Source of the DNA: Sclerodactyla briareus
Taxonomy: Eukaryota; Echinodermata; Holothuroidea; Dendrochirotida; Sclerodactylidae
Length of the DNA stretch: 64,000 nt
Direction: 5' to 3'
Assembly: GCA_026419785.1 (NCBI GenBank)
Contig: JAODTK010002477.1
Span: forward strand, 62,001 to 126,000
Under the pieces are notes generated by a model that was given only the letters and a program-made list of their open reading frames with translations, had not been told where the DNA came from and made no database searches. Shown in pieces: positions 1 through 64,000 of this stretch. Both the position numbers and the translations under genes were made by a program. Position 1 is the stretch's first letter. The number at the start of each line of letters is the position of its first letter.

Positions 1-965
1 ATGGAAACTAGGGCCCCTGGAGTCTGTTTGTGCCAACCATGGTTTTTCTGCCACTGCACTAGAGATAGTGAACTGGGGCATTGGAGTAGGTTCGTGCCAA
101 CCTGGTCTGCACTGCACAGAGGGCTAGTTAAATAGGCCTCTGGGGATATGTGTTTGTGCCAACAACTGTTCTACAATGCAATAGAGATAGTGAAATGGAG
201 CACCCTGGGAGTATGTTCAGTGCCCACCTAGGTTCTGCACAGCACTAGGTGCTAGTAACTGGCCTCCTGGGAAGTAGCTTTGTGCCAACAATGGTTTACC
301 TGCACTAGAGATAGTGAACTGGGGCCCCTGGAGTATGTTCGTACCCACCTTGGTTTTTGGCAATGCAATAGGTGATCGGTTAACTAGGCCTCCTGGAGTA
401 TCTTTGTGCTATCCTTAGTTTTGCACTGCACTTGGTGATAGTTAACTAGGTCTCCTCGAGTATGGTGCACTAACAGTGGTTTTATACACTGCATAGGTGA
501 TAGTTGAATCGGGCCATGGGGAGATTGTTTGTGCCAACCTCGGTTCTGAAATGCAACTAGGTGATAGTTGAACTAGGGCCCATGGGAGATATGTTCGTGC
601 CAACATGGTTCTGCACTGCACAATTGATACGGGAAACTGGCCCCTGGGAGTAATGTTTGTGCCAAACATGGTTCTGCAACTGCACTAGGTGATAGTAAAC
701 TAGGGCCCCTGGGAGTATGTCGTGCCAAACCTGGTTCTGCACAGCACTAGGTGCTAGTTAACTAGGCCTCCTGGGAGTAGTGTGCCAACTTGGTTCTGCA
801 CGCACTAGGTGATTAGTGAACAGGACCCCCTGGGAGTATGTTTGTGCCACCTTTAGTTCTGCACTAGGTGATAGTGAACTAGGTCTCCTATTAGTATGTG
901 TGCCCAACCTTGGTTCTGCACTGCTAGGTGCGCTAGTGAATAGGCCTCCTGGGGTATGTTGAGAA
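1..965. repeat. Tandem array, about 62-base unit, ~15 degenerate copies
   Basis: Each unit carries GTGCCAAC..GGTTCTGCACTGCA, then TAGGTGATAGTTAACTAGG, then CCTGGGAGTATGTT. Spacing is about 62 bases, for example between successive GTTAACTAGG or GTGAACTGGG motifs. Copies differ by substitutions and small indels. The array runs off the left edge, so its full length is unknown, and it stops at about 965 where unique sequence begins. Short ORFs on the minus strand here are by-products of the repeat. Confidence 0.88.
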
Positions 966-2097
966 CGGGGTTTAATGGCTTTCAATGATCATCTTTCAGG
1001 CTTGACATTTGACCCACAGCTTAGTCCAGTTGTGAAACACCTCCAGCATTCCAAATGTGAAGCACCCTGTACAATGACAATAGTTTCTATTTTTAGATAT
1101 TACACCCATTGTGCCTATGGAAGTGACACTACAATGACTTTGTTCACAATGCCCTCTATCCAAACAATTTGCAGTGGAGGATGTTTACAGCTTTCATCTA
1201 AGCACAGTCCTATCGGCCACCGTCTGATAACAGACACCCAAGTTTACCCAAAGGGTGTCAGAAATGTGTCAACTCCCTGTGAACATTTCTTTTCATTGTG
1301 TTAAGCTGTTTATTATTCTTGTTTGCCTGTTAGGGCTTTTGCTGGCAACAATTACAGGTGGAATGATAATGGCCTGGGGGTAAACATCCACGCAGACCAC
1401 AAATGATTACATTGTCATATGGTTGGAGCAGCAGGTTCCTGCAGTTTCTGGACAATCAATTTCATGACTTTTCCGTGACCAAATAAAGGATTTCCATGAC
1501 CTTCTCCATGCCCTCTTGCACAGAATTTTCAACTGTACATCTAAAAAAGAGCCAAAGCAACAACATTAAACAGCTGTGAGAAAGTAACATCACTTCCATT
1601 CACATTTCCATTAATTTTTTCCATGACTTAAAACAAACTTTTTCAACTGGAATTTATTAAAGATTCTCAGCCGCTTTTCATTGAGGAAATTCCATGACTT
1701 TTCAGGTAGCCATGACCACGGGACCAGGGTATAGATCAGCTTCTGACCTGGCTCACACCAGGGACTTGAAATATACCCCCCATCAAGATCAAACCTAACG
1801 ACACAAACCTGTTTAAATTTTTATAGTGTCTTCAAGTTTACCCTTGTACCCATCCAAACTATCGTGGTCTACTCGAGTAGGTGCAGCGCCTCCCTATTCA
1901 TTGGTTTGAAACAGCTGCCATACTACGCATTCAATCCTATACCCATAGTCAGAGGTTGGAAAAGCTACTGCTGTACTAGAAAAAAACAGCACTACTAATT
2001 TTGGCAAAAGTCGAATCAATTCCTCAGTTTATTCTTCCCCATATAGGTTTATAACCAAGTTTAGGTTCAGCGCTGAACACAGGCATAATCTTTCGGA
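966..2097. other. Non-coding stretch with short repeated motif
   Basis: No gene is supported. From about 1,461 to 1,715 the phrase TCCATGACTTTTC or a close variant recurs, suggesting a decayed dispersed repeat. The 109-codon plus-strand ORF starting at 975 has no recognisable domain and no splice context. Confidence 0.4.
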
Positions 2098-2630
2098 TGA
2101 CTGCCAGTTTGTTTTAACCACTCCGTGTATCACCAACACAATGGCTGCTGCATGTGGCACCTGAACACAAGCACATACCATGACCCTTTTGTTGCCTATT
2201 CTCAGTCCAGAATAGTTAGAGATCACACATGCATGATCTCTTTTTTCCCATTTTATCATATTTATTGCATATTGTCTCCCTTGGTGGCAATCAATTCTCA
2301 TCATGTTCCAGTTTTTATATTTTATTGTGCATTTGGTTAGTTGTATCAATCCATATTAAGCATCTTTAGATTCGGACTCTTCGTATTGTCGTTTAATTGT
2401 ACATATACGTTTCAATGTTTTCATCCTCTAGGCCCTCTTATCCTTTTATGTATTCTAGTGAGTTTGTAATTGCCCACTATTGGAGCTTAATGAAGTTTTT
2501 TTAATTGAAATGAATTGAATTTTGGTTGACTGCCAGTTTGTTTTAACAAACTCCGTTCATCACCAACCAATTGCTGCTCCTTTGGAACCTAACAACACAT
2601 CCAATAACCCTTTTTTGCGATTCTGCGGCT
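2098..2630. repeat. Pair of diverged direct repeats about 430 bases apart
   Basis: TGACTGCCAGTTTGTTTTAAC followed by CTCCGT..CATCACCAAC occurs near 2,098 and again near 2,528. The similarity continues loosely for about 110 bases through an AACCCTTTT segment. The first copy is flanked by AT-rich sequence. No coding function is visible. Confidence 0.5.
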
Positions 2631-2732
2631 GATATAATGTGCTCGCTACTCTAGCACACAATGGAAGTATTACTCTATTCTTGGCGCAGCCTGGTAGCAA
2701 TCAATGCTCAAGGTCTCTGGCTGAAAACAGGA

Positions 2733-2936
2733 TTAATGAATATCATTCGCCCATTGTAGCAATGACTTTTCCAGAAGCTTTTCCATGCAAAACTGACAGT
2801 CCTTATTCAAGTCCCTGAACATTCTGGCATCGACCCAGGACCAAGTAGGCTTTGAACTCCAGGTGAGGTTTGACTGAACACGAAGTTCATAGACAGCTCC
2901 TGTGTCTGCGCTCATTGTCCGTCCAGCACAAGCATT
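2733..2936 (-). CDS. Unassigned candidate terminal exon, about 67 codons
   Basis: On the minus strand an ACATTTTCAG acceptor ends at 2,937. It is followed by an open frame to a stop at 2,733. The frame reads like protein, with YELRVQSNLTW, WSWVDARMF and a DCQFCMEKLLEKS segment holding two cysteines three residues apart. I recognise no family; the CxxC-helix end vaguely recalls saposin-like domains, but that is not evidence. No partner exon was found, and ordinary intergenic DNA could produce a frame of this length. Confidence 0.2.
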   Translation of the reverse strand, partial: NACAGRTMSADTGAVYELRVQSNLTWSSKPTWSWVDARMFRDLNKDCQFCMEKLLEKSLLQWANDIH

Positions 2937-4184
2937 CTGAAAATGTCGCTACTGCTCAGCTACTCACCGAAGTATTCCAATGGACTGATTTAAATTTCCA
3001 GAAACATTGCATTGTCCCATGTCTTTTAACAAATGAATCTCAAACTGGGCTCACCAGACGTACCCTGTTGTTTATCTGCCAAGTACTGTTTGCTAAACTT
3101 GAGAGAAGGCAGAAGAAAAAATCTACAAAATCCACAAGTGATCCAGCTACATAGTTTTCCATGTCCTATTTTTTGGCTACACGCCAAGAATATGGCCATC
3201 CTGTTCCTTGTTAGTTATAGAGGGTGGCATTCTATTGACTAGCCAGAACCTTTTAGCTGATGCGAATTCTCATTTTCTATTATCAGGCTTGGAACAAAAC
3301 CGAAAATGTGTGGAAACTAGAGGATCAGCAGGAATAGACCCTAGGTAACTTTTTGCTGTCGAGCGAGAGATGTCAGTGTTTGAAAGACCCGTGGTCGACG
3401 TATCGATAGTCCAAATAATTGTCAAGTCGAGTGGTGACTATATTTATTTATTGGCCCTCCTATATTTATTTATTGGCCCTTTTATTGTGTACTGTACTTT
3501 GGTCATAACACAATAGCAGTTGTCATTGCCAAAAGACTTTGACCTCTGAGTTTGCTCAAAGAGAAGAGGACAATATTGATGATGGCGAGGGATAGCTAGC
3601 CCTACATACATTAACCAGTGGGTAATATTGTGTTCTCGAATTAATCGTGTGTTCAGCCTCAAAAAAAGGTTGGAAGGGGCCGGCAATTTCTGAGGGCCAA
3701 ATGCAAAAAGTGCTTCGGTTCATTAAAAGGGCAGGGCCCAAGGAATTAGAACAATTGTTAAGGGCCGAAGGGCAATCTGAAAAATGACAAGGGCAAGAAG
3801 ACAAATTACCGCAAATTTTTTTTAGTAACCGTTGTAACTCTCATGATATACTATGACGTTATAAGCTCCGTGTATCTTATCGGTTGGTTCAACAGTTCGA
3901 ATTTGAAATGATTTTTCAAACTAGTAATCAATTAATATAGTACTCAACTGAGATTGGTCTTATATTTTCCATGAAAAACCAATGTAGCTTCCGGCAATAT
4001 AATAATTCCCGCAATCTGTAGGACTACGATATTGCAATTATAAATGTGATGTTGAAAAGGTTCGTTCCCTGCGAAGTGTGTGGTACTCCGGTGAGGCAAC
4101 TACAATCATAACAGTCACCTCAATCCCCAAACAAAACACATATGACCCACGGGCCCACGATAGCGCTGTTCCGCTCCGCGCGCG

Positions 4185-4202
4185 AACCGGTTCGAACCAG
4201 TT
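4185..4202. promoter_or_regulatory. Paired Grainyhead-type sites AACCGGTT and AACCAGTT
   Basis: AACCGGTT at 4,185-4,192 lies inside the palindrome GAACCGGTTC. AACCAGTT follows at 4,195-4,202, so the site starts are 10 bases (about one helical turn) apart. AACCGGTT is the optimal Grainyhead/GRHL core and AACCAGTT a known variant. The surrounding 4,140-4,350 is more CpG-rich than its flanks. Enhancer or promoter function is inference; no transcript start is identified. Confidence 0.3.
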
Positions 4203-5424
4203 CAACACCATGTGCGCAGCACAGCAAATGCACAGCAGTAATTAGCTCAGACGTGAATGGACAATTATGTGACTTATGTAGGCCGTCGCTTTGCATTCCT
4301 TACTGCCGTTTCAGTTTATGTAATGTGTGGGCAGCGCGGGGACGGCCAGGCCTGGGTTAACGTAATTATGCACTTTATCTAGTGATTCCTCGTACCAATT
4401 CCTATGACAGGAATGTAGTACCTGATGGTTGACGGATAATCCGAATAATGTGAATGTGGATGCAAACAATTTTTGATAGGCCTACGCGATGAATTTGTAC
4501 AGTACAGGTTGCGGTTAATATAATAGCTCCACAGTGTTCTCCCTACGGGTTTTGCGCGGAGCAGCGCCCCCCGGACAAAAATTGAAAATGGTCACAGCGC
4601 CGGACAGAAGTACCGCACGCGACAAAAACCGTGACCGCTAGGACCAAAAAAACAACAACCAGGCACCTGTTACAAATGCCACTCATAGCGATATTCATGA
4701 TAAAAAAAAGTTCGTTCGGCGCGGTCATGCATCCCTGATGTTTGTCTTTTCTCCAAACCCTACACCTCTGACATAAACTGGACTCCAAAGTTCCGATTTC
4801 CGCAGCTACAGTCTAAACACAGAGCAAGAAAAAATTCCCCGCCTCCACGTGCGTGCGCTAAATCACTACACTGCTCGGTCATCACGAGTGCATACACCAT
4901 AGGTCAACTACACATGATTCATATAGCAACACGGTACGCATGTACGTAAATCTCTGCTAGGAATTGTTAGGACAGTCGCATCACATCAGCTCGAATCTCT
5001 CCTCATTACAGTCAGTACAGTGGGACTTTTGTATTGACATAATAGTTAGGGGCCGAATCTCGGAACACGGGATCGGGGGATCGCGATTTGTTGTAAAATT
5101 CAGCTGTTATTTGCGTAGAGGCCTACATACAAAACTCCTCAATCAATGATTATTTAATGAAATGGGAGAAAGAATTGTAAAAATTGAAAAACAGCTTTAG
5201 CAATGGTTTTTATCAAATTTACACAACGTTGGAGGTTGTGATTGCTTCGGTATTTATTGCTAAAAGCGTTACGTGCAGATGCAGTTTATGGGCTTGTGTC
5301 GGACTGTACATGAGTGAATGATGTGTTATGTTGGAGTGTAATTACTCGGAAAGGGCGAGGGGGCTCCGTGCCGAAAACCATGTAGCAAACTATAAAACAT
5401 TGTTTGTTTCAGCTCCGCCTACCA

Positions 5425-5604
5425 ATATTTAGCGATCGGTCGGTCATTTGAGCAGGAATGTTCCAGTTAGGTCGCTCTAAGGTTTTGCAATGATCTTTGT
5501 TATGATCGGAACCTTTTGATCGGCAATTTACCAATATCGATTCCGATCATGCTATATCGGACCACTTCTGTACCGAAACCGCCTGATCGATTGAACACTA
5601 CAAT
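5425..5604 (-). mobile_element. hAT-like terminal fragment with GATCGG subterminal repeats
   Basis: Read on the minus strand from 5,604, the sequence begins AGTGTTCAATCGATCAGG. It then carries repeated CCGATC/GATCGG words down to about 5,430. A CAGTGTT-type start with short subterminal repeats is typical of non-autonomous hAT elements. Only one end is visible and no target duplication was found. Confidence 0.3.
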
Positions 5605-6118
5605 GATGTCTCAAGGGCCAAATTTTTAAGAGAAAAAAAATCACTTGAAAAGGAAGGTATTCAGATAAAAAAAACGGCTAAGTCAGACTTAAACCATGCC
5701 GCCTATCACCCGATATCCGAGACGTGAATGTCCGCCGGTCTGCACTCGAGGCTAGGCTATCCCCTCAGCCGTATATGGAGAATGGCGAAACACATGGAAG
5801 AGTAATGCACAGAAAGTCAAGCGCCATGATCGTCAATTAGCCAGCATTTGTTGGGACATTTGCAAAATCACTAGAATGAATGCCAAGGGTTCGAGTCGCG
5901 TAACCAATATTGAAATCAACAGTTCAATACTAAGCGTAAATGAAATTCAGCGCGATCTGGTAGGCCTGTATTGGGGAACTGCTTAGACTGGATCGAAATA
6001 TTTTTATTATAAATACACCGTGCTTTATACTGTAAAATCCAAAAGTTCAATGAGCTTTATTTTGTCGTACGTGCGTGGAGAACTCATGAAAGGTGGGTGC
6101 CTCCTTCAGAACGGATTG

Positions 6119-6190
6119 CTGACGGGGAGGGTGGGGGGGGCGGGTCGGGGTTAGTGGGGGGAGGGTCGGTTTAGGGGTGGGCGAAGGTTC
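6119..6190 (+). repeat. G-rich tract able to form G-quadruplexes
   Basis: Runs of three to seven G separated by short loops, including GGGGAGGGTGGGGGGGCGGG and a later GGGTCGGTTTAGGGGTGGG. The four-run G3+ rule is met several times. No associated transcript was found. Confidence 0.6.
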
Positions 6191-6844
6191 ATGGTTGGGC
6201 CGATAGTGGGGGTTCTGTGTGGATCCGGAGCAATGGCCTATTTTCACATCACTTCTACTACTCCATCAGCTTTGTAGCTTCCACTTCATGATAAACATTG
6301 GCTATGGCTACCATCTCCTCAGAATATTGGAGGAAGCATCACAGTTCCGAATGGCAGCCTTGCTGACAGTTTTTCGTTCAACTTATTTTTGCCGCAATGG
6401 AAGCTTTTTTTTTTCACTCTACTATCGTTGGAAAAATGACAAAACACTACGGTAAATGGAGATTCTGGGAGATACATGCAAAGCCATATGGCACCAAATA
6501 TTGCACCATTTGGCACTAGACCACTTTTCGAGGGTTCTAAACAATTTGCAAAGGGGAGGGGGACACCCCTACCCTTAGACCCCTCTCCCAGGACGGCGCA
6601 CACCCGCGACAAATTTTGGACCTCCTGGGAGAAACACTGCTCCATGGGTTGCGTACCGAAGTCTAGTTTTACCTTTCACTCAATAGTACGGTACCATTGG
6701 ACATCCACATAATATACGGATGTATAGTGCACAAAAGTACAATACAAAGAATGAAAGGACTAATCCAATGCAGAATTGAGTGAAAATGAAATGCGGAAAA
6801 TCATGATACTTCTACATGTAATGGGCCTGATGATTGAATGGAAA

Positions 6845-7010
6845 ATTTCAGAATTTGCTGTAGGGTATTATCGCTGTTTTGAGGGGGGGAGGGCACTGAC
6901 GGCAATGAGCAATTAGGGCACGGCAGTCACTGCCCGTCGGTGAAGCTTGAAATGTGAGGGCATCACGGCAAATTGGCAGGGCACCGACGGCGATTGCCGT
7001 CGGTTAATTC
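6845..7010. repeat. Short repeat with perfect 9-bp hairpin
   Basis: ACCGACGGC at 6,983-6,991 and GCCGTCGGT at 6,996-7,004 form a 9-bp stem with loop GATT. Upstream, GGCAGTCACTGCC forms a second small hairpin. GGCA/CGGCA and GGGCA words recur through the segment. This looks like a fold-back non-autonomous element remnant. Confidence 0.4.
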
Positions 7011-7050
7011 GAGGCCTGATTGTGTTCAGGTTATTATAAATAGACTAGAG

Positions 7051-7323
7051 GAGTATTCTACCATTCTGTATTTGCAGAGTATCACATCTTAACCTGGCAT
7101 TCACAGTGGCTTTGTCGAGGAGAGAGGGGTCAGGGAAGAAGATTGTGCCCCAAATTAAATGTGTGGTATGTTCGAATTGCTACTAACTTTATACTGGTCA
7201 GAGTAATATTCTACCATTCTGTATTTGCAGAGTATCACATCTTAACCTGGCATTCACAGTGGCTTTGTCGGGGAAAGAGGGGTCAGGGAAGGGGATTGTG
7301 CCCCAAATTAAATGTGTGGTATG
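7051..7323 (+). repeat. Tandem duplication, two copies of ~120 bases, 150-base period
   Basis: Copy 1 (7,051-7,170) and copy 2 (7,201-7,323) share TATTTGCAGAGTATCACATC and GTGCCCCAAATTAAATGTGT with only a few differences. The end phrase GTGCCCC..TTTAA recurs weakly near 8,173. The copies are very similar, so the duplication is probably recent. Confidence 0.85.
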
Positions 7324-7532
7324 AGAAACTGTGGATTTGTTCATGTTTTTTCGTTTTTTTCTTGGAGGAAAAAAAAAAAAGCCCATACCGCAGAGGAAAG
7401 AGGGGGGAAGGGAAGGGCAATCATGAACAAAATGAAATGTGCCGCAGTTATGAAGAACTGTGATTGGTGTTTCGTTTGTTCTTTTATTCTACACATACTC
7501 ACTACTAAAAGAGAATTTTTAATTGCTGGCAG

Positions 7533-7752
7533 GTTTGAATATGCTCAACCTATTGAGGGCTGAATCAGGGAGTGTACTGAGTGACATGGACCAAGAAAGA
7601 CCAGTGGTCCGTTCCCCAGAACTCAATTTCACGCTCGTTTGTGTTGATGAAGCCACGTACCTATTGATCCTGAGTTTGTTCAAAACTGCTTGTGAAATGG
7701 AGTCCTGGGCCCCGATGGACCAAGAAGTTACGATTGATCTCAGGCTCGATAG
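7533..7752 (+). CDS. Unassigned candidate internal exon, about 73 codons
   Basis: An acceptor (TTTTTAATTGCTGGCAG, ending at 7,532) and a donor (GATAG|GTATGG, at 7,752/7,753) bound an uninterrupted plus-strand frame. The frame has protein-like composition, including SVLSDMDQERPVVRSPEL, LVCVDEATYLLIL and DQEVTIDLRLDR. The alternating polar/hydrophobic pattern loosely resembles VPS13-type repeats, but I cannot confirm that family. The minus strand is also open here for 164 codons, which weakens the coding argument. No neighbouring exon was found. Confidence 0.25.
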
Positions 7753-8310
7753 GTATGGGTTTGTTTTTATTTCAGTACAACGCAGCGGAAATTGATCTAC
7801 TCTATGTGGAATGGGCTCTGGTCTAGTACGCTCAAGGACCCTGCTGCTACAAGCAACCATACCATACCAAGGGGCTGTGTTTTGTGTGTGGGGGGGGTCA
7901 TTAACCATCTCACCTATGATGAGAGAAATTTTTTGCACATTTCTCTTCAATCGATTCATGGGTGTGAGGCTATGAAATGTTACAGGGGATGTCAGCGAGG
8001 AACGCATTTTCAAAATGGGACATTTGTGTACAAACGAGGATCAATTGCCAGTTGTTCATAAACTTTTCTGAGATTCCTAAACTCATTTGGGGTGGGTGGG
8101 GGGGGGGGTGGAGTGACAGGAGTGTGATAGATTGAATAGATCAAATAATGTTCAAAATATTGAATATGGTTTGTGCCCCACTTTAATGGTATCCATGCCG
8201 AGCATGGGATCGAACCTAACCAAGGCCTGGTGGCAAAGTGTAAAGACCTGGTTCCTTCATCCACTGCACATCACCAGGTACATGGAACAAGCAAGGCTTC
8301 TTTGGATTAC
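7753..8310. other. Non-coding stretch
   Basis: No gene supported. Contains a G-rich run at about 8,091-8,109 and overlapping short ORFs in several frames without motif support. Confidence 0.4.
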
Positions 8311-8420
8311 CATAAGTGAGAGCGTGAGTGGCCTAGCGGTCAAACCTCTGAGCCGTAATTCAGAGGTTGTGGGTTTGAGTCCAGTAGTACTGCCGTCTCT
8401 CACAAGGGGTTTTAAATGAA
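8311..8420 (+). repeat. tRNA-derived SINE head, plus orientation
   Basis: An internal RNA polymerase III promoter is visible: A box GTGGCCTAGCGG at 8,328-8,339 and B box GGGTTTGAGTCC at 8,371-8,382. The 31-base gap between them (43 between box starts) is typical of a tRNA-like head with a variable arm (Leu/Ser type). It starts GTGAGAG.. and continues past the tRNA-like part. It does not fold into a clean cloverleaf, so I call it a SINE and not a tRNA gene. Confidence 0.6.
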
Positions 8421-8559
8421 GAACCTGGAGATCCCGGTACAATCGGCGCTGCTATAGCAGCCACATACTCTCCTGAATGGTCGGAGTGCGTACCAGGTTT
8501 CAAATGAGCAGGGGTACTGTTGGAAAGGCCTTGATCAGCTGTTAGCTGGATAAGCTATA

Positions 8560-8775
8560 TAAGACTACATCATTGCAGCAACATGCACATTGCTTTCTTC
8601 CTCTGCTGCCGCTCTTGGGCTGAGCAGTGAGCACCCACAGCCAGAAGCCACAAGTACTACTGTAAGTCTTCGACATGACCTGACCAGGATTCAAACCCCG
8701 ATCTCTTGGGTGGTATAAAGCCGACGCTCTCGAGCGTGCTAACCACTTGGTCAATTCCCTCTCACAATGGTGAAA
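8560..8775 (-). repeat. tRNA-derived SINE head, minus orientation
   Basis: On the minus strand, an A box like TGACCAAGTGGTTAGC (plus coordinates about 8,738-8,753) is followed by a B box GGTTTGAATCC at 8,687-8,697. The head again starts GTGAGAGG. It faces the plus-strand copy at 8,311, with about 140-300 bases of related tail sequence between. The stretch also contains CTGCTGCCGCTCTTGG and other GC-rich tail material. Confidence 0.55.
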
Positions 8776-9992
8776 TACAGCCTTGCACATCTCTCTGATC
8801 TACTCAGTGAACATCCTTCGGGTATCTAGTGCGAATGAGCGACACAAAAACTATAGTGTCCTACAGCAGTACCTTGAACGGCCATCGCACTATTAACAAT
8901 TTTTCATTGATCTTGCTGTTCAACTTTCTCCACTTTTGGGCTGAAAGAGAATGAAGGGGACTTGTGTGGTAACATCACATACCATCTCAAAATCAGAATT
9001 GTTTGAGAAAACCCACATTCTAAAGTAACACCATATCTGAAAACAATACAAACTGTGTGATGAATTGTTTAGCCCTCAACGATAAATAGAGAACATAGGA
9101 ATATTAAAAGGTAGGGGAGGGCTACTCCCCAAACAGGGGGCTTGGCAAATGGTGAGGTCGGGTCCTTCATCGATGTGACAAGGTGTTCAAGTCGTAATGA
9201 TGAAGGACGTGGCTTTGTTTAGGATGTATGGTATAGTACTGGGGAGAGTCGATCCTGTTTGGGAGTCGATCAATGCAGATAAAATAGATATCAGCAGACA
9301 CGCAATGAATTGAAGGTGATCAATGTGTCAATATTCATTCAAGCTGAGGGCATTTTTTGAAAAATTGTCCGCCCTCTCACTTGAGAATTTATGTGAATGA
9401 ATGACGATTTGACCCAAAAATTAGGTGAATCTGGATCATACTGGTTGACACACCTTCTTCAAATAGACACCAAACAACAGATATGGAATATTTGCTCTGA
9501 ATTTTCTCTTCAAGCACATGCAAGAGACAAATTTATCGGACATATTTTCATGTTGTCAACTTTTGTTCATGTTCAGCAGCAAATTGCACAACTCACCACT
9601 CATGATAACTCCTATTATTTCCTAAGTTGCTGAGCTATGTATTTTGAATGTTGTTAAGTGTAGAAAAAAAACATGGTGAATATTAGAGTACTCGTTCCCT
9701 TCGTGTGATCGCGATCACACCACTATACCACAGGAAATCAGACATGATATCGTTGTAGTGGACCAGCCCCTCAACTCGTACAACAGTAAAATTCCAACCA
9801 CTATTTGGTATGCAAATGGACAATATGGGAAAGGGAAAAATTGATTCCTCATCAGAGTCCTCATGATCAACCTAAAACCAATTCAAAGTTACTCCATTTT
9901 CGAAAGAAAAACAAATACAAGGAATGAAATTCAGGACCATGGCATGGGACGGGCCGATGAAGAAATTTTGTTAGAAGTGATTTGTCATTTTT
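8776..9992. other. 3' flank of the Scm-like gene; no gene seen
   Basis: The stretch lies just downstream of the gene's last exon (gene on the minus strand). No AATAAA-type signal in good position was identified with confidence. Short ORFs here lack motif support. Confidence 0.35.
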
Positions 9993-10235
9993 TTACTGGC
10001 TTCCCAAGGAATACAATAATAACAAATAAATCTTTTTACATTTTCTGTTCTTCTGTACATGTTCCACTCTCTCTCTCTCTCTCTCACTGTTGCGGTTCTG
10101 TAGTGTGTATCTCCGTGCTTTCAACTTCTCCACAAGACTGCATAACTTGAGTGCCGGCCCCAGCTTCAGGCCCATGTACTTCATCATCATGTCCCCCGCT
10201 TTGTTTCAAACAGAGGAATGCTCGACCATCAATTT
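9993..10235 (-). CDS. Scm: Scm-like last exon: C-terminal half of SAM domain
   Basis: The exon follows acceptor CACTCGTCCCAG (AG at 10,237-10,236) and opens with EIDGRAFL. It continues with MMMKYMGLKLGPALKLC and VEKLKARRY, an almost exact match to the SAM domain C-terminal half of SCMH1/SCML2/Scm (EIDGKALLLLKS.., MMKYMGLKLGPALKLC). One extra G in a GGGGG run, just before the MMMKYMG segment, splits the frame; four Gs would restore it. In vertebrate homologues the protein ends within a few residues of the SAM domain. Here the frame runs about 37 further residues, partly through a (GA)n microsatellite giving SERERER, to a stop at 9,993. That tail may be an artefact of microsatellite length. Confidence 0.95.
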
Positions 10236-11715
10236 CTGGGACGAGTGATGGAGAGTTATTTGATTATAATAATTACCACACATTGTCACAAACTGTTTTG
10301 CTATACAGTTCCCCGAGGGGGTCACTCGAAATCATACCATGGTTGTTCAATAGAGTTGCAATGAGGCCCAAGTCATGTATTTTCATGACAAGTTTTTGTG
10401 GGGCGATCAACCTCTGATAGGCTGGTTGTTCTATTTTCCCCGTTTGGCCTCAAAAGACCCAAGAACAAAGACTTGTGGAACCAGTCAGATCGATTACGGT
10501 TCCTGGCCTAATGTCTTGACCTGACCATGATTTCAAAGAGGTTTGCCTGAACATGTTGAACGGCATAAAACAATGAGGACATACAAGTGGTGGTGGTTGA
10601 TGGAACAAGTGTGCCCATGGTACCCACTCAATAGAATCATGTTCAATACTGCAATCTGAAATCTTCAGAAAATCATAGAGATTATGACATCGAGATAGGT
10701 TAAAGACAAGTCCCATTCAAAAATATTTCAAATGCCTATGATTGTGCATTGAAAATCATGCCCATCAAACTTGTTTCATGTCCATAGCATGTTCATTTAT
10801 AAAGTTACAAATTTTTCAAGAATTATTAATTTATTTATATCACCGCTAGTTGGCAATTTTGCCATTGGGCAACAATTTGATGACGACATATCTAACCACT
10901 TGGTGAAGAAAATGTTAAGAATTATGTCCTTTCTCTTGGTAGATATGACATCATAAAAGGTTGCCAGTTTGCCCAAATCAGCAAATATATGAAATTTGGG
11001 AGGAAGCCATATCTTCCCCACTGAACATGCTATAAACCTGGACAAATTGATATTTTAATGATTTTTTATTCTCTTTAACATTTAACACACAAGAATAGTA
11101 ATAAATTTGGCTGAATTTTCGCTTCATATTTAGAAACTGTCCACAAAAAATTGGCGCATGTTATTTACAAAGATGTCTCCAGACATCATTGTTTATTTAT
11201 GTGAGAGGCATGGCACGGGGAGGCACATGCCCCTAAATAACTGCCCATGCTGCCCACCAGTAAAAATACTCGCAATGTAGTCATCTCAAGAGAAGGGTTG
11301 ACAAATATTCGTATGCTCTGCCCCAACAGCCAGAAGGCCACCCTGGTCCCTCAATGCCAACCTACTTGGCTATGCTGATGAATGTTGACAGGTCAGAGTA
11401 CCTATTCAAAGCCCAGCTTTTTCCAATAATTCACTCCTTGAAACTAATCGAGAAATATAAATCATCAAATAACAAAGGCACACCACACCCTCTCTGTTGT
11501 ATATAGAGCCATTGCGATGAAATTTGAGGCATATTTTTCCTGGCCACTGACACTAGCATGGCCCATCCACCTGGGGATATGCACAAATGGGTTTCGAAGT
11601 GTTCAGAGATACGCCAGCATGAAAAATATCAAAAATCTCTGCCGTAAAACCTGTTTCTTACGGCGCAGAAAGAACGACCTTAGAAAACCTCAGGGTAAAG
11701 TAAACACATGTTTAC
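10236..11715. other. Intron between the two SAM exons
   Basis: Minus-strand intron of about 1.5 kb. It holds no recognised element and is moderately AT-rich, with an unremarkable A/T-rich patch at 10,790-11,110. The AAAAG|GTAAAC donor at its 5' end lies at 11,716/11,715. Confidence 0.6.
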
Positions 11716-11860
11716 CTTTTCCTGAACAGCTCAGAGTGCTGTGCATTCGCTGGATCCTGGTCGATGACGAACCTGATCACTCTCCTCGATCTCCACCTTG
11801 AGGTTCACTGCTCCGCAGAGGGTGCCTTCTGGTTCCGGTTCTCCGTGGTTGAGCTAGCCG
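11716..11860 (-). CDS. Scm: Scm-like exon: N-terminal half of SAM domain
   Basis: The acceptor TTATCCCACAG precedes 11,860 and the donor AAAAG|GTAAAC follows 11,716. The exon carries a polar linker (TENRNQKAPSAEQ), then a tryptophan. It then reads VIRFVIDQDPANAQHSELF, which aligns with the first SAM helices of SCMH1/SCML2 (WSVDEVIQFM.., ..LADLFR). The linker frame joins the preceding 15,450-15,523 exon in phase. A TGA and a shifted W-to-VIRF segment are best explained by two or three one-base indels. The junction to the next exon needs one A fewer in AAAA, giving ELFRK-EIDG. Together the two exons make a complete SAM domain. Confidence 0.85.
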
Positions 11861-12150
11861 CTGTGGGATAACACTTGAATGATTGGTCTTCCAAGAAACC
11901 AGTGTTTGGGGATCCAAATACTAGCAAAGAAAGTCAGATGGAGAGGGTAGTATTCTTATGGTACTCGCGGACAAAGAAATCAAAACCGTCCGGAACTAGG
12001 ATCTAGACCTTCAACCAACCACGACCCCTTTGAACATCTTTGGGAATGGTTGGCTCTCTATACTTAGGGGGTCCGGATGCAGAATGTGCATTACCCCTAT
12101 ACATCTATATCCACAGACTTCTCGGGATTGCATAGACCTCCCTGCGAACC

Positions 12151-12275
12151 AGTGTTGGAGGACTTGAGGCCGGCCTCGCCTCAAGTCATTTTCTTGCCCC
12201 TCGGCTCGGAGGCTACGCCCTCAGCCTCGTAGCTTCGGCCTCTGGTTTTGGGCGGAGGCTGGGTCGAGCGGGAAC
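12151..12275 (+). mobile_element. hAT-like end, CAGTGTTG start with GCCTCG-rich subterminal DNA
   Basis: Begins CAGTGTTGGAGGACTTGAGG and continues with GGCCGGCCTCG, CCCTCGGCTCGGAGG and GCCTCGTAGC. CAGTGTT starts with many short GC-rich subterminal words are common in hAT MITEs. The same vocabulary occurs at 14,040-14,825 and 20,583-20,732. No second end or target duplication is assigned. Confidence 0.4.
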
Positions 12276-14039
12276 AATATGTTTTGGGCTATAAATGAAT
12301 CATTTAAAAAATCTATGTCACAAAATGATACTTTTGTTTTGAATTACCGCGACAACTTCAACTAACCTAGCATCTCGTATCAACCCAAAGACTGCCGATA
12401 GAATGTGCTGACGCTGCAACGCGGCCCGGCCGTGCGCCATGCAGTCCCCAGTGCCATTGCTAGAGTGCCGGCTGCTAGCGAGCTAGCTGCCATAGACAAC
12501 TTACCGTGCTGAATGTCTTGCACTGCACAGTGCATCCCTACGCATATACTAGCTTTGTGTACAGAGCAGTGATCCCCCACCGGCGCGGCCAAATGTGAAC
12601 ATGTCCTCACTCATGAAGGCATCTGCCTGGAAGGCTAGGCCTGCAATCCCCGCCAAAAGTAGTTGGAACAAAACTGCATGTACTGCAAAGCCCCCTCGCC
12701 CGTCGATGCAAAGTTGCAATGATTATCTGTAATTCCATCCTAAGAACAGTTCCCTACATTGAAATGAAGGAGGGGGGGGGGGGGGGGCGGTTGCATGGCC
12801 CTCCGGCCAAATTGACCTCCCAGCTCCATACGTTATTTCGAGAGATTTGGTGCCATCATTTTGACGGGGAATGTAGTTTTGCAGGTAAACAATGATGTGA
12901 GAGATGAACGTCCCTGTTGTCGTAGTATGAGTGGCGAGTGAAATTCTAGTCTCTTCCTAGTGCATAAAACTGTGCATAAGCCTGGACTACTAAAATACAA
13001 AGAATGTGGTCTGTGCTCCAGATCGTGGAATGTATTTTATTATTTAATATACATTTATATTTTGCAGGACTTTGGCACAGTCCTAGGCCCAAAATAGTTA
13101 CTACTGCGTCAGCAGTGCTTGAATTGTAATTTTGTATTTTAAAAAGATTATTCAACACTATTTAGTATTATCTGTCAAATTTAGCCTAACTGCTATTTTT
13201 TTTTTATCCTTGAACTTTAAGTCAAAGGAATATTTCAGTCATGAACAGTTGTTGTGTATGTCCTGTATTGTGTAGTTTGTGTGTACGTGTGTGTGTGTGC
13301 AATACTTTGTGTGCGCCTGGCTTGTTACCACGGTACTCAACCCACCTGGTAGGTCAGGTTCATCCTTGGTATGTGGGGATTCCCCATAAAGAGTGAATAT
13401 CCAAGTATTGTTTTGGTCAGGTCAAAGGTCATCTGGTCAACAAATTTCAAGGCAGTTAAGAAAAATTTGTCGTACCCATTTGATTGAATGGGCAGGTCAT
13501 CTGCTAATAAATTCCACAACCTTTTGGAAGCCAGATGGTCGGCCATAATCAGTACCCTGGCTCCATACGCCCTGGCTAGGAATGTGCTATCTGCCCCAGC
13601 TAGTAGTGCGCCAGTGGGAAGAGTGCTTAACCAACGGGTTCTAATTCTTGGTTCTCTGGGCGCCCACACCGTGCCCAAGCTTTTCTCCACCACAGATTCT
13701 GGAATCTTGATGTTTTGAAATGCAAATCACATTTCCTTAGCTCTAAAGGCCCATAACCTTTGAACTTATTGAGAGTACAACTTGTGTAGGCTGGGAGATG
13801 CCAAAGTGGTCAGTATATGTGTCTACGTAAAGTAAATCTTGGTCTTCACAGTGCGCTCACATGATCACATCAACCAAGGTCTGTTTCCTTGCTGTGTTGA
13901 TGTGGCAAGTCCAAAATTGCAAGTCATGCACCTTCTATGGATGTGATCCAACCGATCATCTTCCTGAAAAATGACATCTCGTTAAATATAACTGTATTGA
14001 TTCTGGTAGAAGCTCATCTTCATTATGGTCTTCATTATG

Positions 14040-14815
14040 GCCTCGGCCTCGAGGGGTGCGGCCTCGGCCTTCGAGGGGTGCGGCCTCGGCCTCGAGGGGT
14101 GCGGCCTCGGCCTCGAGGGGTGCGGCCTCGTCCTCGAGGGGTGCGGCCTCGGCCTCGAGGGGTGCGGCCTCGGCCTCGATGGTGCGGCCTTGGCCTCGAG
14201 GGGTGCGGCCTCCGCCTCGAGGGGTGCGGCCTCGGCCTCGAGGGGTGCGGCCTCGGCCTCGAGGGGTGCGGCCTCGGCCTCGATGGCTGCGGCCTCGGCC
14301 TCGAGGGTTGCGGCCTCGGCCTCGAGGGGTCGGCCTCGGCCTCGAGGGGTGCGGCCTCGGCCTCGAGGGGTGCGGCCTCGGCCTCGAGGGGTGCGGCCTC
14401 GGCCTCGAGGGTTGCGGCCTCGGCCTCGAGGGGTGCGGCCTCGGCCTCGGGGGTGCGGCCTCGGCCTCGAGGGGTGCGGCCTCCGCCTCGAGGGGTGCGG
14501 CCTCGGCCTCGAGGGGTGCGCCTCGGCCTCGAGGGGTGCGGCCTCGGCCTCGAGGGGTGCGGCCTCGGCCTCGAGGGGTGCGGCCTTGGCTTCGGCCTCG
14601 GGGGTGCGGCCTCCGCCTCGAGGGGTGCGGCTCGGCCTCGAGGGGTGCGGCCTCGGCCTCGAGGGGTGCGGCCTTGGCTTCGGCCTCGGGGGTGCGGCCT
14701 CCGCCTCGAGGGGTGCGGCCTTGGCCTCGAGGGGTGCGGCCTTGGCCTCGAGGGGTGCGGCCTTGGCCTCGAGGGGTGCGGCCTTGGCCTCGAGGGGTGC
14801 AGCCGCCTCGACTAC
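14040..14815. repeat. GC-rich minisatellite, 21-base unit, ~36 copies
   Basis: The unit is built from GGCCTCGAGGGGTGCGG plus CCTC and includes a CTCGAG (XhoI) palindrome in most copies. Because 21 is divisible by three and the unit lacks stops, all three plus frames stay open for 270-305 codons. They give the repeating heptads GCGLGLE, GVRPRPR and GAASASR. These are not genes: no splice or start context exists, the array is intronic to the minus-strand gene, and unit-length errors shift the frames. The right edge reads GCCTCGACTACAACACTG at about 14,806-14,823, the reverse complement of a CAGTGTTGTAGTCGAGGC hAT-like terminus. The array may therefore be an expanded subterminal region. Confidence 0.95.
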
Positions 14816-15449
14816 AACACTGCTGCGAACCCCTCTGTTGTCACAGACCCCTAATTAATGTTCAGGGACCCTAAGGGACCTGTGGACCCTAGAGTGGATA
14901 ACACTGCTATAGAAGGCCCAGCTGGATACTGTCACACTATCATCCACTGCCAACCTTCACCAGGACACTGCATAAGGCACCCCTCTGTGACAGCCACACA
15001 TAATCTGTCATCAGTGCAGGAAGTGCATAGCCGCACTCTTTATCCATGGACACTTTTTAAAATGAGGGAACATATGAACATATGCCAACCCATAATGTCA
15101 CTGTGACACTGCAAGTCTATTCATAGCCAGAGAATAGTCTTCGGTTGTTAACTTCCTCCCTGGGGAGGGGGGGACATTCAATGAATCCATGGTGGATGGA
15201 AGAAGAGGCATGCGGTCATATGATATTCTGCTTGCCCATTTTCCATTATTCTGGTTCACATTGGCAGGGCAACCGAAATCGGCAACCACCCCTAGTTTAG
15301 TTGAATTATAACTGTAATTACCAAATAAAAAGGCACCACACTGAAAAGTGTGAAACACTGATCAGCCTGACTGAAATAAAGATGATACAGTTTGCTGAAA
15401 AAAAAGCTTAGTAGGAGAATCAGAAAAAATTGGAGATGATCTCACTCAC

Positions 15450-15523
15450 CCTCTGTGACTACATTCTTTGGCCTCTTTGGGTCCAGTGCCGAGTCTGTAG
15501 ATAAACTTCTTTTCGTTGACCGG
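15450..15523 (-). CDS. Scm: Scm-like linker exon between SLED and SAM
   Basis: Bounded by acceptor ATCTAACCCCACAG (before 15,523) and donor CAGAGG|GTGAGTGAG (after 15,450). The frame is fully open and encodes a basic, Ser/Pro-containing linker with KRSLSTDSALDPKRPK then NVVTEG. This resembles the SPKLPK..EGE linker before SAM in vertebrate SCMH1. It starts with one base completing a codon and ends with one base, which matches the frame of the 11,716-11,860 exon. Its phase with the upstream SLED exon is unresolved. The call rests on splice sites, phase and position rather than strong homology. Confidence 0.72.
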
Positions 15524-17713
15524 CTGTGGGGTTAGATGTACGTTTCGAATCGGCATGCAGGCAGCAAGCAGCCAATTACAAGAAGTCACGCTAATCGCTA
15601 CACATAGAATCTGAACAATCTGTTTGACTGGACATTAAATCAAACTTACAATGAGTGGGTCATACCAGGGACTCAGGAATGAGTTTTTCCAGTTGTGGGG
15701 TAAAGGATTTTTACCCCTTTTTATAATTGTATATGCCCTAAGAGTCCACACATTATTATCATTGAGCAGTTTGCGATTGGTTTTGTACTGAATCAATGCA
15801 CAACTGCCCTGCCAAGGAGGATAGTCCTTCCACAAATCATCTGCAACTCAGTGACCTTGGAGCTGCTTGCGACCTGTCAAAAAAGATCCTGTGGGAACCA
15901 TGCGTGCGCAACGGCATAGAAATCCGATCATTCACTTAAGTGTTGCTAACTCAATGAGCAGGAGATGGTAACAAAATGTGTAAAACTGTGTGTAAAACTG
16001 TGTAAAACTGTGAATAAATATAGGAGTACTCCCACAAGCAAGGAGGTGCCGCCTATATATTCAAGTACTATTCACTGAGAGCCCTGAGCAGGCGAGTGAA
16101 ATACGGAATGCTTGTAAACAATCTATGACGGACATGAAATTGATGGGGAAATACAATCAAAGTAAGCAGGTAATTTCTATCGAAACAAGGCGATCGCCAA
16201 AAAGTGTTCGCCTGATTGCTGCGATCGGTGTTCTCTATTGTTCACGACACAAACAACCAACTAGCTTGCAGACCATTGTCATGTCAAACGAAGATACAAT
16301 ACAATGCGATTATAACAGCAGTAAAATTGTCACAGGAGCTATGGTTTACTAGTTCCTCGGTGCGTTATTCTAACAAAAGCTAATATATGATGAATTCAAA
16401 TCAAATTTCATTGACATCAAACACATCAGATCAGAAAAAAACATTATTACGGATTATATACTGAGTTTGGCGAAATTCTTACCAAGTTGGAGGAAAATTG
16501 GAAAAAAATTCGCAATTAGGGCACATACAATGAACCTCTAACTGAGACCCAGCGTAGCTTTCAAATGTCCGATCAAAGGTGATCAATCTACCATTTGTTT
16601 TGTGGAAACCAACAAACTTTCAAAATGGAATAAAATATGCAAAATTAGAACATTAAAGGACCTCCAGTGACCCGTCTCCTTCTGAATTTCGGGATCCATG
16701 TTAGACACACTCCACCAAGTTTCATATTTTTTAAAAAAAAATCTGACAAACTTGGAAACTTTGCATAGATTATGCAAATAGACCACGGAATTAGCATATT
16801 TTATGCTGAAAATCTAAGCAGTCATCTACCTGTCATCCAGGTCTTACAGGCCAAACTACATCACTATAACACATACGGTTCTTGATAATCTTGCAACAAG
16901 CTTAAACGAATAAATTACATGAAAATAAGCTAATGACCTAACTAATTGATGACTTTGCTGACCAAAAATCTAATCAGATCGTGTCACCCAACCCCATGCT
17001 ACACACAAATTTCTTCATAATCGGCCTCCGTTCGTGAGAAAATCCTGCTAACGGGGAAAAGTGTGGACATTACACACACAAGGCCATAGTGAACACAAGT
17101 CTCTTCCTGAATTTCATTCGGCGAGACAAAAAAACTATCAGCCATATAATTCCAACGAAACATGTGCAGGCGGGGTGGGAACCCCCAATGTGTAATACGT
17201 GCAGCAAAATTACCTATGTGGACCTCATCAGAGAAAGCACATATGACTAAGTTCCTTTGATCCGGGGAGTTTGGAACTGAGCCTACTGATTGTTCAGGAC
17301 TAACTGTACTCTACATTTCCAAGTTTTGGTTAAATAGACAAAATTTGACAGACCATAATTTTTGAGGACGAACCCACAGTCACATTCATAAAAGTTTCCC
17401 TCAATCGTTCAAAGTTGAAATTATCGCGAGAGCAACCCCTACACTTTGGAACCTCTGGTGACTCTTGACAGCAGGAAACCATGAAGACCGAAATTTTGTC
17501 CATCACAACTGCAAGTTAGCAATTGAGGGAAAAAATGTTGGGGACTGAGGGTAAATCAGACTTCTGCCCACTGAATGAGCCTTGTGGAACTCTTGACAGG
17601 CTTAGTTATAGCAATGTCTTTAAACTACTTAGGCTTAGCCTACAGTGAGGAGATCAGTATACACTGAACTATGCAGTATATTGAAAGCGTTAGACACGTA
17701 CGTGTCTCTCTAC
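15524..17713. other. Intron, contains a family A repeat copy
   Basis: Minus-strand intron of 2.2 kb. A (TGTAAAAC)-like short tandem lies at about 15,978-16,010. The stretch 16,610-17,160 is a copy of the dispersed repeat described as family A. No other gene is seen. Confidence 0.5.
16610..17160 (+). repeat. Dispersed repeat family A, copy 1
   Basis: Shares ordered blocks with 38,830-39,665 and 43,440-44,110 in the same orientation. The blocks are AAACTT..GCATA.ATTATGCAAAT, then ACGGTTC.T.., AAGCTTAAAC.AATAAATTA, a GATCGTGT.CACC.AACCC block and a CTCTTCCTGAATTT..GGCGAGACAAAAA end. No coding capacity. Identity is moderate, so the copies are old. Confidence 0.65.
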
Positions 17714-17883
17714 CTTCACCGGCACACCAGGAACATCCCATGTCAGCTTGGAGGAGGGGAAAAAAGTTCTCGCAGCAGAGCGACTGCCTCAGCACGCGTC
17801 CAGGTACTCCACAGCTCGGCTTGGTATCGGGAGTTTTGAGAATGAGAGTAGTGTTTCAACGAAAGAGACGGAAATAAAAGGAA
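17714..17883 (-). CDS. Scm: Scm-like exon: C-terminal part of SLED domain
   Basis: The donor GTGAAG|GTAGAG follows 17,714; the likely acceptor is TAACGGTAG before 17,883. Joined to the previous exon in phase, the frame reads VPFISVSFVETLLSFSKLP and then IPSRAVEYLDAC. After one indel it continues RQSLCCENFF. This parallels the SLED segments VITASFDGETHSIQLP, RFLENFC and SLQCDNLL of SCMH1-type proteins. SLED is a DNA-binding domain found only in Scm/SCML/SCMH proteins and a few MBT relatives, so its presence supports the family assignment. Identity is lower than in MBT or SAM, as expected for this domain. Confidence 0.78.
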
Positions 17884-20184
17884 CTACCGTTAGGTTCAGG
17901 TCGCACTTCACCGCGTGCGTTCAAATACATACTTCACAGGGGTGCGGTATGCGTCCTGTTGCTGGTCAGTACACATAGCTGCACGAAAATACCTCCAATA
18001 TCGAAAATAATTAATGGATTTATGACGATGCGGAAGTATTTGCCGACGTATTGTGGTTTCATGAAATATTGAAGACAGCGGAGAAGGGAAATTCCGGTGT
18101 ACAAAGCTGTTTTTGCTGGAAACCAATGGCCCATATGATTGATAATTCAGTCCTGAAAACCACAGTGCCTAAATTTGATTTCCATTCAACAAATTTGTAT
18201 TATTTAGCCCAAATCCACACCATTTATTTGCGAACTCATTTTTTTAGCCTCAAAAGTAAGTTCTATTCTTAATACTTTTGGCTTTCCATAAAAGCAATGC
18301 GTTCGGCTGTCACCACCATCAAGAGATAAACTGATTCATCTCAAACAGAACGGACACGTTTTGGACGCTCGTCAAGCAAAAGAGACTGGAAATGAGTCTT
18401 GCCGGTGTGATTTGTGAGACGTGCTTGCCCAACTTTGGGTGACACCCTTGGCCGGCTACAGAATTCCATTCTGCTTAGTGACCGGGCAGGAAGTAAAGTT
18501 TTTATGAATTTGGCTTACCCACATATCATTATTGTTTCATATAGCACCAGACGACCGCTCTCAATCAAAATCGATTAACTTAAAATCATCAAATCATTCA
18601 TTTCACGAAGACGATCAAAGCAATATATCAGGAATTCATCTTTGCCTTTGGGAGGAGAAGGAATGTGCGAAAGAGGAAAATTTTGTTGTCACTACAGGAG
18701 AGAAAAATCTATATTGAATACACATTTCGAAACATATACTATGATGATATATGATAATTTTGAACAAGTCTTCAACACAAACTTTGACTCAGAAAGTTCC
18801 CAACTGGGAAATGTATCCCAGGGACCAATTATGTCTGAGAGCTGCTAACTCAGTGAAATGTTTCCCGCCGGGTTATTGTCCAGGTATGATTGTGGTTGAA
18901 CAATTAAATGCCACGACTACTAGGGTAAACCTTGTATGAGAAACAAGAGTAACAGTACATTTTATAACACAAGCTCCAAAAAAAGATTATGCAGAATGCT
19001 GACTCATGTCATTTTGCACGATGACATTGCGCGAGTGTCACTATAGATGGTGAATTCAATTCAATCACCAGTAGTAATAAAGGTGAATTATCGAAATAGA
19101 CAAAAGAATAATGTTGGGGCACTAGAGAGGACAAACAAGAAGCGAAAGGCGGGTTCTACATGCAAAGGGGACACATCCTGTCAGCCAGAAAATACTTCAC
19201 TGAAAATATGAAAGCGACTCAATAGAGTGATAAGGTCTATTATGAATTGACTTACTTAGTCAATCTTCTCCAGTAATGAAGTTGATCGCCATGTGGTTAA
19301 AGTTGCATCCAGCCTTTGTGAAGATTGAGAAAATAAGCATCAAATATATTGAAAATGAATGCATTTTAATGATTTCAGTCAAAAGTACAGCCACTCAAAT
19401 CTATTTCAAATATTATATGTTGCTTATCACCCCCAGGGCACTATTCCACAAAATTTTTACCTAATAGATCGTTTCAACAGATTTTTTTCTTCATCTATAG
19501 TTTTTATATTAGGCAATACAAAAGTTAATACAGTAGGGTAGCTTCGTGCCTGGCGGAGAAGGACATGACACCAATGAGGGCCTCCCACACCAAAGTCTTT
19601 TGCGGCGGAAATTGAATGCCTCATTACTGGTGTTCGGAACCACCCTACAACTGCCTTGCCCACCCCCACTTTCAGCAGATTGCACCCGAGCAGGGTGGAC
19701 ACACAAGGGCACTGCTTACCCCATGTTGTCATCACTGGACTGTGAGGGGTGAGTCAGTTTGTTGGTCAGACTGTTTCAGTTTTACGGCGGAAAATGTTTT
19801 TTGGTCCCCTGTAAATGACTATGGGGTGTGTCACTCTCCATGATTGTCAAGGGGGGTTTTGGTCAGTTGTCCCAGTTTGTTGACCCACCTAACTGAAATT
19901 GACTCGGATGGGTTCGAGGGGGATGGGAGTGCATTATTAATTGACAAGTGCACAAATTCTAATAGGGCCCTATGTAGGAACGAACTTCACAGATGGCATG
20001 AAAAGATCATACCTGTGAATGCTGTGATACAGAAGTGGGCCTATTCACACCATCCCTATTGGTGACCTTTTACAACAGAGGGGTAGTAGCCTGACCCGAC
20101 CTATTCACCCGCATTAGCAGTGAGTTGCAAATAACAACTACGGGACCCAGTAGGGAGGGAGGGGGAACATTAGAAAATACCCAC
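17884..20184. other. Intron within the SLED domain
   Basis: Minus-strand intron of 2.3 kb. It contains a repeat at 19,300-19,560 related to 21,340-21,620 (shared CTATTCCACAAAATTT, a TTTTATAT.AG.CAATACAA block, and TACAGTA.GGTAGCTTC). No further gene seen. Confidence 0.5.
19300..19560 (+). repeat. Dispersed repeat family E, copy 1
   Basis: Matches 21,340-21,620 in block order: CAGTCAAAA.TAC near the start, CAGGG.C.TATTCCACAAAATT, a T-rich stretch, AT.AG.CAATACAA, then TACAGTA.GGTAGCTTC. Both copies lie in introns flanking the SLED-a exon, in the same orientation. Confidence 0.55.
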
Positions 20185-20368
20185 CTTTAATGCTGCCAGT
20201 GCCAGTGGGGGAAAGCCTTCATGAGAGGAAAGACGGCTTGGGAGACACAGCCGGAGTCCATGCCGAGATCTGGGCATCTCCTGCAGGACGGAGCTAGGGG
20301 CGGCAGGCCCAACACTCTGAGGGGGATCTGCTTAACCTTGGAGGTGCTCAGGTACGGCCCGCCAGACG
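20185..20368 (-). CDS. Scm: Scm-like exon: N-terminal part of SLED domain
   Basis: The donor ATTAAAG|GTGGGT follows 20,185. Upstream the frame reads GGPYLSTSKVKQIP, then SVLQEM, then DSGCVSQAVFPLMKA. These align with SLED segments FGPHLDPKRIQQLP, NVVLRRIVQ and DCALETKTVFGYLK of SCMH1. About four one-base indels are needed to join the blocks. The 5' boundary is approximate because no clean acceptor is visible; the last supported residues lie near 20,365. The 3' end joins the next exon in phase (GSIK-VPF). Confidence 0.75.
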
Positions 20369-20582
20369 CAGGTAGTTTCAGGTAAATTTAGTTGTGCGGG
20401 TTAGGAAATTATATGGCAGTCGTAATTTCAGGTTTTGTTCTCGCGTACACAGGATAAGTGTCTAGCACCAATCCAACAAAAGGTTCTCACGAACAATAAT
20501 CATGTAAACAGGAGCGTACGAAGGCGAACTTTGATGCAGGCAGATTTGTCTGCCATTCTTTTGAATGGTCAGGAGGGATAGA

Positions 20583-20732
20583 CAGCGTGTGTAGTCGAGG
20601 CAGGCCTCGAGGCCGAATTTGTGCATGGCCCGGCCTCGTTGTTGGCTGAAGGCCGCCTAATGCGAGGTACAAAACTCAGAAAGTGTGTCTCTGGACCTCG
20701 GCCTCGGTTGGCCCGTATCGACTACATCCCTG
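20583..20732. mobile_element. hAT-like MITE, about 150 bases, both ends visible
   Basis: The left end CAGCGTGTGTAGTCGAGG and the right end (reverse complement) CAGGGATGTAGTCGATACGG share CAG.G..TGTAGTCGA. The interior holds GCAGGCCTCGAGGCCG, CCCGGCCTCG, AAGGCCGCC and CTCGGCCTCGG, the vocabulary of the 12.15 kb and 14 kb loci. TAGACAG occurs at both borders (20,579-20,585 and 20,734-20,740). If it is a target duplication, it overlaps the CAG terminus on the left. No transposase. Confidence 0.5.
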
Positions 20733-21339
20733 GTAGACAGTCATATGGTATACTACTCAGCTGTCACTTACAAGAGGGAGGGGGCAATCAGTTTTCCAGG
20801 ACAGGACAGACAGAAAGTCTCACATTTCACATAGACACTGATGTGTTGTTCCAATGGGCTAGAGGACAGGTACGATGCTGCTTACACAGTTTAAAGCCAT
20901 GCTTAATGATATTTTGGTCTAGTCAGAGCTAGAGACTGCAAGAATGGGTACAGCGACCTATAACCAGGTAACCCATTAATACAAAGTAATTTCAGTGCAT
21001 ACAGCAGGAATGGAATGTTTATTAAAGTTCCGTTCAGCCTTATACAATAAATAAATATTCAAGAAAATAAGCATCAATTATATGGAACATGAATGCCATC
21101 ATCCGATACCTCACTACAAGAAGTACCCTTGATTCCTTGACTCTTTCTGACAACCTACAGCTAGACACAAGGATAAATGGGAGATTGCACCAGTCATTAT
21201 GGGCAACAAAACATTTGACAAATTTCGCATTCATACAACAACCGATAGGGTTCCTATACTTTGACCTATGGTGACATCAGATGATTCTGACCTGACCCCA
21301 AAACAAGTGTTTATTAAAGTTCCATTCAGCCTTTGGCAT

Positions 21340-21620
21340 ATTCAAGATACCTCTTCTATAAGAAGAACTTCAGTCAAAATTACAACACTCGAATCATTGT
21401 ATTCTGGAGAAAATGGTGATCAGTCTGTGGATTTTTTGAAAAGCAGGACGGCTGTGACAAATGTATTCGTTTCGCCACAGGGACCTATTCCACAAAATTA
21501 CGAAATTTGACCTAATGCTATCATTCCAACATTTTTTTCTTTCAATTGTGTTTTTATATCAGTCAATACAATGGATTACTACAGTATGGGTAGCTTCATG
21601 GCTGGAAAGGAGGACATGAA
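21340..21620 (+). repeat. Dispersed repeat family E, copy 2
   Basis: Same block order as the 19,300-19,560 copy, with related flanking sequence back to about 21,000 (AAGAAAATAAGCATCAA occurs at both loci). Non-coding. Confidence 0.5.
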
Positions 21621-22097
21621 ATAAAGGCTGAATGGAACTTTTGATACAATATGTCTGGGGTTCTCAACCTTTTCTTCTAATACTGGACTCCTTGTGATAA
21701 GTGGGAATTGTTCAAGAACTCATAGACAGTTGTCGCCAGCACTGGGATTTTGGAATAGTACTTGGCCTTATGATTCCTCTTAATAATTAGGTAGTGCTTG
21801 CCACTGAGGGACACGACACAAATGACATTGTCAAATAAAAATACAGCAAACGTGAGACCATCACAGATTCCAGATGGGCACCTCATGCACTGAACAAATA
21901 GGCTCAAAGTCAGGCAGGATTTAATGCTAACACGGCATGGTCAACGCCAATTCTGCGATGACGGGTCCGGACAGGGCACCAATTTTCTACAACCTAATGT
22001 TAGCACATACAGCAAGAAACCATGTATGTGTTTGATGGATTGCGTCGCTGCAAACCCATCCCCAACCCAATCCATGACTGTAGACTTTCGTTGTTAC

Positions 22098-22232
22098 CTG
22101 CTTCAGGTATCTTCAGGCTGCTGGAGATTTGTGGGTCCTGCTTGGTGACAGCAGCTGCAGTGGTGGGGTTGGCGACCTGTGATGGAGTTGGCAGCCCTGG
22201 TGATACGCTCGGCCTCCTCACTTTGGGTTGTC
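22098..22232 (-). CDS. Scm: Scm-like linker exon, Pro/Ser/Thr-rich
   Basis: Bounded by acceptor TTTATTCACTAG (before 22,232) and donor GAAGCAG|GTAACA (after 22,098). The frame is open throughout: 2 bases, 44 codons and 1 base. It encodes a disordered linker with KVRRPSVSPGLPTPSQVAN, TTAAAVTKQDPQ and SSSLKIPEA. It lies between MBT2 and SLED, where the family has a variable Ser/Pro/Lys-rich linker. There is no strong sequence homology; the call rests on position, splice sites, composition and the clean frame. Confidence 0.7.
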
Positions 22233-24902
22233 CTAGTGAATAAACATTGAGGGTAGTTATTCAAACCACATTTAAAGTAATCGTTCTGAGTTTTTTTTTA
22301 ATATCACATTTTTGAATAGATAACCAAGCAGTTGTGCAATCTATATAATGCAGAGGTTCTGGGAGAATGATGCATGCTACTGCATTGGGAATTTCCACTA
22401 ACAATTCATCTGATTCAGTGTGGGCACTAGGATTTATATTCTGGGGGGGGGGGGGGGGAATTCCTCCCTTCAAAAAAATTTGGGGGGGGGGGGATCTGAC
22501 AAAAGTGGGGGATTTCTAGAATGTGTTGATTGGGGGGACATGTCAGCTATACCCAGAATGCAGTGCCATCGCATTTGCGATGGATATTTTTCAGCAGGGT
22601 TATTCAGCCAATATAAGCACGGTTTGAGATACAACTGTTATACGCATGTTTGTTTTCTCAGAATTATTAAACAACAGCACTACAGCAGAAATGCATTGTA
22701 TGTTTGATTGAAAAAAAAGTCATTAGGCCTATGACCTTCAATCCTACCCCGCCCCTTTAAAAAAAAATCAGCCACTCAATGCACCCCCCCACCCCGTCCC
22801 ACTCTAGCACCCACTGTGACGGCGATCATTTGCAACTGACCCAAACAGATTTAGGCGCTTGGTCAGTGGCTGGTAATACTTTTGCCCCTCAGCTCCAAAT
22901 TAGTTCAATGTGCCCAGCATATTGTATCATCACTCATCTCGAGCGATTAGCCAATCTCCCAAAATCAGCCAAACCTGTCCCCACCCCAACGCCTATCTGT
23001 TATCTTCTCCCCGAGAAAGTCTAGCATGAATCCCATCACTGTAAAATTAGTTTGAATACTTTTAGATTAGCAGGGCCTGGCAAAATCGTAACATCCAAAT
23101 CCACCCAGCCGAACCCACACTTGTGCTTTAGTCTGGCTAGGCTGCAGTGTATTCAACACAATGGAGTATAACCCTATGCACATTGATGGTTTTGGAGAAG
23201 GGGCTGAGATCGTGAATGACAAACAGTGGGTAAATACTCTGGAATCTTACACCTAGCTTGAAGTAGAGCTAGCAAAATAGGAATATTTGAAATATTTCTA
23301 TTTTTGACCTCCATCAATTATGTCTGCGATTATGCAGACCTTTGCAGGAAGTAAGTAACGTTAGCCTAATCTAATACACAGTAATTATTAGGGCCTAATC
23401 TATATGCATATGTGATGTGCATTGTGCACTCACTGCACTGTACATATCTTGCCCATAGAAATCATTCACTCAGAACTAGAAGCAGCTATTGAGCTGTTCA
23501 CTTGCAGCAATTGGGTTGCGTGGGTGCTTGGGTACCGAGTATTGCGCATAGCTGTTGTGTAGTGCTCTGAAGAACCGAGTCGTCATCATATATACGAAGA
23601 CTCTTCTACGTTAGGCATATGACTTCTGTGGTCTTGCGCGTGTATTTTCACAATATTATGAAGGAATGGATCTATTTTTTATGTGCCATTAATAAGTACT
23701 GGGCTTCACGTGTGTTGTTTTGTTTGGTGTCGGGCCGATCTCCATTGCAAAAAAGAGTTGCGGGAATTTCCCAAATAGACCAATTTCTCTGCGGGAATCA
23801 TGAGAGGAATGCGCGAACACCGCAATCGCGCACCTTAGTGCGAACGCTGATCTGATTACTACATAAATTCATCTCTGTATAGCAGCTTGTAGTGCACGGA
23901 AGGCTGTCTCTATTTATTTTTCCTTACTCGAATTCTACGGATTCAGGTCTCCCAATTAGGGTCATCAAGGAACCTTGCCTATTGATCATTAGATTTGATA
24001 AGCCGCACGATAACTCCTCGCACTAGTGCTAAAAAGACATCAGCAGGGAGTAACCTGATCCCACCTGTCCTGGGACTGATATTTTTTACATCCCATCAGG
24101 AAGGACCACCAGCGAGCACCGGACCCCGTTCAGTTCATGTGAACCTTTGTCAATATTCCACCACCATCCTGCAGAGGCGTACCTTTACTGCCCCAAGTTC
24201 TCACCCCCAATTCCGCAAGAGCCTACACAGGCGAACCTTTACTGCCATGTTGCTTTAACCCATCACCACCAACCCTGCAAGGACCACACTCTGCATACAA
24301 TTACTGCCATGTGACCCCCCCCCCCCCCATTTCCCCACCACTGGGCAGGATTCCTTTCTGCCATTGGGCCTAATCCTACACCGCCACCACCTGCAAGAAC
24401 CCACCCGTGTACCTTTTACTGGCTTGTGCTCTTTCTACCAACCACAACCTGGCAAGGGACCGCACTTGTGTACCTTTCTGCCTTGTGGCCTTATCCCATC
24501 ACTACCGCAACCTACAAGAGAATACCCTGTGTGCCCTACTGCCGCATGACCCTATCCACCACCACCAACCGCAAAGACTACACCGGAGTACCTTTACTGC
24601 CATGTGGCGCCTTTCAACCAACACCAACCCACCAAGAACAGCCCACACCCGCATGACTCCACTGCCTTTGTGCCCTATTCTAACAACACCAACTGCCCAA
24701 GAACCCAACACTCAGCATGCCTTCACTGCTGTATGACCCCAGTCCACCACCACCACCCTCAAGGGACCAACCCTTCATACCTTTACTGCCAGTGTCTCTA
24801 TTCCCAACCCTACCTGCGATGGGACCACACTCAGCATACCTTTACTGCTGTACACCCTAATCCACAACCACCACTACCGACCCTCAGGACCACCCCACAT
24901 AC
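22233..24902. other. Intron with poly-G tracts and a splice-site minisatellite
   Basis: Minus-strand intron of 2.7 kb between MBT2 and the linker exon. It has G runs of 16 at 22,443-22,458 and 12 at 22,482-22,493, and a C-rich ACCCCCCCACCCC stretch near 22,780. The 60-base minisatellite occupies 24,170-24,902. No other gene seen. Confidence 0.55.
24170..24902 (-). repeat. Minisatellite, ~60-base unit, ~12 copies, derived from intron 5' end
   Basis: On the plus strand each unit begins ACCTTTACTGCC followed by ATGTGNCCC, CCACCACCACC and a CAAG.ACC.CAC..GCAT segment. Unit starts lie near 24,179, 24,234, 24,300, 24,354, 24,411, 24,471, 24,532, 24,589, 24,654, 24,718, 24,779 and 24,838. The array abuts the MBT2 exon, whose own donor GTAAAG|GTATGTGG at 24,903/24,902 has the same form as the minus-strand unit start GCAGTAAAG|GTATG. 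About seven units keep AAAGGT and so carry a potential decoy 5' splice site. Confidence 0.88.
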
Positions 24903-25131
24903 CTTTACGCCAGCGGCTGCAGTATGCCCTGTCTTGGCCACACCACCCACTGGTAAGATATCCCGGCTGGAGAATCACACCATTATCCAAGGGCCCGCCC
25001 CATCCATCAACGATAGATCGTCCGGTCCTCCACCTTTGTGACCGTCCCGGGACAATGATGAATGCATTCTTCCTGCCACCCCCTCCAGCTTCTCCCCACT
25101 TGAAGATTTCCTCTCTGGGGGTTGGCGGCTC
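24903..25131 (-). CDS. Scm: Scm-like exon: second MBT repeat
   Basis: The acceptor TTCATTTTCCAG (before 25,131) and the donor GTAAAG|GTATGT (after 24,903) bound 229 bases. The exon opens EPPTPRE then IFK.G, joining the preceding exon in phase (FKQ-EPPTP, compare FHKEPPSP in SCMH1). Further on come RKNAFII, TVTKVEDRTIY, DGWGGPLDN, a DS..DILPVG-type segment and a TGHxLQP-like end. This matches the MBT2 pattern KVGMKLE, KNP.FICPATI, FDGW.GAFDYWC, DSRDIFPVGWC, TGD.LQPPG. At least six one-base indels are needed. The strand, order and spacing of the motifs leave little doubt about the domain. MBT repeats form a methyl-lysine pocket; damage in this copy prevents judging cage residues. Confidence 0.88.
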
Positions 25132-26299
25132 CTGGAAAATGAACAAATGAAATCCGGGAGTTGGTCAATAATATCAGTGGGCCGAGTGAATTGGAACGCC
25201 GCCTATTCCGTCCATTCAAATCTCTGCATATGTTGCAAATATTATTGCCTGACAAGAGCCTCCATAATTTATTTTGAGTCAGCCACAGCATTGAGTGGAT
25301 AGGAATCAAGTGAACTCTGTTTAGGGACTTTTGCCATGTCACAATTTATTTCAAACCATTCCGGTCATTCCAGTCGCCAGTATCTTGGAAAACTTCAATT
25401 CTGGCGGGAAAATATCTTTTCCTCTTGATGAATGCAAGGGAACAATTGTATTCATTACCTGCTCCCTCCGTTAACATCAACATCTCAACAATGGGGAAGA
25501 ATCAGCAGAAATGCAAAATGCCATAAATGGCAAATTTTGCTCCCCTGAATTTCACAGACAACCATAAAACCTACACACATACAACCACCACACACACCCA
25601 CACCTAACCTGATGGCACCTCTATTGGCCCCTCATTGCTGAACCCCCCCCATCATGGTACCCCCCCAGCGTGTACCCCTCAGTGAAAAGTTAAACTTAAA
25701 CAAAATGTTACCATAGCACTGTATATCTCATCCGGCCCTTTGGTACTGATGAGATAATTAGAGTGTGTCCACACACAGGATGAATAGTTACACTTTTTTC
25801 AGCTTGATCTCATCCACTCACTTATAGACATCGCTTACAACTGCATGTCTAGATGGGGACATGACAAAGCATAATCAACTAGACATTGGCTGGTGGGTAA
25901 ACCATCAACGTTTATATCCCCCCTCTCCAGCAATCAGTGAGTGAGGTCTTTTTATTTGAATGTGCCAAAAGTCTGCAAAGAGAAATTTGTTGAAGGCAAA
26001 ATCATGGAAAATGGGGTAAAATAAGGGTTGGCCCAAAAATCACCCAGATGAGCTACGCCCAAGAGCAGGTGGCAAGCCCGACTTCCTAATGGGTGCCAAG
26101 TGACCAATGGAAAAGCTACCAGTCTATCAACTGATCCCGGTATACTTACGCGAAGCAATACACTTCTACAATTTCATTGTAATAAATGGTCCCAGCAGTG
26201 ATTGTAGCTACACTGTGATCCTGTGATGTAGAACCCCAAAACCGCATTCCAGAGTCAGAGGTTGAATATGCCACGGTATGTGGACCCAAAACTGTGTGT

Positions 26300-26430
26300 G
26301 GAGCATGGCTGGAGGACTCGAGTCCTGACTCGAGTCGCTATTTCCAAGGACTGGGCTCGAAGGTTCAATACTCTGGAACTCGCCACAAAGGATCGGGGAC
26401 TGGTCCGACCTCATGGTTCGAGTCCTCTGT
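26300..26430. mobile_element. hAT-like fragment with CTCGAGTC palindromes
   Basis: Contains the perfect 12-bp palindrome GGACTCGAGTCC at 26,314-26,325, immediately followed by TGACTCGAGTC, and GGTTCGAGTCC at the far side. This ACTCGAGTC vocabulary is common in subterminal parts of hAT MITEs. Termini are not resolved. Confidence 0.3.
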
Positions 26431-27340
26431 TTTTTTCGAATTCATACAGACCTTGAATTGACGATTGTACAAGACAACCAAAATACAAACACACAATGCC
26501 GTGCTAAAAAAGTAGCCTGAGCTTTACCCATACTTCCGCGGCGATGTCTAAATCAGGAGGGAAATTACATATTTTCACATGCTTGCATGTTTATGGTCAC
26601 ATGTAATCAATTAAGAGATAACAAATACATGCAAGCGAAAAGCTATACATTGTGTCGAAAGGTTTACTAGTACAATACTACAAAAATTTGTTATAATCAA
26701 ATGAGACAAATATAAATCTATTATTTTTTGGAACGAATCAAAAAATATGATGCACTACTAAAAGACATTAAAAATATTCTGGGTTTGATAATTATACATG
26801 ACACGAACATTAGCACAACCTGGGAATACTCCAATCTTGTCGATTTACGATCTGTTTTGAGGAAGATCTATAGCCTATAGCTTTCATTTCACCTGTGCCA
26901 GTGTATATATGTAAGGATACTTTCTTAACCATGTCTTTCATAATTTGATGTTGTACATGGCTAGTGGGTTCTCCACTTTTCCATGTAGTGAATAGATCAT
27001 GAGGAAGTTACCGGCCCAGAGGTTAATTCTCTGTATTTATTTAGGCGCAATTGCTATTTGTCCTGCAAACATTTGCAGTAACATTTCCGATATTACTTGA
27101 ATCGATAGCCGAGCGTCAACTCGTTTTATTCATGTGGCAGTAGATAATGTATGTGAATTAAAATAATGATTCACAGGAAGACGGGTGGGTTCAATGAGGA
27201 AAGAAGATTCCATGAAAAGAGGAGTGAATGTGAAAGAGCAGTTTCATCCTTTATTATTTATAGAGTGTGTATCTCCGTTATCTCTATTATTTATAGAGTG
27301 TGTATCTCCGACGCCTATTCAACTGTCATAAACTGAATTG

Positions 27341-28622
27341 GGTTTCCTCAGGGATCTATTGCTGGTTCCACCATTTTCACATCCTACTTGAAACCCATCA
27401 CTAGCATTTTCCAATTATTACAAGGTGGATTATCACGTTTATTCTGACAATAATCAGCTTTAAGTCAGCTTTGATCCTAAAATCCCCAGTCGAGTAGAGG
27501 ACAGTGCGCATGCTCGGCTGACTGAGTTGTATCGCTACTGCTAGACACTGGATGCTCAGGACTCAATGGACATAACAAACTGCGTTCCTCACGATTCGTC
27601 CCGGAATCAGGTTTGTGCCTTTGACAGCATTACTTTGGGGATAGGTGGGTCAGAGGTCCATCCAAATCTGGGACTCATTTCTGATTCCCGGATGAGTATG
27701 GACTCGCAAGTATCTGACATTTGACGCATGTTAAATTTTCACCTACGCAACATATTTCTAGGATCCGTAGGATCATTGACGATATACTTGTGCCCATGCA
27801 GTGCATTCTCTCCCGTTTAGATTATTGCAACTCTCTCTCGGCGGCTATTCGTAGAATATTCAACGTCGGTCATGAATTGCAGACCAGGCCGCTCGCCTTA
27901 TTCACCAGTCGACCACCGACAAACACTTCTCTTTTGCGGATTTGCACTGGCTTCCGATTCAGCAGAGAGTTGAACATAAAACGTTAATGCATGTTTTCAC
28001 ATGTGTTAGGATACAGCGACAACTCTCCTTCGTGAATGGTGAATATTCATGAACCCAGCCGGGCTGCGTCTGAGATCATCAGTGACCGAACTTCGTGTGT
28101 CTGTTCCTAAGTACCCAGCGGGCGTTGGTGATGGGGCGTTTTCCGTGATCGGCCCTCGTCTTTGGAACAATCTTCCACTGCATCTTCGCCAAGCCACTTC
28201 CTCAATTACTTTTAAGAGAGGGTTTTCCGTGATCGGCCCTCGTCTTTGGAACAATCTTCCACTGCATCTTCGCCAAGCCACTTCCTCATTACGTTTAAGA
28301 GAGGTTGAACCCATCTGTGCCCGGGTTCTTAAGTTTGTATCTTGTTTTGTTTTTTAGGCATCAGTTTTGATTCTGTGGTTTTTACTGATCTTTTTTATAT
28401 TTTTATAAGATTTATATTTTTTTCGACATTCTTAGGTATTTTAGCTAATGCTGTCTTATTGATTTTTGTCATTTTTGTGTTGTAATATATGATTTTATTG
28501 TAACTCCCTTCGATCTTCGGGGGAAGGGCATTATAAAACAGCACAATAAATAAATACATAAATAAATCAATAAATAAATAAATAAATAAAAATAAATGAA
28601 TAAATAAATAAATAAATATCAT
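27341..28622 (+). pseudogene. 5'-truncated CR1/L2/Rex-type LINE, decayed reverse transcriptase
   Basis: The plus-strand fragment starts within the reverse transcriptase: a PQGSIAGSTIF segment at about 27,347 equals the conserved G(V)PQGS motif. Further frames give FDPKIPSRVEDS, LGLISDSRMSMD (C-terminal GV.ID..L pattern), MQCILSRLDYCNSL and FSVIGPRLWNNLPLHLRQA, all typical of the ORF2 end of CR1/L2/Rex-like elements. Stops and frame changes show it is dead. An exact-type 84-base tandem duplication repeats the PRLWNNLPLHLRQA segment at about 28,139-28,306. The 3' end is an (AATA)n tail at 28,543-28,620. It lies antisense in an intron of the Scm-like gene. Confidence 0.88.
28543..28620 (+). repeat. 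(AATA)n microsatellite tail of the LINE
   Basis: Runs of AATAAATAAATA with small interruptions. CR1/L2-type elements end in short-unit microsatellites instead of poly-A, so this marks the element's 3' end. Confidence 0.85.
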
Positions 28623-28944
28623 TTCCAATGCTAAATAAGTGCATGGCAATCAACATTTTTACAAATTTATTTTATTTATAATTTTTTTTTTAATTTGAAT
28701 CGGCTTATGACCAACCATCCTACAAGACAACTTCCATTTGTGTTGATCCCGAAGTATAGTCATTATTGCCATTGCATCTCGTTTTTGGCACCTGTCATGA
28801 CCAGCTCAATCCTCTCTTTTTTTATGGTTCGTACATTGTTATTTATAGTAGCCGCTGCATTCAAAGCATTGGCCTGGTAGCAATCAAGCACTACAGCGGT
28901 TGTTAAGTCATGCCTTAGTTTGAGAAATAGTACAGGTCAAATTG

Positions 28945-29055
28945 CATAAATGACTCGCAGTCTGACACTGTACTCGGACCGCCATTGACTCGGACTCTCA
29001 CTCAGATATCTGATTACTCGGACTCGGATGGAGGGACTCCGCCTCAAGCACTGGT
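28945..29055 (-). mobile_element. hAT-like end, CAGTGCTTGAGGC start
   Basis: Read on the minus strand from about 29,053, it begins CAGTGCTTGAGGCGGAGTCC and continues with CCGAGTCCGAGTAATCAG and GAGTCCGAGTCAATGG. The repeated GAGTCC words and CAGTG start match the other hAT-like fragments in the window. A CAGTGTCAGACTGCGAG segment at the far side may be internal. Confidence 0.4.
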
Positions 29056-29285
29056 GTGGAGGGGCGGGTTGGGATGCGGTAATGCTGTATAGTGCATGGC
29101 CCTCCACAATGAAATTAGGTAAAAAAAATAACACACAAAACGTCTGTGAACATAGGGCTCCCTGACCTGTTTTCTGCAAATTTGCACCCAATTGGTTACG
29201 ATCAGTTTCCCCAGCCTTATATAACACAGGACCGTTTGCAGCATCTGCAATGAGAATCTACCTAGTGCAAATTTCTACTTCTCAC

Positions 29286-29370
29286 CTGTTTGAATCCACT
29301 GATGGAGCACACTAGCATTGTCAGTGTGCCTGCAGGAACTGAGGCCATGAGGAGGCATTCATCCTGAAAC
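29286..29370 (-). CDS. Scm: Scm-like exon: end of MBT1 and inter-MBT segment
   Basis: The acceptor CTTTTGCCTGTAG (before 29,370) and the donor AAACAG|GTGAGAAG (after 29,286) bound 85 bases. With one base from the previous exon it reads G-FRMNASSWPQFL, nearly identical to GFRMNASSWP of Scm and GFRLNASSWPMFL of SCMH1. After apparent one-base losses in AA and GG runs it continues TLTNASVAP and ends GFKQ, joining EPPTP in the next exon. It encodes the C-terminal arm of MBT1. The splice phase at both ends agrees with the neighbours, making this one of the firmest exons. Confidence 0.92.
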
Positions 29371-32221
29371 CTACAGGCAAAAGAAAAGGTAGTAGATGAA
29401 ATGTCAATACATTCATGGCATCACAAGATATGACCACTATCCTGCACTCAGGTACTGTACAGTACTGCCCACTATGTTGTGACAGAGACAGAGAGAAAAT
29501 GATACTCTCATTCGATTGTCAATAGCCCAGCACAGCTGTTCAAATCAGGGAACAGCACAGAATATGACTGCATTCAGCAAAAAGTGGCTCGCGTTTCAGA
29601 TATCTGCCAAGCAGAGGATCGGACTATTAAAGAACACAGCAAGAATGCAGACCTGGAAACTGCATGTTTTTGTCAGCTGCGAATCTTTCCCCAGATACAC
29701 AGTATGAGGCAATGCCTCTTCGGTTAACCCCTTAATGGAGGTGAGGGTAATCACACGAAAAGGACAACTCAGCCAAATTGCTGCCCATCTATATTCTAAC
29801 AAGCGGCATCCCCCACATGAAGCTGCTTACCTCTCCCACATAGCAGGGTCAAAATGATTTGTTCATCCCGGAACATACTTTGACAAATTGCCGCGCTGAA
29901 GTTATCCCCAAGTGGGGGGGGGGGGCATGGATTATGAGGCGACTAGTTGCATTAGAACATGCTAATGCCTTTTCACTATACTGTGATTGCCAGAGAAGAT
30001 GTTAAATGGTATCAGTGAAAGCTAGTATAGTAAATCTGCCCCTATATGGAGAATTATTGAGGAGGAAAATTAATACCATAGTATAAAAGCTTTTGGACAC
30101 TGCTCAATGGGTTTCCAAAGTAAGTTTGAAGCAAATCGAACAACCAAACGGATCGTAGAATACTGGATATTTGAAAGAATGCTGCGAAGCCCACCCACTC
30201 GTCTAAGTATTATCAATTTAGTAACAACAACAACAATACTTGCATATGAGCAATCAACAAACCCGGTTAGGGAAGCAATATAACTATTAACGAGCTCTTC
30301 CCCTTCTTGGCTACAAAGAAATTTCCAGAGGAACTATTTGTAGCCCGCAGGTATGCTGCTCAATGGTACTGTAAGTCACATTGTTGGAGCTATTTTTCAA
30401 AATCAATTAGGGGCGATTGCACACCTAGCCTTCCTGCTGCCATGTTGAATACTCTAACCACTCCACCATACTATCCTCCACCTGCCAAATGAGGATCACC
30501 AACCATCGGCCAGGATAATTCAAATTGAGGGAATCGGACAGTTTAGAGACTTCCTTTAGTCGGAGATTGTGGAAAGTGAATCTCCCAAAATTACATACCT
30601 ACTTTCATGTGACATTTTATTGATCACGCATAACGAATTTGACGTCTTGGAAGGAAAATTATGGTTTTGTCCCTCATTAAGGTGGCAATTGAGACTGAAA
30701 GGAATTTCTGTGAGAATGACAGTCTGATACTTCAAAATTGCACACTGCATTGTCAAAGGGGAACAATAAACCATAATTTATTGAGCCATGAACTTATGGC
30801 ATTTGCTGTGTAAACATATATCCCCGTTTTACAGGGGCTTTTAAGGCATTATCGCTCAGAAAATACTGCCTCCTAAGAAATCTGGCAAATCTTATTCGAT
30901 TGAATAACCAGGCCTTGAATGGCTACCAATGACTCCAAAATCACTGCCCTCTATCTTTGTCGGGACCGAATGTAACCAACAGCCACCAAAGGTTTGTTTG
31001 GGATATTGCTAACAAGAAAAGTTCCATCAGACACAATCAACTACAGAACAAAACCGTAATATCCCATGAAGTAGTTTCTGTTGCAGGGTTATATACCAAT
31101 CTTCGATAAGAATGGGTCTGTTGAATCAATTCTGGACCCTTCTTTAGGACGTGGTTTCCCCCTTATTTTCTCATCATTCCCCCTTTAGCCTTCGCATTGA
31201 AGAGCCGTGTTCCCATTTTGAAATACAGATTAGGCAACTCCTAACCGGCATGATTATATGTGTATGGCTGTAACAATATAACAAATATCGGGTCGGTAAA
31301 CGAGTCACAATAAGAACGAGTAGACTTAAAATCCAAGTCAGTTAACATGAAAAAATATGCCCCATTTACCCGCTCTCCCCCGCTTTGCGTAACATTCCTA
31401 GCACCGCACGCGGGGAACATCCCAGGGAAGACAAGGAGGAGAACCCCAAGGGTAACGGGGGAGGGGGGCTCGGCTAGAGAAAGCACTGCAAACAGCTCCA
31501 GCCCTACTGAACTTAACACAATAGGAACCAACACAACTGCGTGTGTTAGGCTACGGGGGAAGTAAAGGACAACCCTATCGTGCTGGGAACAGCTCAGGCT
31601 AAAATATGCGACTTACGACAAAACGGAGATCTGAGCGGGAAGAGCAAAATCCAATCCAAAATCACGCAAAACCGACCTAGGACAAACTTATCCGAATAGG
31701 TGAAGTCGGAAGAAAAATGATTCCTGCAAGATGAAAGCAGATGGGTGTTTTGGGGACAAATGAAAAATCAATGAAATTCTCAGCCAGATGCTCTGAACTT
31801 AAACGTTCCACTGGCAAAATAAGAAGGACATGGGTTGCTAGCCCGGACTTCTGTAAAAGATTGCCAGAGGTTCCATGGCACCGGTTGGTGCATATTGCAT
31901 GTGGGGTGAGTTGAGAGGCTCAGACTAGCGAGAGCAAGGGCATTTAATGTTCATGCCTCTGAGCCTCACGTTGCCTAACGACCCATTCCCCTAAATAGGG
32001 ATTTCCCATGGTGTATCATATAATATTGGCCACCCCAGCGTGGAAGGCTGTCTAAAATATGGTGCAGAATGCCTTTCGGCTAAAGGCTACACCGTAGCCA
32101 TTTTGTAACATAACTTTGTATGGTCTACTCTTTCTCTACAATTATACCAAAATGCTGCACCTGTAAATTAAATAATGTTAGCCACTAACGGTGGAGGATG
32201 AAGAGGTCTTACCACACCTAC
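29371..32221. other. Intron within the MBT1 region
   Basis: Minus-strand intron of 2.9 kb. A 9-base G run lies near 29,917. GTACTGTACAGTAC palindromic sequence occurs near 29,453. The remainder shows no repeat family or gene I can name; ORFs at 31,241-31,534 and nearby are low-complexity chance frames. Confidence 0.45.
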
Positions 32222-32517
<296 letters not shown>

Positions 32518-32649
32518 TTATCAATGCATCAAGACAAGTGTATTATAGGGAATGACTCCCATAGAAGGGGCAATCTAGGCCAAAATTTTTGAGATTTAAA
32601 ATTCAGCCAGGAAACAACCCAAGCTTCATTGGAAAATACACAACTTCAG

Positions 32650-33155
32650 CAAGAGTGAAACTAGGAAGTGATACCCAAATTTCATTTTGAATGGGCAATT
32701 TTCTTCTATTGAACACCCCTGAAATGTACACCACAGTAGTACTGTACAGTACTAAGCACCAAAATACATGTAACTCCTGCAGTATCGAGCAGAGTTTAGT
32801 AGTAGTGAATCGTCAAAGACTCTTTGAAGAGTGCCGTGGACGCGTCTCAAGCGATGCGAGATGACTGACGAGGTGGACCTGGTTGGTGAGCGCGTATTTG
32901 CAGACGATTCCGGGAAAGAGCATGGTGTTTTGCTTCTTCAATGGTGAGCCCAGTTATTGGCCAACCGAAATTTTGAAGTGGCCTAGTTTGCCCAGAAAAT
33001 GAACAAAGTTCAGCTAGAGTGAAACTAGGAAGTGATACCCAAATTTCATTTTGAATGGGCAATTTTCTTCTATTGAACACCCCTGAAATGTACACACAGT
33101 AGTAATGTACATGCCACAAAATACACGTAACTCCTGCAGTATCGAGCAAAAATTA
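32650..33155 (+). repeat. Near-identical direct repeats, ~363-base offset, flanking a GC-richer insert
   Basis: GAGTGAAACTAGGAAGTGAT and the next ~130 bases occur at about 32,653-32,800 and 33,017-33,155 with few differences. Both include ATTTTGAATGGGCAATTTTC and TAACTCCTGCAGTATCGAGC. The first copy carries the perfect 18-bp palindrome TAGTACTGTACAGTACTA at 32,737-32,754. Between the copies lies GC-richer DNA whose minus frame reads GLTIEEAKHHALSRNR. This recalls, without proving, the C-terminal end of some LINE polyproteins. Confidence 0.75.
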
Positions 33156-33289
33156 TGTGCAACCAAAAATGGAAGTGGCCTGTTTTACCCATGGTCCGGA
33201 GTAGAGTGCATAGGATCAAAATGACCTGTATAGATGACACTACTTCCTTTCGATGGCACCCCCCAAATTACCAGAAAGTCAAAAGGCTA

Positions 33290-35190
33290 GTGATTCCTTG
33301 CCTCATTTCTAAAAGCATTTGACCTGACACATTAGGGATGATGTACTCAACACACATACAAAGTATGAGCTTCATCCACCCAGGTATGGTCGAAATAAAG
33401 ACTGAAATTGCTCAAAATAACACATTGTCACAAATTTGACCTAAGATGAACTTTGACCTAATCCCAAAACATAGATTTCGAGATTTTGTGTACTCATCAG
33501 GGGAACACACACTGATTTTTTTTCATATGATTTTTTCCTCATAAAGAAGCTACACACTAAATTTCAGTCTGATTGGACCAAGCATTCTGGGATTATCATG
33601 TTTACAAGAATTTCAAACTATGTCCTCTGATAACCTCTGAGGGTTCATGTACTCATTATGGGTCGAGTTTATTGTGTTTGTACAAGCTGAAATATCAGTT
33701 TTTCAATAATTTCCAATTTTCCCCCAAAAATGACCCCAATCTCAACCAAAAACGATAGGGTTCCTGTACTCTTTATGAGAAAAGCTACACACTAAATTTC
33801 AGTCTGATTGACCAATCATTCTAGGATATCATGTTTACAGAGAATTCAGACTTTTGTCCTCTATGACGCTTGACTGACCCAAAACAAGGGGAATCATGTA
33901 CTCATTATGGGAACACAGACATACCAAGTATGAGCTGTATCAACTCGGACCCTGATCAGTTATCATGTTTACAAAGCTGAAATTGGCCAAATCTTCAGTT
34001 ATTCACACTAATGTTCCAATTTTATCCAAATAATGCCCCGCCCCGGTCCCTCTACCAAAAAACAATAGGTCCTTTGTCTTCTCATAGAATCACACAAAAT
34101 TTCAACTTACTGGACTAAGTGTTTTAGACTTATCATGTTCACAGGCTTGTCAGACTTTGACCTTTGGTGACCTCAGAAGACCTTCTGACCTGACCCCAAA
34201 ACAATAGGGATCATGTACTATTATGGGGAAAGGCACCTACCACGTTATGAGCTTTCTCCACGCAGGTGGGGTCGAGGTAGTTTGTTTACAAAGCCAACCT
34301 TGGCCGAGAACATCATTCCCGACCATTTCCTCATTTCTCCCAAAAAGGTCCCCCAAACAAACCCAAAAATGTAAGGGTTCTTGTAACTCCCCATAAGAAT
34401 GCTCCATACCAAATTTCTCCTTGATCGGACCAACTGTTCTGGCCTACGTGTTTACGAGGATTTCCTTTCTTCTCATCATGGGAAGCGCACATACCAAGTA
34501 TTATCTTCCATTCCATCCAGGTGGGGTATGATTTAGTGTGGTTTCCCAGAAGCCAAAATTTTAATCTAAAATTCAATTTTTGGACTATTTCCTACTTTCT
34601 TCTTTCTCCTCTTCCCGCAAAATGACCCCTCAATCATCAACACCCAAACAATTAGGCTCTTTGTATCCCCCCATAGGAAGCTACACACTAAACTCCAGCT
34701 TGAATCGGACCAACTGTTTGGACTTAAAGTGTTTACACAAGGATTTTAGATTTTTACCTCTGTTTACCTCTGACCTTACCTAACCCCAAAACAGAAGGGC
34801 TCATGTCTCATCATGGGGAATACACATCCCAATAATGAGCTCAATCCATCAGGTGGGGGTTGATTTCGTGTGGTTTTACAAGCCAACCAAAATTCATTTT
34901 TGAACTATCCTAATTGGTCCTTCCTCCCCAAAAATGACCCCCCCCAATCAACACCCAAAACAACAGGGTTCTTGCCCTCCCCATAAGAATCTCCACATCA
35001 CATTTTTCCTCTTCATCGGACCAACTGTTTTTTTTTCTGGAATTATCGTGTTTACAAGCTTCCAGACTGTGACTTCTGGCCGGACCTAGATGACCGTTGA
35101 CCGAACCCCTGAGACTCAATCAATCCAGGTGGGGTCGAGTTATGGTGGTTCCAAGCAAAGCGGCCACACCATACACACCCACCACACTTG
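33290..35190 (+). repeat. Dispersed repeat family B, array of ~6-7 diverged units of ~290 bases
   Basis: Each unit carries the ordered blocks GACC..ACCCCAAAACA.AGG, ATGTACTCATTATGGG.A, ACATACCAAGTATGAGCT, CATCCAGGTGGGGTCGA, TTTACAAGCCAAAATT and CAAATTTCAG.CTGATTGGAC. Unit starts fall near 33,460, 33,880, 34,190, 34,470, 34,790 and 35,090. Solo or partial copies occur at 21,285, 45,950-46,150, 47,745-48,020, 59,200-59,720 and 60,115-60,290. Non-coding, with a strong ordered internal structure. Confidence 0.8.
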
Positions 35191-36668
35191 TCATGGTGGA
35201 AAACGAGTAGTGTGTTTTTACCTACCCAAAAGAGGAAACGCACTCATTTCCATATTCCGAATGCGTAATCCTCCGAATAAGCCAGGGGATACGACTTTAC
35301 TGGTCAACAAGAGGTATGTATACTAACAAGCTAACCGCAGAAAACAAGGTCTGTTGAATATATTTAATTGATAAAAAAAAGTGTGGTAAGATTCTACCGC
35401 ATAACCGAGGAAGTTGCTCAGATTGATAACAGCACAATTCCGCGAGAGGGGGGGATGGGTGCCCGAGACCGCCCTCAATGCCCTATTCTAAACCGAGGTA
35501 TTCCTCGTTTGTCGGGGGTACCTCGATTGACAAGTGTTTAAAAACCTAGTTTACCTCGGTTTCAACGGTTACAAACGCACCTACACACATACGGCATGAC
35601 TACATAGATTTCTTTGACTTTGTAGGAATTAAAGATTAGAGTGATTGAACAATGACCTTGAACTGTTCCACGAAAACAAATGTTTATTTAGGCTGCTGTG
35701 ATTGCATCGGTTGTTTTGTGCAACAAGTTACAGTACGAGCTTCAGCCAGTAATTGTTTCACATCCGGTTCAATGACAGCGCCTGTTGGAGCCACTCTACT
35801 GCAGGCCCTTGATCGGACACAATTCAGAAATAGAATTTATCTTCCGGTTTTTCAATTCTTGTTTGTGCTGGGGCCACTCTGTAGGTGGATCTGAGCCAAT
35901 GACTGCGAAATTATTTTATTGATGTGTGTTAACATAATCCAAACAAAAGTGCATGAAAAAATGTCAGAGATAAGGTCCAAACATCGTCCAAAGTATGTTT
36001 GTGGTTCCACACAAGGGGCCTAGCAGAGGTTTCATTCCCTGGTGACAAATATTACAAAATAATTGGTACATGGAAATTGTACGTTACTTTTTTTTTTACT
36101 CACCGGATTGTATAGCTATTTCAAGCTGATTCCCGATCAGAAAGTGTTTTTCAAGTATTGAAGCTTTTCATTCTCGCTTGATCCACCACGCAATTTGCAT
36201 ATTGCTAAACTATATCGGTCGGTTACAGTAATAGGCCCTGAAACCATTGTTACTCTTCAGAATCAAGCAATACGGAATTATTCAGCACATGCAACATACA
36301 GTCAAACACACCCGATGTGCGATTCTCTTAAATCTTCTAAAAATTATGAACGATACGATCATCAAAAAATTGATATGTTCACTACCGCTGCCTTGGATGT
36401 CTCCTTCCTAATAGGTTCAATTCATTCATATAAGCATAACAATCTGTCCAACTACAACACTAGGACGAGCAACGGATTTGCATCCATCATTTTACGATCA
36501 TTCAGGGTCAACTCAGTCTCAAGTACATGTCCACCTGAATAGGGAATTAAATTGCCTCAATCTCAAGCTCTGTTCAAATGTACAGATCTTCCCAAAAAAT
36601 ATTATTCAATTTCAGGAACATTGCTACTAATAATAGTGTCGTGGAGATGTGGGTACAGCGGTAGGGTG

Positions 36669-36718
36669 GATGGGGGGGGGGGAGAGGGGAGGGGGAGGGG
36701 GGGAGGGGAGTGGAGTGG
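36669..36718 (+). repeat. G-rich tract, potential G-quadruplex
   Basis: Successive runs of 4-10 G separated by single A residues, followed by GAGTGGAGTGGAAT. Meets the four-run rule many times over. Intronic to the minus-strand gene, so the C-rich strand is the transcript. Confidence 0.7.
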
Positions 36719-38829
36719 AATGCGTAAATAAATGTGATAATTGATTATTGTTTTCCAACGCAACATGCTTTTGGATATACTTAGTTTCGGGGAGTGTATT
36801 GCTTCTTAAAGCCCACCAGGCTTTCTAGTGCACTCCCTTCCACATTTTTATTCTATCAGAATTATCTCTGTTTTCTGTAAACTTCAGTTGGCAAAACAAT
36901 AAATGAAACGAAAAACCAAGTATTGAAAGAGGGACAGGCGGTTGGGGTCCTGAAACTTGGTACGACTTCATTACCCTCTGGCGTTATACCGATAACTTGG
37001 TCTTAAAGACTCGAGTTAATATTTCATTGCCATTGTAGGGCTTACTTCCTTCACCTGAAACCCATATGGGAACGAAGTGAAAATTAACAGCCCTGAAAAC
37101 ACAGTAACAATACAAATATGGCCAATAAACTGGTAGTGGTCACGCTTTCGCAACAATAGCACACGGGATATCAGCGGGTGTGAGGGAATGGGACCGTGAC
37201 GGTTTATGGAAAGAAACCTTCTCAGTGCGTTAACAGCTTTATTTCTATTAGGTTATCGATAGAAATACGCTCACAATTGATCACTGGTTTTGCGTTTTAG
37301 TCGAAGTAGTGTTAGATAATCACGTCATTAGCCAGTCCATTATGGGCGAGTCAGTGACACGATACATCATCTAAAAGAGGCTGCCAGTCCCCCAAGAGTC
37401 TGGTAGTTAAGGCCATGCCCACACTGCAGCTCTGAGTTTGTAATACAAAATGACGTCTCTTGACAACACAGCTGAGAAAGAGAACATGTGACCCCTTTGT
37501 GTTTGACTCGCCGTGCAGACTTATCTATCATACAAGGTAGCAACCCATGGTGCTGTAGATCAACACTCAAATAATGTTAATAATATTTCACTTCAGAATG
37601 TATCAACAAGGTGGCATTATGACTTACAGGAACTTTCATGTGAATGCTGTCTGATTCTTAGTTCCTTTGAACTATCCTCGATGTGGTCAACGATTGTTCC
37701 TGAGAAATTTAAAAAATAAAAAAAATAAAAAGATTATAAAAAACAAAAATTAATAAACAAGTCTTTTAAAAAGCCTGTGACAATTCCTTGGGCTCAAATA
37801 CACTGTTGGCCTTCTTATTAGATGGCCTTGTATCAAAGTCTTCAAGCGTTCTATGGTTAGAAAACAGGTCACACAGTATGATTATGTGCCGTATTGTATG
37901 GAATGAATATTAGGGTATGTTGGTTACATATTAAGCCGGCGCCAAAACATCAGCCGTGGCTGGCGAAACGTCCATGGATACAGTTTAGCTGAATGGGTAT
38001 TGTACTGAAATGGGTTGTTTGGCTAAAAACTGTAGAACGCAAGCAAAGGCCTTTGAACCTTGCATACAAAACTCACAAAGAAAGTTTGGGCCATATGCCC
38101 GTGGCCTGAAGCCTTTTTACTAGTCTCAAAAGAGGGACTGAATACTCCCAATGTAAACAACAATGTCTGTTATGTGGACGTGTGTGTAACCCACGGAACA
38201 CAGTCAGTCATTGAGGATTAAGCTGTACTGACTACTGTAGTTACTTTACAGTTCCTCATTTGCCCAACTTTAGTCTCCAAGGCGGCTAACATAGGATAAG
38301 TGAAAATAAATGAACATATTGATCGTCCGTCCCTCCAGCTATTTTGGAAATTTAGACATTCTGTATATTGTAAATTTCACTTTCAGAAAGAGGTTTTCAA
38401 GAGGTAAGGTGATTACCCCAGTGACCCCCTGGTTGCACGCTGGATGGTTTGCGATTAGTCATAATGCACACAAATACAAGGCCTCCATGTCTTGCTCCAG
38501 ATTTTGTATTAGCATTGAAAGGGAACAGTTAATAACCAGGAAAATCTCAAAATTCATAGAATAGGTTGACCATGTCACTGATGGAGTATAGTTTATGGAA
38601 ATTATGACTGAAATTGTATCATGACTTCCGCCCAAATGAGACACAATATTCCACTTTCATTGACCTTTTTCATCAAATATATATCCCGGACCAATGGTGG
38701 ACCACACTCTACACATTTCAACCAACTTGAACATATTGCATGAAGAACGAATTATACAGGCATGAAATAACCCCCAGTGCATGACTCAAGTCAATGTAAA
38801 AAAAAAAAAAAAGTGAGGACGAAAGGTAG

Positions 38830-39283
38830 ACCATACGCTCAAGCTCAATTAAAAATCTCAACAAACTTTGAAATTTGGAGAACTATGCCAAAATAGACTA
38901 ACTGAAAATGCCAGTCTCATTTCGAATGTTGGTAGGTAAGGATAAGTCATATCCACGAAGTTTCATGGGAATCGGCAAACTTTGCAGTACGCATAATGTT
39001 ATGCAAATTAGACAGTCTGTTGAATGAACTCCACCCGTGACCCTGAATCCATGAGAAAACAAATTTGGAACTGAAAGTAAACCATATCCACAAGGTTCAT
39101 TAAAATCCAACCACACTTCATGATTTTGCAATACATTATACGCCAATGGACCCATGAATGACTCCATTGACCTGAATATGCTGTTAAGTAATGTCAAGAG
39201 ACTGGATTTAGACCATATCTCACGTTCACAGTTTCAGGGAAAATCTTACAACCTTGATATTTAGCATAAATTATGCAAATTGA

Positions 39284-39333
<50 letters not shown>

Positions 39334-39665
39334 AACCAACAAAAAAACAAAAAAAAAACAAATCGTAGTTAGCATATTTTACGCTGTAACTAATCAGTTC
39401 ATCGACCTCATTATCCTTCACCTATTGAAACCAAGTCACCAAGCAAGTTACGGTTCATCTGTAATTTTGCTAATAAGCTTAAACAATGAATATTATAAAA
39501 ATAGGCCAATCACTCTCCTTATAGCGAGTTTGCGCCCAAGAACTAGTCAGATCGTGTTCACCAAAACCCTGATACTACATTACAAAATTTCGTCAAACTT
39601 GGCCTCACCGTTCAGAGAAATCGCTAAAAAAAAAGTTGTCAGTTCAGGCGAAACAAAAAAGGCAT
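38830..39665 (+). repeat. Dispersed repeat family A, copy 2, with 48-base A tract
   Basis: Carries repeated sub-blocks of about 130 bases (AAACTTTG.A.TT with TGCATAATGTTATGCAAATT) followed by the family A 3' part (ACGGTTCATCTGTAATTTTG, AAGCTTAAACAATGAAT, CAGATCGTGTTCACC). A run of 48 A at 39,285-39,332 interrupts it directly after ATGCAAATTGAC, followed by AC-rich A runs to 39,360. Confidence 0.7.
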
Positions 39666-41029
39666 GATTTCATATTGTAATGTATACCCATGTGTACTTG
39701 GATGGATTGGGTAGTGTTACCACAGTAGTCAGGGATTGGGCCTAGTTGAGTAGATCAGATCCAATTGCAGATGTCATCACAAAAATCACTGTTGTTACAA
39801 ACATCTAACCTACGTAAACCCACTAAGTAATCCCAACCCCCAACCCTAATAACAAATCTCAACAGCCTCCCTCTTGGCCCAAGTTGTCTCCCTGACCTAT
39901 CCAATGGAGTGAATTGCAATACATGTACACCAGTTATAACACTGTAAACAGTTGGTACATGCCCACAGGGATAACGCTACCCCATGCCATACCATTTACT
40001 GCTTCCATACCCATAGCTAAGGGACTGTCGCCGAAAGGAGCAAATCTTCACGGCAACATTTTTTTAGTTGCCATAGTGAATGTTCTTTCCAGGCAAAATG
40101 TTATTTTGTGTGCATGAATAAGACAACAAAGACTGGATAATTTACAATGGCTCTATTAATTACCACAAAAGTGAAGCCGAGCGGTAGAGCCTAAGCAGTA
40201 GGCCTAAACTTGCTATGATTTGGGTACAGGACCAACACTTAGCCTAGATCAGAAAAGTGAATAATCTGAAGGACACCTTGCCAATAACATGAATCAATCT
40301 TTGTGAAATGTGTTTGTATCAACCAATCTTACATGCCTGTTCATTGAATCTGATGATTTCAAATGTTTTCCGATTGCAGATTTTTTAACGCACATTATTT
40401 TACAGTGAATTTGGTCCATTCCACATGGTTAAAAATAGAATGTGACATGCCACAAGTTCTGCAGGATCCATGACTCATGTCCATTGTGAACAAAAATTAG
40501 GTTTTCATCATGTCCTGCAGGGTAACGATTTCTGACACAAACTTAATGTGTATGCAAAGATTGTGCTAAATATCGACGGTCAGATACCTCACCCCTCCAA
40601 ACATGGCGGATCAGATACGTAGTGTTCACCTCTAGTACACATCGATAGCTAGTATTAATGCTATACTGGCTAATAGGCCTAGGCGCTACATTCTGGGTAT
40701 AATGGATCAATGCCTACGAGCCCCTGTGCTTCAAGCCTTCGCTGACAAGACTAATGCTCCAAAAAACCGCGATTTCAAGTGTCTACGATCGCGAGAGAAG
40801 GATCAAGTTTTCATCTCTAAAAATATCCTCATGGATCAAGTCCCATATTCACTGCCTACTATGGAAAAGGCATATTACTAATGAATAGCCCTCTTAGGCC
40901 CTTCTGGGCCTACGCGATCGCTCGGCCCGTCCATGGAATTGGCAATTTCCAGTTGGGTTATGTCGCGTATGATATCTACAGTAACAACTAGATCAAGAGG
41001 TAATATCTCCGGAGTGAATTATGGGAGAA

Positions 41030-41600
41030 ATGAAGAGGACCCTGGGAAATATCAAATCATGTCAATTTTCCATAAACATTGAACCTTGAACTACCTCAGA
41101 TAACATGACAGGTAAATTTTGTGAACGTGCCATGGAGAGTCACTTTCCGAGAAAACATTAGAATGTAATTGGGAACAACTCCAAGCACTTCTTAGGAGAA
41201 AATGATTTTGTTAGTTGATTTCAACAAATTAGTCCCTCATTCCTCTTCACAGGACCCTTTGAATTTGACCTTGCACAAGGTCAAAGTTGTCTCAGGGGTA
41301 AATGAAAATTGTTTCCAAGTTTCCGGTCCACATCCATCAAAGTATGACAGTGAGGGGCCCATGATACTTCTTTTCATGTTACTATTTTAACTGTTTTAAC
41401 TCTAATGGCATTATATGACGTTCCATCAAACACATGTACAATCTGAAAAAGAAATATCCAAGAAAAATTCTGACTAGTTTCAAGACATCTGTGTGCTTTT
41501 GTAGGAGAAGATACATTTGGTCAAAGATAATTAGACCCAGACGACAGACAGACAGACAGACAGACAGACAGGACAGATAGATAGAAGATGATAGATAGTA
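41030..41600 (+). repeat. Family C-like repeat with GACA/GATA tail
   Basis: Contains TTTGACCTTGCACAAGGTCAAAG, a TAGGAGAAGATACATTTGGTC block also found near 47,411, and a (GACA)n then (GATA)n tract at 41,543-41,600. The terminal AGCTCAAACC hairpin seen in other family C copies is missing. Confidence 0.5.
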
Positions 41601-43439
41601 GAATAACTGAACCTATGACCTGAATTTGACTCTGTCGGTGGGCCATGTGGTTTTAAAGGCGAATCTGAATTGAATGTGCTTATTTAAGGAGTTACGGGCA
41701 AAAAACAATAGAAACTGGTTATTTTTGGATATGTGAAAGAGGCTTAGTGGGCTTTTGGAGGGAAACAACTCCCGCTTCGATCGGTTACTTTGGTAGTTAC
41801 AGGCGGTCAAAGTTCAATTTTCAAACTTTTCGCATAACATTGGAATGTGCATGGGAAGGAATATGCTTCTAGAGTGGATGCTTACAGGAGGTAACAATTT
41901 TATAAAAACCGCATGTCATTGAAGTCCTTGAAGGTTCACTTAGGAGTCAAAAACTGATTTAGTTATTTTCGGCAATAGCCCACAGGGGTGTGTTCATCAG
42001 AATGCCAAAATGCTCCTAGGGGGATGTATCACTGAAGAGAGTAAAAAAAATTATCATGAAAACTGTCATATAATTAAAGGTCATTTGAGGTCAACTTAGG
42101 GGTCAAAAAATGTTTTCTGTGCATAATCGGAGAATTGACGATCTGCAAGGATGGAGGTTCACCATTGTGATAAATTGTTGACTGCATGGGGTGTGACCTC
42201 TGACCGATTGAACCTCTGGCGGGGGTAATGTGGTTAAAGGTCGAATCTTGAATAAATGGCTTATTTAGGCGACGTGTCCGGGGCTTGTAGGGGTGCCCAT
42301 ACATAACAAGTGCATTATGGACTGCCCATTTACCTGTACACGTTGTCGCTTCACAAGTCTATAAATGTCTTCTTTCCACGAATATTGCTCGGTTTCAGTT
42401 CACAAATTCTGAATAAGGATGCGGGGATATATATCTAGTCTGGCGGTTCCCCGCACAACATTTATAGGTTGAATTAAAAATCATCTCTACCTGCTCCTCA
42501 GAAAGAATGCCACTGCGTCACATTGAAAGCTACTGCGTCAAAATCGCGTCATAGGACTTGTTATCATCACAGTGTGACCAAAGCCTTAGTCCGGAAAACC
42601 CATTGGGTTGGAGTTGAGACTGAAAGTATTACAAGGATCGAACTCGATAGTAGGTCAAAGATTTAATGGCTGCTGGATGTAGTAACATGGTCTGGCCTCT
42701 TATGATCATCACTTCATTTTTAGTCAGTGAAGTCACTGACCAAATGAGGTTGCATGGATTTTCCCTACAGTAATATTGGGTGTATAGTGCAGAAAATGGT
42801 GGGCAACACTTCTTTCTGCATTCTGTTGAAAAAAAGAGGGGCACTCGGTGCAATTTGGCGCTTTCTTTCCAGCAGAAAGTATGGCCATAAACCATGCCGG
42901 CATTTTGCATGTTCCCACGTTGTGATTGTTACATGGTGACCACGCTTCCATAGGGCATTAATTGGGCATGAGGAAATCCACATTGCAGTTGTTAGGTGAC
43001 TATAAATGGGGTCTTGTGATTCATATTACTATACCAGATCTACAAACGGGGACACCCAGTCTAGCTGGGATTTAAACAGGGTGCTGCAATATCTTTCAGA
43101 TAAAACCACCCAGTTTGAAAACGTTATAATTATTCAGTGCGGGGCTGAGACAGCAGGGAGACAGTCTGGGAGTATTGGACTCCCTAAATTCTAGATTTCT
43201 ACATGGTTCCACATTTTGTACTATACCAATTTAATGGACCCCCCAAAGGCGATCGCCCCCAGTGTTTACTTCTATCGTCACAGGCAAACATTACAAGGCA
43301 TTCATGTGTGCCTTAAAGATCGGTTTAGCATTTAACAGAAACAGCCTCCTTATCAGTGACCAATTTTAAATTGAAAAAGCAATATTGACAAAGTCTACTA
43401 TTAAAGAGTAAAGTTTTGTGGAAATGTGGCTGAAATTGC

Positions 43440-44110
43440 CTACATTAGACAAAATTTAGTTCAGAAAATCCGGCAAACTTTGGAAATTGACGCATAAATT
43501 ACGCAAACTAGACCACACGGAATGCCCTCCAGTGGACCCTGAATCAATTATAAAAAAAATTGGAAATCAAAGAAACCATACCCACCCCAAGTGTCATAAA
43601 AATCTCAAGTAAAACTAAGATTTCACATAAATTATTGCCAAATAGGGTACCATGAATGACTTCCAGTGACCCAATTCCTGTTCAATAGGGTTTGGGACTG
43701 AAAGTAGGACCCGATTCACCAAACTTCGTGAAAAATCCAAACTTAAGCGCTTCTCGACCTATATTCCACATCTATGTGCCAAAACAAGTCACCAGCACCT
43801 ACGGTTCATCAGTAATCGTCGAACAAGGCCTAAACAATAAATTACATTATAAAATGGCTAATTTACCTACTAATCTGTGGACTTTTGTGCCCAGAATCTA
43901 TACGATTGTGTTCACTCAACCCTGAGCTACCCTGAAATTAGGAAATTTTTGCCCCATGGCATCACAGTGCCAAGGATATCATGCTACGAGAAAGTGTGAC
44001 ACACAAACACCAACACAACACAGTTTGACACAAACACACACGCCATAAGGACCACTAAGTCTCCTCCTGAATTTTCTTCAGGAGAGACAAAAACCACCAT
44101 TTTGATGGCG
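43440..44110 (+). repeat. Dispersed repeat family A, copy 3
   Basis: Blocks match copies 1 and 2: AAACTTTGGAAATTGACGCATA, CCAGTGGACCCTGAATC, ACGGTTCATCAGTAATCG, CCTAAACAATAAATTACAT, GATTGTGTTCACTCAACCC and the CTCCTCCTGAATTTTCTTCA..GGAGAGACAAAAA end. Same orientation as the others. Confidence 0.65.
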
Positions 44111-45019
44111 GTTTTTTGTGTCATCCATCCTGGTAATCCCCTATTCAGTGTTTCAATTTATTTGTTTCAAAATAAATGTATAGAATGTGAAACAGTATTT
44201 CAATTTGAAAACAAACACTGCAACATTTCCAAATATTGGTTTTGGTGAGTGCTAACAAACTTGTAATTATCGGGTGTGGTCTTAACTGTAGCATAAGGGT
44301 GCAAAGTTGGCCAGCCCTCTTTCCCCTGGGCCTACACTTTACCGGGCCAAAAGTCCGCCAACTGGCCTTCATTTTCCCTGGCTAGAGCCCTGGAACTGTA
44401 TGCATGTCATGCATGACAAGTGCGCCAGATTCCCTGATCTGTCAGGGAGGCCAAAAAAAAAACAGTGTTGTGTGGCCTCGACCGCCCGTACGTCATTTCT
44501 CGACCGATGTGATGATTTTTTTTTTTCAATTTTTTTTTCAGTTCGTGTTGTACACGAACATTCACATTGACCATTATACAAAAGTTAATTATGTCAAAAA
44601 ACTTGCGAAGATGGACCAGCATAACCTGTACGTGGACATGAATCGAAAAGCAAAATCCCCCCCCTCCTCCTTGACACACGCACACATCATTGCGGGAGAT
44701 CGATTAGGCCGTCCCGTGTTCAGTGATTTATGTAGGAATAGCACATTTCGCTGGGGGCCCTTTGCCTCGCTGCATTCCCGCAGGCGCTTTGCGATATATA
44801 TTACAACCCACTCGGAAGTTCTCTTGCCCAGGAGGAATGTTGTAATATGCCTACTGTTGAGACTCAAATCACAACGCACGTTGCTACTGAACTGATCGCT
44901 GTGCGTAAAGCCTACAGTACTAATTTCTCTCTCACTACGGAAACAGTACAAAAAATAGCAAAAAAAAATTGCAGTCGACATTGCCACTCCAATAAGGTTT
45001 ACGTTTGGGATTGATTTGT

Positions 45020-45105
45020 TTACGCATGCGCGAGTGACGGAAGTATTGTTCAAGTTGTTCGCCCGTTGTTTTTTTTGCGATCGGAAGAGCTGGTGGGGGC
45101 ATGGC
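45020..45105 (+). promoter_or_regulatory. Promoter-like patch: NRF1-type palindrome plus ETS-type site
   Basis: CGCATGCGC at 45,023-45,031 matches the NRF1 core palindrome. GACGGAAGT at 45,036-45,044 resembles an ETS site and contains a TGACG CRE half-site with its 5' flank. An ATG in GGGGGCATGGC context lies at 45,101, opening a short frame (MAVKQRVSRHTF..) without known homology. CpGs are locally enriched. Such clusters are common in metazoan housekeeping promoters, but no transcript can be shown. It sits 680 bases downstream (minus sense) of the exon at 45,782, so it could be an internal or antisense promoter. Confidence 0.35.
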
Positions 45106-45781
45106 TGTGAAGCAGCGAGTGTCACGGCATACTTTTATCGTTTTCATTTTTAGTATACTTGATAATTCAGGTTTGATTGATGGAAACTGAATGTTCTACA
45201 CAGGCAGGTATAGATTTCCAGGGGGGATCCGTGGGCACACGGCGAAAGTTTGTAACAAAACACACCTGGCTAAGTACCAGTGCTAGGTTACATGACGACG
45301 GACGAACTAGTATGATTGGAATATGTGAAAATGAAAGTCAGCGTAGGTTTTGGTACACGCTAGGCAGCATATGCAAACAAGAATGAAAGTATTATTTTTC
45401 GGATCATGTTGCTTCCTGTGTGGTTGAGATAACATCGAAATTATAGATATGTCACCTCGAAATATAGGACATTGTGGGAGCAGGATTGATGTTGAAAGTG
45501 TGAAAGTTGCAGAAGAAGAAGAAAGAAGACAAACAATGGGCCATGGAGCGACATCAGTTCTGATGTCTTTACAGTTGCTGGGAGGGGGTACTGGAGGGTA
45601 TGTAAAAACAAAAATAAAAAAAATTTTAAAATCCGCCACGCCTCTGACTGTCATTTTCAGCCAACCCTCGAGGGCACCAAACAATTTTTGAGGTGGCCTA
45701 ATTGAGGAGAAGAAAGTAGAGAAGTTTCGATTATATTCTATTCCATACAGCTTCAATTAGCAGCAACCTGAGGAACTGGAC

Positions 45782-45854
45782 CTGTTTGAAACATTTTCTG
45801 TCTGGCGCAACCCGGCATTCTTGTCCTTGAGGTAGCCATCCCAGGAGAATGATG
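45782..45854 (-). CDS. Scm: Scm-like exon: segment leading into MBT1
   Basis: The acceptor CTTGTTTCCCTCAG precedes 45,854 and the donor ACAG|GTCCAG follows 45,782. The 73-base exon reads SFSWDGYLKDKNAG and, after one indel, APDRKCFKQ. This matches the family segment HFTWDKYLKET..APVHCFKQ of SCMH1 that immediately precedes MBT1. The final CAG joins NTEIPVNEF of the 32,222-32,457 exon in phase 0. The donor is weaker than the others in the gene. The exon begins in mid-codon, so at least one coding exon lies further upstream. Confidence 0.87.
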
Positions 45855-46320
45855 CTGAGGGAAACAAGAGGAAAGAGGGTCAGTCAGTTAATTAACACAC
45901 TAAAAAAAAAATAAACAGCCTCAATCTCCAAAAACCCAGATGACATTGTCACTCGGGGTAGGGGACCATGTACTGGAATGGGTCACCCACATACCAAGTT
46001 ACTGTTATTATGAGCTTCACCCAGGACAGGGTCGGAGTGACAGTAATCGTTGATCACCAAGCCCCGCCAAAATTTGAGAAGAGAAGATATTCATTTTCCA
46101 CAATTTTCACACAAGGAATGACCCACAATCCAATACCAAAAAACAATCAGTATTTTTTACCCAATGATTGGGAGGTTTCTCTTTTTTTTCTTGGTGCTAG
46201 GGGTTGAGTTAAGATAAGTGGGATTGTGCTTGCACTGGATACATCTGGAATGATCACAAAAGCCCAACCCCCCCCCATTGTTATTTTAGAATACCACTTT
46301 TCACAATTTTCCATCCTCTT
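45855..46320. other. Stretch with family B fragment
   Basis: ACATACCAAGTTACTG..TATGAGCTTC near 46,000 and CACAAGGAATGACCCACAATC near 46,115 are family B blocks. No exon identified. Confidence 0.45.
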
Positions 46321-46328
46321 AACAAACT

Positions 46329-47740
46329 ACAGCACCAATGGTGCTGTAGCTCAAACCCGCACGAATGTACAAAGACGAATGGACACTTATTTGGTGAGAA
46401 ATGGTCAAGATCATTAGGCCAAAGGCGCGCGGCAGAAGATTCGCGATTCAAACAAGGCCTATTGTGCCCATTAATGATTTTGACAAGATCTTCATATGGC
46501 CCAAAAATGTCCTTAGCAGTCAATACAGATCAAATAATGGGTCGCAGGGCAACAAACAAGTCACAAAAAAAACGGGGCCATGGGTTCTAAATCGCCCTGG
46601 GCACGTCTGAGGTTACAGCTTATTAGACCATCCAGATACTTTCTGAATGTGAGCACTGTGCACCAAAGTTCGTAGGAGATACAAGATTTGCAGAATTCCA
46701 TATTATTGGAGCTATTGGGCTAAAATTCCCGAAACTCCAATGGCCCTCTACCCTAGGACTGTTACATGTAACTCGTGTTTAAAATGTAAAGAAAAATGAA
46801 TTGAAGCTGGTGGAAGGAGATGCATTTCAAGTACCATTTGTGTGAAATTCAAAGAATGCGGCCCACGGGCCCATAGGACCTTGGACCAAAATTCCAAGGT
46901 TACGGCTGTTAGACCATCATTATGACCCGAATGCCAAGAACTGCGCAACAGAATTCGTAAGAGGAGGAACTTTTTGTGTAATTCCACATGATGGGCCCTA
47001 GGGCTCACACTTGGGGACTTGGAACCTATCCTGGGCACCATGAAGGCATAGCAATGGACCACCATTATGAGTGAAAATGAGCATGTGCAACAAAATTTGT
47101 AGGAGATAAAAGATTTTGCGGTTATTTCCAGAAAATGGACCCTAGGGCCCAAATTGGATCCTGGGCCAAATTCCGGCCGAACACCCCCTATGGCCCTAAA
47201 CAGGACCATTACAGTAACTTTGAAGAACAGCAATTGAATAGTGCGGGAAGGGATGCATATTTCAAGTACTATTGTGTGAAATTCATTAAATGGGCCCTGG
47301 GCCCAAGTGGGACCCTTGGACCGAAATTCCTTGACCACCCCGAAGGTACGGCTGTTAGAGACCAATCATTATGACCGAACCTCAAGCACTGATGGCCACC
47401 AAAATGGTAGGAGAAGATACATTTTGAAATTGACACCATCATGGCCTACTGCCCCTTTCATGACTTGGACCTTGACCTTCACAAAGTCAAAACGTTTTGT
47501 CCCATGGGTCAATAAACATTGGGTTCCAAGGGTTGGTCGACCATTCCATCACAGAATGACTGTTTGGGGGCCAAAAAGGCAATTGTTTACACCAAGGATA
47601 GATAGATAGATGATAGATGGAGCGATAGACTAGAAGGACAGGGACAGACAGACAGGGGACAGACAGACAGAAGATAAGATAGAGAGAAGTGACTGAGGAT
47701 TCAACAGCTCAAACCAGCATAGATGGTTTGAGCTAAAAAT
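46329..47740 (+). repeat. Composite repeat family C, copy 1, with hairpins at both ends
   Basis: The left end is the perfect hairpin ACAGCACCAATGGTGCTGT at 46,329-46,347, directly followed by AGCTCAAACC. The body has tandem units of about 155 bases, each with AAGGTTACGGCTGTTAGACC, ATTATGA..GAA, CACC.AAATT.GTAGGAG and GGGCCCTAGGGC..ACA. Then follow GACCTTGACCTTCACAAAG, CCCATGGGTCAATAAACATT, a GATA/GACA tract at 47,600-47,690 and the right-end hairpin AGCTCAAACCA..TGGTTTGAGCT at 47,706-47,734. AGCTCAAACC thus occurs at both ends in opposite orientation. The 205-codon minus ORF inside is a by-product. Confidence 0.65.
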
Positions 47741-47744
47741 GACC

Positions 47745-48020
47745 CCCAATCCAGGTCCTAGTACTCACCACAAAAAGCTGCATACAAATAACAGTTTGAT
47801 AGGCCAAGCATTCTGGACTCTATCGTGATCACAAGGTGTTCAACTTGACCCTGGTTGGACCTCAAATAACATTGGACAGTACCCCAAAACAGGAAGGGGA
47901 TCTAAATGGACTCTCGATTAGGGGGAAACCACATACCAAGTATGAGCTTCATCCATCCAGGGTCGTGATGTTTTCCACAAGCCAGGCATCACACAAAGAT
48001 TCACACAACCATACGCACAC
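47745..48020 (+). repeat. Family B unit following family C copy 1
   Basis: Ordered family B blocks: AATGACCCCCAATCCAGG, GATAGGCCAAGCATTCTGG, TACCCCAAAACAGGAAGG, ACATACCAAGTATGAGCTTC and CATCCATCCAGGGTCG. Same orientation as the main array. Confidence 0.65.
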
Positions 48021-48127
48021 ACCACAGTAATCCCTCAAAAGATTCTCCGGACTCCAGCGAGGAAATAAGAAATGCAGAAACCTAGCTACGAAGTATGAAT
48101 ATTGACATGCTTAACAGCAAAACTTAC

Positions 48128-48250
48128 GTGGCCCAGCTGTGATTGTTCCCAGGCATGTAGCTCGTTTGTGCAGTAATACTTGCTGGTCAAGCAGGAGGAA
48201 TGGACTCTTTATAGAACACGGTCAGAAGTATAATTTACATTACTCTGCCT
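48128..48250 (-). CDS. Candidate upstream exon of the Scm-like gene
   Basis: A strong acceptor (TTCTCATTTTTTCAG, before 48,250) and a strong donor (GGGCCAC|GTAAGT, after 48,128) bound 123 bases on the minus strand. One of the three frames ends in a phase that fits the 45,782-45,854 exon (giving ITAGP-PSFSW). It reads SIKSPFLLLDQQVLLHKRAT but is preceded by a TGA. No homology to Scm N-termini can be claimed, and no FCS zinc finger is clear. It could instead be a 5' untranslated exon or a chance pair of splice sites. Confidence 0.3.
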
Positions 48251-49370
48251 CTGAAAAAATGAGAATAAGACACTGTGAAATCATTCTCATCAATTATGAC
48301 ATGGGCCAACTGATCTGTAGGTATAGAGAGAGGTGGAAGGCTTCAGCTTCAACTAAGGAATGACATTTTAGACAAATGACGAGAATTGTTTTTTTATCAT
48401 TATAAATTACTAGCTGGTTTACCAACTATTATGATATTGTTGATGTTTAGCCTTGTTTGTAAGTTTGGGTAGAGGATTGTCAATAGTAGCGCTGTAAGCT
48501 TTGCACGGCAAACATCTTGGGTTCGCATTCCAGGCAGTCACCGACGTTTTTCCCTAGGGGGATGCACTTGCCCCTTGCACCTTGCTAACAGCAAATTATG
48601 GAGTAACACACCTTGTTTTTTACGACCTTGATCATCTCAATGGCCAAAGATTGTCACAGTACTACACAACATATCATCCAATATCCAAGTTAATGTGAGC
48701 CAAAAAGGAAATGTCGCACAAGGACCTTGTGCCCCACAATGACCTTGTGGACATTAGGACCATGCCAAAATGTCCCAATAGATAATTAACAATTATTATA
48801 TTATTATTTAATTTATTCAAGTTGTTAATATTCTATCAAAGAATGGCCCCAATTGCAGCAAAAATGGCAATTTCATGCAATGGGCCTTATTGTGGACATC
48901 TAAATGACGTTTGACAATGACCTTCACCAATGACCTTCACATCAGCCCAAAAACTGCCCCACCATGCCATTAAATTTTAAAACATTTCAACTTAAGTGTG
49001 TTCAAAAATACGAACAATGAAGAATTGGGGGCCAAAAAGCAGTTTCACATAATGGCCTGTTGTTACCCCATTAATTGACCTTTGACCTTGACTTAAACAT
49101 GGTGAAAGAATTTTTTGAAAGAATGGCCCACCACATGCTAAAGGAACATTTAACAACGTGTGGTACATAAACAATGACTAATGGGAAGACATGTTGTGCC
49201 CCCTTGATAATGACCATCAAAACGTATTCTTAACATGATCAATGATGGCCTAGGGATTTAATGATCTGGTTGCCCAAGGTTTGGTCAACATCAGCCAAAG
49301 AAGCAGACTGTGTGGTGGTGGCCATCAAGTTGCACCAGATTTTTTCTAATGTTTTTGATCTAATAGCACA
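48251..49370 (+). repeat. Family C-like repeat DNA
   Basis: Copies of TGACCTTTGACCTTGACTTAAAC, GACAATGACCTTCACC and ..GGCCAAAAAG.CA with ATGCCC runs occur from about 48,690 to 49,330 without hairpin ends. A GTTCGCATTCCAGG sequence at 48,520 resembles a B box but lacks a partner A box. No gene seen. Confidence 0.45.
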
Positions 49371-50125
49371 TATGACTTGCATCAACAAAAAAACGGTGTA
49401 CTAACTAAACAAGCACCACCCAAGGAACAATATGACATCATGATTGCCAGGGAATCTGATGCACTTGTAGGAGATAAGTTTGAAAAATCTCACACAGGTC
49501 GACTATTGTGCCCCCTTAAGCGTGGTGTTTGTTTCCATACACGCGGTCGGGCGGGCGTGCATGCTGGGCAACGCAGGGTGAACCTGTTTCCAGGCCGGGG
49601 GGCGGCCGTGGGTGCTGCGGTTTTAACACAATCAGCACTCTCCCCTACTTTTAGTGTGTATATGCGCTTAACTAAGAAACCGTTGTATTATGACTAGTTA
49701 TCATCATTAATATTATATTATTATTTTATCAAGAACCTGACGCAACTAGTGTTCAAACCAAAACACCGGTGTTCAATTTATAAAGAACCATTGTTCTGAT
49801 GTCAACGATTTAGCGCCTACCTCTCTCTAAAATAACTTTTAAAACTTCACCCCCGATGCAGGTTTTGCGAGATATAATTAGCAAATTACTGACACGTCAA
49901 TGGTTTTTGTTTTTTTTAATTTTTGAAAACATGCAAATTGTGTTCAAATGGTGTCTGCCGTTGTGAAAATGAGACAATTGGTTAAAGATATATAACGAGG
50001 TTGGATTGGAACAGTCATGAAGTGTTTGGAACACTTATTTGAACATAACATTGTTCACTACTCTCCAATAGCGAGCTAAAAGCCAGTAAGAGTGCAGGAA
50101 TAACCGGAAATCAATGACGAAATAC
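49371..50125. other. Stretch with a GC-rich island, no gene assigned
   Basis: GC-rich sequence at 49,545-49,620 contains GGTCGGGCGGGCGTGCATGC and GGCCGGGGGGCGGCCG. The 106-codon ORF over it has no known motif. The rest is AT-rich and blank. Confidence 0.35.
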
Positions 50126-50126
50126 C

Positions 50127-50255
50127 ACGGGCGGGCGGGTGTTTAAAACAGCGTACATGGACCATTCGAGGGGAAAAACGACCACACACCCCCCGAGGTG
50201 ATGTGGACAGGTTTCCATTGAAATAATGGTGAATGATTTTACCCGCCCGCCCGCT
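50127..50255. repeat. Inverted GGGCGGGCGGGT boxes about 110 bases apart
   Basis: CGGGCGGGCGGGTGTTTAAAA starts near 50,128, and TTTTACCCGCCCGCCCGC near 50,237 is its inverted partner. They flank about 95 bases including CACCCCCCGAGG. The right arm extends into TCGCATGCATTGGGGG. This may be terminal inverted repeats of a small element or paired GC boxes. Confidence 0.5.
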
Positions 50256-50277
50256 CGCATGCATTGGGGGAACGGCG

Positions 50278-50690
50278 CTTTAATGACCTACGACATCAAC
50301 CTTCTTAAGGTCAAAGATGTACCAGTGTTCAATGAACATTGTCCATGTTCAGTCAACATCGTAAAAGGCCCGCAGCGAACACAGGCAAAAGAAGGCAAAC
50401 GTGGATGGATCGAGTTTGACATAGTGTGCACTCTGGACACTTTGTGTAGCAGTTGGGGAGGAGGGAGGAAGGAATTGTAGAAAACCTGTAGTTGGCTGTG
50501 TATGTTTTTGTGTACAAACTGACAGCTTAACACTTCCGAAAGTGTGTAGCAATTTTGCTCATTTGATGAGCATTTTGCAACGCTACACCAGCTATTTGGA
50601 ACGCTGGACGGAACAATGGATAATTGATAGGTAGACTGATAGACATTCGGATCACAATAGCTCAAGCGCATGGTGGTTTGAGCTAAAAAT
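50278..50690 (+). repeat. Family C 3' end, with hairpin
   Basis: GGTCAAAGATGTACCAGTGTTCAATGAACATTG near 50,310 is a family C linker block. The copy ends with a decayed GATA tract (TGATAGGTAGACTGATAGAC) and the hairpin AGCTCAA..TTTGAGCT at 50,659-50,684, then AAAAAT as in the other copies. Confidence 0.5.
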
Positions 50691-51130
50691 TATGTTCTTA
50701 AAACTGTGCTATGATCCTTCAAGAAACACGACATCAGTATAGAATTACATTTTTCGAGAGACGGAAGTTGTTTAACTTTTGCAAGCTTATGATTGAGTAT
50801 CTCTGAAACTTGTACAAGTGATAGTTATATCGTTAATTGAGAAGAATTGAAAATAGTAGTTTCGCTACTGATTTTTTTCATCGTAACACTAGAGAAATGA
50901 ATGGAGGTTCATCACATGGATTAGAAATGAACAGAATGGAGCATGGCATACGCGGCCATAGTTGTTGTATTGACGTTACCAGTGAATAGCCTAGGAGGAT
51001 CGGGATCATACTACAGGCAGATTATTTTATGAGGAAGAGATCAGATTGATTCGACCCGATTTTGAAAGTTGAAAATGTTTGTGCATTATTTATACCTGGT
51101 TTCAGCAGCAAAAGGGTGTACAGGAAAAAA
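50691..51130. other. Non-coding stretch
   Basis: AT-rich, with no gene, repeat family or motif that I can support. Confidence 0.4.
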
Positions 51131-52836
51131 ACTAGAGCACCAATGTGCTGTAGATCCAACCGCACAAGACGAAATGTGTTAAATGTTCAAGGGGATCATT
51201 GTGAGGCCAAGAAGGCAGACTCAAACAATGGCCATTGTGCCCTGTAATGACTCTTGACAATGGTTTCATATGCCTAAGAGGATGTCAATAAACATTGTAT
51301 CCGGGTTTGGTTAACATCCATAAGAATGACCAAATCAAGAGAGAAAAAGGTTATTTGGGCCCAATGAACATTGGCGTCCAAGTTGGGCAAAAGCCATCGG
51401 AGAGAATGGAAGTTTTGCTTCTTTTCTTCAGATGTTATGGTTTAAAGTCTAACGCACAATGATGTTGGCATCTAAAAATCTGCGAACAAGCTAAAAAGAG
51501 CACCTCCCAAAGTCCAAAGGAACATGACACATTTCCAAGGAAATCTAACGTACTTTATAGGAGATGCACTTACTTTTACCAAGGCCTGTATTGCCCCTTC
51601 AATAATGGTGACCCTGACCGCCACAAAGTGGGAACATTGTCCCATGGGTCCATAACAATGTGTCCAAGTTTGGTTGACATTGTCACGAAGACTGTTTGGG
51701 GGTCAAAAAAGGCAATTGTTGACAAGCTGGATAGGGTAGATAGGATGGTAGGGGCTGAAAAGCCCATAGGTATGGCTATTCCATCATGATGACTCGAACC
51801 ATTCAGCACTGAGCCACCAAAATTTGTAGCAGAAGCATTTTGCATGATTGCCCCCACGGGCCCACCACTGCAATCGAGGTCCAAAATTTCCTGAAACCAC
51901 CTGAAGGTACGGTATTAGAACATCATTACAGTAGACCCGAACATCAGCACTGACTGTGCACAAATTTGTTAGGAGATTTGGTGATTTACCATGATGGGCC
52001 CCTAGGGCCCACATTGGGCCCGGAGCCAAAAGTTGTGCAAATTCCCCTGATGGACCAAACAACGGAAGCATTACATGGACACTGCTAAACAAAATCAATG
52101 GAGAACTTGTTGACAGGAGATGCCTTTCTGCCAAGTACGTACCAAGTACCCAATGTGTGAAATTCATAAATTGGGCCCGGGGATTAAAATTTCCTGAACA
52201 CCCCGGGGGTACGACTGTTAGGACCATCATGATGACTGAATGTCGCACTGTGCACCAAAACTTAAGAGGAGAAGCTTACATTTTGCGTACATCCACATGA
52301 GGGCCCCTCGGCCCACACGTGGCCTCGCGTCCTAAATCCCTGGGCCATTGAAGTACGGCTTATTTATACCATCACTAAGGACAGAACATCAGCAGGGTGC
52401 AACCAAATTGTAGGAGATCCAAGATCTTGCTTTATTTATAAAATGGACCCTTGGGCCCCAAGTGGGAACCTTGGACCAAAAAATTCCTGAACACCCCGAA
52501 GGTACGTGCGGTTAGACCATCATTATGTCCGAACATGAGCACTGCTGCACCAAAATGCACCAAAATATGTAGGAGGAGATTACATTGTGAAATTTTACAC
52601 ATAATGGCCTATACTGCCCCGTTTTAATGACCTTGACCTTGACCTTCTACAATGTCTCATGGGTCAATGAACGATGTGTGTCCAGTTTGTTAGACATACG
52701 AAGGAATATTTTGGCGGCCCAAAAAAACAATTGTTAACACAATGATTTGATGATTTGATTGATTGATACGGGTTCAGGAAAGCCACTTTGACTCATCATG
52801 GAACCTTAACCGAATTTTTTTTTTTGATCGTGGAGC

Positions 52837-53229
52837 ATGAGCACCGGCGATAACTCGCGTCTCTTCTCGACTAGTGCTCAGATGATACGAGGCAGGAGTG
52901 ACCACCAATTCCCTGCTCCGGGGACCGCAATTTTACGTCCCCATCCGACGGACGATCAGCGAACTCCAGGATCTGACCACTTCTCAGAACCTGGAGGAGC
53001 GGAAGATGTTCGACGCCGACTGCCTCACAGCCGACCGACGACGGAACCTATTGCAAGTGCCCCCGAACAACCCCCCGAATGCCGAACACTGCTCGAAGGC
53101 AGGACCAGGAACCTAGGACCAGGAACACGACAGTCGAACCGCAAGTACAGCACCTCTGGAAAAACGCCCGGGCGGTCGGCTGAATTGAACGGCGACATAT
53201 GGTTCGCCTCGCAAAGCGCAGCATCCTGA
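52837..53229 (+). other. GC-rich nested insert with a 130-codon frame, unassigned
   Basis: The plus-strand frame starts at ATG 52,837 (MSTGDNSRLFSTSAQMIRG..) and a second frame overlaps it for 72 codons from 52,898. The GC content is well above its surroundings, and the segment lies inside family C copy 2. It follows a poly-T run and has GATTTGATG-type sequence on both sides (52,744-52,767 and 53,322-53,340). No domain is recognised and the composition is Arg/Pro/Ser-rich. It may be a nested retroposed or transposed fragment rather than a gene. Confidence 0.35.
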
Positions 53230-53343
53230 TGACGGCGTGTGTTACTCATCGTCGAAGTCTGCTTGTTTCCGTCTTCCGGATTCCTGGTTTTCATACTCGG
53301 TATGGTTTTATTTGGTCTATGGATTTGATGGATTTGGTAGGGT

Positions 53344-53409
53344 ATGGATGGATGGATGGATGGATGGATGGATGGATGGATGGATGGATGGATGGATGGA
53401 TTGATGGAT

Positions 53410-53442
<33 letters not shown>
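53344..53442 (+). repeat. (GGAT)n and (GATA)n microsatellites
   Basis: ATGGATGGATGG repeated at 53,344-53,403, then ATAGATAGATAG at 53,411-53,442. These form the tail of family C copy 2. The HPSI-repeat minus ORF is an artefact. Confidence 0.95.
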
Positions 53443-53443
<1 letters not shown>

Positions 53444-53500
53444 GTGACATGCAGATTCCAATAGCTCAACCAGCATAGCTGGTTTGAGCTAAAAATTAAA

Positions 53501-53919
53501 ACTATTCAATTGCTGCCAAAGTGCCCATATCGATGCCAGCTGATGCCTGGAAGGTAATCAAGCCAGTGGCGGGACATAGGTCTCCTGACATTTACGACTA
53601 CAGTACTGTACTTGTTGAATACACTTAAAAAAACACCGCATTAACCTACATTGCATGCACAACGGTGTTGAGTTGGTAGTTGCAGCACCTATCTGCATGC
53701 ACATATACGGAACAGAGCACAGACCGTATCCCCGGCAGTGAGCCAACATTATAGTAGTCTGATGTCCAGTACTGTGTGACCTAACAAGTCCACGGTTTTC
53801 TTTTCTTTCTCTTTCTTCTTTACCTCCCGGTATAAAAATGACTTCAGACCATACTGTCAAAAGTCAAATAATACATAAATTTGCATAAGTCTTGAAAATA
53901 CATCGACAGTGAAAAAAAC
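53501..53919. other. Non-coding stretch
   Basis: No gene supported. Contains a CTACAGTACTGTACTTG motif near 53,600 and a TTTCTTTTCTTTCTCTTTCTTC pyrimidine tract near 53,800. Confidence 0.35.
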
Positions 53920-54046
53920 CTCTGATAAAATTATCTGATGGTGTATTTTCCACTTCCATCAACATTTAACACGTTTCATTGCCTGCACCCATCGCTTCCA
54001 TTTTGCAGGATTCTTTTCTCGATCAGGAAATTTGCAAGTCCTCCTT
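53920..54046 (-). CDS. THAP-like zinc-finger exon fragment
   Basis: On the minus strand an acceptor (GATCCTTACAG, before 54,046) leads into RRTCKFPDREKNP and then AKWKRWVQAMKRV, followed after one indel by NTPSDNFIR. A donor CAGAG|GTTTTT follows 53,920. The spacing of FP, the W at the start of the amphipathic helix, W..A.KR and the following P-S-D-N matches the middle of a THAP domain (FH.FP..d....W..a..R...tPs....iC). The C2CH ligands are not all seen: a CC....C segment lies just upstream across the acceptor, and the C..H pair would be in a further exon. It could be a host gene or a THAP transposase remnant. Confidence 0.45.
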
Positions 54047-55045
54047 CTGTAAGGATCATTTGTGAGCTGATGGCAACACAGCTTCGTAAGTAATCGCAAC
54101 AGAAAAGGAAAAATGGGATGAAGCGAGATGGTGTTATTTCCCTTCCATATACTTCCTACACTAAACAGCTGGTATTCGGTGTTTGTTTTCATCGAGAGCC
54201 CTGTTGTTAAGACGGCTGCTATGCTGTACCGAATCGGTCAAGACATCATGACGTGTATTTGGTATTACTGAGAAAGCCAATCTGGTCGATTTTCCTTCTA
54301 CACCTGTCAAGAAATTTTTTACAAGCAACTTGGCTGTCTGCATCAATAACTAATTATCCCCAGGCAGGGGGACGGAACGGTACGGACGTGTACCAACTGG
54401 TACCGTCCAGTTTGATGTAGGTTCCTGAATTAGTTTGTGAACACTGAACACCGAGTGTACCGACGGGTACCGCCTGGGTAGGATGTAGTGCCCGAATTCA
54501 CTGCCCAGAGTGAAAGTAATAAAACCAAGGTCATCAAATAGTAAATCCTCTCTGCAAGGCTGCTCTCGAGGGGGAAATTTTCACCCACAATATCAGTCTT
54601 TGTCAGGTATTCCTGGCTATGAATAAGTATAAATAATAATTTCTTGCATGTTATTCATGGCATGTAAGGCTCCACTCTTTGACTCCGCCTAATGTAGACC
54701 TACAGTAAACCATTGGGTAAAAAAGGCCTATTCAAATTGATCCGAGATAGGCCTACACCGCGCAAAATACCTACCCCACAATAGGTGTAAACAAGAGCCA
54801 AACCATGTACAGAGTTGATGGGACATTCTTTCTTGACATCGCATATCAAACTTTTCAGATAGGCCTTGCCTAGGCCTACAGGGGTACTAAGTCGTAGTTC
54901 ATGTACCCAGCCAGCACAAGAGGTGAAAAAAGATGTCATCAATATTCTGTACCTAGTAAGAAATGGGGATTGGAGAAAATGGGAGTAATTCCACTGCAAG
55001 AACTTAGGGTATGATTGCATAATGTATACTCATTTTTTTTGTGTA
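54047..55045. other. Intergenic stretch, no gene assigned
   Basis: Contains a short duplicated GTACCGAC.GGTACCG pattern at 54,380-54,475 (TGGTACCGTCC and CGGGTACCGCC). A minus frame at 54,161-54,346 (LLVKNFLTGVEGKSTRLAF..) is protein-like but unassigned. Confidence 0.3.
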
Positions 55046-55135
55046 CCTGGATGTATGAGATTTAGTGTTAGGGTTTAGGGCTGGGGTTTAGGTTTAGTGA
55101 GGTTAGGGAACTTAGAGGTCACTGAAGGTTTAGGT
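55046..55135 (+). repeat. Degenerate telomere-like (TTAGGG) tract
   Basis: TTAGGGTTTAGGGCTGGGG, TTTAGGTTTAG and GGTTAGGG follow each other with irregular spacing. A shorter C-strand version, CCCAACCCCCAACCCTAAT, lies at 39,833-39,852. Consistent with an old interstitial telomeric insertion or simple-sequence drift. Confidence 0.45.
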
Positions 55136-56636
55136 GTTTGTAACGATAAGATTTGGGATTAGCCTACATCTGTAGGCCTAACTGGAATCTGACCCTAACC
55201 GTACCCCCAGGCAAATCCACAAACCCAGAACCAGTACACACAGGTATTCATGGATTCGGCGTTACGTCAGCGCGTGTACGCACTGTGGTCTAACGTTATT
55301 TGTTGCACCCCTGAAGGGCTTAGCCTAGACTTTTAATGTTGGATTACTCACTTCTTGGTACTGACTTCCTGTTGCAAAATGTATGCACAGTACAAAATAT
55401 TGAGGAAAACATTTCAGCTGTTATGTGAAACTGGGAGGAACTGATGCATAAAAGTGTGTGAAAAGTTTGAACTTCTTGGAAAAACGAGTAAGTCCCATTG
55501 AGTTTGTACAGAGATTTACACCCCCTGACGTCTGTGGCCGGTTGTGCGTGAAATTTGGCTATTGTGATGCACGTCGTTAGCGCGTATCTCGGATCCCTGA
55601 ATACATTATGCAATCATGCCGAGCTGAGAATAAGCCCTTCAATGTGTAACAAATAACATTAGGTCACTGGGCGTACACACCTGACGTAAATGAACAGCAA
55701 GCCCAATGTGTGCAGGCTCCTGCCTGGTGCTATTTTATGAAGCGCCACACCACCACATAGGCTAGGCCTACTGACATTAGCCCCGTCATACGCTAGGCCT
55801 ACGTCGTTCAATTGGTGACTGCCTTCCACAAGTATTTGCAAGGAAGTACTAACTTGGAAAGCCTAACCCCGTTCCGTAACCTAGAATTCATCACTAAAGT
55901 TACGGCATTAGCCTAGCAATGTTTACTTACTCAAGTCAAGTACTGTAGCGGTAGCATGATTAGCTAGTGTTAGGCTAGGCTAACACATTACATTGGGGAA
56001 ATGTTTTTTACAGGATTACGTTAGGCTACAGTACAGTACAGGGAAAATTAAGCCGAGAAGAATATTAATATGAATTCACGTCACCATCTCATCAGTGAGT
56101 ACTCCCAGTGAGATTTGAATTGAAAAATGCCTAGTAATACACACTTGAAGAAATATGCTGCCAAGTTCTTTCTCAATCCCGCATCTGCTTCATGATAATA
56201 TTCATCATATGGCGGTAAAAATGCCAATCAAATTAGCCGACCGTATGCATGCATATGATATGGACCGCGCTTTGGGACGCCAATTGTGTCATCCGAGTTC
56301 CAAGTTTTTACGAAAAGGAAACCGATCGAGATTGCATGGAGAGGCCACTGCAGGCCAGCCCCACAAACACCTTCCAATTAGGTGAGGGAGTGCACTATAT
56401 TGTGTGTGTTACATTTTGTAACACATTCAGTCTGCGTACCTTCGTTGATTCGTAATAGATGTACATAAGAATCATGCCTTGATAATTTCATTTCATTTAA
56501 TACTCATTCGTTGGACTATCTCGATGTAGCCGGCGGTTCCAGTGGCCAACTCTTAATAACGAGCGGCGCGTTGTTGAACGAGAAAGAACATGTGTGGAGA
56601 AGTATTTTTGATAAGGCGGTCAAATGGTCTTGTAAT
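55136..56636. other. Intergenic stretch, no gene assigned
   Basis: Holds GTTAGGCTAGGCTAAC near 55,970, a near-palindrome, and CTACAGTACAGTACAG near 56,025. A plus-strand ORF at 56,155-56,385, ending near a TTAG|GTGAGG donor at 56,381, is unassigned. Confidence 0.3.
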
Positions 56637-56955
56637 TAACCCTTTGGGATCAGGGAGCGCTTCAACACGCTCTTCAGTGACACCTCTGCCCCCTCAGAAT
56701 ATGTGACTGGATGGATTCATCAGATGACACTCGCAGCGGAGACGTCACGTCACTTTTCACAGAGCATCACTTGATGTGGTCGCCGTTTTACGGTAGTGTC
56801 TTTCTACTCATTTAATGCGACTGCATGCGCTCTCTGGTCGCCTACTGCGAGTGCGCGTGATCGAGAGAGGACGTGTGTGAGGATATGTCTCCACGAATCG
56901 TGGCCTTGAAGCGCTTTAACAAGCTCCAGAGTGCGGACACATCTGCCTTCTCAAA
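56637..56955. repeat. Direct repeats 255 bases apart after a TTAACCCTTTGGG edge
   Basis: GAGCGCTTCAACACGCTCTTCAGTG.. at about 56,654 and GAAGCGCTTTAACAAGCTCCAGAGTG.. at about 56,908 share about 45 bases including CAC.TCTGCC..CTCA. The left border reads TTAACCCTTTGGGATC, the form of a TTAA-targeting (piggyBac- or Kolobok-like) terminus, but no inverted partner was found. Overlapping CRE-like GACGTCACGTCAC lies at 56,741-56,753. Confidence 0.4.
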
Positions 56956-56982
56956 AAAGGAAAAAAAAAACACACACACACA

Positions 56983-57231
56983 TTGGGTTCAGTAGGATTA
57001 ACCAGCATCGCACTGTGCACACACTCGCAGCATAATGTCACACAGTTTTTCGGTGGAGGAGGGGGAACTGGATCAATTGATTTCACATGGACACCCAAGG
57101 GAACTGTGTGCGATCTGTGGGATTTAGGGGAGTGTGTCACCCCTCTCGAAAGACTGTTGGAGAATGAATGGTTGGCCAGATGTAATCTGGTGCTACGTTT
57201 GCTAAATAAGTTGTGCATAAATGCCGGTTAA
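56983..57231 (+). CDS. Unassigned ORF, protein-like, about 80 codons
   Basis: The plus-strand frame reads ALCTHSQHNVTQFFGGGGG, then FTWTPKGTVCDLWDLGEC and LERLLENEWLARCNLVLRLL, ending at a TAA near 57,231. The composition looks like protein and the C-terminal part is amphipathic helix. I recognise no family and see no splice partner. The glycine stretch comes from a GGTGGAGGAGGGGGAA tract. Confidence 0.22.
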   Translation: MGSVGLTSIALCTHSQHNVTQFFGGGGGTGSIDFTWTPKGTVCDLWDLGECVTPLERLLENEWLARCNLVLRLLNKLCINAG

Positions 57232-57630
57232 GTATGGGAAATATGTTTTGTCGCAGAACGCATCCCATTTTGGGAGCTCTGGGGGCACACTTTTTATGGA
57301 TATTGGCACCAGCCCCCTCTTCCCACCACCGGCAACGCCATTAAACGACGCCTCGGAGATAAGGCGTATTGTGCAATAGCATATGCTTCTTGTTTGAACG
57401 CTCGTGTTGCCTGAATTCGAGGTTTGAAATGATGATAGATTGCAATGTATTACGAAATTAGAATTCCCACAAGTCGAGTGTATAGATTGAGATAACGAAT
57501 CGGATCACTTCCCTAGAAGATGTGATTGTCCGGCAATGCTACGTAGCGCACTGAGAAGGATCTGTGCCCAGCATCATTTTTTTTTTCATGTTTCATTTAT
57601 TAAATCATAATTATTACTGTCATAGCCTCG
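57232..57630. other. Non-coding stretch
   Basis: No gene or nameable repeat. A short T run lies at 57,577-57,586. Confidence 0.35.
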
Positions 57631-57757
57631 CCAATGGACTCGGAGGTCGGGTAAGGCCTCTAGCTCTGTCACACCCCTTTGTCGGAGTCTCCGACCTGAT
57701 AATGACCTCGGAGAATTGCGCCCCTGATGGAAACGTTATCATTATCAGGTCCATTGG
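57631..57757. repeat. Inverted-repeat element, arms CCAATGGAC and ACCTGATAATGA
   Basis: CCAATGGAC at about 57,632 pairs with GTCCATTGG ending at about 57,757. Inside, ACCTGATAATGA (about 57,688) pairs with TCATTATCAGGT (about 57,739) as a perfect 12-bp stem. ACTCGGAGGTC and TCCGACCT words resemble the hAT-like subterminal vocabulary elsewhere. Confidence 0.5.
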
Positions 57758-59150
57758 CCCCGGAAACATGCACCGGAATCGAGTTTATGTTCAATATAGA
57801 CTACGCTGAGAAGATACTGTTTAGGAATGACAGCTATTTTGGAAGATGGTTGAGTTGATTGAGTTCATCCTGAAAGTGTCCTCGTTAACTCACGCGGGTC
57901 TCCTGATGACAAAACTGATACCACTCACGGAGGGTCAACTGGGAGTACGCTAATTGGCATATACCACTACAGGGCCTAGGGGCAAAAATATCACCTATAC
58001 CTCATTTCCTGATCACAGAAATTTATAAATGAAATATTTCATAATGTCAGTTGGGAATATAGGAACACTCACAGACCCACCTGTTTTCTGTAAATAAATA
58101 CCAGTTGACAGTCTGTGGGAGTTGGGGGGGGGGGGGGGGGAGGGGGATTTTTCGATCAGTGGTTGTTGTTGCTCCGGTATAATTTGCCGGAGGGTGGTCT
58201 TAATATGGTATAAATGTGGAGTGTGAGTGATCGTTACTCTGATTATGATATGATTATGAATATTTTAAATTGATACATGCTGAATCTGATGTTGTGTGTT
58301 TTGGAGCACGGCTCACCTAAAAACCACTTGAGCCCCAGCTATTGGAGTATAGGTGATCTTTTCCCCTACTAGTGTATATGACAGCGGCCCATTTGTTAAT
58401 GCAATCTTCCCGGCCCTCCAATATTATCAAAAGAAAATTGCCTTTGACTCGTATGGCGACATCGATAATATCTGTTTTGACTGATGTCACGATGCAGGAG
58501 TAGTGACAAATGTCAAATCACCGCATACAGGAACAGAATAGAGACAAGTGGGCAAACCCTGGGGTTGCGAGATCTCATCGGCCGTCATGTGAAATTATTT
58601 ATTTTTCTATTCGTTTGGCCATTTTGACACAAAATGCAACTGAAATCCGATGTGATGTTTTGTGGCTATTTACCTTGTTGTTTGTTTGGTCGTATGTATT
58701 CATTGAAAGACACCAGAATATACAGATCGGTATTCGATAGCAGAACAAACGCAAAAACAAGTTGTCGCATTTTACGAAACATTTCCTCGCAAGTCCGGAT
58801 ATTATTTCGGTGGGGGGGTGGGGGGGGGGGGGGGGTCAGGGCCTCAAGGCAAACAAGATTGAACAATACAAACAAACACGTTAACCATCCTGCACTTGCA
58901 ATGAAACAAACTGGATGAATTTGACCACCAATGAATCTATCACATTAGAGAATCAGTAAAAAAAAAAAAAAGGTTTATAGCTCATGAAACACTGCAGGAA
59001 ATTTTTCAAATTGTATGTTCAAAGGGGTTATGACATATCAGGGTAACTGTCATTAGGTCGGCGAATTGTTCCAATAATGGATTACATTTTCGATTCTTGG
59101 AGACAGTCTAGTAATCCATAGGCAGCCATAGCGTAATAGTGTGTGTGGGG
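57758..59150. other. Intergenic stretch with poly-G runs
   Basis: G runs of 17 at 58,124-58,140 and a broken run at 58,812-58,835. An A run lies at 58,958-58,970. No gene recognised. Confidence 0.4.
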
Positions 59151-59979
59151 GTGTATATGACGCCTGGCTTGTGGACACGAGAATGCGACCACACATGGAT
59201 GGATTGAGCTCATATTTGATATGTGGGCTCCCCACGATGAGTATATGATCCATATCGTTTGAGGGTCAGGTCAAAGTTCATCTGAGGTCAGCATAGGGGT
59301 TCAACGGTCTGGATAACCGTGGGGTGAACAATAAGTCCAGAATGCTTGATCCGATCAAGCTGAAATTCTGTTTGCCACTGCTTCCTTATGAGGAGTACAG
59401 GAAAACCTACTGTTTTTGGTGTGGAGCAAGGATAATGTCGGTGAAAAATGGGGAATGTGGGACGAACTGAAGTTTAGCTGTGGACATAACAACTTTTCCC
59501 TACCTGGATGGTTTGAACCATACTTAGTATATGGGTTTCCCATGATAAGTACATGACCCTTATTGTTTTGGGGTCGGGCGTCGAAAGTAATCTGAGGTCA
59601 GCAGAAGTCAACGTATAATTCTTGTGGCACGATAAATCCAGAACCTTGGGCTGATCAAGCTGAAAAGTATCATACTGCTTTCTCATGGGGAGTACAAGAA
59701 CCCTTAGATTTACAAAAAAGTTAGATGGAATGCCCCATGCAAAGGACGTGAACATGGAACCTCCCAACGCCAGTGTATTTTTCTCAGGGGAAATTGAACG
59801 AATGTAAGTGGAAAGGTCTATAATGCAGTTTTTTTACCAAACCGTATCAAAGATTTCTTACCTTTAACGTTATGTGGTCTCCTGGCAGGATGTCTCAAAA
59901 ACATAAGTTGGATCTGGATCGTGTCCCGAAGTCAGGCTGAACGGTTATATCGGCCACCACTTGTCTGTCTGTCTGTCTA

Positions 59980-60068
<89 letters not shown>

Positions 60069-60300
60069 ATTTTTTGGGTCATGTTGGTAGAAATTAAGAA
60101 ATTGTGATAACTGATATTTTCGCTCGGCCCCACCCGGATGGATTTAGCTCATACTTAGAATTGTGGGTCAGGTCAATGGTATATGAGGTCAGCAGAGGTC
60201 AAAGTTTGAGAACCAACCTTGGTTTGTCAAGAACTCTTAGTCCTATCGAGCTGGAAATTTGGTGTTTATTATACCATTATTCCATTTGTTCTTGAATCTA
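59151..60300 (-). repeat. Family B repeats around a TCTG/TCTA microsatellite
   Basis: Blocks such as GATGGATTGAGCTCATA, TATGTGGG.T.CCCA.GA, GGGTCAGGTCAAAG..CATCTGAGGTCA and AATCCAGAA occur at 59,190-59,330, 59,500-59,720 and 60,115-60,290. On the minus strand they read as family B (TGAGCT..ATCCATCC, TGACCCCAAA). A (TCTG)n then (CTAT)n tract lies at 59,961-60,069, the reverse complement of the GATA/GACA tails seen elsewhere. Confidence 0.6.
59961..60069 (+). repeat. (TCTG)n(TCTA)n microsatellite
   Basis: GTCTGTCTGTCTGTC then about 20 units of CTAT with one interruption near 60,025. The compound order is the inverse of the GATA/GACA tail of family C. Confidence 0.97.
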
Positions 60301-61690
60301 GTCATAGATTATCAGGAACTAAGTCAAGAAATCACTAAGCCTATTGACTTCTTGTAGTAGGGTGTAGCGTTAAAGAGTGGCAGAGCGGCACTAATCAGTG
60401 ACGCTTTGCAAGTACACCTTAATCTAAACTACAGACATGTACATGCGGGTAAAACCGCCGACGTGTATAGGCTATCTCCGTAGAAATGGCTTCCGTGGAC
60501 CTTTATTCTATTAATCATAAATGTATAGCCTACCTTACACTCGCAAGAAAGGGGGGGGGGGGTGATTGGCAGTTGCTAAATTGCGATTGCACTTATATTT
60601 TTCGATCACTCTATTTTCCTGAGTGGGGAGAGGGGGGTGGGTAGACAAGGGATTCTTGTCAGAGTATTTCTTAGATATAAGTTGTATTAATAAGTGTAGG
60701 TTTCACATATTCTTGCAATAACACACGTTACTCGTTACTGTGCCAACTGCACCTTAGGCCTAATTGCACACTCTCCTGGGTAGGATGGAGTATGGGAAGA
60801 TGATTGGCAAAGTTTATTTTTTATAATTGCACTCTATTTGGATAGTTGTAATATTCATATTAGCATAATTCCATATAAATCATCGTATTACCCCGGCCTG
60901 TCACAATACTGTTTTGAAATTTCCAATCTATTGAGTCATTTCAATTTCTAAATATCTCTAAATGTATGCATGATTCCCCAGGGGAAATCCGTATTTTGTG
61001 ACTTTTGCCTCGTCGTAAAAATTCAGACATTCCAATCTTCATTATCTTGAACGAATCTCCCAAGTGTGGCCGAGAATAACGCTTTACTCCCGGGCCAATT
61101 TTCAATCTTGATAATTTTTTGCCTTGGGTGTAAGAAGAGGTTTTTCTTGGGGCTTTTACCTCGTTGGAACATTTGGAATCAATCGTTCATGGTAACCACC
61201 GAATCACTTGGAAAAAGTTGAAAATCAGTCCAAAAAAACCTTCTGATTTTGCGAGAAAACATGTGTTTTGTGACAATCATTCTTGCGTGAAGTTTGGACG
61301 CGTTCTGTCGTTCCTGCAGATTCAAGATATTCGCGAGAAACCTTCAACTCTGACTGGCACGTAACCGCACGCACACACACACGCACTCACACACCATCGC
61401 CATCGCACGCACCCATACACCCTAACGGGCGACTGTTCGGGTACACCTCATTGCTGGAGTATCCACACGCATAGGCACTCCGCCATAGGTTACCCCTCAG
61501 GGGAACTTATCACCCTAATGTTTACCATGGCAACTGTGTTTGATATCCATTGACCTCTGATGACCTTAACGTGACCTACTACATTATATTTGGTCACCTG
61601 TGTTAACTATATCTATATAGCATATACTGATTCTTACTTATTTTTTAGCGCAGCATATGTACCGTAGTAATTTGAGCTTCAATACCCGAA
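60301..61690. other. Intergenic stretch, no gene assigned
   Basis: A G run lies at 60,551-60,562. CACACACG sequence at 61,366-61,405 is simple repeat. A weak internal duplication (TTTTGCCTCGTCG and TTTTACCTCGTTGG) lies about 150 bases apart near 61,003 and 61,155. No coding region recognised. Confidence 0.4.
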
Positions 61691-62365
61691 AGCCTCTGGC
61701 GAATTTGGGAAAACTCTCAACATTTGTCACCTATTGTTCCCTATTTAAGCTGATTTTCATTCAAGTACATCCAGGTTTAGAATTTAACGTAATTTGTGTA
61801 AATTAAACTGGTGATGACCTCGGTGACTTGGAAAGCATGAGGTTCATCCCCCTACTACAACTTGCAAAACCTAAATTAAACTTGACGTAACCTTGCCTTC
61901 TCCGGTTATCGTGTTGGCAAGCTCTTGACAATTGACCTTTTTTGGCCTTCTAGTCCTTGTTTGGTTACCGGTTTGAACTGTTATCCCTTAAAAGCGTCGC
62001 CCATCTCTGTCCAGCAAACAAGAAATTGTGTATGTTCGATGGTATACTGCCCGTAGGATAACCATAAAAACAAACTTTTCTTTCTCCAAAACTCTCAGAA
62101 TGACTCTCACCATTTTGCCACCTCATAGTTCCAGTAAGAATTGATTCATCGTTAACCTCGTAATTGCCCAATCGGACCTCGGATGACCTTGGATAACATC
62201 GAGGTCCCTTCTCCTCATATTTAGAGCCTACATACCAGTACCTAATTTCAACTAGACAAAGTATTCCGTTATTCAGATGTCGTGTTGGGAAGCTTTTGAC
62301 TATTTGACCTCTCCAGTAGCCTTCTAATGGCTGTTTGATTAGACGCCTTAATTAGCTTCTACTCG
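61691..62365 (+). repeat. Two diverged tandem units of ~360 bases, family B-like
   Basis: Unit blocks repeated in order: GACCTCGG.TGAC.TTGGA, GAGGT.C.T..CC, a CCTAATT block, ATCGTGTTGGCAAGCTCTTGAC matched by GTCGTGTTGGGAAGCTTTTGAC, then TTGACCT.T..GGCCTTCTA matched by TTGACCTCTCCAGTAGCCTTCTAATGG. Start points are near 61,805 and 62,165. Confidence 0.6.
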
Positions 62366-63660
62366 TAAGGTAAATCTCCAAGACAGTAAATCAGTCTAGT
62401 AGCCCTCCGATGAACGTTTTCATTTATCTGCTTATTGATAATTGATGAATATTCATAAACATGTTTTTTTTCAGAGACGTGCGTATTTCCACTAATAGAA
62501 TCCTTACGTAGATGTTAAACCTGCACACGCTGAGAAAGTAACATAGTGTTTACATGGGGTTTACATGTGGATAACATGTACCCAAGAGTAAAACAGACAA
62601 TATGTATATATGCTTATGACAAAAAACATTGTGTGTGTTAGCATTGTTCACAAGTAATGGGACACTTTCAAAACGAGCTCCAGCGTGTGATTTATTACCC
62701 CGTGACCTATCTCATCTAAGGGGTATCTGATTGGTTTCGGTTTTCCTTCAATTACATTAGATTTGCACCTCAAATCAGGGGGGCTCTTTTGTTTTGTTCT
62801 GCTGTGTTGATACAAATTTTCTGTTATAGGTATTGGTTATCTTTAGCTCATGACCCTGTTTGACTTCCATAAACACTGCGCTTATATTTATGCAAGGATC
62901 GAATAATATTGCCATCGATTGACAGTGTAATAATGAAGAGATGCGTATAGCAACTGACGCATCTTTAATTGTTTGAATGGCTCACTGAACAACTTCATCA
63001 CCCTACCATCCCCCCCCCCCCCCCCCCGTTGGTCGACGTTTGCCTGACCTGAGTGAGTTGAAGCTGATGGCAGCATTATTCAGAACCCCCGAGGATCCTG
63101 GTCTAACTTTGAACGACTGAAAAGTAGTTAACCTCGATCGCAGAGAGGGCGACCCCAGATGGAATATCTCTCAGAAGGCCGACAGTTGAGAAGTTCCTGG
63201 GGGATACTCCGGTTTTAGTTGTCGGTAATTGTGGTGGCAGTGGCGGCGGAAGCCTACAAATTTAGGGGGAGGGGGGCTCGACCAACTTTTGCTGAATTGA
63301 TGTGAGTTACTATCTAAGCGGAGCGCCACCATTGGTTGGCGCGGAGCATGGCCGGAAATTTTGGGTTTTGCAAACCTCCCAGATGGCCGGAACGACACTT
63401 CCTGAGCGTTGTGAGCTATAAGTTATAAAACAGGGGTCATGTCTGCAAATGGTAGTTATTAATAAAATGGATGCATGAAGAATGATATGCATATCAGATG
63501 GGTTTTTGAAGACAGCAATTCCCGCGAGGGGAGCCAGGGGAAAGGGTTGTCACAAACACTTCTTCGATCATTACGGTGAATTTCCAGCGCCATGACCGAG
63601 ACTGAGTGATTATGATGCTAGCCCAGGTAGCCCCTTTCCCGCCCAGTTGGCAATCCACTG
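62366..63660. other. Intergenic stretch, no gene assigned
   Basis: An 18-base C run lies at 63,010-63,027, and a GGCGGCGGAAGCC then GGGGGAGGGGGGCTCG segment near 63,243-63,280. ORFs lack motif support. Confidence 0.4.
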
Positions 63661-63725
63661 TGGTCCACGGTGGTTAGCGTATCGGGCTTGCAGGCTGTTA
63701 GGGGTTTGGGTCGACTTCCGTAGGT
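63661..63725 (+). repeat. Possible tRNA-like SINE head, degenerate
   Basis: GGTGGTTAGCG at about 63,669 resembles an A box, and GGGGTTTGGGTCGAC at about 63,701 resembles a decayed B box at plausible spacing. Weaker than the two SINE heads near 8.3-8.8 kb. Confidence 0.3.
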
Positions 63726-64000
63726 GGGACTAGCCAAACACTGGAAAGATTAACATGTTTTTTACAAAACAAACCATCTCATAGTTTCCTCGCATTTTAC
63801 AATACTTGACCAACTAAGTGAAAAAATTATTACGTACGTTTAGAAGACACCAAAAGTGGTGTCGTTGAAACGTACTTAAGATCTTTTTCCACGTGGTGAT
63901 GAAATGTGTTTTTAAACCAAGTGAATCAAGGTTTAAAGAATATGTTATTGTTTTCATCGCAACTACGGTATCAAATGTATTAACACAATTTTTCAGTAAC

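Follow-up and report, generated by a model that had tools for sequence, protein, structure and literature searches.

On its minus strand, the 64,000-nucleotide stretch analysed here (the window; positions 62001-126000 of the 195-kb contig C2048) carries what we take, with a probability of about 0.9, to be the normal Scm gene of the animal, a Polycomb gene of SCMH1/SCML2 type, its frame breaks being errors of the draft assembly. The identity of the gene, the order of its recognised parts and a density of frame breaks similar to that in histone H4 and beta-tubulin loci are seen directly in the assembled letters. An intron-rich Scm gene would have been recorded on one contig with dense insertion and deletion errors, and its frames are presumably intact in the living animal. 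Finding an Scm homologue in an animal is in itself expected.

Identification of an Scm-type gene

A six-frame search located all six lettered motifs of the original prediction on the minus strand, each of them once and in the order given there, from 45846 down to 10140. The exons assigned to the gene are:

45782..45854, minus: Scm exon with the start of MBT1 (FSWDGYLK ... CFKQ); 1-2 frame breaks; AG before 45854 and GT after 45782
32222..32457, minus: Scm exon with the MBT1 core (... LLQPPL); frame broken; supported by Pfam MBT and PDB SCMH1
29286..29370, minus: Scm exon at the MBT1-MBT2 junction (GFRMNASSWPQFL ... FKQ); 2-4 frame breaks, depending on the setting
24909..25131, minus: Scm exon with MBT2 (EPPTP ... 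DGWGGPLD ... GWC ... LQP); 3' end provisional; 9 frameshifts in 79 residues
20185..20395, minus: probable exon; covers the first half of SLED (GGPYLSTSKVKQIP ... SQAVFPLMK); start approximate; donor-like AAAG/GTGGGT at its end
11716..11801, minus: Scm exon; covers the first half of SAM (SPM); 5' limit provisional; from intron-aware alignment
9993..10235, minus: final Scm exon recognised; carries the Scm-type end of SAM (EIDGRAFL ... GDMMMKYMGLKLGPALKLCSLVEKLK); from motifs and alignment

In the last exon, the reading past about 10119 crosses a simple repeat of GA and should not be relied on.

The MBT1 core exon was compared with PDB chains by phmmer (piece 32445-32287). The top match was SCMH1 with 94.6 bits (E-value 7.8e-27; 65% identity over query residues 22-86), followed by SCML2 with 91.6-92.9 bits and Drosophila Scm with 82.4 bits. 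The other MBT proteins listed, L3MBTL included, scored at most 40.6 bits. With the Pfam MBT model this exon reached 38.3 bits against a cut-off of 22. At the opposite end of the gene, the SAM region carries MMMKYMGLKLGPALK, the same string as in the fly Scm chain listed, and two polyhomeotic-like chains listed with it differ. Taken alone, a 25-residue SAM piece scored 15.8 bits with Pfam SAM_1, under the cut-off of 23. The predicted assignment to the Scm/SCMH1 type is borne out by the PDB ranking of the MBT1 exon together with the MBT and SAM chain scores given below.

The assembly comprises 319,486,128 bases in 3171 contigs. In a genome search the DNA of the main MBT exon occurred once, and no second Scm-like exon set was found. 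The sole other MBT match listed, on contig C2921, scores as L3MBTL-type (three stretches together give 148.6 bits with L3MBTL chains; fly Scm gives 68.4 bits). Since this only other listed match is L3MBTL-like, there is no sign, within the assembled and scored sequence, that a second, intact Scm exists and would have let the window copy decay. The C2921 match itself (locus L001, 1501-1620, minus strand) belongs to another MBT gene, of which it covers 40 residues in an open frame.

Exon-intron structure

Exons were joined with a custom protein-to-DNA aligner that allows frameshifts, accepts only GT-AG introns and applies an intron penalty of 22. The MBT and SLED references were taken from database chains; the SAM reference combined SCML2 with fly Scm letters. 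A low intron penalty led to chaining of random pieces (222.0 on the plus strand; for SLED, 173.0 on the minus and 168.5 on the plus strand), and such runs were excluded from any statement of significance.

Running from 45849 to 24909 on the minus strand through both repeats, the MBT chain scored 496.2, compared with 102.0 on the plus strand and 88.7 and 105.7 in two shuffles, which is about five times the controls. The SAM chain, from 11801 to 10119 on the minus strand, scored 147.0 versus 52.0 on the plus strand and 64.5 and 50.5 in two shuffles. Two adjacent Scm-type MBT repeats are present by PDB match, intron-aware alignment and Pfam, and a C-terminal Scm-type SAM/SPM domain is present by the aligner score. 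The original prediction had named frameshift-tolerant protein alignment as one check; run here with introns allowed, it lifted the MBT and SAM chains over the controls and left the SLED chain level with them.

The aligner placed three introns in the MBT region, at 45781..32458 (phase 0; 13.3 kb), 32221..29371 (phase 1) and 29285..25132 (phase 0), and one between the SAM exons at 11715..10236 (phase 1). Across the three MBT joins, 208 of 209 MBT columns are filled. Proper splice sites and matching phases had been predicted for most junctions; four GT-AG joins were recovered, but the aligner imposes GT-AG and phase by construction, and the intron ends are no independent proof. Support for the MBT intron ends comes from the chain score and the filled columns, not from the splice motifs themselves.

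A misassembly that joined separate loci, or a chimeric contig, could also place these motifs side by side. The chain has gaps, owing to the long introns and the unplaced linker exons, and joins could arise at repeats, the minisatellite at 14039-14804 among them. On the other hand, the MBT and SAM parts share strand and family order, the MBT joins lose almost no residue, the main exon is single in the genome, and SLED exceeds the cut-off nowhere. We give this explanation very little credence. The minisatellite, which lies within the Scm span, is G+C-rich, consists of about 36 copies of a 21-bp unit and gives rise to long but spurious ORFs in each of the six frames.

SLED domain and parts not recovered

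As a whole domain, SLED, also named DUF3588, showed no excess in the intron-aware run (86.0, with controls at 87.0, 83.5 and 78.5). With stricter settings and no introns, the first half of the domain gave the best score of the window at 20387-20217 on the minus strand (65.5-69.5); the rest of the window and two shuffles gave 55.0 at best. This site lies in family order and on the strand of the gene, and 14 of 56 residues are identical to SCML2. Permissive runs ranked an out-of-place match at 6714 (85.0) ahead of 20113 (76.5); only the stricter settings favour the in-order site. Judged by its letters and position, the stretch at about 20387-20217 is a plausible first half of SLED. In a genome-wide family search no SLED match exceeded the cut-off, and the window site was not listed.

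The second half of SLED, searched alone on both strands and in two shuffles, was absent from the top matches of the right interval. A candidate at 54055 on the minus strand was rejected, as it is out of order and ties with the plus strand (43.5 each, in one setting). In 114 kb of the contig, a probe for the RNA-binding region between MBT and SLED scored 45.5 versus 62.0 in one shuffle. Fly Scm carries two N-terminal FCS zinc fingers; a probe for such fingers scored 47.0 in the same 114 kb versus 45.5 in one shuffle. An ORF at 53561-53863 on the minus strand has a cysteine pattern resembling that of zinc fingers (CMQC ... YCSRKCQ; MYND or FCS by eye); it matched no Pfam family and was set aside. 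No start exon was identified for the Scm locus. The gene had been described as complete, which is not supported: the rest of SLED, the RNA-binding region, the zinc fingers, the start exon and the linkers were not found. The predicted one-strand order MBT-MBT-SLED-SAM stands for the two MBT repeats and SAM on the minus strand, with SLED represented by its plausible first half only.

Frame breaks in the Scm exons

The MBT exons contain 18 frameshifts in 208 residues in the intron-aware run and 16 in 221 residues (24.1 per kb) at the stricter setting, at which the SAM piece has one in 37 residues (9.0 per kb). Quoted rates refer to the stricter setting, since the permissive one runs on into noise. 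On clean, diverged Drosophila Scm coding DNA, the stricter setting called no false frameshift in any of five trials. Between the breaks, the conserved motifs are well kept. The aligner called no in-frame stop within the 208 MBT residues that it placed, which is weak evidence given that it can dodge stops via frameshifts.

Comparison with other genes of the assembly

Rates for conserved genes were obtained from pieces scoring down to 80, and those for Scm MBT from four pieces scoring down to 60. Given as frameshifts/residues and as frameshifts per kb, they are:

Histone H4, 4 loci: 9/103, 10/102, 9/100, 5/97; 29.1, 32.7, 30.0, 17.2 per kb
Beta-tubulin, 5 loci: 22/411, 6/164, 65/496, 58/502, 25/309; 17.8, 12.2, 43.7, 38.5, 27.0 per kb
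Actin, 7 partly overlapping loci: 1/176, 1/97, 0/83, 6/222, 11/206, 8/310, 4/137; 1.9, 3.4, 0, 9.0, 17.8, 8.6, 9.7 per kb

The Scm MBT rate lies inside the H4 and beta-tubulin range and above all seven actin loci. Left out of these rates were the loci L030 and L035 (alpha-tubulin-like by eye), actin L007 (overlapping L005), tubulin L034, L037 and L038, H4 L043 and L044 (overlapping others), and the unaligned HSP70 and chaperonin loci. The tubulin-like locus L030, outside the rate sample, showed 12.5 per kb at the permissive setting.

Stops give a similarly uneven picture. Six H4 matches were listed at four places, each 46-61% identical, and five of the six contain internal stops. Among the best candidates listed, stops occur in 23 of 33 beta-tubulin matches, in 6 of 14 HSP70 matches and in only 2 of 16 actin matches. 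Four matches were listed for the chaperonin family, one of them over the cut-off and three with stops. Compared as DNA, pairs of the four H4 copies show 71-93 substitutions and 13-16 gap events, in an alignment that is visibly poor and no proof of the error type. All four aligned H4 places, on contigs C1362 and C2362, are frame-broken, which suggests very poor base quality in these two short contigs. The Scm contig itself offered no host-gene yardstick: eight other ORFs of the window had no Pfam family, and among five flank ORFs scanned of 185 with at least 70 residues, one was a reverse transcriptase, two had matches below the cut-off only and two had none.

It is not credible that an animal should lack intact H4. 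Because H4 can hardly be lost and its copies are nevertheless broken here, we infer dense, unevenly spread insertion and deletion errors in the assembly. The gene had been called frame-broken; the breaks are real in the assembled letters, but they are most likely a property of the assembly, as other essential genes are similarly broken. Against an artefact, it should be weighed that error density is uneven and that the C2921 piece of another MBT gene is open, and the break rate alone is also compatible with true decay. If Scm had decayed at this locus to a true pseudogene, the breaks would be mutations; the many exon breaks and a per-kb rate over that of every actin locus fit such a history. 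It is nonetheless very unlikely, considering that H4 and beta-tubulin loci are broken at similar density and the H4 matches of this genome cannot all be dead, that the motifs are well kept between breaks, and that the search gave no further set of Scm-like exons, its one other listed MBT match being L3MBTL-type. Even less likely is the stronger form, in which the breaks are real and the animal kept an L3MBTL-type gene but no longer has a functional Scm, this locus being the one Scm-type gene that the assembly shows. Programmed frameshifting or RNA editing might read through the broken frames. Beyond the breaks themselves nothing points to such recoding, and the breaks are spread over many sites and are found in unrelated genes as well; its probability is very low.

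Assembly error in an ordinary Scm gene thus remains our preferred reading, and the value of the locus is mainly that of a warning: broken frames in this assembly say little about gene loss. Gene finders that rely on ORFs will here overlook even H4, tubulin and chaperonins or break them into pieces. For long-read assemblies, PMC12007338 documents frameshifts that give genes the look of pseudogenes. The pseudogene-like frameshifts are common to that case and ours; the genomes treated in that paper are small, and the sequencing platform may differ here.

Other features of the contig

Upstream of Scm on the same contig lies a reverse-transcriptase remnant (locus L047, 1578-2267, minus strand; Pfam RVT_1, 37.8 bits). 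The window further contains a diverged 60/126-bp tandem array at 6-960, two copies of an 84-bp unit at 28138-28304 and a TATC array at 59980-60068.

Comparison with known Scm and MBT proteins

L3MBTL-family proteins share MBT repeats with the window gene and differ in scoring no more than 40.6 bits with its MBT1 exon. Drosophila Scm (PDB 2r57, 1pk3) has FCS zinc fingers, which were not found for the window gene in the 114 kb probed; the two have in common the MBT1 exon match of 82.4 bits and the SAM string MMMKYMGLKLGPALK. For SCML2 and fly SCM, PMC4074974 describes binding of methylated lysine by MBT and linkage to PRC1 through SAM/SPM. By homology with these relatives, the two MBT repeats of the window gene would bind methylated histone tails, and its C-terminal SAM/SPM domain would join the protein to Polycomb repressive complex 1. 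SCML2 also has an RNA-binding region between MBT and SLED, according to the same paper. Compared with human SCMH1 (PDB 2p0k) and with SCML2 (2biv, 1oi1, 4edu, 2mem), the window gene differs in that its frames are broken in the assembly and that the second SLED half and the RNA-binding region were not found. Common to all three, in the same order, are two MBT repeats, SLED (in the window gene a plausible first half) and a SAM/SPM domain at the C-terminus.
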